This document shows, one piece after another, positions 1 to 64,000 of a stretch of 64,000 nt of DNA. The DNA comes from Chamaelirium japonicum. Taxonomy: Eukaryota > Streptophyta > Magnoliopsida > Liliales > Melanthiaceae. The notes beneath the pieces are model-generated. The model was not told where the DNA came from. It ran no database searches and was given only the letters and a program-made list of their open reading frames with translations. The stretch spans positions 28,735,209 to 28,799,208 of the forward strand of contig OX393549.1 of the NCBI GenBank assembly GCA_947650365.1, given 5' to 3'. How positions within the stretch are numbered: position 1 is the first letter of the stretch; each line of letters starts with the position of its first letter. The translations under genes were made by a program, and so were the position numbers.

Positions 1-1944
1 TACGATCCATTCTAATTTATTCGTACGATTCATTCTAATTCTTTCGTAAGATCCATTATAATTCATTCGTATGACCCATTCTAATTCATTCGTACGATCC
101 ATTCTAATTCATTCGCACGAATGTATCCATTCTAGTTCATTCGTACGATCCATTCTAATTCATTCGTACGATCCATTCTAATTCATTCGCACGATCCATT
201 CTAATTCATTCGTACGATCCATTCTAATTCATTCGCGCGAATGTATCCATTCTAATTCATTCGTACGATCCATTCTAATTCATTCGTACGATCCATTCTA
301 ATTCATTCGCACGATTCATTCTAATTCATTCGTACGATCCATTCTAGTTCATTCATACGATCCATTCTAATTCATTCGTACGATCCATTCTAATTCATTC
401 GCACAAATGTATCCATTCTAATTTATTCGTACGACCCATTCTAATTCATTCGCACGATCCATTCTAATTCATTCTAATTCATTCGTACGATCTATTCTAA
501 TTCATTCGTACGATCCATTCTTACTCATTCGTATGATCCATTCTAATTCATTCATACGATCCATTCTAATTCATTCGCACGAATGTAACCATTCTAATTC
601 ATTCGTACGATCCATTCTAATTCATTCGCACAAATGTATCTATTCTAATTCATTCATACGATCCATTCTAATTCATTCGCACGATCCATTCTAATTCATT
701 CGTACGATCCATTCTAATTCTTTCACACGATCCATTCTAATTCATTCGTTCGATCCATTCTAATTCATTCGCACGATCCATTCTAATTCATTCATAGGAT
801 CCATTCTAATTCATTCATACGATCTATTCTAATTCTTTCGCACGAATGTATCCATTCTAATTCATTCGCACGAATGTATCCATTCTAATTCATTCGTACG
901 ATCCATTCTAATTCATTCGTACGATCCATTCTAATTCATTCGTACGATCTATTCTAATTAATTCGTATGATCCATTCTAATTCATTCGTACGATCCATTC
1001 TAATTCATTCATACAATCCATTCTAACTCATTCGCACGAATGTATCCATTCTAATTAATTCGTACGATCCAGTCTAATTCATTCGTATGATCCATTCTTA
1101 TTCATTCGCACGATCCAGTCTAATGGATTCGCACGATCCATTCTAATTCATTCGCACGAATGTATTCATTCTAATTCATTCGTACGATCCATTCTAATTC
1201 ATTAATATGATCCATTCTAATTCATTCGTACGATCCATTCTAATTCATATGCACAAAGGTATCCATTCTAATCCATTCGTAGGATCCATTCTAATCCATT
1301 CGTATGATCCATTCTAATTCATTCGTAAGATCCATTCTAATTCATTCGTACGATCCATTCTAATTCATTCGTACGATCCATTCTAATTCATTCGCACGAA
1401 TGTATCCATTCTAGTTCATTCGTACGATCCATTCTAATTCATTCGTACGATCCATTCTAATTCATTCGCACGAATGTATCCATTCTAGTTCATTCGTACG
1501 ATCCATTCTAGTTCATTCGTATGATCCAGTCTAATTCATTCGTACGATCCATTCTAATTCATTCATATGATCCATTCTAATTAATTCGTATGATCCATTC
1601 TAATTCATTCGTACGATCCATTCTAATTCATTCATACAATCCATTCTAATTCATTCGCACGAATGTATCCATTCTAATTAATTCGTACGATCCATTCTAA
1701 TTCATTCATATGATCCATTCTAATTCATTCGAACGAATCCATTCTAATTCATTCATACAATCTATTCTATTTCATTCGTAAGATCCATTCTAATTCATTC
1801 GTAAGATCCATTCTAATTCATTCGCACGAATGTATCCATTCTAGTTCATTCGTACGATCCATTCTAATTCATTCGTACGATCCATTCTAATTCATTCATA
1901 CGATCTATTCTAATTTATTATTACAATCCATTCTAATACATTTG
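1..1944 (+). repeat. Satellite block 1, F orientation
   Basis: Continuous F monomers, open at the window start. A 10-bp partial monomer (CTAATTCATT repeated) lies at about 462-480. The stretch 1031-1320, with CAGTCTAAT, ATATGCACAAAGG and CTAATCCATTCG variants in order, is a relative of 22.86-23.15 kb and 26.03-26.32 kb. The block ends at TTTGTACGAATG, where an F linker runs straight into an R monomer. Confidence 0.95.
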
Positions 1945-4396
1945 TACGAATGAATTAGAATGGATCGTACGAATGAATTAGAATAGATCGTACGAATGAA
2001 TTAGAATGGATCGTACGTAGGAATTAGAATGGATCGTACGAATGAATTAGAATGGATATATTCGTGCAAATGAATTAGAATGGATCGTATGAATGAATTA
2101 GAATGCATTGTATGAATGAATTAGAATGGATCGTATGAATGAATTAGAATGGATCGTACGAATGAATTAGAATGGATACATTCGTGCGAATGAATTAGAA
2201 TGGATACATTCGTGCGAAAGAATTAGAATAGATCGTATGAATGAATTAGAATGGATCCTATGAATGAATTAGAATGGATCGTGCGAATGAATTAGAATGG
2301 ATCGTACGAATGAATTAGAATGGATCGTGTGAAAGAATTAGAATGGATCGTACGAATGAATTAGAATGGATCGTGCGAATGAATTAGAATGGATCGTACG
2401 AATGAATTAGAATGGATCGTGTGAAAGAATTAGAATAGATCGTACGAATGAATTAGAATGGATCGTGCGAATGAATTAGAATGGATTGTACGAATGAATT
2501 AGAATGGATACATTTATGCGAATGAATTAGAATGGTTACATTTGTGCGAATGAATTAGAACGGATCGTACGAATGAATTAGAATGGATATATTCGTGCAA
2601 ATGAATTAGAATGGATCGTATGAATGTATTAGAATGGATCGTATGAGTGAATTAGAATGGATCGTGCGAATGAATTAGAATGGATTGTGCGAATGAATTA
2701 GAATGGATCGTACGAATGAATTAAAATGGATCGTGTGAAAGAATTAGAATGGATTGTATGAATGAATTAGAATAGATCGTATGAATGAATTAGAATGGAT
2801 CGTACGAATGAATTAGAATGGATAGTACGAATGAACTAGAATGGATACATTCGTGCGAATGAATTAGAATGGATCGTACTAATGAATTAGAATGGATCGT
2901 ACGAGTGAATTAGAACGAATCTTACGAATGAATTAGAATGGATCGTACAAATGCACGATCCATGCGAATGAATTAGAATAGATCGTACGAATGAACTAGA
3001 ATGGATACATTCGTGCGAATGAATTAGAATGGATCATACGAATGAATTAGAATGGATCGTACGAATGAATTAGAATAGATCCTACGAATGAATTAGAATG
3101 GATCGTACGAATGAATTAGAATGGATCGTACGAATGAATTAGAATGGATACATTCGTGCGAATGAATTAGAATGGATCGGACGAATGAATTAGAATGGAT
3201 CGTACGAATGAATTAGAATGGATCGTACGAATGAATTAGAATGGATCGTATGAATGAATTAGAATGGATCGTACGAATAAATTAGAATGGATACATTCGT
3301 CCGAATGAATTAGAATGGATCATACGAATGAGTAAGAATGGATCGTACGAATGAAATAGAATAGATTGTTCGAATGAATTAGAATGGATTCGTACGAATG
3401 AATTAGAATGGATACATTCGTGCGAATGAATTAGAATGGATCGTACCAATGAGTAAGAATGGATCGTATGAATGAAATAGAATGGATTGTGCGAATGAAT
3501 TAGAATGGATCATACGAATGAATTAGAATGGATCGTACGAATTAATTAGAATGGATACATTCGTGCGAATGAATTAGAATGGATTGTATGAATGAATTAG
3601 AATGGATCGTACGAATGAATTAGAATGGATCAAACGAATGAATTATAATGGATACATTCGTGCGAATAAATTAGAATGGATTGTGCGAATGAATAAGAAC
3701 ATATCGTGCGAATGAATTAGAATGGATCGTACGAATGAATTAGCATGGATACATTTGTGCGAATGAATTAGAATGGATCGTACGAATGAATTAGAATGGA
3801 TCGAATGAATGAATTAGAATGGATCGTACGAATGAATTAGAATGGATTGTACTAATGAATTAGAATGGATCGTACGAATGAATTAGAATGGATCATACGA
3901 ATGAACTAGAATGGATACATTCGTGTGAATGAATTAGAATGGATCGTATGAATGAATTAGAATGGATCGTACGAATGAATTAGAATGGATCTTACGAATG
4001 AATTAGAATGTATCATACGAATGAATTAGAATGGATCGTACGAATGAATTAGAATGGATACATTCGTGCGAATGAATTAGAATGGATCGGACGAATGAAT
4101 TAGAATGGATCATACGAATGAATTAGAATGGATCGTACGAATGAATTAGAATGGATCGTACGAATAAATTAGAATGGATACATTCGTCCGAATGAATTAG
4201 AATGGATCATACGAAGGAGTAAGAATGGATCGTATGAATGAAATAGAATAGATTGTACGAATGAATTAGAATGGATCCTACGAATGAATTAGAATGGATC
4301 GTGTGAAAGAATTAGAATGGATTGTATGAATGAATTAGAATGGATCGTATGAATGAATTAGAATGGATCGTGCGAATGAATTCGAATGGATCGTAC
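1945..4396 (-). repeat. Satellite block 2, R orientation
   Basis: One of the longest R runs (2.45 kb). At about 2946-2962 a short F fragment (CACGATCCATG) is embedded, a variant of the junction used at 58586. The series TTCGTACGAATG, GTACCAATGAGTAAG, GAAATAG near 3388-3480 recurs at 36.58, 38.13 and 60.81 kb. The last 0.33 kb is the left arm of a long palindrome. Confidence 0.95.
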
Positions 4397-4683
4397 GAAT
4401 TCATTCTAATTCATTCATACAATCCATTCTAATTCTTTCACACGATCAATTCTAATTCATTCGTAGGATCCATTCTAATTCATTCGTACAATCTATTCTA
4501 TTTCATTCGTACGATCCATTCTTACTCATTCGTATGATCCATTCTAATTCATTCAGACGAATGTATCCATTCTAATTTATTCGTACGATCCATTCTAATT
4601 CATTCGTACGATCCATTCTAATTCATTCGTACGATCCATTCTAATTCATTCGTCCGATCCATTCTAATTCATTCGCACGAATG
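4061..4683. repeat. Long palindrome, 278-bp arms, 67-bp spacer
   Basis: Left arm 4061-4338 pairs with 4406-4683. Inner ends (4338+4406) and outer ends (4061+4683) give the same sum, 8744, so there is no net indel. The match is by specific variants in mirror order (GGATCCTACG with CGTAGGATCC, GAAATAG with CTATTTC, GAGTAAG-type with CTTACTC, CGTCCG-type with a CAGACG/CGTCCG pair), not just by opposite monomer orientation. The right arm ends exactly at the next orientation switch. Confidence 0.87.
4397..4683 (+). repeat. Satellite block 3, F orientation
   Basis: Short F block starting at a GAATTC junction. Almost all of it is the right arm of the palindrome at 4061-4683. It ends exactly in the linker of a 28-bp monomer, whose CGAATG continues as an R monomer. 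Confidence 0.95.
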
Positions 4684-6430
4684 AATTAGAATGGATCGTA
4701 CGAATGAACTAGAATGAAATAGAATGGATTGTGCGAATAAATTAGAATGGATCGTACGAATGAATTAGAATGGTTCGTGTGAAAGAATTAGAATGGATTG
4801 TATGAATGAATTAGAATAGATCGTATGAATGAATTAGAATGGATCGTACGAATGAATTAGAATGGATCGTACGAATGAACTAGAATGGATACATTCGTGC
4901 GAATAATTTAGAATGTATCGTACGAATGAATTAGAATGGATCGTACGAATGAATTAGAATGGATCTTACGAATGAATTAGAATGGATCGTACGAATGCAC
5001 GATCCATGCGAATGAATTAGAATAGATCGTACGAATGAACTAGAATGGATACATTCGTGCGAATGAATTAGAATGGATCGTACGAATGAATTAGAATGGA
5101 TCGTATGAATGAATTAGAATGGATCGTACGAATGAATTTGAATGGATCGTACGAATGAATTAGAATGGATCGTACGAATGAATTAGAATGGATACATTCG
5201 TGCGAATGAATTAGAATGGATATATTCGTGCGAAAGAATTAGAATAGATCGTATGAATGAATTAGAATGGATCCTATGAATGAATTAGAATGGATCGTGC
5301 GAATGAATTAGAATGGATCGTACGAATGAATTAGAATGGATCGTGCTAATGAATTAGAATTGATCGAACGAATGAATTAGAATGGATACATTTGTGCGAA
5401 TGAATTAGAATGGATCGTACGAATGAGAAAGAATGGATCGTACGAATGAAATAGAATAGATCGTACGAATGAATTAGAATGGATCGTACGAATGAATTAG
5501 AATGGATATATTCGTGCAAATGAATTAGAATGGATCGTATGAATGTATTAGAATGGATCGTATAAGTGAATTAGAATGGATCGTATGAATGAATTAGAAT
5601 GGATCGTATGAATGAATTAGAATGGATACATTCGTGTGAATGAATTAGAATGGATCGTATGAATGAATTAGAATAGATTTTGTGAATGAGTTAGAACTGA
5701 TCGTACGAATGAATTAGAATGGATACATTCGTACGAATGAATTAGAATGGATTGTATGAATGAATTAGAATGGATCGTACGAATGAATTAGAATGGATCG
5801 TATGAGCGAATTAGAATGGATACGAAGGAATTAGAATGGATCGTACGAAGGAATTAGAATGGATTATACGAATGAAATAGAATGGATCGTACGAAGGAAT
5901 TAGAATGGATCGTACGAAGGAATTAGAATGGATCGTACAAAGGATTTTGAATGAATCGTACGAATGAATTAGAATGGATATATTCGTGCAAATGAATTAG
6001 AATGGATCATATGAATGAATTAGAATGGATCGTATGAGTGAATTAGAACGGATAGTACGAATGAAGTAGAATGGATCGTATGAATGAATTAGAATGGATA
6101 CATTCGTGCGAATGAATTAGAATGGATCGTATGAATGAATTAGAATAGATTATGCGAATGAATTAGAATGGATCGTATGAATGAATTAGAATGGATACAT
6201 TCGTGCGAATAAATTAGAATGGATTGTATGAATGAATTAGAATGGATCGTACAAATGAATTAGAATAGATCGTACGAATGAATTAGAATAGATTGCGCGA
6301 ATGAATTAGAATGGATCATACAAATGAATTAGAATGGATCGTACGAAGGAATTAGAATGAATCGTACGAATGAATTAGAATGGATCATACGAATGAATTA
6401 GAATGGATCGTACGAAGGAATTAGAATGGA
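4684..6430 (-). repeat. Satellite block 4, R orientation
   Basis: R monomers. The CGAATGCACGATCCATG insert at about 4995 repeats the one at 2946. From about 5500 to 6430 it carries the module also found in the 4.2-kb higher-order repeat, including a 20-bp monomer (GGATACGAAGG at 5818) and GAACGGATAGTACG with GAAGTAG near 6046. Confidence 0.95.
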
Positions 6431-6586
6431 TCGTACGATCCATTCTAATTCATTCATACAATCCATTCTAATTCATTTGCACGAATGTATCCATTCTAAT
6501 CCATTCGTACGATCCATTCTAATCCATTCGTACGATCCATTCTAATTCATTCGCATGAATGTAACCATTCTAATTCATTCACACGA
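6431..6586 (+). repeat. Satellite block 5, short F island
   Basis: Six to seven F monomers between R blocks, including two CTAATCCATTCG variants and a GTAACCATTC variant. Entered through CGTACG and left through ACACGATCGTATG. Confidence 0.93.
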
Positions 6587-6969
6587 TCGTATGAATTAGA
6601 ATGGATACATTCGTGCGAATGAATTAGAATGGATCGTGCGAATCCATTAGACTGGATCATGCGAATGAATAAGAATGGATCATACGAATGAATTAGAATG
6701 GATCGTACGAATTAATTAGAATGGATACATTCGTGCGAATGAATTAGAATGGATTGTATGAATGAATTAGAATGGATCGAATGAATGAATTAGAATGGAT
6801 CATATGAATTAATTAGAATGGATCATACGAATGAATTAGAATGGATCGTACGAATGAATTAGAATGGATCGTATGAATGAACTAGAATGAATCGTACGAA
6901 TGAACTAGAATAGATATATTCGTGCGAATGAATTAGAATGGATCGTACGAATGAATTAGAATGGATCGT
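6587..6969 (-). repeat. Satellite block 6, R orientation
   Basis: R monomers containing the rare pair AATCCATTAGACTGG (about 6634) and GAATAAGAATGG, also seen at 51.69 and 55.29 kb. Switches to F through GATCGTACGATTC. Confidence 0.93.
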
Positions 6970-8090
6970 ACGATTCATTCTAATTCATTCGTACGATCCA
7001 TTCTAATACATTCGTACGATTCATGCTAATTCATTCGCATGATCCATTCTAATTCATTCATACGATCCATTCTTATTCATTCATACGATCCATTCTAATT
7101 TATTCACACAATCCATTCTAATTCATTCGTACAATCCATTCTAATTCATTCGTATGATCCATTCTAACTCATTCGGTGGATCCATTCTAATTCATTCGTA
7201 CGATCCATTCTAATTTATTCCCACGATCTATTCTAATTTATTCGTACGATCCATTCTAATTCATTCGTACGATCTATTCTAATTTATTCGCACGAATGTA
7301 ACCATTCTAATTCATTCATACAATTCATTCTAATTCATTCGTATGAGCTATTCTAATTCATTCGCACGATCCATTCTAATTCATTCGTACGATACATTGT
7401 AATTCATTCATACAATCCATTTAGATTCATTCGCACAAATGTATCCATTCAAATTCATTCGTATGATCCAGTCTAATTCATTCGTACGATCCATTCTAAT
7501 TCATTCGCACGAATATATCCATTCTAATTCTTTCGTACGATGCATTCTAATTCATTCGTACGATCCATTCTAATTCATTCATTTGATCCATTCTAATTCA
7601 TTCGTACGATCCATTCTAATTCATTCGTCTGATCCATTCTAATTCATTCGCACGAATGTATCCATCCTAATTCATTCGTACGATCCATTCTAATTCATTC
7701 ATACGATCCATTCTATTTCATTCATACAATGCATTCTAATACTTTCACACGATCCATTCTAATTCATTCGTACGATCCATTCTAATTCATTCGTACAATC
7801 CATTCTATTTCATTTGTACGATCCATTCTTACTCATTCGTATGATCCATTCTAATTCATTCGTACGATCCATTCTAATTCATTTGTACGATCCATTCTAA
7901 TTCATTCGTACAATCCATTTAGATTCATTCGCACAAATGTATCCATTCAAATTCATTCGTACGATCCAGTCTAATTCATTCGTACGATCCATTCTAATTC
8001 ATTCGCACGAATATATCCATTCTAATTCTTTCGTACGATGCATTCTAATTCATTCGTACGATCCATTCTAATTCATTCGTACGATCCATT
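6970..8090 (+). repeat. Satellite block 7, F orientation
   Basis: F monomers with rare variants such as CTCATTCGGTGGATCC (about 7170) and CCATTTAGATTCATTCG (about 7420 and 7916). The set near 7420-7560 is repeated at 7916-8060, a local duplication of about 0.5 kb. Relatives lie at 32.3 and 41.1 kb. Confidence 0.93.
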
Positions 8091-8413
8091 TACGAATGAA
8101 GTAGAATGGATCGTATGAATGAATTAGAATGGATACATTTGTGCGAATGAATTAGAATGGATCGTATGAATGAATTAGAATAGATTGTGCAAATGAATTA
8201 GAATGGATCGTACGAATGAATTAGAATGGATACATTCATGCGAATAAATTAGAATGGATTGTATGAATGAATTAGAATGGATCGTACGAATGAATTAGAA
8301 TGGATCGTACGAATGAATTAGAATAGATTGCGCGAATGAATTAGAATGGATCGTGCGAATGAAATAGAATGGATACAAATGAATTAGAATGGATCATACG
8401 AATGAATTAGAAT
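8091..8413 (-). repeat. Satellite block 8, R orientation
   Basis: Begins abruptly inside a monomer at TACGAATGAAGTAG, matching the interior of the higher-order module at about 11.43 kb, so this looks like a fragment of that module inserted or joined mid-unit. Confidence 0.93.
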
Positions 8414-8561
8414 GACGATCCATTCCTACTCATTCGTATGATCTATTCTAATTTATTCGCATGAATGTATCCATTCTAATTCATTCGTACGTCTAATTCA
8501 TTCGCACAATCCATTCTATTTCATTCATACGATCCATTCTTACTTATTCGTATGATCCATT
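8414..8561 (+). repeat. Satellite block 9, short F island
   Basis: About six F monomers with an internal deletion near 8490 (CGTACGTCTAATTC). Its end is the left arm of a palindrome with a 33-bp spacer at 8559-8591. Confidence 0.92.
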
Positions 8562-8658
8562 ATGGATACATTCGTGCGAATGAATTAGAATGGATCATAC
8601 GAATGAGTAAGAATGGATCGTACGAATGAAATAGAATGGATTGTGCGAATGAATTAGA
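8492..8658. repeat. Palindrome, about 67-bp arms, 33-bp spacer
   Basis: Same class; spacer 8559-8591. The left arm is shortened by the deletion near 8490. Confidence 0.75.
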
Positions 8659-9108
8659 ATGGATCGTACGAATGAATTAGAATGGATCGTGTGAATGAAT
8701 TAGAATGGATTGTATGAATGAATTAGAATAGATCGTATGAATGAATTAGAATGGATCGTACGAATGAATTAGAATGGATCGTACAAATGAATTAGAATGG
8801 ATCGTATGAATGAATTATAATGGATACATTCGTGCGAATGAATTAGAATGGATAGATTCGTGCGAAAGAATTAGAATAGATCGTATGAATGAATTAGAAT
8901 GGATCCTATGAATGAATTAGAATGGATCGTGCGAATGAATTAGAATGGATCGTACGAATGAATTAGAATGGATTGTGCTAATGAATTAGAATTGATCGAA
9001 CGAATGAATTAGCATGGATCGTGCTAATGAATTAGAATGGAACGTACGAATGAATTAGAATGGATCGTGTGAAAGAATTAGAATGGATTGTATGAATGAA
9101 TTAGAATG
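8562..9108 (-). repeat. Satellite block 10, R orientation
   Basis: Starts at the CCATTATGGATACA junction and ends at GAATTC (9108-9113). The last 0.1 kb, with TGCTAATG, GATCGAACG, TTAGCATGG and GGAACGTACG in order, is the exact mirror of the F sequence just after 12597. Confidence 0.94.
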
Positions 9109-10573
9109 AATTCGTACGATCCATTCGAATTCATTCGCACGATCCATTCTAATTCATTCATACGATCCATTCTAATTCATTCATACAATCCATTCTAATT
9201 CTTTCACACGATCCATTCTAATTCATTCGTAGGATCCATTCTAATTCATTCGTACAATCTATTCTATTTCATTCGTACGATCCATTCTTACTCATTCATA
9301 TGATCCATTCTAATTCATTCGGACGAATGTATCCATTCTGATTTATTCGTACGATCCATTCTAATTCATTCGTACGATCCATTCTAATTCATTCATACGA
9401 TCCATTCTAATTCATTCGTCCGATCCATTCTAATTCATTTGCACGAATGTATCTATTCTAATTCATTCGTACGATCCATTCTAATTCATTCGTACGATCC
9501 ATTCTAATTCATTCGTAAGATCCATTCTAATTCATTCGTAAGATCCATTCTAATTTATTCGTACGATCCATTCTAATTCATTCGCACAAATGTATCCATT
9601 CTAGTTCATTCGTACGATCCATTCTAATTCATTCGTACGATCCATTCTAATTCATTCGCACGATCCATTCTAATTCATTCGTACGATCCATTCTAATTCA
9701 TTCATACGATCCATTCTAATTCATTCGTACGATCCATTCTAATTCATTCGCACGATCCATTCTAATTCATTCGTACGATCCATTCTAATTATTTCACACG
9801 ATCCATTCTAATTCATTTGCACGATCCATTCTAATTCATTCGTACGATCCATTATAATTATTTCACACGATCCATTCTAATTCATTCATACGATCCATTC
9901 TAATTCATTCCCACGATCCATTCTAATTCATTCGTACGATCCATTCTAATTCATTCGCACGATCCATTCTAATTCATTCGCACAAATGTATCCATTCTAA
10001 TTCATTCTTACGATCCATTCTAATTCATTCGCACGATCCATTCTAATTCATTCATACGATCCATTCTAATTCTTTCGCACGATCTGTTCTTATTCATTCG
10101 CACAATCCATTCTAATTCATTCGCATGAATGTATCCATTCTAATTCATTCGTACGATCCATTCTAATTCATTCGTACGATCCATTCTAATTCATTCGTAT
10201 GATCCATTCTAATTAATTCGTATGATCCATTCTAATTCATTCGTACGATCCATTCTAATTCATTCATACAATCCATTCTAATTCATTCGTACGATCCATT
10301 CTAATTCACTCATACGATCCATTCTAATACATTCATACGATCCATTCTAATTCATTTGCACGAATATATCCATTCTAATTCATTCATACGATCCTTTCTA
10401 ATTCCTTCGTACGATCCATTCTAATTCATTCGTACGATCTATTCTAATTCATTCGTACGATCCATTCTAATTCATTCGTATGATCCATTCTAATTCCTTC
10501 GTACGATCCATTCTAATTCATTCGTACGATCCATTCTAATTCATTCGTACAATCTATTCTAATTCATTCGTAC
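9109..10573 (+). repeat. Satellite block 11, F orientation
   Basis: F monomers following the GAATTC junction. The first 0.3 kb, with CGTAGGATCC, CAATCTATTCTATTTC, CTTACTC and CGGACG, mirrors the R sequence before 12597. The last 0.5 kb, from GATCTGTTCTTATTC (10083), matches the F end of the next higher-order copy (about 14350). Confidence 0.94.
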
Positions 10574-12596
10574 GAATGGATACATTCGTGTGAATGAATT
10601 AGAATGGATCGTACGAATGAGTAAGAATGGATCGTACGAATGAAATAGAATAGATTGCACGAATGAATTAGAATGGATCGTACGAATGAATTAGAATGGA
10701 TCGTGTGAAAGAATTAGAATGGATCGTACGAATGAATTAGAATGGATCGTACGAATGAATTAGAATGGATCGTACGATGGAATTAGAATGGATCGTACGA
10801 TTGAATTAGAATGGATCGTACGAATGAATTAGAATAGATCGTACGAATGAATTAGAATGGATCATACGAAGGAATTAGAATGGATCGTACGAATGAGTTA
10901 GAATGGATATATTCCTGCAAATGAATAAGAATGGATCGTATGAATGTATTAGGATGGATCGTATGAGTGAATTAGAATGGATCGTACGAATAAATTAGAA
11001 TGGATCGTATGAATGAATTAGAATGGATACATTTGTGTGAATGAATTAGAATGGATCGTACGAATGAATTAGAATAGATTTTGTGAATGAATTAGAACTG
11101 ATCGTACGAATGAATTAGAATGGATACATTCGTGCGAAGGAATTAGAATGGATTGTATGAATGAATTAGAATAGATCGTACGAATGAATTAGAATGGATC
11201 GTATGAGTGAATTAGAATGGATACGAAGGAATTAGAATGGATCGTACGAAGGAATTAGAATGGATCATACGAATGAAATAGAATGGATCGTACGAAGGAA
11301 TTAGAATGGATCGTACGAAGGAATTAGAATGGATCGTACGAATGAATTAGAATGGATATATTCGTGCAAATGAATTAGAATGGATCGTATGAATGAATTA
11401 GAATGGATCGTATGAGTGAATTAGAACGGATAGTACGAATGAAGTAGAATGGATCGTATGAATAAATTAGAATGGATACATTTGTGCGAATGAATTAGAA
11501 TGGATTGTATGAATGAATTAGAATAGATTGTGCGAATGAATTAGAATGGATCGTACGAATGAATTAGAATGGATACATTCGTGCGAATAAATTAGAATGG
11601 ATTGTATGAATGAATTAGAATGGATCGTATGAATGAATTAGAATGGATCGTATGAATGAATTAGAATAGATTGTGCGAATGAATTAGAATGAATCGTACG
11701 AATGAATTAGAATGGATCATACGAATGAATTAGAATGGATCGTACGAATGAATTAGAATGGATCGTACGAATGAATTAGAATGGATCGTATGAAGGAATT
11801 AGAATGGATCGTACGAATGAATTAGAATGGATCGTACGATTGAATTAGAATGGATCATACGAATGAGTAAGAATTGATCGTATGAATGAATTAGATTGGA
11901 TCGTACGATCCATTCTAATTCATTAGCATGGATCGTGCTAATGAATTAGAATGGAATATACGAATGAATTAGAATGGATCATAGAATGGAACATACGAAT
12001 GAATTAGAATGAATTAGAATGGATCATACGAGTGAATTAGAATAGATCATAGGAATGAATTAGAATGGATCGTGCAAATGAATTAGAATGGATACATTCG
12101 TGCAAATGAATTAGAATGGATCGTGCGAATGAATTAGAATGGATCGTACGAATGAATTAGAATGGATATATTTGAACGAATAAATTAGAATGGATCATAC
12201 GAATGAATTAGAATGGATCGTACGAATGAATTAGAATGGATAGTGCGAATGAATTAGAATCGATCGTACGAATGAATTAGAATGGATCGTACGAATGAAT
12301 TAGAATGGATCATACGAATGAGTAAGAATGGATCGTACGAATGAATTAGAATGGATCGTACGAATAAATTAGAATGGATACATTCGTCCGAATGAATTAG
12401 AATGGATCATATGAATAAGTAAGAATGGATCGTACGAATGAAATAGAATAGATTGTACGAATGAATTAGAATGAATCCTACGAATGAATTAGAATGGATC
12501 GTGTGAAAGAATTAGAATGGATTGTATGAATGAATTAGAATGGATCGTATGAATGAATTAGAATGGATCGTGCAAATGAATTCGAATGGATCGTAC
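10574..12596 (-). repeat. Satellite block 12, R half of higher-order copy A
   Basis: R monomers between the GAATGGATACATTCGTGTG junction and the GAATTC junction at 12597. Holds a 20-bp monomer at 11219 and a one-monomer inversion at 11909-11955. Confidence 0.94.
11909..11955. repeat. One-monomer micro-inversion forming a perfect hairpin
   Basis: Arm CCATTCTAATTCATTAGCA (11910-11928), 7-nt loop TGGATCG (11929-11935), perfect complement 11936-11954; one more pair at 11909/11955. An F monomer sits inside an R block. Present once in each higher-order copy. Confidence 0.92.
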
Positions 12597-14819
12597 GAAT
12601 TCATTCTAATTCATTCATACAATCCATTCTAATTCTTTCACACGATCCATTCTAATTCATTCGTACGTTCCATTCTAATTCATTAGCACGATCCATGCTA
12701 ATTCATTCATTCGATCAATTCTAATTCATTAGCACGATCCATTCTAATTCATTCGTACGATCCATTCTAATTCATTCGCACGATCCATTCTAATTCATTC
12801 ATAGGATCCATTCTAATTTATGCATACGATCTATTGTAAATCTTTCGCACGAATGTATCCATTCTAAATCATTCGCACGAATGTATCCATTCTAATTCAT
12901 TCGTACGATCCATTCTAATTCATTCGTACGATCCATTCTAATTCATTCATACGATCTATTCTAATTCATTCATACAATCCATTCTAATTCTTTCACACGA
13001 TCCATTCTAATTTATTCGTACGATCCATTCTAATTCATTTGCACAATCCATTCTATTTCATTCGTACGATCCATTCTTACTCATTGGTACGATGCATTCT
13101 AATTCATTCGCACGAATGTATCCATTGTAATTCATTCGTACGAATCCATTCTAATTCATTCGTACAATCTATTCTATTTCATTCGTACGATCCATTCTTA
13201 CTCATTCGTATTATCCATTCTAATTCATTCGGACGAATGTATCCATTCTAATTTATTCGTACGATCCATTCTAATTCATTCGTACGATCCATTCTAATTC
13301 ATTCGTACGATCCATTCTAATTCATTCGTCCGATCCGTTCTAATTCATTCACACGAATGTATCCATTCTAATTCATTCGTACGATCCATTCTAATTCATT
13401 CATACGATCCATTCTAATTCATTCGTAAGATCCATTCTAATTCATTCGTACGATCCATTCTAATTCATTCGTACGATCCATTCTAATTCATTTGCACGAA
13501 TGTATCCATTCTAGTTCATTCGTACGATCCATTCTAATTCATTCGTTTGATCCATTGTAATTCATTCGCACGATCCATTCTAATCCATTCGTACGATCCA
13601 TTCTAATTCATTAATACGATCCATTCTAATTCATTCGTACGATCCATTCTAATTATTCGCACAAATGTATCCATTCTAATTCATTCGTACGATCCATTCT
13701 AATTCATTCGCACGATCCATTCTAATTCATTCGTACGATCCATTCTAATTCCTTCACACGATCCATTCTAATTCATTCGTACAATCCATTCTAATTCATT
13801 CGCACGATCCAATATAATTCATTCGTACGATCCATTCTAATTCATTCGCACGAATGTATCCATTCTAGTTCATTCGTACGATCCATTCTAATTCATTCGT
13901 ACGATCCATTCTAATTCATTCGCACGATCCATTCTATTTCGTTCATACGATCCATTCTAATTCATTCATACGATCCATTCTAATTCATTCGTACGATCCA
14001 TTCTAATTCATTCGCACAAATATATCCATTCTAATTCATTCGTACGATCCATTCTAATTCATTCGCACAAATGTATCCATTCTAATTCATTCGTACGATC
14101 CATTCTAATTCATTCGCACGATCCATTCTAATTCATTCGTACGATCCATTCTAATTATTTCACACGATCCATTCTAATTCATTCATACGATCCATTGTAA
14201 TTCATTCGCACGATCCATTCTAATTCATTCGTACGATCCATTCTAATTCATTCATACGATCCATTCTAATTCATTCGCACGATCCATTCTAATTCATTCG
14301 CACGATCCATTCTAATTCATTCGTACGATCCATTCTAATTCATTCGCACGATCTGTTCTTATTCATTCGCACAATCCATTCTAATTCATTCGCACGAATG
14401 TATCCATTCTAATTCATTCGTACGATCCATTCTAATTCATTCGTACGATCCATTCTAATTCATTCGTATGATCCATTCTAATTAATTCGTATGATCCATT
14501 CTAATTCATTCGTACGATCCATTCTAATTCATTCATACAATCCATTCTAATTCATTCGTACGATCCATTCTAATTCACTCATACGATCCATTCTAATACA
14601 TTCATACGATCCATTCTAATTCATTTGCACGAATATATCCATTCTAATTCATTCGTACGATCCATTTTAATTCCTTCGTACGATCCATTCTAATTCATTC
14701 GTACGATCCATTCTAATTCATTCGTACGATCCATTCTAATTCCTTCGTACGATCCATTCTAATTCATTCGTACGATCCATTCTAATTCATTCGTACAATC
14801 TATTCTAATTCATTCGTAC
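12597..14819 (+). repeat. Satellite block 13, F half of higher-order copy A
   Basis: F monomers. Opens with the CGTACGTTCC, ATTAGCACG, CATGCTAATTC and TCGATCAATTC series. An open 70-codon frame (13039-13251) falls here, but it is only a run of variant repeats and I do not call it a gene. Confidence 0.94.
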
Positions 14820-16852
14820 GAATGGATACATTCGTGTGAATGAATTAGAATGGATCGTACGAATGAGTAAGAATTGATCGTACGAATGAAATAGAATGGA
14901 TTGCACGAATGAATTAGAATGGATCGTACGAATGAATTAGAATGGATCGTGTGAAAGAATTAGAATGGATCGTACGAATGAATTAGAATGGATAGTACGA
15001 AGGAATTAGAATGGATCGTACGAATGAATTAGAATGGATCGTACGAATGAATTAGAATAGATCGTACGAATGAATTAGAATGGATCGTACGAAGGAATTA
15101 GAATGGATCGTACGAATGAGTTAGAATGGATATATTCGTGCAAATGAATTAGAATGGATCGTATGAATGTATTAGGCTGGATCGTATGAGTGAATTAGAA
15201 TGGATTGTACGAATGAATTAGAATGGATCGTATGAATGAATTAGAATGGATACATTTGTGTGAATGAATTAGAATGGATCGTATGAATGAATTAGAATAG
15301 ATTTTGTGAATGAATTAGAACTGATCGTACGAATGAATTAGAATGGATACATTCGTGTGAATGAATTAGAATGGATTGTATGAATGAATTAGAATAGATC
15401 GTACGAATGAATTAGAATGGATCGTATGAGTGAATTAGAATGGATACGAAGGAATTAGAATGGATTGTACGAAGGAATTGGAATGGATCATACGAATGAA
15501 ATAGAATGGATCGTACGAAGGAATTAGAATGGATCGTACGAAGGAATTAGAATGGATCGTACGAATGAATTAGAATGGATATATTCGTGCAAATGAATTA
15601 GAATGGATCGTATGAATGAATTAGAATGGATCGTATGAGTGAATTAGAACGGATAGTACAAATGAAGTAGAATGGATCGTACGAATGAATTAGAATGGAT
15701 ACATTCGTGCGAATGAATTAGAATGGATCGTATGAATGAATTAGAATAGATTGTGCGAATGAATTAGAATGGATCGTATGAATGAATTAGAATGGATACA
15801 TTCGTGCGAATAAATTAGAATGGATTGTATGAATGAATTAGAATGGATCGTACGAATGAATTAGAATGGATCGTACGAATGAATTAGAATAGATTGCGCG
15901 AATGAATTAGAATGAATTAGAATGAATCGTACGAATGAATTAGAATGGATCGTACGAAGGAATTAGAATGGATCGTACGAATGAATTAGAATGGATCGTA
16001 CGAATGAATTAGAATGGATCGTACGAAGGAATTAGAATGGATCGTACGAATGAATTAGAATGGATCGTACGATTGAATTAGAATGGATCATACGAATGAG
16101 TAAGAATGGATCATATGAATGAATTAGATTGGATCGTACGATCCATTCTAATTCATTAGCATGGATCGTGCTAATGAATTAGAATGGAATATACGAATGA
16201 ATTAGAATGGATCGTAGAATGGAACATACGAATGAATTAGAATGAATTAGAATGGATCATACGAGTGAATTAGAATAGATCATAGGAATGAATTAGAATG
16301 GATCGTGCAAATGAATTAGAATGGATACATTCGTGCAAATGAATTAGAATGGATCGTGCGAATGAATTAGAATGGATCGTACGAATGAATTAGAATGGAT
16401 ATATTTGAACGAATAAATTAGAATGGATCATACGAATGAATTAGAATAGATCGTACGAATGAATTAGAATGGATAGTGCAAATGAATTAGAATCGATCGT
16501 ACGAATGAATTAGAATGGATCGTACGAATGAATTAGAATGGATCATACGAATGAGTAAGAATGGATCGTATGAATGAATTAGAATGGATCGTACGAATGA
16601 ATTAGAATGGATCGTACGAATAAATTAGAATGGATACATTCGTCCGAATGAATTAGAATGGATCATATGAATGAGTAAGAATGGATCGTACGAATGAAAT
16701 AGAATAGATTGTACGAATGAATTAGAATGAATCCTACGAATGAATTAGAATGGATCGTGTGAAACAATTAGAATGGATTGTATGAATGAATTAGAATGGA
16801 TCGTATGAATGAATTAGAATGGATCGTGCAAATGAATTCGAATGGATCATAC
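14820..16852 (-). repeat. Satellite block 14, R half of higher-order copy B
   Basis: Same variant order as block 12, displaced by 4,223-4,256 bp. The 20-bp monomer is at 15442 and the micro-inversion at 16142-16188. Confidence 0.94.
16142..16188. repeat. Micro-inversion hairpin, copy B
   Basis: Same arms and loop as 11909-11955, displaced 4,233 bp, arms perfect. Confidence 0.92.
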
Positions 16853-19020
16853 GAATTCATTCTAATTCATTCATACAATCCATTCTAATTCTTTCATACG
16901 ATCCTTTCTAATTCATTCGTACGTTCCATTATAATTCATTTGCACGATCCATGCTAATTCATTCGTTCCATCAATTCTAATTCATTAGCACGATCCATTC
17001 TAATTCATTCGTACGATCCATTCTAATTCATTCGCACGATCCATTCTAATTCATTCATAGGATCCATTCTAATTTATCCATATGATCTATTGTAATTCTT
17101 TCGAACGAATGTATCCATTCTAATTCATTCGCACGAATGTATCCATTCTAATTCATTCGTACGATCCATTCTAATTCATTCGTGCGATCCATTCTAATTC
17201 ATTCGTACGATCCATTCTAATTCATTCATACGATCTATTCTAATTCATTCATACAATCCATTCTAATTCTTTCACACGATCCATTCTAATTTATTCGTAC
17301 GATCTATTCTAATTCATTCGCACAATCCATTCTATTTCATTCGTACGATCCATTCTTACTCATTGGTACGATCCATTCTAATTCATTCGCACGAATGTAT
17401 CCATTCTAATTCATTCGTACGAATCCATTCTAATTCATTCGTATAATCTATTCTATTTCATTCGTACGATCCATTCTTACTCATTCGTATGATCCATTCT
17501 AATTCATTCGGACGAATGTATCCTTTCTAATTTATTCGTACGATCCATTCTAATTCATTCGTACGATCCATTCTAATTTATTCGTACGATCCATTCTAAT
17601 TCATTCGTCCGATCCATTCTAATTCATTCGCACGAATGTATCCATTCTAATTCATTCGTACGATCCAATCTAATTCATTCGTACGATCCATTCTAATTCA
17701 TTCGTAAGATCCATTCTAATTCATTCGTACGATCCATTCTAATTCATTCGTACGATCCATTCTAATTCATTTGCATGAATGTATCCATTCTAGTTCATTC
17801 GTACGATCCATTCTAATTCATTCGTACTATCCATTCTAATTCATTCGCACGATCCATTCTAATTCATTCGTACGATCCATTCTAATTCATTAATACGATC
17901 CATTCTAATTCATTCGTACGATCCATTCTAATTCATTCGCACAAATGTATCCATTCTAATTCATTCGTACGATCCATTCTAATTCATTCGCACGATCCAT
18001 TCTAATTCATTCGTACGATCCATTCTAATTCTTTCACACGATCCATTCTAATTCATTCGTACGATCCATTCTAATTCATTCGCACGATCCATTCTAATTC
18101 ATTCGTACGATCCATTCTAATTCATTCGCACGAATGTATCCATTCCAGTTCATTCGTACGATCCATTCTAATTCATTCGTACGATCCATTCTAATTCATT
18201 CGCACGATCCATTCTAATTCATTCGTACGATCCATTCTAATTCATTCATACGATCCATTCTAATTCATTCGTACGATCCATTCTAATTCATTCGCACAAA
18301 TGTATCCATTCTAATTCATTCGTACGATCCATTCTAATTCATTCGCACGATCCATTCTAATTCATATGCACAAAGGTATCCATTCTAATCCATTCATAGG
18401 ATCCATTCTAATCCATTCGTACGATCCATTCTAATTCATTCGTACGATCCATTCTAATTCATTCGCTCGAATGTATCCATTCTAATCCATTCGTACGATC
18501 CATTCTAATTCATTCGCATGAATGTAACCATTCTAATTCATTCATTTGATCCATTCTAATTCATTCGTACGATCCATTCTAATTTATTCGTCTGATCCAT
18601 TCTAATTCATTCGCACGAATGTATCCATTCTAATTCATTCGTACGATCCATTCTAATTCATTAATATGATCCATTCTAATTCATTCGCACGATCCATTAT
18701 AATTCATTCGTACGATCCATTCTAATTCATTCGTAAGATCTATTCTAATTCATTCGTACGATCCATTCTAATTCATTCGTACGATCCATTCTAATTCATT
18801 CGCACGAATGTATCCATTCTAGTTCATTCGTACGATCCATTCTAATTCATTCGTACGATCCATTCTAATTCATTCGCACGAATGTATCCATTCTAATTCA
18901 TTCGTACGATCCATTCTAATTCATTAATATGATCCATTCTAATTCATTCGTACGATCCATTCTAATTCATATGCACAAAGGTATCCATTCTAATTCATTC
19001 GTACGATCCATTCTAATTCA
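16853..19020 (+). repeat. Satellite block 15, F half of higher-order copy B
   Basis: Follows block 13 until about 18360, then jumps to the ATATGCACAAAGG and CTAATCCATTCG module and ends at the ATTCAGGATCG junction, not at the GAATGGATACA junction of copy A. The comparison with copy C shows a deletion of the 22.65-23.07 kb equivalent. Confidence 0.93.
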
Positions 19021-21113
19021 GGATCGTACGAATGAATTAGAATGGATACATTCGTGCGAATGAATTAGAATTGATCGTACGAATGAATTAGAATGGATCG
19101 TTCGAATGAATTAGAATGGATCGTACGAATGAATTAGAATGGATCGTACGAATGAACTAGAATGGATACATTCATGCGAATGAATTAGAATGGATCGTAC
19201 GAATGAATTAGAATGGATCGTGTGAAAGAATTAGAATCGATTGTATGCATGAATTAGAATGGATCGTACGAATGAATTAGAATGGATCGTACGAAGGAAT
19301 TAGAATGGATCGTACGAATGAATTAGAATGGATCGTACGAATGAATTAGAATAGATCGTACGAATGAATTAGAATGGATCGTACGAAGGAATTAGAATGG
19401 ATCTTACGAATGAATTAGAATGGATATATTCGTGCAAATGAATTAGAATGGATCGTATGAATGTATTAGAATGGATCGTATGAGTGAATTAGAATGGATC
19501 GTACGAATGAATTAGAATGGTTCGTATGAATGAATTAGAATGGATACATTCGTGTGAATGAATTAGAATGGATCGTATGAATGAATTAGAATAGATTTTG
19601 TGAATGAATTAGAACTGATCGTACGAATGAATTAGAATGGATACATTCGTGCGAATGAATTAGAATGGATTATATGAATGAATTAGAATGGATCGTACGA
19701 ATGAATTAGAATGGATCGTATGAGTGATGTAGAATGGATACGAAGGAATTAGAATGGATCGTCCGAAGGAATTAGAATGGATCATACGAATGAAATAGAA
19801 TGGATCGTACGAAGGAATTAGAATGGATCGTACGAAGGAATTAGAATGGATCGTACGAATGAATTAGAATGGATATATTCGTGCAAATGAATTAGAATGG
19901 ATCGTATGAATGAATTAGAATGGATCGTATGAGTGAATTAGAACGGATAGTACGAATGAAGTAGAATGGATCGTATGAATGAATTAGAATGGATACATTC
20001 GTGCGAATGAATTAGAATGGATCGTATGAATGAATTAGAATAGATTGTGCGAATGAATTAGAATGGATCGTACGAATGAATTAGAATGGATACATTCGTG
20101 CGAATAAATTAGAATGGATTGTATGAATGAATTAGAATGGATCGTACGAATGAATTAGAATGGATCGTACGAATGAATTAGAATAGATTGCGCGAATGAA
20201 TTAGAATGAATCGTACGAATGAATTAGAATGGATCGTACGAAGGAATTAGAATGGATCGTACGAATGAATTAGAATGGATCGTACGAATGAATTAGAATG
20301 GATCGTACGAAGGAAATAGAATGGATCGTACGAATGAATTAGAATGGATCGTACGATTGAATTAGAATGGATCATACAAATGAGTAAGAATGAATCGTAT
20401 GAATGAATTTTATTGAATCGTACGATCCATTCTAATTCATTAGCATGGATCGTTCTAATGAATTAGAATGGAATATACGAATGAATTAGAATGGATTGTA
20501 GAATGGAACATACGAATGAATTAGAATGAATTAGAATGGATCGTACGAATGAATTAGAATAGATCATAGGAATGAATTAGAATGGATCGTGCAAATGAAT
20601 TAGAATGGATACATTCGTGCAAATGAATTAGAATGGATCGTGTGGATGAATTAGAATGGATCCTACGAATGAATTAGAATTGATATATTTGAACGAATAA
20701 ATTAGAATGGATCATACGAATGAATTAGAATGGATCGTACGAATGAATTAGAATGGATAGTGCGAATGAATTAGAATCGATCGTACGAATGAATTAGAAT
20801 GGATCGTACGAATGAATTAGAATGGATCATACGAATGAGTAAGAATGCATCATACGAATGAATTAGAATGGATCGTACGAATAAATTAAAATGGATACAT
20901 TCGTCCGAATGAATTAGAATGGATCATATGAATGTGTAAGAATGGATCGTACGAATGAAATAGAATAGATTGTACGAATGAATTAGAATGAATCCTACGA
21001 ATGAATTTGAATGGATCGTGTGAAAGAATTAGAATGGATTGTATGAATGAATTAGAATGGATCGTATGAATGAATTAGAATGGATCGTGCAAATGAATTC
21101 GAATGGATCGTAC
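19021..21113 (-). repeat. Satellite block 16, R half of higher-order copy C
   Basis: Starts at ATTCAGGATCG. 20-bp monomer at 19736 and micro-inversion at 20426-20472, which has one arm mismatch (TTCTAATG for TGCTAATG). Confidence 0.94.
20426..20472. repeat. Micro-inversion hairpin, copy C, one mismatch
   Basis: Same element; right arm begins TTCTAATG, so one pair of the stem next to the loop is lost. Confidence 0.9.
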
Positions 21114-23687
21114 GAATTCATTCTAATTCATTCATACAATCCATTCTAATTCTTTCACACGATCCATTCTAATTCATTCGTACGTTCCATTCTAATTCAT
21201 TAGCACGATCCATGCTAATTCATTCGTTCGATCAATTCTAATTCATTAGCACGATCCATTCTAATTCATTCGTACGATCCATTCTAATTAATTTGCACGA
21301 TCCATTCTAATTCATTCATAGGATCCATTCTAATTCATTCATACGATCTATTGTAATTCTTTCGCACGAATGTATCCATTCTAATTCATTCGCAGGAATG
21401 TATCCATTCTAATTCATTCGTACGATCCATTCTAATTCATTCGTACGATCCATTCTAATTCATTCATACGATCCAATCTAATTCATTCATACGATCTATT
21501 CTAATTCATTCATACAATCCATTCTAATTCTTTCACACGATCCATTCTAATTTATTCGTACGATCCATTCTAATTCATTCGCACAATCCATTCTATTTCA
21601 TTCGTACGATCCATTCTTACTCATTGGTACGATCCATTCTAATTCATTCGCACGAATGTATCCATTCTAATTCATTCGTACGAATCCATTCTAATTCATT
21701 CGTACAATCTATTCTGTTTCATTCGTACGATCCATTCTTACTCATTCGTATAATCCATTCTAATTCATTCGGACGAATGTATCCATTCTAATTTATTCGT
21801 ACGATCCCTTCTAATTCATTCGTACGATCCATTCTAATTCATTCTTACGATCCATTCTAATTCATTAGTCCGATCCATTCTAATTCATTCGCACGAATGT
21901 ATCCATTCTAATTCATTCGTACGATCCATTCTAATTCATTCGTACGATCCATTCTAATTCATTTGTAAGATCCATTCTAATTCATTCGTACGATCCATTC
22001 TAATTCATTCGTACGATCCATTCTAATTCATTTGCACGAATGTATCCATTCTAGTTCATTCATACGATCCATTCTAATTCATTCGTATGATCCATTCTAA
22101 TTCATTCGCACGATCCATTCTAATTCATTCGTACGATCCATTCTAATTCATTAATACGATCCATTCTAATTCATTCGTACGATCCATTCTAATTCATTCG
22201 CACAAATGTATCCATTCTAATTCATTCGTACGATCCATTCTAATTCATTCGCACGATCCATTCTAATTCATTCGTACGATCCATTCTAATTCTTTCACAC
22301 GATCCATTCTAATTCATTCGTACGATCCATTCTAATTCATTCGCAAGATCCATTCTAGTTCATTCGTACGATCCATTCTAATTCATTCGCACGAATGTAT
22401 CCATTCTAGTTTATTCGTACGATCCATTCTAATTCATTCGTACGATCCATTCTAATTCATTCGCACGATCCATTCTAATTCATTCGTGCGATCCATTCTA
22501 ATTCATTCATACGATCCATTCTAATTCATTCGTACAATCCATTCTAATTCATTCGCACAAATGTATCCATTCTAATTCATTCGTACGATCCATTCTAATT
22601 CTTTCGCACGATCCATTCTAATTCATTCGTACGATCCATTCTAATTCATTCGCATGATCTGTTCTTATTCATTCGCACAATCCATTCTAATTCATTCGCA
22701 CGAATGTATCCATTCTAATTCATTTGTACGATCCATTCTAATTCATTCGTACGATCCATTCTAATTCATTCGTATGATCCATTCTAATTAATTCGTAGGA
22801 TCCATTCTAATTCATTCGTACGATCCATTCTAATTCATTCATACAATCCATTCTAATTCATTCGCACGAATGTATCCATTCTAATAAATTCGTACGATCC
22901 ATTTTAATTCATTCGTATGATCTATTCTTATTCATTCGCACGATCCAGTCTAATTGATTCGCACGATCCATTCTAATTCATTCGCACGAATGTATCCATT
23001 CTAATTCATTCGTACGATCCATTCTAATTCATTAATATGATCCATTCTAATTCATTCGTACAATCCATTCTAATTCATATGCACAAAGGTATCCATTCTA
23101 ATCCATTCGTAGGATCCATTCTAATCCATTCGTACGATCCATTCTAATTCATTCGTACGATCCATTCTAATTCATTCGCGCGAATGTATCCATTCTAATC
23201 CATTCGTACGATCTATTCTAATTCATTCGCATGAATGTAACCATTCTAATTCATTCATTTGATCCATTCTAATTCATTCGTACGATCCATTCTAATTCAT
23301 TCGTCTGATCCATTCTAATTCATTCGCACGAATGTATCCATTCTAATTCATTCGTACGATCCATTCTAATTCATTAATATGATCCATTATAATTCATTCG
23401 CACGATCCATTCTAATTCATTCGTACGATCCATTCTAATTCATTCGTAAGATCTATTCTAATTCATTCGTACGATCCATTCTAATTCATTCGTACGATCC
23501 ATTCTAATTCATTCGCACGAATGTATCCATTCTAGTTCATTCGTACGATCCATTCTAATTCATTCGTACGATCCATTCTAATTCATTCGCACGAATGTAT
23601 CCATTCTAATTCATTCGTACGATCCATTCTAATTCATATGCACAAAGGTATCCATTCTAATTCATTCGTACGATCCATTCTAATTTA
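21114..23687 (+). repeat. Satellite block 17, F half of higher-order copy C
   Basis: The longest F half of the series. It contains both the GATCTGTTCTTATTC marker (about 22646) and the ATATGCACAAAGG markers (about 23077 and 23636). Ends at a variant junction, ATTTAGGATGGTGCG. Confidence 0.94.
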
Positions 23688-23710
23688 GGATGGTGCGAAT
23701 GAATTAGAAT

Positions 23711-24512
23711 GGATACATTCGTGCGAATGAATTAGAATTGATCGTACGAATGAATTAGAATGGATCGTGCGAATGAATTAGAATGGATCGTGCGAATGAA
23801 TTAGAATGGATCGTACGAATGAACTAAAATGGATACATTCATGCGAATGAATTAGAATGGATCGTACGAATGAATTAGAATGGATCGTGTGAAAGAATTA
23901 GAATCGATTGTATGAATGAATTAGAATGGATCGTACGAATGAATTAGAATGGATCGTACGAAGGAATTAGAATGGATCGTACGAATGAATTAGAATGGAT
24001 CGTACGAATGAATTAAAATAGATCGTACGAATGAATTAGAATGGATCGTACGAATGAATTAGAATGGATCGTACGAATGAATTAGAATAGATTGTACGAA
24101 TGAATTAGAATGGATACATTCGTGCGAATGAATTAAAATTGATCGTACGAATGAATTAGAATGGATCGTGCGAATGAATTAGAATGGATCGTACGAATGA
24201 ATTAGAATGGATCGTACGAATGAACTAAAATGGATACATTCATGCGAATGAATTAGAATGGATCGTACGAATGAATTAGAATGGATCGTGTGAAAGAATT
24301 AGAATCGATTGTATGAATGAATTAGAATGGATCGTACGAATGAATTAGAATGGATCGTACGAAGGAATTAGAATGGATCGTACGAAGGAATTAGAATGGA
24401 TCGTACGAATGAATTAGAATGGATCGTACGAATGAATTAGAATAGATCGTACGAATGTATTAGAATAGATTTTGTGAATGAATTAGACTGATCGTACGAA
24501 TGAATTAGAATG
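23711..24512 (-). repeat. 401-bp direct duplication
   Basis: GGATACATTCGTGCG at 23711 and 24112, and the private variant GAACTAAAATGG at 23821 and 24222, are both 401 bp apart (17 monomers plus two 5-bp insertions). Copy ends are approximate. Confidence 0.82.
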
Positions 24513-25298
24513 GATACATTCGTGCGAATGAATTAGAATGGATTGTATGAATGAATTAGAATGGATCGTACGAATGAATTAGAATGGATCGTATGAGTGA
24601 ATTAGAATGGATACGAAGGAATTAGAATGGATCGTACGAAGGAATTAGAATGGATCATACGAATGAAATAGAATGGATCGTACGAAGGAATTAGAATGGA
24701 TCGTACGAAGGAATTAGAATGGATCGTACGAATGAATTAGAATGGATATATTCGTGCAAATGAATTTGAATGGATCGTATGAATGAATTAGAATGGATCG
24801 TATGAGTGAATTAGAACGGATAGTACGAATGAAGTAGAATGGATCGTATGAATGAATTAGAATGGATACATTCGTGCGAATGAATTAGAATGGATCGTAT
24901 GAATGAATTAGAATAGATTGTGCGAATGAATTAGAATGGATCCTACGAATGAATTAGAACGCATACATTCGTGCGAATAAATTAGAATGGATTGTATGAA
25001 TGAATTAGAATGGATCGTACGAATGAATTAGAATGGATCGTACGAATGAATTAGAATAGATTGCGCGAATGAATTAGAATGAATCGTACGAATGAATTAG
25101 AATGGATCGTACGAAGGAATTAGAATGGATCGTACGAATGAATTAGATTGGATCGTACGAATGAATTAGAATGGATCGTACGAAGGAATTAGAATGGATC
25201 GTATGAATGAATTAGAATGGATCGTACGATTGAATTAGAATGGATCATACGAATGAGTAAGATTGGATCGTATGAATGAATTAGATTGGATCGTGCGA

Positions 25299-25345
25299 TC
25301 CATTCTAATTCATTAGCATGGATCGTGCTAATGAATTAGAATGGA
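25299..25345. repeat. Micro-inversion hairpin, copy D
   Basis: Same arms and loop; the lead-in reads GATCGTGCGATCC where copies A and B have GATCGTACGATCC. Confidence 0.9.
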
Positions 25346-25609
25346 ATATACGAATGAATTAGAATGGATCGTAGAATGGAACATACGAATGAATTAGAAT
25401 GAATTAGAATGGATCGTACGAATGAATTAGAATAGATCATAGGAATGAATTAGAATGGATCGTGCAAATGAATTAGAATGGATACATTCGTGCAAATGAA
25501 TTAGAATGGATCGTGCGGATGAATTAGAATGGATCGTACGAATGAATTAGAATGGATATATTTGAACGAATAAATTAGAATGGATCATACGAATAAATTA
25601 GAATGGATC

Positions 25610-26907
25610 ATTCGTACGATCCATTCTAATTCATTCGCATGATCCATTCTAATTCATTCGTACGATCCATTATAATTCATTCATATGATCCATTCTAATT
25701 CATTCGTACGATCCATTCTAATTCATTCGCACAAATGTATCCATTCTAATTCATTCGTACGATCAATTCTAATTCATTCGCACGATCCATTCTAATTCAT
25801 TCGTACGATCCATTCTAATTCATTCGCACGATCTGTTCTTATTCATTCGCACAATCCATTCTAATTCATTCACACGAATGTATCCATTCTAATTCATTCG
25901 TACGATCCATTCTAATTCATTCGTACGATCCATTCTAATTCATTCGTATGATCTATTCTAATTAATTCGTAGGATCCATTCTAATTCATTCGTACGATCC
26001 ATTCTAATTCATTCATACAATCCATTCTAATTCATTCGCACGAATGTATCCATTCTAATTAATTCGTACGATCCATTTTAATTCATTCGTATAATCTATT
26101 CTTATTCATTCGCACGATCCAATCTAATTGATTCGCACGATCCATTCTAATTCATTCGCACGAATGTATCCATTCTAATTCATTCGTACGATCCATTCTA
26201 ATTTATTAATATGATCCATTCTAATTCATTCGTACAATCCATTCTAATTCATATGCACAAAGGTATCCATTCTAATCCATTCGTAGGATCCATTCTAATC
26301 CATTCGTACGATCCATTCTAATTCATTCGTACGATCCATTCTAATTCATTCGCTCGAATGTATCCATTCTAATCCATTCGTACGATCCATTCTAATTCAT
26401 TCGCATGAATGTAACCATTCTAATTCATTCATTTGATCGATTCTAATTCATTCGTACGATCCATTCTAATTCATTAGTCCGATCCATTCTAATTCATTCG
26501 CATGAATGTATTCATTCTAATTCATTCGTACGATCCATTCTAATTCATTAATATGATCCATTCTAATTCATTCGTACGATCCATTTTAATTCATTCGTAC
26601 GAGCCATTCTAATTCATTCGTAAGATCTATTCTAATTCATTCGTACGATCCATTCTAATTCATTCGTACGATCCATTCTAATTCATTCGCACGAATGTAT
26701 CCATTCTAGTTCATTCGTACGATCCATTCTAATTCATTCGTACGATCCATTCTAATTCATTCGCACGAATGTATCCATTCTAATTCTTTCGTACGATCCA
26801 TTCTAATTCATTAATATGATCCATTCTAATTCATTCGTACGATCCATTCTAATTCATATGCACAAAGGTATCCATTCTAATTCATTCGTACGATCCATTC
26901 TAATTCA
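25610..26907 (+). repeat. Satellite block 19, F orientation
   Basis: Joins copy D directly into the late part of an F half. GATCTGTTCTTATTC is near 25830, then ATTGATTCGC and ATATGCACAAAGG (26248 and about 26860), ending at ATTCAGGATCG. Confidence 0.93.
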
Positions 26908-27470
26908 GGATCGTACGAATGAATTAGAATGGATACATTCGTGCGAATGAATTAGAATTGATCGTACGAATAAATTAGAATGGATCGTGCGATTGAATTA
27001 GAATGGATCGTACGAATGAATTAGAATGGATCGTACGAATGAACTAGAATGGATACATTCATGCGAATGAATTAGAATGGATCGTACGAATGAATTAGAA
27101 TGGATCTTACGAATGAATTAGAATGGATCGTACGAATGAATTAGAATGTATCGTACGAATGAATTAGAATGGATACATTCGTGCGAATGAATTAGAATGG
27201 ATCGGACGAATGAATTAGAATGGATCATACGAATGAATTAGAATGGATCAAATAAATGAATTAGAATGGTTACATTCATGCGAATGAATTAGAATGGATC
27301 GTACGAATGGATTAGAATGGATACATTCGAGCGAATGAATTAGAATGGATCGTACGAATGAATTAGAATAGATCGTAAGAATGGATTAGAATGGATCCTA
27401 TGAATGAATAAGAATGGATACCTTTGTGCAGAATGCATCGTACGAATGAATTAGAATGGATACATTCGTG
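26908..27470 (-). repeat. Satellite block 20, R orientation
   Basis: First half of a 753-bp duplication. A truncated monomer, CTTTGTGCAGAATGCATCG, lies at about 27423. Exits through CATTCGTGCATGATCC. Confidence 0.93.
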
Positions 27471-27660
27471 CATGATCCATTCTAATTCATTTGCATGAAT
27501 GTATCCATTCTAATTCATTCGTACGATCCATTCTAATTCATTAATATGATCCATTCTAATTCATTCGTACGATCCGTTCTAATTCATTCGTATGATCCAT
27601 TCTAATTCATTCGCACGAATGTATCCATTCTAGTTCATTCGTACGATCCATTCTAATTCA
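27471..27660 (+). repeat. Satellite block 21, short F island
   Basis: Eight F monomers between two ATTCAGGATCG-type R starts. A similar small F island is at 52937-53104. Confidence 0.93.
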
Positions 27661-29042
27661 GGATCGTACGAATGAATTAGAATGGATACATTCGTGCGAA
27701 TGAATTAGAATTGATCGTACGAATGAATTAGAATGGATCGTGCGAATGAATTAGAATGGATCGTACGAATGAATTAGAATGGATCGTACGAATGAACTAG
27801 AATGGATACATTCGTGCGAATGAATTAGAATGGATCGTACGAATGAATTAGAATGGATCTTACGAATGAATTAGAATGGATCGTACAAATGAATTAGAAT
27901 GGATCGTACGAATGAATTAGAATGTATACATTCGTGCGAATGAATTAGAATGGATCGGACGAATGAATTAGAATGGATCGTACAAATGAATTAGAATGGA
28001 TCATATGAATAAATTACAATGGTTACGTTCATGCGAATGAATTAGAATGGATCGTACGAATGGATTAGAATGGATCGTATGAATGGATTAGAATGGATAC
28101 ATTCGAGCGAATGAATTAGAATGGATCGTACGAATGAATTAGAATTAGAATGGATCGTGCGAATCAATTAGTTTGGATCATGCGAATGAATAAGAATAGA
28201 TCATACGAATGAATTAGAATGGATCGTACGAATGAATTAGAATTAGAATGGATCGTACGAATGAATTAGAATGGATCATACGAATTAATTAGAATGGATC
28301 ATACGAATGAATTAGAATGGATCGTACGAATGAATTAGAATGGATCGTACGAATGAATTAGAATGGATACATTCGTGCGAATGAATTAGAATGGATTGTG
28401 CGAATGAATAAGAACTGATTGTGCGAATGAATTAGAATGGATCGTACGAATGAATTAGAATGGATCGTGCGAATGAATTAGAATGGATCGTACGAATGAA
28501 TTAGAATGGATACATTTGTGCGAATGAATTAGAATGGATCGTACGAATGAATTAGAATGGATCATACGAATGAATTAGAATGGATCGTGCGAATGAATTA
28601 GAATGGATCGTACGAATAAATTAGAATGGATCGTACGAATGAACTAGAATGGATACATTCGTGCGAATGAATTAGAATGGATCGTACGAATGAATTAGAA
28701 TGGATACATTCGTGCGAATGAATTTGAATGGATCGGACGAATGAATTAGAATGGATCGTACGAATGAATTAGAATGGATAGTACGAATGAATTAGAATGG
28801 ATCGTACGAATAAATTAGAATGGATACATTCGTCCGAATGAATTAGAATGGATCATACGAATGAGTAAGAATGGATCATATAAATGAAATAGAATAGATT
28901 GTACGAATGAATTAGAATGGATCCTACGAATGAATTAGAATGGATCGTGTGAAAGAATTAGAATGGATTGTATGAATGAATTAGAATGGATCGTATGAAT
29001 GAATTAGAATGGATCGTGCGAATGAATTCGAATGGATCGTAC
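27661..29042 (-). repeat. Satellite block 22, R orientation
   Basis: Second copy of the 753-bp unit at its start; partial monomers GAATTAGAATTAGAATGG at about 28139 and 28227. The last 0.34 kb is the left arm of the 28702-29334 palindrome. Confidence 0.93.
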
Positions 29043-29334
29043 GAATTCATTCTAATTCATTCATACAATCAATTCTAATTCTTTCACACGATCTATTCTA
29101 ATTCATTCGTAGGATCCATTCTAATTCATTCGTACAATCTATTCTATTTCATTCGTACGACCCATTCTTACTCATTCGTATGATCCATTCTAATTCATTC
29201 GGACGAATGTATCCATTCTAATTTATTCGTACGATCCATTCTAATTCATTCGTACGATCCATTCTAATTCATTCGTACGATCCATTCTAATTCATTCGTC
29301 CGATCCATTCTAATTCATTCGCACGAATGTATCT
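28702..29334. repeat. Long palindrome, 283-bp arms, 67-bp spacer
   Basis: Arms 28702-28984 and 29052-29334; inner and outer end sums both equal 58036. Variant order is mirrored: TCCTACG, AATAGATTG, GAAATAG, GAGTAAG, CGTCCG, AATAAATT, CGGACG and a 28-bp monomer at the outer end. Confidence 0.88.
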
Positions 29335-29430
29335 ATTCTAATTCATTCATACGGTCTATTCTAATTCATTCGCACAATCCATTCTATTTCATTCGTACGA
29401 TCCATTCTTACTCATTCGTATGATGCATTA
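29043..29430 (+). repeat. Satellite block 23, F orientation
   Basis: Right arm of the 28702-29334 palindrome, followed by the left arm of the next one (33-bp spacer at 29427-29459). Confidence 0.93.
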
Positions 29431-29526
29431 AGGATACATTCGTGCGAATGAATTAGAATGGATCATACGAATGAGTAAGAATGGATCGTACGGATGAAAT
29501 AGAATGGTTTGTGCGAATGAATTAGA
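29360..29526. repeat. Palindrome, about 67-bp or longer arms, 33-bp spacer
   Basis: Same class; spacer 29427-29459, with GATGC in place of GATCC at the inner end of the left arm. Follows the 28702-29334 palindrome closely, as at 57.5-58.4 kb. Confidence 0.75.
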
Positions 29527-29926
29527 ATGGATCGTACAAATGAATTAGAATGGATCGTGTGAAAGAATTAGAATGGATTGTATGAATGAATCAGAATAGA
29601 TCGTACGAATGAATTAGAATGGATCATACGAATGAATTAGAATGGATCGTACGAATGAATTAGAATGGATCGTACGAATGAATTAGAATGGATCTTTCGA
29701 ATGAATTAGAATGGATCGTACGAATGAATTAGAATGGATCGTACGAATAAATTAGAATGGATACATTCGTCCGAATTAATTAGAATGGATCATACGAATG
29801 AGTAAGAATGGATCGTACGAATGAAATAGAATAGATTGTACGAATGAATTAGAATGGATCTTACGAATGAATTAGAATAGATCGTGTGAAAGAATTAGAA
29901 TGGATTGTATGAATGAATTAGAATGA
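29431..29926 (-). repeat. Satellite block 24, R orientation
   Basis: Starts at a variant of the CCATTATGGATACA junction (GCATTAAGGATACA) and ends at GAATTC (29925-29930). Confidence 0.93.
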
Positions 29927-30610
29927 ATTCATACGATCCATTCGAATTCATTCGCACGCTCCATTCTAATTCATTCATACGATCCATTCTAATTCATTCA
30001 TATAATCCATTCTAATTCTTTCACACGATCCATTCTAATTCATTCGTAGGATCCATTCTAATTCATTCGTACAATCTATTCTATTTCATTCGTACGATCC
30101 ATTCTTACTCATTCGTATGATCCATACTAATTCATTCGGACGAATGTATCCATTCTAATTTATTCGTACGATCCATTCTAATTCATTCGTACGATCTATT
30201 CTAATTCATTCGCACGATCCATTCTAATTCATTCGTACGATCCATTCTAATTCATTCATACGATCCATTCTAATTCATTCGTACGATCCATTCTAATTCA
30301 TTCATACAATCAATTCTAATTCATTCGTACGATCCATTCTAATTCACTCATACGATCCATTCTAATACATTCATACGATCCATTCTAATTCATTTGCACA
30401 AATATATCAATTCTAATTCATTCGTACGATCCATTCTAATTCCTTCGTACGATCCATTCTAATTCATTCGTACGATCTATTCTAATTCGTTCGTACGATC
30501 CATTCTAATTCATTCGTACGATCCATTCTAATTCCTTCGTACGATCCATTCTAATTCATTCGTACGATCTATTCTAATCCATTCGTACAATCTATTCTAA
30601 TTCATTCGTA
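29927..30610 (+). repeat. Satellite block 25, F orientation
   Basis: Follows the order of block 11 in shortened form: CGTAGGATCC, CTATTTC, CTTACTC and CGGACG, then the CACTCATACG and CTAATACATTC markers, and the same exit junction GAATGGATACATTC as at 10574. Confidence 0.93.
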
Positions 30611-31325
30611 CGAATGGATACATTCATGTGAATGAATTAGAATGGATCGTACGAATGAGTAAGAATGGATCGTACGAATGAAATAGAATGGATTGCACGA
30701 ATGAATTAGAATGGATCATACGAATGAATTAGAATGGATCGTGTGAAAGAATTAGAATGGATTGTATGAATGAATTAGAATGGATCGTACGAAGGAATTA
30801 GAATGGATCGTACGAATGAACTAGAATGGATCGTACGAATGAATTAGAATAGATCGTACGAATGAATTAGAATGGATAGTACGAATGAATTAGAATGGAT
30901 CATGTGAAAGAATTAGAATGGATCGTACGAATGAATTATAATGGATCGTGCGAATGAATTAGAATAGATCGTACGAATGAATTAGAATGGATCGTGCTAA
31001 TGAATTAGAATTGATCGAACGAATGAACTAGAATGGATACATTCGTGCGAATGAATTAGAATGGATCGTACGAATGAATTAGAATGGATCTTACGAATGA
31101 ATTAGAATGGATCGTACGAATGAATTAGAATGGATCGTACGAATGAATTAGAATGGATCGTACGAATGAATTAGAATGGATACATTCGTGCGAATGAATT
31201 AGAATGGATCAGACGAATGAATTAGAATGGATCGTACGAATGAATTAGAATGGATCAAATGAATGAAATAGAATGGTTACATTCATGCGAATGAATTAGA
31301 ATGGATCGTACGAATGGATTAGAAT
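30611..31325 (-). repeat. Satellite block 26, R orientation
   Basis: R monomers ending abruptly at AGAATTCCTACG, a single-use junction inside a monomer. Confidence 0.92.
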
Positions 31326-33835
31326 TCCTACGATCTATTCTAATTCATTCGCTCGAATGTATCCATTTTAATTCATTCGTACGATCCATTCTAATCCATT
31401 CGTACGATCTAATTCATTCGTACGATCCATTCTAATTCATTCGTACGATCGATTCTAATTCATTCGAACTATCCATTCTAATTCATTCGTACGATCCATT
31501 CTAATTCATTCGTATGATCCATTCTAATTTATTCGTTCAAATATATCCATTCTAATTCATTCGTACGATCCATTCTAATTCATTCGCACGATCCATGCTA
31601 ATTCATTCGTACGAAAGTATCCATTCTAATTCATTTGCATGATCCATTCTAATTCATTCCTATGATCTATTCTAATTCATTCGTACGATCCATTCTAATT
31701 CATTCGCTCGAATGTATCCATTCTAATTCATTCATACGATCCATTCTAATTCGTTTATATGATCCATTCTAATTCGTTCGTACGATCCATTCTAATTCGT
31801 TCGTACGATCCATTCTAATTCATTCGTATGATCCATTCTAATTCATTCGTACGATCCGTTCTAATTCATTCATACAATCCATTCTAATTCATTCGCACGA
31901 ATGTATCCATTCTAATCCATTCGTATGATCCATTCTAATCCATTCGTACGATCCATTCTAATTCATTCGCATGAATGTCACCATTCTAATTCATTCATTT
32001 GATCCATTCTAATTCATTCGTACGATCCATTCTAATTCATTCGTCCGATCCATTCTAATTCATTCGCACGAATGTATCCATTCTAATTCATTCGTACGAG
32101 CCATTCTAATTCATTCGTACGATCCATTCTAATTCATTTGTAAGATCCATTCTAATTCATTCCCACGATCCATTCTAATTTATTCGTACGATCCATTCTA
32201 ATTCATTCGTACGATCTATTCTAATTCATTCGCACGAATGTAACCATTCTAATTCATACATACGATTCATTCTAATTCATTCGTATGAGCTATTCTAATT
32301 CATTCGTACGATCCATTGTAATACATTCATACAATCCATTTAGATTCATTCGCACAAATGTATCCATTCAAATTCATTCGTACGATCCAGTCTAATTCAT
32401 TCGTACGATCCATTCTAATTCATTCGCACGAATATATCCATTCTAATTCTTTCGTACGATGCATTCTAATTCATTCGTACGATCCATTCTAATTCATTCT
32501 CACAAATGTATCCATTCTAATTCATTCGTACGATCCATTCTAATTCATTCCTACGATCTATTCTAATTTATTCGCTCGAATGTATCCATTTTAATTCATC
32601 CGTACGATCCATTCTAATTCATTCGTACGATCTAATTTATTCGTACGATCCATTCTAATTAATTCGTACGATCGATTCTAATTCATTCGCACTATCCATT
32701 CTAATTCATTCGTACGATCCATTATAATTCATTCATATGATCCATTCTAATTTATTCGTTCAAATATATCGATTCTAATTCATTCGTACGATCCATTCTA
32801 ATTCATTCGCACGATCCATTCTAATTCATTCGCACGAATGTATCCTTTCTAATTCATTTGCATGATCCATTCTAATTCATTCCTATGATCTATTCTAATT
32901 CATTCGTACGATCCAATCTAATTCATTCTAATTCATTCGTACGATCCATTCTACGATCCATTCTAATTCATTCGTATATTTCATTCTAATTCATTAGCAC
33001 AATCCATGCTAATGAATTAGAATGGATCGTACGATCCAATCTAATTCATTCATACGATCCATTCTTACTCATTCGTATGATCCATTCTAATTCAATCGTA
33101 CGATCCATTCTAATTCATTCGTACGATCCATTCTAATTCCTTCGTACGATCCATTCTAATTCATTTATACGATCTATTCTAATTCATTCATGAAATCCAT
33201 TCTAATTCTTTCACACGATCCATTCTAATTCATTCGTACGATCCATTCTAATTCTTTCGTACGATCCATTCTAATTCATTCGTACGATCTATTCTAATTC
33301 ATTCATACGATCCATTCTAATTCATTTGTACGATCCATTCTAATTCATTCGTACGATCCATTCTAATTCATTCATACGATCCATTCTAATTCATTCACAC
33401 GAATGTATCTATTCTAATTCATTCATACGATCCATTCTAATTCACTCATACGATCCGTTCTAATACATTCATACGATCCATTCTAATTCATTTGAACGAA
33501 TATATCCATTCTAATTCATTCGTACGATCCATTCTAATTCCTTCGTACGATCCATTCTAATTCATTCGTACGACCTATTCTAATTCATTCGTACGATCCA
33601 TTCTAATTCATTCGTACGATCCATTCTAATTCCTTCGTACGATCCATTCTAATTCATTCATACAATCCATTCTAATTCATTCATACAATCCATTCTAATT
33701 CTTTCACACGATCCATTCTAATTCATTCGTACGATCCATTCTAATTCATTCGTGCAATCCATTCTATTTCATTCGTACGATCCATTCTTACTCATTCGTA
33801 CGATCCATTCTAATTCATTCACACGAATGTATCCA
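31326..33835 (+). repeat. Satellite block 27, F orientation
   Basis: Long F block with a one-monomer R inversion at 32981-33024. Markers such as ATTCGTTCAAATATATC, CATTCGCACTATCC and ATTTAGATTC recur in the same order in block 33 (about 41.1-41.8 kb). An F fragment CTACGATCC near 32951 breaks the monomer phase. Confidence 0.93.
32981..33025. repeat. Micro-inversion hairpin in opposite orientation
   Basis: An R monomer inside an F block: arm 32982-32999, loop CAATCCA (33000-33006), arm 33007-33024. The loop is a one-base variant of CGATCCA, the reverse complement of the loop at 11929, so this is the same element turned around. Confidence 0.87.
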
Positions 33836-34443
33836 TTCGTACGAATGAATTAGAATAGATTGTACGAATGAATTAGAATGGATCGTATGAATGAATTAGA
33901 ATGGATCGTACGAAGGAATTAGAATGGATCGTACAAATGAATTAGAATGGATCGTACGAATGAATTAGAATAGATCATATGAATGAATTAGAATGGATCG
34001 TACGAAGGAATTAGAATGGATCGTACGAATGAATTAGAATGGATCGTGTGAAAGAATTAGAATGGATTGTATGAATGAATTAGAATAGATCGTATGAATG
34101 AATTAGAATGGATCGTACGAATGAATTAGAATGGATCGTACGAATGAATTAGAATGGATACATTCGTGCGAATGAATTAGAATGGATATATTCGTGCGGA
34201 AGAATTAGAATAGATCGTATGAATGAATTAGAATGGATCCTATGATTGAATTAGAATGGATCGTGCGAATGAATTAGAATGGATCGTACGAATGAATTAG
34301 AATGGATCGTGCTAATGAATTAGAATTGATCGAACGAATGAATTAGCATGGATCGTGCTAATGAATTAGAATGGAACGTACGAATGAATTAGAATGGATC
34401 GTGTGAAAGAATTAGAATGGATTGTATGAATGAATTAGAATGA
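33836..34443 (-). repeat. Satellite block 28, R orientation
   Basis: Starts at ATCCATTCGTACGAATG, the mirror of the 10574 junction, and ends at GAATTC (34442). The final markers equal those of block 10. Confidence 0.93.
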
Positions 34444-36009
34444 ATTCGTACGATCCATTCGAATTCATTCGCACGATCCATTCTAATTCATTCATATGAT
34501 CCATTCTAATTCATTCGTACGATCCATTCTAATTCATTTGCACAAATGTATCCATTCTAATTCATTCGTACGATCCATTCTAATTCATTCGCACGATCCA
34601 TTCTAATTCATTCGTACGATCCATTCTAATTCATTAGCACGATCCATACTAATTCATTCGTTCGATCAATTCTAATTCATTAGCATGATCCATTCTAATT
34701 CATTCGTACGATCCATTCTAATTCATTCGCACAAATGTATCCATTCTAATTCATTCGTACGATCCATTCTAATTCATTCGCACGATCCATTCTAATTCAT
34801 TCGTACGATCTATTCTAATTCTTTCACACGATCCATTCTATTTCATTCGTACGATCCATTCTAATTCATTCCCACGATCCATTCTAATTTATTCGTACGA
34901 TCCATTCTAATTCATTCGTACGATCTATTCTAATTCATTCGCACGAATGTAACCATTCTAATTCATTCGTACGATCCATTCTAATTCATTCGCACGATCC
35001 ATTCTAATTCATTCGTACGATCCATTCTAATTCATTCATACGATCCATTCTAATTCATTCGTACGATCCATTCTAATTCATTCGCACAAATGTATCCATT
35101 CTATTCATTCGTACGATCCATTCTAATTCATTCGCACGATCCATTCTAATTCATTCCTACAATCCATTCTAATTCTTTCACACGATCCATTCTAATTCAT
35201 TCGTAGGATCCATTCTAATTCATTCGTACAATCTATTCTATTTCATTCGTACGATCCATTCTTACTCATTCGTATGATCCATTCTAATTCTTTCGGACGA
35301 ATGTATCCATTCTAATTTATTCGTATGATCCATTCTAGTTCATTCGTACGATCCATTCTAATTCATTCGTACGATCCATTCTAATTCATTCGTCCGATCC
35401 ATTCTAATTCATTCGCGTGAATGTATCCATTCTAATTCATTCGTACGATCCATTCTAATTCATTCGTACGATCCATTCTAATTCATTCGTAAGATCCATT
35501 CTAATTCATTCGTACGATCCATTCTAATTCATTCGTACGATCCATTCTAATTCATTCGCACGAATGTATCCATTCTAGTTCATTAGTACGATCCATTCTA
35601 ATTCATTCGTACGATCCATTCTAATTCATTCGCACGATCCATTCTAATTCATTCGTACGATCCATTCTAATTCATTCATACGATCCATTCTAATTCATTC
35701 GTACGATCCATTCTAATTCATTCGCACAAATGTATCCATTCTAATTCATTCGTACGATCCATTAGAATTCATTCGCACGAATGTATCCATTCTAATTCAT
35801 TCGTACGATCCATTCTAATTAATTCGTACGATCCATTCTAATTCATTCGTATGATCCATTCTAATTCATTCGTACGATCCATTCTTACTCATTCGTACGA
35901 TCCATTCTAATTCTTTCGTACGATCCATTCTAATTCCTTCGTACGATCCATTCTAATTCATTCGCACGATCTATTCTCATTCTTTCATACAATCCATTCT
36001 AATTCTTTC
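34444..36009 (+). repeat. Satellite block 29, F orientation
   Basis: F monomers. After about 0.2 kb it holds CATACTAATTC and TCGATCAATTC variants, and near 35200 the CGTAGGATCC, CTATTTC and CTTACTC series. Ends at CTTTCGTGCGAATG. Confidence 0.93.
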
Positions 36010-36364
36010 GTGCGAATGAATTAGAATGGATACCTTTGTGCATATGAATTAGAATGGATCGTACGAATGAATTAGAATGGATCATATTAATGAATTAGAA
36101 TGGACCGTACGAATGAATTAGAATGGATACATTCGTGCGAATGAATTAGAATGGATCGTGCGAATGAATAAGAATAGATCATACAAATGAATTAGAATGG
36201 ATCGTACGAATTAATTAGAATAGATACATTCGTGCGAATGAATTAGAATGGATTGTATGAATGAATTAGAATGGATCGTACGAATGAATTAGAATGGATC
36301 GTACGAATGAATTAGAATGGATCGTACGAATGAATTAGAATGGATCGTACGAATGAATTAGAAT

Positions 36365-38520
36365 GGATACGTACGAATGAATTAGAATGGATCGTACGAA
36401 TGAATTAGAATGGATCGTACGAATAAATTAGAATGGATCGTACGAATGAATTAGAATGGATCGTACGAATAAATTAGAATGGATACATTCGTCCGAATGG
36501 ATTAGAATGGATCATACGAATGAGTAAGATTGGATCGTACGAATGAAATAGAATAGATTGTACGAATGAATTAGAATGGATTCGTACGAATGAATTAGAA
36601 TGGATACATTCGTGCGAATGAATTAGAATGGATCGTACCAATGAGTAAGAATGGATCGTACGAATGAAATAGAATGGATTGTGCGAATGAATTAGAATGG
36701 ATCGTACGAATGAATTAGAATGGATCGTGTGAAAGAATTAGAATGGATTGTATGAATGAATTAGAATAGATCGTAATGGATACATTCGTGCGAATGAAAT
36801 AGAATGGATCGTATGTACGAATGAATTAGAATGGATACATTCGTGCGAATGAATTAGAATGGATCGTACGAATGAATTAGAATGGATCGTGCGAATGAAT
36901 TAGAATGGATCGTACGAATGAATTAGAATGGATCATATTAATGAATTAGAATGGATCGTACGAATGAAATAGAATGGATACATTCGTGCGAATGAATTAG
37001 AATGGATCGTGCGAATGAATAAGTATAGATCATACGAATGAATTAGAATGGATCGTAAGAATTAATTAGAATGATACATTCGTGCGAATGAATTAGAATG
37101 GATTGTATGAATGAATTAGAATGGATCGTACGAATGAATTAGAATGGATCATACGAATTAATTAGAATGGATCGTACGAATGAATTAGAATGGATCGTAC
37201 GAATGAATTAGAATGGATCGTACGAATGAATTAGAATGGATCATACGAATTAATTAGAATGGATCGTACGAATGAATTAGAATGGATCGTACGAATGAAT
37301 TAGAATGGATCGTACGAATGAATTAGAATGGATCGTGCGAATGAATTAGAATGGATCGTACGAATGAATTAGAATGGATACATTTGTGCGAATGAATTAG
37401 AATGGATCGTACGAATGAATTAGAATGGATCGTATGAATGAATTAGAATGGATCGTACGAATGAATTAGAATGGATCGTGCGAATGAATTAGAATGGATC
37501 GTACGAATGAATTAGAATGGATCGTGTAAAAGAATTAGAATGGATCGTACGAATGAATTAGAATGGATCGTGTGAATGAATTAGAATGGATCGTACGAAT
37601 GAATTAGAATGGATACATTTGTGCGAATGAATTAGAATGGATCGTACGAATGAATTAGAATGGATCGTATGAATGAATTAGAATGGATCGTACGAATGAA
37701 TTAGAATGGATAATGCGAATGAATTAGAATGGATCGTACGAATGAATTAGAATGGATCGTACGAATGAACTAGAATGGATACATTCGTGCGAATGAATTA
37801 GAATGGATCGTACGAATGAATTAGAATGGATCGTACGAATGAATTAGAATGGATCTTACGAATGAATTAGAATGGATCGTACGAATGAATTAGAATGGAT
37901 CGTACGAATGAATTAGAATGGATACATTCGTGCGAATGAATTAGAATGGATCGAACGAATGAATTAGAATGGATCGTACGAATGAATTAGAATGGATCGT
38001 ACGAATGAATTAGAATGGATCGTACGAATAAATTAGAATGGATACATTCGACCGAATGAATTAGAATGGATCATACGAATGAGTAAGAATGGATCGTACG
38101 AATGAAATAGAATAGATTGTACGAATGAATTAGAATGGATTCGTACGAATGAATTAGAATGGATACATTCGTGCGAATGAATTAGAATGGATCGTACCAA
38201 TGAGTAAGAATGGATCGTACGAATGAAATAGAATGGATTGTGCGAATGAATTAGAATGGATCGTACGAATGAATTAGAATGGATCGTGTGAAAGAATTAG
38301 AATGGATTGTATGAATGAATTAGAATAGATCGTAATGGATACATTCGTGCGAATGAAATAGAATGGATCGTATGTACGAATGAATTAGAATGGATACATT
38401 CGTGCGAATGAATTAGAATGGATCGTACGAATGAATTAGAATGGATCATGCGAATGAATTAGAATGGATCGTACGAATGAATTAGAATGGATCGTACGAA
38501 TGGATTAGAATGGATCCTAC
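36365..38520 (-). repeat. Direct duplication with 1,559-bp offset
   Basis: GGATACATTCG at 36481 and 38040, and the out-of-phase joint TCGTAATGGATACATTC at 36771 and 38330, are each 1,559 bp apart. Both copies also share GATCGTATGTACGAATG just after, an irregular monomer not seen elsewhere, so the copies are recent. Confidence 0.85.
37376..37845 (-). repeat. 235-bp direct duplication
   Basis: GGATACATTTGTGCG at 37376 and 37611, with the same following order of CGTACG and CGTATG monomers. 235 bp is ten monomers plus one 5-bp insertion. Confidence 0.75.
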
Positions 38521-38640
38521 GAATGGATTAGAATGGATACCTTTGTGCATATGAATTAGAATGGATCGTATGAATGAATTAGAATGGATCATATGAATGA
38601 ATTAGAATGGATCGTGCGAATGAATTCGAATGGATCGTAC

Positions 38641-39503
38641 GAATTCATTCTAATTCTTTCATATAATCCATTCTAATTCTTTCACATGATCCATTCTAAT
38701 TCATTCGTACGTTCCATTCTAATTCATTAGCACGATCCATGCTAATTCATTCGTTCGATCAATTCTAATTCATTAGCACGATCCATTCTAATTCATTCGT
38801 ACGATCCATTCTAATTCATTCGCACAATCCATTCTAATTCATTCATAGGATCCATTCTAATTCATTCGTACGATCTATTCTAATTATTTCGCACGAATGT
38901 ATCCATTCTAATTCATTCGCACGAATGTATCCATTCTAATTCATTCGTACGATCCATTCAAATTCATTCGTACGATCCATTCTAATTCATTCATATGATC
39001 TATTCTAATTCATTCATACAATCCATTCTAATTCTTTCACACGATCCATTCTAATTCATTCGTACGATCCATTCTAATTCATTCGCACAATCCATTCTAT
39101 TTCATTCGTACGATCCATTCTTACTCATTGGTACGATCCATTCTAATTCATTCGCACGAATGTATCCATTCTAATTCATTCGTACGAATCCATTCTAATT
39201 CATTCGTATAATCTATTCTATTTCATTCGTACGATCCATTCTTACTCATTCGTATGATCCATTCTAATTCATTCGGACGAATGTATCCATTCTAATTTAT
39301 TCGTACGATCCATTCTAATTCATTCGTACGATCCATTCTAATTCATTCGTACGATCCATTCTAATTTATTCGTCCGATCCATTCTAATTCATTCGCACGA
39401 ATGTATCCATTCTAATTCATTCGCACGGTCCATTCTAATTCATTCACACAATCCATTCTATTTCATTCGTACGATCCATTCTTACTCATTCGTATGATCG
39501 ATT
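38641..39503 (+). repeat. Satellite block 31, F orientation
   Basis: Begins like the F halves of higher-order copies A-C (CGTACGTTCC, ATTAGCACG, CATGCTAATTC), then CTTACTCATTGG and the CGGACG and CGTCCG series. The last 90 bp is a palindrome arm. Confidence 0.93.
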
Positions 39504-39623
39504 ATGGATACATTCGTGCGAATGAATTAGAATGGATCATACGAATGAGTAAGAATGGATCGTACGAATGAAATAGAATGGATTGTGCGAATGAATTAGA
39601 ATGGATCGTACGAATGAATTAGA
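39411..39623. repeat. Palindrome, about 90-bp arms, 33-bp spacer
   Basis: Left arm 39411-39500, spacer 39501-39533, right arm 39534-39623. Same class and same spacer length as the one at 58150. Confidence 0.85.
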
Positions 39624-40626
39624 ATAGATCGTGTGAAAGAATTAGAATGGATTGTATGAATGAATTAGAATGGATCGTATAAATGAATTAGAATGGATCA
39701 TATGAGTGAATTAGAATGGATACGAAGGAATTAGAATGGATCGTACGAAGGAATTAGAATGGATCATACGAATGAAATAGAATGGATCGTACGAAGGAAT
39801 TAGAATGGATCGTACGAAGGAATTAGAATGGATCGTACGAATGAATTAGAATGGATATATTCGTGCAAATGAATTAGAATGGATCGTATGAATGAATTAG
39901 AATGGATCGTATGAGTGAATTAGAACGGATAGTACAAATGAAGTAGAATGGATCGTATGAGTGAATTAGAATGGATACATTCGTGCGAATGAATTAGAAT
40001 GGATCGCATGAATGAATTAGAATAGATTGTGAGAATGAAGTAGAATGGATCATACGAATGAATTAGAATGGATACATTCGTGCGAATAAATTAGAATGGA
40101 TTGTATGAATGAATTAGAATGGATCGTACGAATGAATTAGAATGGATCGTACGAATGAATTAGAATAGATTGCGCGAATGAATTAGAATGGATCGTACGA
40201 ATGAATTCGAATGGATCGTACGAAGGAATTAGAATGGATCGTACGAATGAATTAGAATGGATCGTACGAATGAATTAGAATGGATCGTACGAAGGAATTA
40301 GAATGGATCGTACGATTGAATTAGAATGGATCATACGAATGAGTAAGAATGGATTAGAATGGATCATGCGAATGAATTAGAATGGATCGTACGAATAAAT
40401 TAGAATGGATATTTTCGTCCGAATGAATTAGAATGGATCATACGAATGAGTAAGAATGGATCGTACAAATGAAATAGAATAGATTGTACGAATGAATTAG
40501 AATGGATCCTATGAATGAATTAGAATGGATCGTGTGAAAGAATTAGAATGGATTGTATGAATGAATTAGAATGGATCGTATGAATGAATTAGAATGGATC
40601 GTGCGAATGGAATCGAATGGATCGTA
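39504..40626 (-). repeat. Satellite block 32, R orientation
   Basis: Starts at CGATTATGGATACA. From about 39.64 to 40.33 kb it matches the R half of the 4.2-kb higher-order repeat, with the 20-bp monomer at 39718, but lacks its micro-inversion. Confidence 0.93.
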
Positions 40627-43600
40627 CGATCCATTCTAATTCATTCATACAATCCATTCTAATTCATTCGCACGAATGTATCCATTCTAATCCATTCGTA
40701 CGATCCATTCTAATCCATTCGTACGATCCATTCTAATTCATTCGCATGAATGTAACCATTCTAATTTATTCATTTGATCCATTCTAATTCATTCGTACGA
40801 TCTATTCTAATTCATTCGTCCGATATATTCTAATTCATTCGCACGAATGTATCCATTCTAATTCATTCGTACGATCCATTCTAATTCATTCGTAAGATCA
40901 ATTCTAATTCATTCCCACGATCCATTCTAATTTATTCGTACGATCCATTCTAATTCATTCGTACAATCTATTCTAATTCATTCGCACGAATGTAACCATT
41001 CTAATTCATTCATATGATTCATTCTAATTCATTCGTATGAGCTATTCTAATTCATTCGTACGATCCATTCTAATTCATTCGTACGATCCATTGTAATTCA
41101 TTCATACAATCCATTTAGATTCATTCGCACAAATGTATCCATTCAAATTCATTCGTACGATCCAGTCTAATTCATTCGTACGATCCATTCTAATTCATTC
41201 GCACGAATATATCCATTCTAATTCTTTTGTACGATGTATTCAAATACATTCGTACGATCCATTCTAATTCATTCTCACAAATGTATCCATTCTAATTCAT
41301 TCGTACGATCCATTCTAATTCATTCCTACGATCTATTCTAATTCATTCGCTCGAATGTATCCATTTTAATTCATTCGTACGATCCATTCTAATTCATTCG
41401 TACGATCTAATTCATTCGTAGGATCCATTCTAATTCATTCGTACGATCGATTCTAATTCATTCGCACTATCCATTCTAATTCATTCGTACGATCCATTCT
41501 AATTCATTCGTATGATCCATTCTAATTTATTCGTTCAAATATATCCATTCTAATTCATTCGTACGATCCATTCTAATTCATTCGCACGATCCATTCTAAT
41601 TCATTCGAACGAATGTATCCATTCAAATTCATTTGCACGATCCATTCTAATTCATTCCTATGATCTATTCTAATTCATTCGTACGATCCATTCTAATTCA
41701 TTCTAATTCATTCGTACGATCAATTCTACGATCCATTCTAATTCATTCGTATATTCCATTCTAATTCATTAGCACGATCCATGCTAATAAATTAGAATGG
41801 ATCGTAAGATCCAATCTAATTCATTCATACGATCCATTCTTACTCATTCGTATGATCCATTCTAATTCAATCGTACGATCCATTCTAATTCATTCGTACG
41901 ATCAATCTAATTCCTTCGTACGATCCATTCTAATTCAATCGTATGATCCATTCTAATTCATTCGTACGATCCATTCTAATTCCTTCGTACGATCCTTTCT
42001 AATTCATTCGTACGATCCATTCTAATTCATTCGTGCAATCTATTCTAATTCATTCGTACGATCCATTCTAATTCATTCGTACGATCCATTCTAATTCATT
42101 CATATAATCCATTCTAATTTATTCTTACGAATATATCCATTCTAATTCATTCGTACGATCCATTTTAATTTATTCGCACAATCTATTCTAATTCATTCAT
42201 ACGATCCATTCTAATTCATTCACACGAATGTATCCATTCTAATTCATTCATATGATCCATTCTACTTCATTCGTACTATCCGTTCTAATTCACTCGTACG
42301 ATCCATTCTAATTCATTCATACGATCCATTCTAATTCATTTGCACGAATATATCCATTCTAATTCATTCATACGATCCATTCTAATTCCTTCGTACGATC
42401 CATTCTAATTCCTTCATACGATCCATTCTATTTCATTCATATGATCCATTCTAATTCCTTCGTACGATCCATTCTAATTCCTTCGTATCCATTCTAATTC
42501 ACTCATACGATCCATTCTAATTCATTTGTACGATCCATTCTAATTCATTCATACAATCCATTCTAATTCATTCACACGAATGTATCCATTCTAATTCATT
42601 CGTACGATCAGTTCTAATTCATTCACAAAATCTATTCTAATTTATTCATACGATCCATTCTAATTCATTCACACGAATGTATCCATTCTAATTCATTCAT
42701 ATGATCCATTCTAATTCATTCGTACGATCCATTCTAATTCACACATACGATCCATTCTAATATATTCATACGATCCATTCTAATTCATTTGCACGAATAT
42801 ATCCATTCTAATTCATTCGTACGATCCATTCTAATTCCTTCGTACGATCCATTCTAATTCATTCGTACGATCTATTCTAATTCATTCGTACGATCCATTC
42901 TAATTCATTCATACGATCCATTCTAATTCATTCATACAATCCATTCTAATTCTTTCACACGATCCATTCTAATTCATTCATAGGATCCATTCTAATTCAT
43001 TCATACAATCTATTCTATTTCATTCGTACGATCCATTCTTACTCATTCGTATGATCCATTCTAATTCATTCGCACGAATGTATCCATTCTAATTCTTTCG
43101 TACGAATCCATTCTAATTCATTCGTACAATCCATTCTATTTCATTCGTACGATCCATTCTTACTCATTCGTATGATCCATTCTAATTCATTCGCACAAAT
43201 GTATCCATTCTAATTCATTCGTACGATCCATTCTAATTCATTCGTACGATCCATTCTAATTAATTCGTATAATCCATTCTAATTCATTCGTACGATCCAT
43301 TCTAATTCATTCATACAATCCATTCTAATTCATTCGCACGAATGTATCTATTCTAATTAATTCGTACGATCCATTCTAATTCATTTGTATGATCTATTCT
43401 TATTCATTCGCACGATCCATTCTAATTCATTCGTACAATCCATTCTAATTCATTCGTCTGATCCATTCGTACAATCCATTCTTATTCATTCGCACGATCC
43501 ATTCTAATTCATTCGTACAATCCATTCTAATTCATTCGTCTGATCCATTCGTACAATCCATTCTAATCCATTCTAATTCATTCGCACGAATGTATCTATT

Positions 43601-43752
43601 CTAATTCATTCGCACAATCCATTCTAATTCATTTGTATGATCCATTCTAATTCATTCGCACAATCCATTCTAATTCATTCGTACAATCCATTCTAATTCA
43701 TTCGTCTGATCCATTCTAACTCATTCGATGGATCCATTCTAATTCATTCGCA
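40627..43752 (+). repeat. Satellite block 33, longest F block
   Basis: 3.1 kb of F monomers with a one-monomer R inversion at 41756-41800. The 41.0-41.8 kb part is collinear in markers with 32.2-33.0 kb. The last 0.35 kb has a local repeat of CGTACAATCC, CGTCTGATCC, ATTCGTACAATCC at about 43430-43570. Leaves through the CGAATG of a 28-bp-type linker. Confidence 0.93.
41756..41800. repeat. Micro-inversion hairpin in opposite orientation
   Basis: Arms 41756-41774 and 41782-41800 (one mismatch, AATAAATT), loop CGATCCA, the exact reverse complement of the loop in copies A, B and D. Confidence 0.88.
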
Positions 43753-44689
43753 CGAATGAATTAGAACTGATCGTATGAATGAATTAGAATGGATACATTC
43801 ATGCGAATGAATTAGAATGGATTGTATGAATGAATTAGAATGGATCGTACGAATGAACTAGAATGGATACATTCGTGCGAATGAATTAGAATGGATCGTA
43901 TGAATGAATTTGAATGGATCGTACGAATGAATTAGAATGGATCTTACGAATGAATTAGAATGGATCGTGCGAATGAATTAGAATGGATCGTACGAATGAA
44001 TTAGAATGGATCGTGCTAATGAATTAGAATTGATCGAACGAATGAATTAGAATGGATACATTCGTGCGAATGAATTAGAATGGATCGGACGAATGAATTA
44101 GAATGGATCGTACGAATGAGTAAGAATGGATCTTACGAATGAAATAGAATAGATCATACGAATGAATTAGAATGGATCGTACGAAGGAATTAGAATGGAT
44201 CGTACGAATGAATTAGAATGGATATATTCGTGCAAATGAATTAGAATGGATCGTATGAATGTATTAGAATGGATCGTATGAGTGAATTAGAATGGATCAT
44301 ACGAATGAATTAGAATGGATCGTATGAATGAATTAGAATAGATACATTCGTGTGAATGAATTAGAATGGATCGTATGAATGAATTAGAATAGATTTTGTG
44401 AATGAATTAAAACTGATCGTACGAATGAATTAGAATGGATAAATTTGTGCGAATGAATTAGAATGGATTGTATGAATGAATTAGAATGGATCCTATGAAT
44501 GAATTAGAATGGATCGTGCGAATGAATTAGAATGGATCGTAATTAGAATGGATCGTGCTAATGAATTAGAATTGATCGAACGAATGAATTAGCATGGATC
44601 GTGCTAATGAATTAGAATGGAACGTACGAATGAATTAGAATGGATCGTGTGAAAGAATTAGAATGGATTGTATGAATGAATTAGAATGA
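43753..44689 (-). repeat. Satellite block 34, R orientation
   Basis: R monomers with a broken unit at about 44541 (GATCGTAATTAGAATGG, linker half missing). Ends at GAATTC (44688-44693) with the same lead-in as block 10. Confidence 0.93.
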
Positions 44690-45704
44690 ATTCGTACGAT
44701 CCATTCGAATTCATTCGCACGATCCATTCTAATTCATTCATACGATCCATTCTAATTCATTCATACAATCCATTCTAATTCTTTCACACGATCCACTCTA
44801 ATTCATTCATAGGATCAATTCTAATTCATTCATACAATCTATTCTATTTCATTCGTACGATCCATTCTTACTCATTCGTATGATCCATTCTAATTCATTC
44901 GGACGAATGTATCTATTCTAATTTATTCGTACGATCCATTCTAATTCATTCGTACGATCCATTGTAATTCATTCGTACTTTCCATTCTAATTCATTCGTC
45001 CGATCCATTCTAATTCATTCGCACGAATGTATCCATTCTAATTCATTCGTACGATCCATTTTAATTCATTCGTACGATCCATTCTAATTCATTCGTAAGA
45101 TCCATTCTAATTTATTCGTACAATCCATTCTAATTCATTCGTACGATCCATTCTAATTCATTCGCACGAATGTATCCATTCTAGTTCATTCGTATGATCC
45201 ATTCTAATTCATTCATACAATCCATTCTAATTCATTCGCACGAATGTATCCATTCTAATTCATTCGTACTATCAGTTCTAATTCATTCACTAAATCTATT
45301 CTAATTCATTCATACGATCCATTCTAACTCATTCACACGAATGTATCCATTCCAATTCATTCATACGATCCATTCTAATTCATTCGTACGATCCATTCTA
45401 ATTCACTCATACGATCTATTCTAATACATTCATACGATCAATTCTAATTCATTTGCACGAATATATCCATTCTAATTCATTCGTACGATCCATTCTAATT
45501 CCTTCGTACGATCCATTCTAATTCATTCGTACGATCTATTCTAATTCATTCGTACGATCCATTCTAATTCATTCGTACGATCCATTCTAATTCCTTCATA
45601 CGATCTATTCTAATTCCTTCGTACGATCCATTCTAATTCATTCATACGATCCATTCTAATTCTTTCACACGATCCATTCTAATTCATTCGTATGATCCAT
45701 TCAT
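44690..45704 (+). repeat. Satellite block 35, F orientation
   Basis: Same early order as block 11 (TAGGATC, CTATTTC, CTTACTC, CGGACG). Relatives of ATCAGTTCTAATTC and CACTCATACG follow. Ends at CCATTCATACGAATG. Confidence 0.93.
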
Positions 45705-45888
45705 ACGAATGAATTAGAATGGATTGTACGAATGAATTAGAATGGATTGTGCGAATGAATTAGAATGGATCGTATGAATGAATAAGAATGGATCGTACGA
45801 ATGAATTAGAATGGATCGTGCGAATGAATTAGCATGAATCGTACGAATGTATTAGAATGGATCGTATGAATGAATTAGAATGAATCGT
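45705..45888 (-). repeat. Satellite block 36, short R island
   Basis: Eight R monomers between F blocks. Contains TTAGCATGAATCG, also found at 62459 in another short R block. Confidence 0.93.
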
Positions 45889-46725
45889 ACGATCCATTCT
45901 AATTCAATCATCCGATCCATTCTAATTCATTCGCATGAATGTATCCATTCTAATTCATTCGTACAATCTATTCTAATTCATTCGTACGATCCATTCTTAC
46001 TCATTCGTATGATCCATTCTAATTCATTCGTATGATCCATTCTAATTCATTCGTACGATCCATTCTAATTCATTCGTACGATCCATTCTAATTCATTCAT
46101 ACGATCCATTCTAATTCATTCATACGATCCATTCTAATTCATTCGCCCGATCCATTCTAATTCATTCATACGATCCATTCTATTCGAATGGATCATGCGA
46201 TCCATTCGAATTCATTCGCACGATCCATTCTAATTCATTCATACGATCCATTCTAATTCATTCATACAATGCATTCTAATTCTTTCACACTATCCATTCT
46301 AATTCATTCATACGATCCATTCTAATTCATTTGTACGATCCATTCTAATTCACTCATACGATCCATTCTAATACATTCATACGATCCATTCTAATTCATT
46401 TGCATGAATATATCCATACTAATTCATTCGTACGATCCATTCTAATTCCTTCGTACGATCCATTCTAAGTCATTCGTACGATCTATTCTAATTCATTCGT
46501 ACGATCCATTCTAATTCATTCGTACGATCCATTCTAATTCATTCGTACGATCCATTCTAATTCATTCATACAATCCATTCTAATTCTTTCACACGATCCA
46601 TTCTAATTCATTCGTACGATCCATTCTAATTCATTCGTGCATTCCATTCTATTTCATTCGTACGATCCATTCTTACTCATTAGTACGATCCATTCTAATT
46701 CATTCGTACGATCCATTCTAATTCA
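45889..46725 (+). repeat. Satellite block 37, F orientation
   Basis: F monomers with a small inverted insert at 46172-46194 and a partner at 56376-56398. Ends at ATTCAGGATCG. Confidence 0.93.
46172..46194. repeat. Small inverted repeat, 9-bp arms
   Basis: GATCCATTC, 5-nt loop TATTC, GAATGGATC, followed by ATGCGATCC. A short R fragment trapped in an F block. Same structure at 56376. Confidence 0.9.
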
Positions 46726-47145
46726 GGATCGTACGAATGAATTAGAATGGATACATTCGTGCGAATGAATTAGAATTGATCGTACGAATGAATTAGAATG
46801 GATCGTGCGAATGAATTAGAATGGATCGTACGAATGAATTAGAATGGATCGTACGAATAAACTAGAATGGATACATTCGTGCGAATGAATTAGAATGGAT
46901 CGTACGAATGAATTAGAATGGATCTTACGAATGAATTAGAATGGATCATACGAATGGATTAGAATGGATACATTCGAGCGAATGAGTTAGAATGGATCGT
47001 ACGAATGAATTAGAATGGATCCTACGAATGTATTAGAATGGATACCTTTGTGCATATGAATTAGAATGGATCGTACGAATGAATTAGAATGGATCATATG
47101 AATGAATTAGAATGGATCGTGCGAATGAATTCGAATGGATCGTAC
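46726..47145 (-). repeat. Satellite block 38, R orientation
   Basis: R monomers with GAGTTAG and ATACCTTTGTGCATATG variants, ending at GAATTC (47146). Confidence 0.93.
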
Positions 47146-48410
47146 GAATTCATTCTAATTCATTCATACAATCCATTATAATTCTTTCACACGATCCATT
47201 CTAATTCATTCGTACGTTCCATTCTAATTCATTAGCACGATCCATGCTAATTCATTTGTTCGATCAATTCTAATTCATTAGCACGATCCATTCTAATTCA
47301 TTCGTACGATCAATTCTAATTCATTCGCACGATCCATTCTAATTCATTCATAGGATCCATTCAAATTTATTCATACGATCTATTCTAATTCTTTCGCACG
47401 AATGTATCCATTCTAATTCATTCGCACGAATGTATCCATTCTAATTCATTCGTACGATCCATTCTAATTCATTCGTACGATCCATTCTAATTCATTCATA
47501 CGATCTATTCTAATTCATTTATACAATCCATTCTAATTCTTTCACACGATACATTCTAATTCATTCATATGATCCATTCTAATTCATTCGTACGATCCAT
47601 TCTAATTCATATGCACAAAAGTATCCATTCTAATCCATTCGTAGGATCCATTATAATCCATTCGTACGATCCATTCTAATTCATTCGTACGATCCATTCT
47701 AATTCATTCGCTCGAATGTATCCATTCTAATCCATTCGTTCGATCCATTCTAATCCATTCGTACGATCCATTCTAATCCATTCGTACGATCCATTCTAAT
47801 TCATTCGCAAGAATGTAACCATTCTAATTCATTCATACGATCCATTCTAATTCATTCGTACGATCCATTCTAATTCATTCGTACGATCCATTCTAATTCA
47901 TTCGCACGAATGTATCTATTCTAATTCATTCATATAATCCATTCTAATTCATTCATACAATCCATTCTAATTCCTTCACACGATCCATTCTAATTCATTA
48001 GTACGATCCATTCTAATTCATTCGTACAATCCTTTCTATTTCATTCGTACGATCCATTCTTACTCATTCGTATGATCCATTCTAATTCATTCGTACGATC
48101 CATTCTAACCCATTCGTACGATCAATTCTAATTCATTCGCACGATCCATTCTTACTCATTCGTACGATCCATTCTAATTCATTCGTAAGATCCATTCTAA
48201 TTCATTCGTACGATCCATTCTAATTCATTCGTACGATCCATTCTAATTCATTCGCACGAATGTATCCATTCTAGTTCATTCGTATGATCCATTCTAATTC
48301 ATTCGTACGATCCATTCTAATTCATTCGCACGATCCATTCTAATTCATTCGTACGATCAATTCTAATTCATTCGCACGAATGTATCCATTCTAATTCATT
48401 CGTACGATCC
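47146..48410 (+). repeat. Satellite block 39, F orientation
   Basis: Opens like the F half of higher-order copy A. ATATGCACAAAAG with repeated CTAATCCATTCG units lies near 47.61-47.79 kb. Ends at CGATCCTGAATTAG, the mirror of ATTCAGGATCG. Confidence 0.93.
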
Positions 48411-49105
48411 TGAATTAGAATGGATCGTACAAATGAATTAGAATGGATCATACGAATGAACTAGAATGGATACATTCGTGCGAATGAATTAGAATGGATC
48501 GTACGAATGAATTAGAATGGATCGTACGAATGAATTAGAATAGATCGTACGAATGAATTAGAATGGATCATACGAATGAATAAGAATGGATCATACGAAT
48601 GAGTAAGAATGGATCGTACGAATGAAATAGAATGGATTGTACGAATGAATTAGAATGGATCGTACGAATGAATTAGAATGGATCATGTGAAAGAATTAGA
48701 ATGGATTGTATGAATGAATCAGAATGGATCATATGAATGAATTAGAATGGATCGTGCGAATGAATTCGAATAGATCGTACGAATGAATTAGAATGGATCG
48801 TACGAATGAATTAGAATGGATATATTCGTGCGAATGAATTAGAATGGATACATTCGTGCGAAAGAATTAGAATAGATCGTATGAATGAATTAGAATGGAT
48901 CCTATGAATGAATTAGAATGGATCGTGCGAATGAATTAGAATGGATCGTACGAATGAATTAGAATGGATCGTGCTAATGAATTAGAATTGATCGAACGAA
49001 TGAATTAGCATGGATCGTGCTAATGAATTAGAATGGAACGTACGAATGAATTAGAATGGATCGTGTGAAAGAATTAGAATGGATTGTATGAATGAATTAG
49101 AATGA
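48411..49105 (-). repeat. Satellite block 40, R orientation
   Basis: Contains GAATTCGAATAGATC at about 48770 without an orientation switch, so the variant monomer next to the GAATTC junction can exist alone. Ends at GAATTC (49104-49109). Confidence 0.93.
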
Positions 49106-49956
49106 ATTCGTACGATCCATTCGAATTCATTCGCACGATCCATTCTAATTCATTCATACGATCCATTCTAATTCATTCATACAATCCATTCTAATTCTTT
49201 CACACGATCCATTCTAATTCACTCGTACGATCCATTCTAATTCATTCGTCCGATCCATTCTAATTCATTCGCACGAATGTATCCATTCTAATTCATTCGT
49301 AAGATCCATTCTAATTCATTCGTACGATCCATTCTAATTCATTCGTACGATCCATTCTAATTCATTCGCACGAATGTATCCATTCTAGTTCATTCGTACG
49401 ATCCATTCTAATTCATTCATACGATCCATTCTAGTTCATTCGCACGATCCATTCTAATTCATTCATACGATCCATTCTATTTCATTCATACGATCCATTC
49501 TAATTCATTCGTACGATCCATTCTAATTCATTCGCACAAATGTATTCATTCTAATTCATTCGTACGATCCATTCTAATTCATTCGAAGGATCCATTCTAA
49601 TTCATTCGCACGAATGCATCCATTCTAATTCATTCGTACGATCCATTCTAATTCATTCGTATGATCCATTCTTATTAATTTGTATGATCCATTCTAATTC
49701 ATTCGTACGATCAATTCTAGTTCATTCGTACGATCCATTCTAATTCATTTGTACGATCCATTCTAATTCATTCGCACGATCCATTCTAATTTATTCATAC
49801 AATCCATTCTAATTCTTTCACACGATCCATTCTAATTCATTCGTACGATACATTCTAATTCATTCGTGCAATCCATTCTATTTCATTCGTACGATCCATT
49901 ATTACTCATTCGTACGATCCATTCTAATTCATTCACACGAATGTATCCATTCGTAC
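49106..49956 (+). repeat. Satellite block 41, F orientation
   Basis: F monomers; CTTATTAATTTG and CGATACATTC variants. It ends in a triplicated 18-bp junction (49939-49992). Confidence 0.93.
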
Positions 49957-49992
49957 GAATGTATCCATTCGTACGAATGTATCCATTCGTAC
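49939..49992. repeat. 18-bp triplication at an orientation switch
   Basis: GAATGTATCCATTCGTAC occurs three times end to end (49939, 49957, 49975). At 33.83, 59.0 and 62.97 kb the same junction has one copy. Confidence 0.93.
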
Positions 49993-50884
49993 GAATGAAT
50001 TAGAATAGATTGTACGAATGAATTAGAATGGATCGTATGAATGAATTAGAATGGATCGTATGAATGAATTAGAATGGATCGTGCGAATGAATTAGAATGG
50101 ATCGTACGAATGAATTAGAATGGATCGTACGAATGAACTAGAATGGATACATTCGTGCGAATGAATTAGAATGGATCGTAAGAATGAATTAGAATGGATC
50201 GTACGAATGAATTAGCATGGATCATACGAATGAATTAGAATGGATCATACGAATGAGTAAGAATGGATCGTACGAATGAAATAGAATGGATTGTACGAAT
50301 GAATTAGAATGGATCGTACGAATGAATTAGAATGGATCAAATGAATGAATTAGAATGGATCGTACGAATGAATAAGAATGGATCATATTAATGAATTAGA
50401 ATGGATCGTACGAATGAATTAGAATGGATCTTACGAATGGATTAGAATGGATACATTCGTGCGAATGAATTAGAATGGATCGTACGAATGAATTAGAATG
50501 GATCGTACGAATGAATTAGAATGGATCAAATGTATGAATTAGAATGGTTACATTCATGCGAATGAATTAGAATGGATCGTACGAATGGATTAGAATGGAT
50601 CGTACGAATGGATTAGAATGGATACATTCGAGCGAATGAATTAGAATGGATCGTACGAATGAAATTAGAATGGATCGTACGAATGAATTAGAATAGATCG
50701 TACGAATGAATTAGAATGGATCGTACGAATGAATTAGAATGGATCGTGTGAAAGAATTAGAATAGATCGTACGAATGAATTAGAATGGATCGTGCGAATG
50801 AATTAGAATGGATCGTACGAATGAATTAGAATGGATCGTGCTAATGAATTAGAATTGATCGAACGAATGAATTAGCATGGATCG
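49957..50884 (-). repeat. Satellite block 42, R orientation
   Basis: Includes the 18-bp triplication at its start. GGTTACATTCATGCG (about 50546) and GATACATTCGAGCG (about 50620) recur at 27.3, 28.0 and 52.6-52.7 kb. Ends at GTGCATTCGTACG. Confidence 0.92.
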
Positions 50885-51234
50885 TGCATTCGTACGATCC
50901 ATTCTAATTCATTCGTAAGATCCATTCTAATTCATTCGTACGATACATTCTAATTCATTCGTACGATCCATTCTAATTCATTCGCACGAATGTATCCATT
51001 CTAGTTCATTCGTACGATCCATTCTAATTCATTCGTACGATCCATTCTAATTCATTCATACGATCTATTCTAATTTATTCATACAATCCATTCTAATTCT
51101 TTCACACGATCCATTCTAATTCTTTCGTACGATCCATTCTAATTCATTCGCACAATCCATTCTATTTCATTCGTACGATCCATTCTTACTCATTCGTCTG
51201 ATCCATTCTAATTCATTCGCACGAATGTATCCAT
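50885..51234 (+). repeat. Satellite block 43, F orientation
   Basis: F island of about 350 bp repeated at 54503-54851 with a constant offset of 3,617 bp. Ends at TGTATCCATAATGG. Confidence 0.94.
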
Positions 51235-52936
51235 AATGGATCATACGAATGAGTAAGAATGGATCATACGAATGAAATAGAATGGATTGTGCGAATGAAT
51301 TAGAATGTACCGTACGAATGAATTAGAATGGATACATTCGTGCGAATGAATTTGAATGGATCGGACGAATGAATTAGAATGGAACGTACGAATGAATTAG
51401 AATGGATCGTACTTATAAATTAGAATGGATACATTCGTCCGAATGAATTAGAATGGATCATACGAATGAGTAAGAATGGATCGTACGAATGAAATAGAAT
51501 AGATTGTACGAATGAATTAGAATGGATCGTGCGAATGAATTAGAATGGATCGTACGAATGAATTAGAATGGATCATACGAATGAATTAGAATGGATCGTG
51601 TGAATGAATTAAAATGGATAATATTAATGAATTAGAATGGATCGTACGAATAAATTAGAATGGATACATTCGTGCGAATGAATTAGAATGGATCGTGCGA
51701 ATCCATTAGACTGGATCGTGCGAATGAATAAGAATGGATCATACGAATGAATTAGAATGGATCGTACGAATTAATTAGAATGGATACATTCGTGCGAATG
51801 AATTAGAATGGATTGTATGAATGAATTAGAATGGATCGTACGAATGAATTAGAATGGATCATACGAATGTATTAGAATGGATCGTAAGAATGAATTAGAA
51901 TAGATCGTACGAATGAATTAGAATGGATCTGACGAATGAATTAGAATGGATCGTACGAATGAATTAGAATGGATCGTACGAATGAATTAGAATGGATACA
52001 TTCGTGCGAATGAATTAGAATGGATCGGACGAATGAATTAGAATGGATCGTACGAATGAATTAGAATGGATCGTACGAATGAAATAGAATGGATTGTGCG
52101 AATGAATTAGAATGGACCGTATGAATGAATTAGACGTACGAATGAATTAGAATGGATCGTACGAATGAATTAGAATGGATACATTCGTGCGAATGAATTA
52201 GAATGGCTCGGACGAATGAATTAGAATGGATCGTACGAATGAATTAGAATGGATCGTACGAATGAATTAAAATGGATTGTATGAATGAATTAAAATGGAT
52301 ACATTCGTGCGAATGAATTAGAAATGATCGTACGAATGAATTAGAATGGATCGTGCGAATGAATTAGAATGGATCGTACGAATGAATTAGAATGGATCGT
52401 ACGAATGAACTAGAATGGATACATTCGTGCGAATGAATTAGAATGGATCGTACGAATGAATTAGAATAGATCGTACGAATGAATTAGAATAGATCGTACG
52501 AATGAATTAGAATGGATAGTACGAATGAATTAGAATGGATCATACGAATGAATTAGAATGGATACATTCGTGCGAATGAATTAGAATGGATCGGACGAAT
52601 GAATTAGAATGGATCGTACGAATGAATTAGAATGGATCAAATGAATGAATTAGAATGGTTACATTCATGCGAATGAATTAGAATGGATCGTACGAATGGA
52701 TTAGAATGGATCGTACGAATGGATTAGAATGGACACATTCGAGCGAATGAATTAGAATGGATCGTACGAATGAATTAGAATGGATCGTACGAATGGATTA
52801 GAATGGATCCTACGAATGGATTAGAATGGATACCTTTGTGCATAGGAATTAGAATGGATCGTACGAATGAATTAGAATGGATCATATTAATGAATTAGAA
52901 TGGATCGTATGAATGAATTAGAATGGATACATTCGT
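51235..52936 (-). repeat. Satellite block 44, R orientation
   Basis: R monomers; AATCCATTAGACTGG at about 51700; a fragmentary monomer GAATTAGACGTACG at 52128. Ends at ATTCGTGCACGATCC. Confidence 0.93.
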
Positions 52937-53104
52937 GCACGATCCATTCTAATTCATTCGCAAGAATGTATCCATTCTAATTCATTCGTACGATCTATTC
53001 TAATTCATTAATATGATCCATTCTAATTCATTCGTACGATCCATTCTAATTCATATGCACAAAGGTATCCATTCTAATTCATTCGTACGATCCATTCTAA
53101 TTCA
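52937..53104 (+). repeat. Satellite block 45, short F island
   Basis: About seven F monomers with ATATGCACAAAGG, ending at ATTCAGGATCG. Same start and end types as block 21. Confidence 0.93.
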
Positions 53105-53526
53105 GGATCGTATGAATGAATTAGAATGGATACATTCGTGCGAATGAATTAGAATTGATCGTACGAATGGATTAGAATGGATCGTGCGAATGAATTAGAA
53201 TGGATCGAACGAATGAATTAGAATGGATCGTACGAATGAACTAGAATGGATACATTCGTGCGAATGAATTAGAATGGATCGTACGAATGAATTAGATTGG
53301 ATCGTACGAATGAATTAGAATAGATCTTACGAATGAATTAGAATGGATCGTACGAATGAATTAGAATGGATACATTCGTGCGAATGAATTAGAATGGATC
53401 GGACGAATGAATTAGAATGGATCGGACGAATGAATTAGAATGGATCGGACGAATGAATTAGAATGGATCGTACGAATGAATTAGAATGGATCAAATGAAT
53501 GAATTAGAATGGTTACATTCATGCGA
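53105..53526 (-). repeat. Satellite block 46, R orientation
   Basis: Three consecutive GATCGGACG monomers at about 53397-53465 suggest a recent 23-bp local expansion. Ends mid-unit at CATGCGACACGAATG. Confidence 0.93.
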
Positions 53527-53986
53527 CACGAATGTATCCATTCTAATTCATTCGTACGATCCATTCTAATTCATTCGAATGATCCATTCTAATTAATTCG
53601 TATGATCCATTCTAATTCATTCGTACGATCCATTCTAATTCATTCATACAATCCATTCTAATTCATTCGTACGATTCATTCTAATTGACTCATACAATCC
53701 ATTCTAATACATTCATACGATCCATTCTAATTCATTTGCACGAATATATCCATTCTAATTCATTCGTAGGATCCATTCTAATTCCTTCGTACGATCCATT
53801 CTAATTCATTCGTACGATCCATTCTAATTCATTCGTACGATCTATTCTAATTCATTCGTACGATCCATTCTAATTCATTCGTACGATCCATTCTAATTCA
53901 TTCGCACGATCCATTCTAATTCATTCGTACGATCAATTCTAATTCATTCGTACGAATGTATCCATTCTAATTCATTCGTACGATCC
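53527..53986 (+). repeat. Satellite block 47, F orientation
   Basis: Carries the CATACAATCC, CTAATACATTC and CCTTCGTACG series of the higher-order F halves. Ends at CGATCCTGAATTAG. Confidence 0.93.
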
Positions 53987-54502
53987 TGAATTAGAATGGA
54001 TCGTACGAATGAATTAGAATGGATACCTTTGTTCATATGAATTAGAATGGATCGTATGAATGAATTAGAATAGATCATATTAATGAATTAGAATGGATCG
54101 TACGAATGAATTTGAATGGATCGTACGAATGAATTAGAATGGATCTTACGAATGGATTAGAATGGATACATTCGTGCGAATGAATTAGAATGGATCGGAC
54201 GAATGAATTAGAATGGATCGTATGAATGAATTAGAATGGATCAAATGAATGAATTAGAATAGTTAAATTCTTGCGAATGAATTAGAATGGATCGTACGAA
54301 TGGATTAGAATAGATCGTACGAATGAATTAGAATGGATCGTACGAATGAATTAGAATGGATCGTGTGAAAGAATTAGAATGGATCGTACGAATGAATTAG
54401 AATGGATCGTGCGAATGAATTAGAATGGATCGTACGAATGAATTAGAATGGATCGTGCTAATGAATTAGAATTGATCGAACGAATGAATTAGCATGGATC
54501 GT
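53987..54502 (-). repeat. Satellite block 48, R orientation
   Basis: R monomers with ATACCTTTGTTCATATG; ends at the same GTGCATTCGTACG junction as block 42. Confidence 0.93.
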
Positions 54503-54851
54503 GCATTCGTACGATCCATTCTAATTCATTCGTAAGATCCATTCTAATTCATTCATACGATCCATTCTAATTCATTCGTACGATCCATTCTAATTCATTC
54601 GCACGAATGTATCCATTCTAGTTCATTCGTACGATCCATTCTAATTGATTCGTATGATCCATTCTAATTCATTCATACGATCTATTCTAATTCAGTCATA
54701 CAATCCATTCTAATTCTTTCACACGATCCATTCTAATTCATTCGTACGATCCATTCTAATTCATTCGCACAATCCATTCTATTTCATTCGTACGATCCAT
54801 TCTTACTCATTCGTATGATCCATTCTAATTCATTCGCACGAATGTATCCAT
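54503..54851 (+). repeat. Satellite block 49, F orientation
   Basis: Second copy of block 43, same two end junctions, differing by scattered base changes. Confidence 0.94.
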
Positions 54852-55624
54852 AATGGATCATACGAATGAGTAAGAATGGATCGTACGAATGAAATAGAAT
54901 GGATTGTGCGAATGAATTAGAATGGACTGTACGAATGAATTAGAATGGATACATTCGTGCGAATGAATTAGAATGGATCGAACGAATGAATTAGAATGGA
55001 TCGTACGAATGAATTAGAATGGATCGTACGAATGAATTAGAATGGATCGTACGAATAAATTAGAATGGATACATTCGTCCGAATGAATTAGAATGGATCA
55101 TACGAATGAGTAAGAATGGATCGTACGAATGAAACAGAATAGATTGTAAGAATGAATTAGAATGGATCGTGCGAATGAATTAGAATGGATCGTACGAATG
55201 AATTAGAATGGATCGTACGAATGAATTATAATGGATCATATTAATGAATTAGAATGGATACATTCGTGCGAATGAATTCGAATGGATCGTGCAAATCCAT
55301 TAGACTGGATCGTGCGAATGAATAAGAATGGATCATACGAATGAATTAGAATGGATCGTACGAATTAATTAGAATGGATACATTCGTGCGAATGAATTAG
55401 AATGGATTGTATGAATGAATTAGAATGGATCGTACGAATGAATTAGAATGGATCATACGAATTAATTAGAATGGATCATACGAATGAATTAGAATGGATC
55501 GTGCGAATGAATTAGAATGGATCGTACGAATGAACTAGAATGGATCGTACGAATGAACTAGAATGGATACATTCGTGCGAATGAATAAGAATGGATCGTA
55601 CAAATGAATTAGAATGGATCGTAC
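54852..55624 (-). repeat. Satellite block 50, R orientation
   Basis: Collinear with the start of block 44. AATCCATTAGACTGG lies one monomer nearer (offset 3,594 in place of 3,617 bp). Switches through CGTACGATTC. Confidence 0.93.
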
Positions 55625-57335
55625 GATTCATTCTAATTCATTCGTACGATCCATTCTAATATATTCGTACGATTCATGCTAATTCATTCGCACGATCCAT
55701 TCTAATTCATTCGTACGATCCATTCTTATTCATTCATACAATCTATTCTAATTCATTCGCACAATCCATTCTAATTCATTCGTACAATCCATTCTAATTC
55801 ATTCGTATGATCCATTCTAACTCATTCGGTGGATCCATTCTAATTCCTTCGTACGATCCATTCTAATTCATTCCCACGATCCATTCTAATTTATTCGTAC
55901 GATCCATTCTAATTCATTCGTATGATCTATTCTAATTCATTCGCACGAATGTAACCACTCTAATTCATTCATACGATTCATTCTAATTCATTCGTACGAT
56001 CCATTCTAATTCATTCGCACGAATATATCCATTCTAATTCTTTCGTACGATGCATTCTAATTCATTCGTACGATCTATTCTAATTCATTCGTACGATCCA
56101 TTCTAATTCATTCGCACGAATGTATCCATTCTAATTCATTCGTACAATCCATTCTATTTCATTCGTACGATCCATTCTTACTCATTCGTATGATCCATTC
56201 TAATTCATTCGTACGATCCATTCTAATTTATTCGTACGATCCGTTCTAATTCATTCGCACGATCCATTCTAATTCATTCATACGATCCATTCTAATTCAT
56301 TCATACGATCCATTCTAATTCATTCCTACAATCCATTCTAATTCATTCGCCCGATCCATTATAATTCATTCATACGATCCATTCTATTCGAATGGATCAT
56401 GCGATCCATTCAAATTCATTCGCACGATCCATTCTAATTCATTCATACAATCCATTCTATTTTATTTGTACGATCCATTCTTACTCATTCGTATGATCCA
56501 TTCTAATTCATTCGTACGAATGTATCCATTCTAATTCATTTGTACGATCCATTCTAATTCATTCGTACAATCCATTCTATTTCATTCGTACGATCCATTC
56601 TTACTCATTCGTATGATCCATTCTAATTTATTCGCACGAATGTATCCATTCTAATTCATTCATACAATCCATTCTAATTCATTCCGTACGATCCATTCTA
56701 ATTCATTCGTACGATCCATTATAATTCATTCGTTCGATCCATTCTAATTCATTCGCACGAATGTATCCATTCTAATTCATTCGTATGATCCATTCTAATT
56801 CATTCGTACGATCCATTCTAATTCATTCGTACAATCAATTCTATTTCATTCGTACAATCCATTCTTACTCATTCGTATGATCCATTCTAATTCATTCGGA
56901 CGAATATATCCATTCTAATTTATTCGTACGATCCATTCTAATTCATTTGTACGATCCATTCTAATTCATTCGTACGATCCATTCTAATTCTTTCGTCCGA
57001 TCCATTCTAATTCATTCGTACAAATATATCCATTCTAATTCATTCGTACGATCCATTCTAATTCATTCGTATGATCCATGCTAATTCATTCGTAAGATCC
57101 ATTGTAATTCATTCGTACGATCCATTCTAATTCCTTCGTACGATCCGTTCTAATTCATTCGCACGAATGTATCCATTCTAGTTCATTCATACGATCCATT
57201 CTAATTCATTCGCACGATCCATTCTAATTCATTCGTACGATCCATTCTAATTCATTCATACGATCCATTCTAATTCATTCGCACGAATTTATCCATTCTA
57301 ATTCATTCGTACGATCCATTCTAATTCATTCACAC
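55625..57335 (+). repeat. Satellite block 51, F orientation
   Basis: First 0.5 kb is close to block 7 (CGATTCATGC, CTCATTCGGTGG). Holds the small inverted insert at 56376-56398. Ends at CACACGTGCAAATG. Confidence 0.93.
56376..56398. repeat. Small inverted repeat, 9-bp arms
   Basis: Second occurrence of the 46172 element, with the same neighbours (CGCCCGATCC upstream, ATGCGATCC downstream), so the two share one origin. Confidence 0.9.
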
Positions 57336-57856
57336 GTGCAAATGAATTAGAAAGGATCGTATGAATGTATTAGAATGGATCGTGCGAATGAATTAGAATG
57401 GATCGTACGAATGAATTAGAATGGATTGTATGAATGAATTAGAATGGATCTTACGAATGAATTAGAATGGATCGTACGAATGAAATAGAATGGATCCTAC
57501 GAATGAATTAGAATGGATACATCCGTGCGAATGAATTAGAATGGATCGGATGAATGAATTTGAATGGATCGTACGAATGAATTAGAATGGATCGTACGAA
57601 TGAATTAGAATGGATCGTACGAATAAATTAGAATGGATACATTCGTCCGAATGAATTAGAATGGATCATACGAATGAGTAAGTATGGATCGTACGAATGA
57701 ACTAGAATAGATTGTACGAATGAATTAGAATGGATCCTACGAATGAATTAGAATGGATCGTGTGAAAGAATTAGAATGGATTGTATGAATGAATTAGAAT
57801 GGATCATATGAATGAATTAGAATGGATCGTGCGAATGAATTCGAATGGATCGTATG
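57336..57856 (-). repeat. Satellite block 52, R orientation
   Basis: Its last 0.34 kb is the left arm and spacer of the 57515-58147 palindrome. Confidence 0.94.
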
Positions 57857-58147
57857 AATTAATTCTAATTCATTCATACAATCCATTCTAATTCTTTCAC
57901 ACGATCTATTCTAATTCATTCGTAGGATCCATTCTAATTCATTCGTACAATCTATTCTATTTCATTCGTACGATCCATTCTTACTCATTCGTATGATCCA
58001 TTCTAATTCATTCGGACGAATGTATCCATTCTAATTTATTCGTACGATCCATTCTAATTCATTCGTACGATCCATTCTAATTCATTCGTACGATCCATTC
58101 TAATTCATTTGTCCGATCCATTCTAATTCATTCGCACGAATGTATCC
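57515..58147. repeat. Long palindrome, 283-bp arms, 67-bp spacer
   Basis: Arms 57515-57797 and 57865-58147; sums of paired positions are 115662 at the inner end, at AATAAATTAG/CTAATTTATT (57622 and 58040) and at the outer end, so the arms are collinear. The spacer holds two R monomers, the GAATTCG variant and the switch itself. Confidence 0.9.
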
Positions 58148-58241
58148 ATTGTAATTCATTCGTACGGTCCATTCTAATTCATTCGCACAATCCATTCTAT
58201 TTCATTCGTACGATCCATTCTTACTCATTCGTATGATCCAT
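57857..58241 (+). repeat. Satellite block 53, F orientation
   Basis: Nearly all of it serves as palindrome arm: 57865-58147 pairs leftward and 58150-58239 pairs rightward. Confidence 0.94.
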
Positions 58242-58362
58242 TATGGATACATTCGTGCAAATGAATTAGAATGGATCATACTAATGAGTAAGAATGGATC
58301 GTACGAATGAAATAGAATGGATTGTGCGAATGAATTAGAATGGATCGTACGAATGAATTAGA
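58150..58362. repeat. Palindrome, about 90-bp arms, 33-bp spacer
   Basis: Left arm about 58150-58239, spacer 58240-58272, right arm 58273-58362. CTATTTC, CTTACTC and CGTATGATCC on the left face GGATCATAC, GAGTAAG and GAAATAG on the right. It starts 2 bp after the previous palindrome ends. Confidence 0.85.
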
Positions 58363-58585
58363 ATGGATCATGTGAAAGAATTAGAATGGATTGTATGAAT
58401 GAATTAGAATAGATCGTATGAATGAATTAGAATGGACCGTATGAATGAATTAGAATGGATCGTACGAATGAACTAGAATGGATACATTCGTGCGAATGAA
58501 TTAGAATGGACCGTACGAATGAATTAATCGTACGAATGAATTAAAAGGGATCTTACGAATGAATTAGAATGGATCGTACGAATGC
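58242..58585 (-). repeat. Satellite block 54, R orientation
   Basis: Right arm of the 58150-58362 palindrome, then a broken unit at about 58525 (GAATTAATCGTACG). Ends at CGTACGAATGCACG. Confidence 0.93.
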
Positions 58586-59015
58586 ACGATCCATGCTAAT
58601 TCATTCGTTCGATCAATTCTAATTCATTAGCACGATCCATTCTAATTCATTCGTATGATCCATTCTAATTCATTCGCACGATCCATTCTAATTCATTCGT
58701 ACGATCCATTCTAATTCTTACACACGATCCATTCTAATTCATTCGTACGATCCATTCAAATTCATTCGTACGATCTATTCTAATTCATTCGTACGATCCA
58801 TTCTAATTCATTCGTACGATCCATACTAATTCCTTCGTACGATCCATTCTAATTCATTCATACAATCCATTCTAATTCTTTCACACGATCCATTCTAATT
58901 CATTCATACGATCCATTCTAATTCATTCGTGCAATCCATTCTATTTCATTCGTACGATCCATTCTTACTCATTCGTACGATCCATTCTAATTCATTCACA
59001 CGAATGTATCCATTC
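58586..59015 (+). repeat. Satellite block 55, F orientation
   Basis: Start of a duplication repeated at 62548 (offset 3,963 bp). Ends at CCATTCGTACGAATG. Confidence 0.94.
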
Positions 59016-59786
59016 GTACGAATGAATTAGAATAGATTGTACGAATGAATTAGAATGGATCGTACGAATGAATTAGAACGGATCGTATGAATGAATTAGA
59101 ATGGATCGTACGAATGAATTAGAATGGATCGTGCGAATGAATTAGAATGGATCGTACGAATGAATTAGAATGGATCGTACGAATGAACTAGAATGGATAC
59201 ATTCGTGCGAATGAATTAGAATGAATCGTACGAATGAATTAGAATGGATCGTACGAATGAATTAGAATGGATCATACGAATAAATTAGAATGGATCATAC
59301 GAATGAAATAGAATGGATCGTACGAATGAAATAGAATGGATTGTACGAATGAATTAGAATGGATCGTACGAATGAATTAGAATGGATCGTGTGAAAGAAT
59401 TAGAATGGATTATATGAATGAATTAGAATGGATCATATGAATGAATTAGAATGGATCGGGCGAATGAATTCGAATGGATCGTACGAATGAATTAGAATGG
59501 ATCATACGAATGAATTAGAATGGATACATTCGTGCGAATGAATTAGAATGGATACATTCGTGCGAAAGAATTAGAATAGATCGTATGAATGAATTAGAAT
59601 GGATCCTATGAATGAATTAGAATGGATCGTGCGAATGAATTAGAATGGATCGTACGAATGAATTAGAATGGATCGAACGAATGAATTAGCATGGATCGTG
59701 CTAATGAATTAGAATGGAACGTACGAATGAATTAGAATGGATCGTGTGAAAGAATTAGAATGGATTGTATGAATGAATTAGAATGA
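59016..59786 (-). repeat. Satellite block 56, R orientation
   Basis: Collinear with block 62 (offset 3,963, then 3,986 bp after one extra monomer). Ends at GAATTC (59785-59790). Confidence 0.94.
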
Positions 59787-60215
59787 ATTCGTACGATCCA
59801 TTCGAATTCATTCGCACGATCCATTCTAATTCATTCATACGATCCATTCTAATTCATTCATACAATCCATTCTAATTCTTTCACACGATCCATTCTAATT
59901 CATTCGTAGGATCCATTCTAATTCATTCGTACAATCTATTCTATTTCATTCGTACGATCCATTCTTACTCATTCGTATGATCCATTCTAATTCATTCGGA
60001 CGAATGTATCCATTCTAATTTATTCGTACGATCCATTCTAATTCATTCGTACGATCCATTCTAATTCATTCGTACGATCTATTCTTACTCATTCGAATGA
60101 TCCATTCTAATTCATTCGTATGATCCATTTTAATTCATTCGTACGATCCATTCTAATTCATTCGCACAATCAATTCTAATTCATTCGTACGATCCATTCT
60201 AATTCTTTCGTACGA
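59787..60215 (+). repeat. Satellite block 57, F orientation
   Basis: Repeated as block 59 with a 2,016-bp offset. Ends at CGTACGAACGTACG, a doubled linker. Confidence 0.94.
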
Positions 60216-61802
60216 ACGTACGAATGAATTAGAATGGATCGTACGGAATGAATTAGAATGGATTGTATGAATGAATTAGAATGGATACATTCGTGCGAAT
60301 TAATTAGAATTGATCATACGAATGAGTAAGAATGGATCGTACGAATGAAATAGAATGGATTGTGCGAATGAATTAGAATGGATCGTACGAATGAATTAGA
60401 ATGGATCGTATGAATGAATTAGAATGGATCATACGAATGAATTAGAATGGATATATTCGTGCAAATGAATTAGAATGGATCGTATGAATGTATTAGAATG
60501 GATCGTATGAGTGAATTAGAATGGATCGTACTAATGAATTAGAATGGATCTTACAAATGAATTAGAATGGATCGTACGAATGAATTAGAATGGATCGTAC
60601 GAATGAATTAGAATGGATACATTCGTACGAATGAATTAGACTGGATCGGACGAATGAATTAGAATGGATCGTACGAATGAATTAGAATGGATCGTACGAA
60701 TAAATTAGAATGGAAACATTCATCCGAATGAATTAGAATGGATCATACGAATGAGTAAGAATGGATCGTACGAATGAAATAGAATAGATTGTACGAATGA
60801 ATTAGAATGGATTCGTACGAATGAATTAGAATGGATACATTCGTGCGAATGCATTAGAATGGATCGTACCAATGAGTAAGAATGGATCGTACGAATGAAA
60901 TAGAATGGATTGTGCGAATGAATTAGAATGGATCGTACGAATGAATTAGAATGGATCGTGTGAAAGAATTAGAATGGATTGTATGAATGAATTAGAAGAG
61001 ATCGTATGAATGAATTAGAATGGATCGTACGAATGAATTAGAATGGATCGTACGAATGAATTAGAATGGATCATATGAATGAATTAGAATGGATACATTC
61101 ATGCGAATGAATTAGAATGGATACATTCGTGCGAAAGAATTAGAATAGATCGTATGAATGAATTAGAATGGATCCTATGAATGAATTAGAATGGATCGTG
61201 CGAATGAATTAGAATGGATCGTACGAATGAATTAGAATGGATCGTACGAATAAATTAGAATGGATCGTACGAATGAATTAGAATGGATCGTGCGAATAAA
61301 TTAGAATGGATACATTCGTGCGAAAGAATTAGAATAGATCGTATGAATGAATTAGAATGGATCCTATGGATGAATTAGAATGGATCGTGCGAATGAATTA
61401 GAATGGATCGTACGAATGAATTAGAATCGATCGTGCGAATAAATTAGAATGGATCGTGCGAATGAATTAGAATGGATCGTACGAATGAATTAGAATGGAT
61501 CGTGCGAATAAATTAGAATGGATACATTCGTGCGAAAGAATTAGAATAGATCGTATGAATGAATTAGAATGGATCCTATGAATGAATTAGAATGGATCGT
61601 GCGAATGAATTAGAATGGATCGTACGAATGAATTAGAATGGATCGTGCGAATAAATTAGAATGGATCGTGCGAATGAATTAGAATGGATCGTACGAATGA
61701 ATTAGCATGGATCGTGCTAATGAATTAGAATGGAACGTACGAATGAATTAGAATGGATCGTGTGAAAGAATTAGAATGGATTGTATGAATGAATTAGAAT
61801 GA
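60216..61802 (-). repeat. Satellite block 58, R orientation
   Basis: Contains a linker with one added base (CGTACGGAATG, 60241) and a near-tandem triplication at 61119-61710. Ends at GAATTC (61801). Confidence 0.94.
61119..61710 (-). repeat. Near-tandem triplication, 189 and 212 bp
   Basis: GGATACATTCGTGCGAAAG followed by TAGATCG and GGATCCTATG occurs at 61119, 61308 and 61520. The steps are 8 and 9 monomers plus a 5-bp insertion. Confidence 0.87.
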
Positions 61803-62232
61803 ATTCGTACGATCCATTTGAATTCATTCGCACGATCCATTCTAATTCATTCATACGATCCATTCTAATTCATTCATACAATCCATTATTATTCTTTCAC
61901 AAGATCCATTCTAATTAATTTATAGGATCCATTCTAATTCATTCGTACAATCTATTCTATTTCATTCGTACGATCCATTCTTACTCATTCGTATGATCCA
62001 TTCTTATTCATTCGGACGAATGTATCCATTCTAATTTATTCGTACGATCCATTCTAATTCATTCGTACGATCCATTCTAATTCATTCGTACGATCCATTC
62101 TTACTCATTCGTATGATCCATTCTAATTCATTTGTACGATCCATTCTAATTCATTCGTACGATCCATTCTAATTCATTCGCACAATCTATTCTAATTCAT
62201 TCGTACGATCCATTCTAATTCATTCGTACGAT
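61803..62232 (+). repeat. Satellite block 59, F orientation
   Basis: Second copy of block 57. Ends at CGTACGATCGTACG. Confidence 0.94.
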
Positions 62233-62547
62233 CGTACGAATGAATTAGAATGGATCGTACGGAATGAATTAGAATGGATTGTATGAATGAATTAGAATGG
62301 ATACATTCGTGCGAATGAATTAGAATGGATCATACGAATGAGTAAGAATGGATCGTACGAATGAATTAGAATGGATTGTGCGAGTGAATTAGAATGGATC
62401 GTATGAATGAATAAGAATGGATCGTACGAATGAATTAGAATGGATCGTGCGAATGAATTAGCATGAATCATACGAATGTATTAGAATGGATCGTACGAAT
62501 GAATTAGAATGGATCGTACGAATGAATTAGAATGGATCGTACGAATG
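62233..62547 (-). repeat. Satellite block 60, R orientation
   Basis: Shares the CGTACGGAATG oddity (62257) with block 58. Holds TTAGCATGAATC as in block 36. Confidence 0.93.
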
Positions 62548-62975
62548 TACGATCCATGCTAATTCATTCGTTCGATCAATTCTAATTCATTAGCACGATC
62601 CATTCTAATTCATTCGTATGATCCATTCTAATTCATTCGCACGATCCATTCTAATTCATTCGTACGATCCATTCTAATTCTTTCACACGATCCATTCTAA
62701 TTCATTCGTACGATCCATTCTAATTCATTCGTACGATCTATTCTAATTCATTCGTACGATCCATTCTAATTCATTCGTACGATCCATTCTAATTCCTTCG
62801 TACGATCCATTCTAATTCATTCATACAATCCATTGTAATTCTTTCACACGATACATTCTAATTCATTCGTACGATCCATTCTAATTCATTCGTGCAATCC
62901 ATTCTATTTCATTCGTACGATCCATTCTTACTCATTCGTACGATCCATTCTAATTCATTCACACGAATGTATCCA
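62548..62975 (+). repeat. Satellite block 61, F orientation
   Basis: Second copy of block 55; its entry junction reads AATGTACG where block 55 has AATGCACG. Confidence 0.94.
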
Positions 62976-64000
62976 TTCGTACAAATGAATTAGAATAGAT
63001 TGTACGAATGAATTAGAATGGATCGTACGAATGAATTAGAATGGATCGTATGAATGAATCAGAATGGATCGTGCGAATGAATTAGAATGGATCGTACGAA
63101 TGAATTAGAATGGATCGTACGAATGAACTAGAATGGATACATTCGTGCGAATGAATTAGAATGGATCGTACGAATGAATTAGAATGAATCGTACGAATGA
63201 ATTAGAATGGATCGTACGAATGAATTAGAATAGATCATACGAATGAATTAGAATGGATCATACGAATGAGTAAGAATGGATCGTACGAATGAAATAGAAT
63301 GGATTGTACGAATGAATTAGAATGGATCTTACGAATGAATTAGAATGGATCGTGTGAAAGAATTAGAATGGATTGTATGAATGAATTAGAATGGATCATA
63401 TGAATGAATTAAAATGGATCGTGCGAATGAATTCGAATGGATCGTACGAATGAATTAGAATAGATCTTACGAATGAATTAGAATGGATACATTCGTGCGA
63501 ATGAATTAGAATGGATACATTCGTGCGAAAGAATTAGAATAGATCGTATGAATGAATTAGAATGGATCCTATGAATGAATTAGAATGGATCGTGCGAATG
63601 AATTAGAATGGATCATACGAATGAATTAGAATGGATCGTGCTAATGAATTAGAATTGATCGAACGAATGAATTAGCATGGATCGTGCTAATGAATTAGAA
63701 TGGAACGTACGAATGAATTAGAATGGATCGTACGAATAAATTAGAATGGATCTTATGAATGAATTAGAATGGATCGTACGAATGAATTAAAATGGATCGT
63801 ACGAATGAATTAGAATGGATCTTACAAATGAATTAGAATGGATCGTACGAATAAATTAGAATGGATCGTATGAATGGTTTAGAATGGATACATTCGTGCG
63901 AATGAATTAGAATGGATCGGACGAATGAATTAGAATGGATCGTACGAATGAATTAGAATGGATCAAATGAATGAATTAGAATGGTTACATTCATGCGAAT
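62976..64000 (-). repeat. Satellite block 62, R orientation
   Basis: Second copy of block 56, then a different continuation after about 63720 (no GAATTC exit). Runs off the window end in the GGTTACATTCATGCG module. Confidence 0.94.

Follow-up and report, generated by a model that had tools for sequence, protein, structure and literature searches.

Strand-switch types recurring in both orientations in a 64-kb Chio-like satellite array

Chio1/Chio2 is the CENH3-associated repeat of the holocentric Chionographis japonica (Kuo et al. 2023, PMC10264360; Kuo et al. 2025, PMC12722358). According to the accessible portions of these papers, its monomers measure 23 and 28 bp, Chio1 being Chio2 minus 5 bp and with a 1-bp substitution (PMC10264360); the 9-bp motif TTCGTACGA is printed for the 23-bp monomer (PMC12722358); forward and reverse arrays are mixed, as seen in an assembly built with HiFi reads, and a higher-order cluster is reported; and the authors propose non-allelic gene conversion together with dyad-induced breaks (PMC10264360, PMC12722358). 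Recurring switch types, their two orientations and patch exchange at a switch are not described in those portions. In the TmSat1/TmSat2 macro-dyads of Tribolium madens, as far as the accessible part of the publication goes, a few strand-change sites recur with 98–99% conservation in megabase satellite regions, possibly forming hairpins, and the arrays mostly consist of two subarrays of kilobases to tens of kilobases (PMC13081366). Alternating orientation has already been published for Chio, and conserved inversion sites for the satellites of Tribolium; in our judgement little is known of how strand changes come about in satellite arrays and how they spread. In large palindromes (those of sex chromosomes, for example) arm-to-arm conversion and spacer inversion take place, and the centre can flip. 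In the centromere cores of maize, gene conversion reportedly brings non-crossover exchange to the centromeric repeats.

The whole stretch of DNA that we analysed (64,000 bp, hereafter the window; 1..64000, no strand assigned) is one satellite of 23-bp (Chio1-like) and 28-bp (Chio2-like) monomers, with no unique DNA and with uncovered stretches that are all of at most 15 bp. Throughout the window, 2116 anchor intervals of 23 bp are intermingled with 356 of 28 bp. Compared with the published wording, the window monomers GAATGAATTAGAATGGATACATTCGTGC and GAATGAATTAGAATGGATCGTAC fit a 5-bp deletion plus a 1-bp substitution, and the reverse strand of the window consensus contains TTCGTACGA. Judged by its monomers, the array is almost certainly the centromere repeat Chio1/Chio2 of C. 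japonica, CENH3-associated by published description. An exact 34-mer of the window had no match in a genome-contig collection, nor a 24-mer in viral contigs, as expected for a plant repeat. The array falls into 62 orientation blocks with a median of 778 bp (32,174 bp on the + strand and 31,826 bp on the − strand), the strand changing about once per kb. With Chio1/Chio2, as covered by the accessible portions of its description, the window shares the monomers, the mixture of forward and reverse arrays, the 9-bp motif and the higher-order cluster; relative to those portions, the window adds the recurring switch types, their two orientations and the patch exchange at a switch. The window resembles TmSat1/TmSat2, as partly accessible to us, in having recurring conserved strand-change sites, and differs in its unrelated monomers, its short blocks and the occurrence of one type in both orientations.

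After merging of blocks shorter than 60 bp, the window holds 61 strand switches. An earlier note, made from the sequence, had listed 41 positions for five junction types (here types 1–5, or A–E), and 39 of them lie within 20 bp of a switch of the same class and orientation. As that note had claimed, every type occurs both ways round. Type 1 has eight forward (+) members, at 4378..4418, 12578..12618, 16833..16873, 21095..21135, 29024..29064, 38622..38662, 47127..47167 and 57840..57880, and seven reverse (−) ones, at 9091..9131, 29907..29947, 34425..34465, 44671..44711, 49087..49127, 59768..59808 and 61784..61824. Type 2 has three forward (+) members (10551..10591, 14797..14837 and 30589..30629) and four reverse (−) ones (33820..33860, 49937..49997, 58997..59037 and 62960..63000). 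Type 3 is found four times forward (+: 8553..8593, 29421..29461, 39495..39535 and 58236..58276) and twice reverse (−: 51201..51241 and 54818..54858), type 4 six times forward (+: 19000..19040, 23667..23707, 26887..26927, 27640..27680, 46705..46745 and 53084..53124) and twice reverse (−: 48390..48430 and 53966..54006). The two forward members of type 5 each open a two-switch block of 336 bp on the + strand (type 5 forward, then type 3 reverse; E-C′) at 50885..51221 and 54502..54838; one of its two reverse members closes the inverted form of the same block (type 3 forward, then type 5 reverse; C-E′, 328 bp, −) at 58256..58584, and the other is at 62527..62567 (−). The hairpin element, too, is present in both orientations, four times forward (+: 11886..11923, 16119..16156, 20403..20440 and 25276..25313) and twice reverse (−: 33011..33048 and 41787..41824).

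The two remaining positions are of different kinds. The one at 49939 is a reverse switch of type 2 with an expanded core, in which 18 bp are repeated in tandem ~3.4 times; in aligned bases it is 96–98% identical to the six other type-2 members, with 45 gap columns. The position 2946, listed as a reverse type-5 junction, is instead an 11-bp micro-inversion (2953..2963, −) with the left arm and core of type 5, after which the sequence returns to the + strand; a similar micro-inversion of 10 to 11 bp, again with the type-5 left arm and core, lies at 4998..5007 (−). The motif GAATGGATACATTC, quoted in the earlier note, occurs 224 times on both strands and, being contained in the 28-bp monomer, is unspecific for junctions. 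Nor do the junctions make a closed set, as had been proposed: 10 of the 61 switches are singletons at the clustering threshold used, and the Good–Turing coverage is 0.84 (0.70–0.95 over thresholds of 0.08–0.18). Three further classes emerge from clustering at 0.16, with five members in L, five in M and two in K. Their cores are generic dyads, and they have little flanking sequence in common; the near symmetry of M and L makes the orientation calls of these two unreliable, and all three classes are left out of the both-orientations claim and of the counts for A–E.

Clustering of the switches gave classes for types 1–5 that hold both orientations with shared flanks, as the check proposed with the original claim had predicted. 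In within-class sets that take in L, M and K, the median identity over ±150 bp is 0.930 for opposite-orientation pairs (n = 101) and 0.928 for same-orientation pairs (n = 89), against 0.809 for pairs drawn from different classes within one switch type (n = 710); the mirrored likeness is thus above chance. Permutation of orientation labels gave no significance in any of the seven classes. Type-1 homology comes down to background at ~460 bp in opposite and same-orientation pairs alike, while type 4 is the weakest case, with the mirrored match clearly ahead of the direct one only within ~60 bp of the switch. Since the mirror junctions of types 1–5 share flanks, they are best read as copies and not as independent events. 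Private 18-mers tell less: type 1 has 14 within ±150 bp, none common to both orientations, types 2–5 have none within 150 bp, and within ±300 bp type 1 has 33, of which 12 occur in both orientations. Unique words are few because the flank monomers occur elsewhere too; the result counts against taking ‘private’ flanks at face value, and whole-flank identity and a test of alignment columns in type 1 took the place of the 18-mer test.

In type 1, to which the column test was confined, three forward members and one reverse member, a group picked from the type-1 tree, share 17 private fixed columns, so that the predicted sharing of private variants across orientations is observed here and refutes an independent origin for this type. 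Variants present in exactly two type-1 members fall 11 times in opposite-orientation pairs (56 pairs) and seven times in same-orientation pairs (49 pairs), which makes the two frequencies roughly equal. Trees were made for types 1–4, type 5 having four members. On the type-1 tree, which is only approximate if patches recombine, orientation changes 4–5 times, as if shuffled (shuffled mean 5.1–5.3), and the one-clade tree is rejected (AU test, p = 2.4e-45). The repeated change of orientation put forward in the earlier note therefore holds for type 1; types 2, 3 and 4 are each compatible with just one change (one-clade AU p = 0.105, 0.302 and 0.075).

A switch's own arms were its closest arms in nine of the 40 switches tested, the blocks of the remaining 21 of 61 being too short; this speaks against a fold-back origin of every switch and, together with the median block of 778 bp, departs from the two long symmetric subarrays per site of the Tribolium type. 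It is chiefly type 1 that a recent origin as a palindrome would fit: seven of the 14 type-1 switches tested have their own arms closer than any of 5–9 unrelated arms, and at the member 29024..29064 the arms come close to a palindrome, with 8.5 edits per 200 bp. Tiles that lie outside the tandem units and contain a switch have their best match 57 times direct, 56 times inverted and nine times tied (n = 122). Those without a switch have it 416 times direct, 273 times inverted and 101 times tied (n = 790), a direct bias by which orientation-blindness does not hold for the array overall.

In three alignment settings the surviving mirrored tracts, partly background, have median lengths of 467, 769 and 893 bp and do not differ in length from same-orientation tracts (p = 0.91, 0.57 and 0.75, nominal values as the pairs are not independent). 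The length of a tract varies with the gap costs chosen. Two of the tract measures penalise 5-bp insertions heavily, and the null of the first has a median of 1 bp and a 95% point of 259 bp. For unrelated switches the two intermediate settings gave null medians of 341 and 511 bp; their 95% points are exceeded by 18/89 and 6/89 opposite pairs and by 16/80 and 12/80 same-orientation pairs. A lenient affine setting, with a between-class null median of 1185 bp, is uninformative on length. The equality of same and opposite tract lengths is kept in three measures, strict, lenient and intermediate.

Higher-order units of ~4.26 kb that carry strand switches stand in tandem at 10571..25608 (no strand assigned), the last unit being only partly alike. 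In these units the type-2 switch at 14797..14837 and the type-4 switch at 19000..19040 share a higher-order slot, in which ~0.9 kb including the switch has been exchanged while both flanks remain 91–100% alike. With 115-bp tiles, 10 tiles on the left and 13 on the right differ by at most 6 edits, as against 12 and 10 edits for the two tiles at the centre (7 and 10 with wider search slack). The central patch (18320..19220, no strand assigned), about −700 to +115/+200 of the switch, resembles the type-4 copies at 23687 and 26907 (0–8 edits). An internal patch from another copy between unchanged flanks, the signature of gene conversion, was found at this one slot (14817 versus 19020), and the exchange is between two forward switches; in a stricter scan of the window, no case came up of a switch turned round by a patch while the flanks on either side stayed intact. 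Four shifted control runs gave 17 hits (14 self-matches, one own mirror and two weak hits), the real null being the two weak hits only (5 and 4, and 5 and 5 tiles). The patch differs from the conversion reported for maize centromere cores in that it contains a strand switch and changes the switch type.

We favour, with a probability of roughly 0.55, short, orientation-blind, gene-conversion-like copying of switch-bearing patches, combined with direct duplication of the ~4.26-kb units. New switches would be rare events, perhaps due to fold-back template switching where short dyads (CGTACG, for example) are present, and an existing switch would be copied along with a few hundred bases of adjoining arm through homologous patch copying akin to gene conversion, a step for which one patch is seen and the rest we infer. 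Any +/− switch could then give way to a copy of any other +/− switch, inserted either forward or as its reverse complement, a donor working either way round because both array strands carry the same monomer; direct tandem duplication of the ~4.26-kb unit would add switches in one orientation on top. The earlier note had argued differently, that each junction must have been carried inside a larger inverted segment and that inversions were repeated and nested. Such inversion of larger segments with older switches inside we consider unlikely, though the likeliest of the alternatives. It would account for the C–E block, which recurs both ways at constant spacing (336, 336 and 328 bp), for the neighbour pairs A-B, A-D, A′-M and L′-M′, which also occur both ways round at unequal spacing, and for switch-free inverted matches of ~1.8–2 kb (for example 19057–20873 versus 41359–43170, 94.4%); longer inverted alignments with switches have 84–90% identity, close to background. 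The very lenient setting also gives mirrored tracts of up to 4,012 bp, among them the type-2 switch at 33840, which when reversed matches those at 10571 and 14817 over ~2.7 kb, and at least two switches in 28/89 opposite versus 29/80 same-orientation pairs; short tracts of this kind would also be left by larger inverted duplications that turnover had later fragmented. In the stricter settings, by contrast, the longest mirrored tract with a switch is 2,046 bp, and at least two switches are held by 5/89 and 6/89 opposite pairs (four of the five being the C–E block) versus 16/80 and 17/80 same-orientation pairs; with the median lengths above, neither the necessity of larger inverted segments nor their nesting is borne out. 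The copy number of the switches has gone up, moreover, which plain inversion does not bring about, so inverted copying is needed and not inversion alone. The unrelated-switch null, the equal lenient counts, the direct bias of switch-free tiles and the finding that types 1, 4 and 5 lack dyad joins made us rate patch copying slightly lower, and nested inversion slightly higher.

Crossover between the opposed arms of one switch, which turns the centre and leaves the outer flanks unchanged, is less probable still than nested inversion. The near-palindromic arms of type 1 would permit it, and a loose scan without control found three pairs of one class and opposite orientation whose outer flanks match directly (6969/40625, 29927/38642 and 34445/47147) and two same-orientation pairs with mirrored ones (19020/46725 and 29927/34445), but none of these five hits passes a stricter scan. 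At stricter settings the outer flanks, unlike those of flipping palindromes of the sex-chromosome kind, do not keep the context of in-place flips: a direct outer-flank match in opposite pairs is seen in 0/56 for A, 0/9 for B, 0/8 for C, 1/12 for D and 0/4 for E, in a test that averages both sides and may miss one-sided cases. That the same switch arose repeatedly at a preferred dyad in either orientation is very improbable; the generic cores and scant shared flanks noted for L, M and K, the weak orientation calls of M and L, and the restriction of the type-4 mirror advantage to the core, are what such origins would give, while the flanks common to both orientations in types 1–5, and the private variants of type 1, speak against them. 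We give equally little credence to an artefact of assembly from misjoined or fold-back reads: the region is wholly repetitive, yet most copies differ and carry their own variants, the switches are not close mirrors of their own ±150 bp (median identity to their reverse complement 0.812, n = 61), and mixed orientation is reported, in the accessible portions of their papers, by the Chio authors from a HiFi-based assembly.

With its own scar, each switch type makes copies traceable both ways round, and the direction of copying and the patch length become measurable. If orientation-blind conversion of switches is true genome-wide, it would provide sequence-level support for the authors' view that non-allelic gene conversion spreads the centromere units of Chionographis, and would bear on why Chionographis arrays alternate while Chamaelirium ones do not. 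A further and speculative reading, to which we assign little probability, is that the switches themselves are the inherited unit, a small pool of cassettes competing by conversion for slots and indifferent to orientation, since the array equals its own reverse complement; such a pool might keep switching frequent across centromere units and the DNA rich in long dyads, which may help to load CENH3, in contrast to the sister genus, whose Chama arrays are consistently oriented.

A scan for dyad joins, whose near-matches elsewhere are unspecific, detected none at 31 of the 61 switches, including 14/15 of type 1, 6/8 of type 4 and 4/4 of type 5. Clean joins are present at type-2 and L switches and at hairpin elements: the 11 joins of GGATCGTACGATCC with at most one mismatch are five L switches and six hairpin elements, and the 12 exact CATTCGTACGAATG joins comprise five type-2 switches, three copies in the expanded type-2 core and four short inserts.

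The whole 64 kb window is occupied by one AT-rich satellite made up of 23-bp (GTACGAATGAATTAGAATGGATC) and 28-bp tandem units, the 28-bp unit being the 23-bp one with an added ACATT and one substitution. Published work on Chionographis japonica, a holocentric lilioid, describes a satellite associated with CENH3 in two forms, Chio1 and Chio2, of 23 and 28 bp, set apart by a deletion of 5 bp and a substitution of 1 bp and lying in mixed forward and reverse arrays (PMC10264360); a further report prints a 9-bp TTCGTACGA for the 23-bp monomer and describes array orientation as frequently alternating (PMC12722358). The monomer lengths, the 5-bp plus 1-bp difference and the mixed strands of the window are matched by this description, and TTCGTACGA is present in the window consensus. 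Because monomers, 9-bp motif and alternating orientation agree, we infer strongly from the sequence that the satellite is Chio1/Chio2 of Chionographis japonica. In many blocks of the window 13- and 10-bp anchor intervals recur as pairs (13 + 10 = 23), which suggests shifted or doubled anchor sites inside some monomers.

Two-state segmentation assigned 32,174 bp to the + strand and 31,826 bp to the − strand; once blocks shorter than 60 bp are merged, it yields 61 switches (points where the monomers change strand) together with 21 short inserts. Clustering of the switches (±150 bp, both strands) produced 18 clusters, 10 of them singletons. The five junction types reported in both orientations by an earlier note were recovered as classes A to E (types 1 to 5), with 39 of its 41 listed positions in agreement: 15 switches in class A (8 forward, 7 reverse), six in B (3 and 3, leaving aside a seventh, with an expanded core, at 49990), six in C (4 and 2), eight in D (6 and 2) and four in E (2 and 2). 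When the 80-bp cores are aligned, forward and reverse copies are nearly identical. That these junctions form a closed set is not borne out, the Good-Turing coverage being 0.84 (0.70–0.95 across thresholds). At 49937–49997 the core of a class B switch is expanded into an 18-bp tandem of about 3.4 exact copies. Near-palindromes with arms up to ~96% alike are centred on some class A switches (e.g. 29044 and 57860); most of the switches of other types that were tested are without such arms.

Median identity over ±150 bp is 0.930 for opposite-orientation pairs and 0.928 for same-orientation pairs, versus 0.809 between classes. Within class A, mirrored comparison of opposite pairs gives 5.5, 9.2, 9.3, 9.0 and 11.9 edits per 115 bp at 0, 60, 115, 175 and 230 bp from the switch, and direct comparison of same pairs 5.9, 9.6, 9.0, 9.1 and 12.1; background is reached at about 460 bp by both alike. 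In the distance profiles of the remaining classes, the fit of opposite pairs is slightly above that of same pairs for C and slightly below it for B, and for D and E it falls behind at greater distance. For D, mirrored alignment has a clear advantage over direct alignment at the core only (5.6 versus 11.0 at 0 bp, 9.1 versus 9.8 at 60 bp). Private fixed columns were counted in class A only, in groups taken from the class A tree: 17 are common to the forward copies at 4398, 29044 and 57860 and the reverse copy at 29927 (five of them belong to one 5-bp insertion), seven to 38642 and 47147 (forward) and 34445 and 49107 (reverse), and one to 12598, 16853 and 21115 (forward) and 9111 (reverse). The mirror junctions thus share their flanks, the private variants coming from class A, and a lack of shared flanking variants, the outcome that the note had set against its own claim, does not occur. 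These comparisons point firmly to the mirror forms of the five types being copies related by descent, with a relatedness that ignores orientation. In three extra classes, L, M and K, the cores are generic (near CGTACG) and the orientation is weak or ambiguous; switches of these classes look like independent births. A 200-bp stretch identical at four sites (9001–9200, 44581, 48997 and 59678) points to very recent copying.

Trees presuppose zero recombination within the aligned 500 bp, an assumption that the evidence for patches makes doubtful, so the following counts of orientation changes are a guide only: 4, 5 and 4 in class A (±120, 250 and 400 bp; shuffled-orientation means 5.1, 5.3 and 5.2), 1–2 in B, 1–2 in C and 2 in D. 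A tree that puts every forward class A copy into a single clade has a log-likelihood lower by 149 and is rejected (p 2.4e-45); in this type mirror copying by descent happened repeatedly. A single orientation change was not rejected in B, C or D (p 0.105, 0.302 and 0.075).

It had been proposed that each junction was carried inside a larger inverted segment, inversion being repeated and nested; the surviving tracts do not require this. Under three settings differing in gap cost, same (80) and opposite (89) pairs in classes A to E showed no difference in tract length, with medians of 436 and 467 bp (nominal p 0.91), 700 and 769 bp (0.57) and 845 and 893 bp (0.75). Some of this length is background, since in the latter two settings the medians for unrelated switches are already 341 and 511 bp. 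In those two settings opposite-pair tracts reach at most 2,046 bp, and at least two switches fall in such a tract in 5 of the 89 pairs (6 in the second of the two). Four of these five represent the C-E block, a type-3 and a type-5 switch ~330 bp apart, entered once per switch; it lies at 50885–51221 and 54502–54838 in one orientation and at 58256–58584 in the opposite one. Four more neighbour pairs exist both ways round, with unequal spacing. Same-orientation tracts extend to 5.3 kb because a ~4.26-kb unit is tandem at about 10.6–25.6 kb. A lenient setting, in which even unrelated switches yield a median alignment of 1185 bp, gives opposite tracts up to 4.0 kb and at least two switches in 28 of 89 opposite versus 29 of 80 same pairs. 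Old, large inverted events that were later broken up are possible.

Exchange of a smaller piece is seen at the −/+ slot of the tandem unit, occupied by a B switch at 14817 and a D switch at 19020. The flanks of the two stay close (115-bp tiles with at most six edits: 10 of 15 on the left, 13 of 16 on the right), the two tiles at the centre show 12 and 10 edits (7 and 10 with wider slack), and the middle part of the 19020 copy (about −700 to +115) lies within 0–5 edits of the D switch at 26907 and 0–8 of that at 23687; the five remaining D copies compared match it near the core only. An internal patch of ~0.9 kb, including the switch, was therefore exchanged while the flanks were retained. Among 1800 pair-orientation combinations scanned, the flank criterion selected five: 14817/19020 and, within the tandem unit, four same-class neighbours. 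Four shifted controls gave, self-matches aside, two weak matches. No patch reversing a switch between kept flanks passed among the 1800 combinations; a looser, uncontrolled scan lists 6969/40625, 29927/38642, 34445/47147, 19020/46725 and 29927/34445 as candidates for reversal.

The ~4.26-kb units were duplicated directly. Patches would have spread through non-crossover homologous copying, in which the + arm could use either strand, at any place in the array, as its template, making reverse-complement donors equal to forward ones; since a reverse-complemented +/− switch stays +/−, replacement was possible only between switches of like type. Among overlapping 200-bp tiles, whose counts are not independent, those bearing a switch outside 10.4–27.0 kb had the better match 57 times direct and 56 times inverted (9 tied), and switch-free tiles of the same region 416 times direct and 273 times inverted (101 tied). 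Over the window the figures are 733, 347 and 166 (n=1246), and 563, 505 and 161 with matches within 10 kb dropped. Copying of switch-bearing DNA is apparently orientation-blind; this does not hold for the entire array, because tile matches lean direct, a lean that fits local tandem duplication added to orientation-blind exchange.

The satellite, its mixed orientation and its dyads are already published for Chio, with non-allelic gene conversion proposed (PMC10264360, PMC12722358), as are conserved inversion sites for satellites of Tribolium madens (PMC13081366). The literature searched, in which journal coverage was partial, did not yield a description of Chio switch types that recur, of their presence in both orientations or of a switch exchanged within a patch; earlier description elsewhere is possible.

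More tentatively, switches may have been born at dyads through fold-back template switching. Joins of the GGATCGTACGATCC kind (one mismatch or none) number 11 and comprise five L switches and six hairpin elements; exact CATTCGTACGAATG joins number 12 and are spread over five type-2 switches, the expanded type-2 core (three copies) and four short inserts. The 28-bp monomer contains CATTCGTGCGAATG, a 14-bp near-perfect dyad and a small fold-back of the site seen in these joins; because the extra ACATT creates this dyad, the longer unit could be the 23-bp monomer folded back on a small scale at the dyad CGTACG. The scan for dyad joins, however, came up empty at 31 of the 61 switches, a group that takes in every one of the four type-5 switches, 14 of the 15 in type 1 and 6 of the 8 in type 4. 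The type-5 core is carried by micro-inversions of 10–11 bp at 2953–2963 and 4998–5007, in which the switch's left arm and core are followed by a return straight to the + strand; these are either a precursor of type 5 or a remnant left once the block behind was lost.
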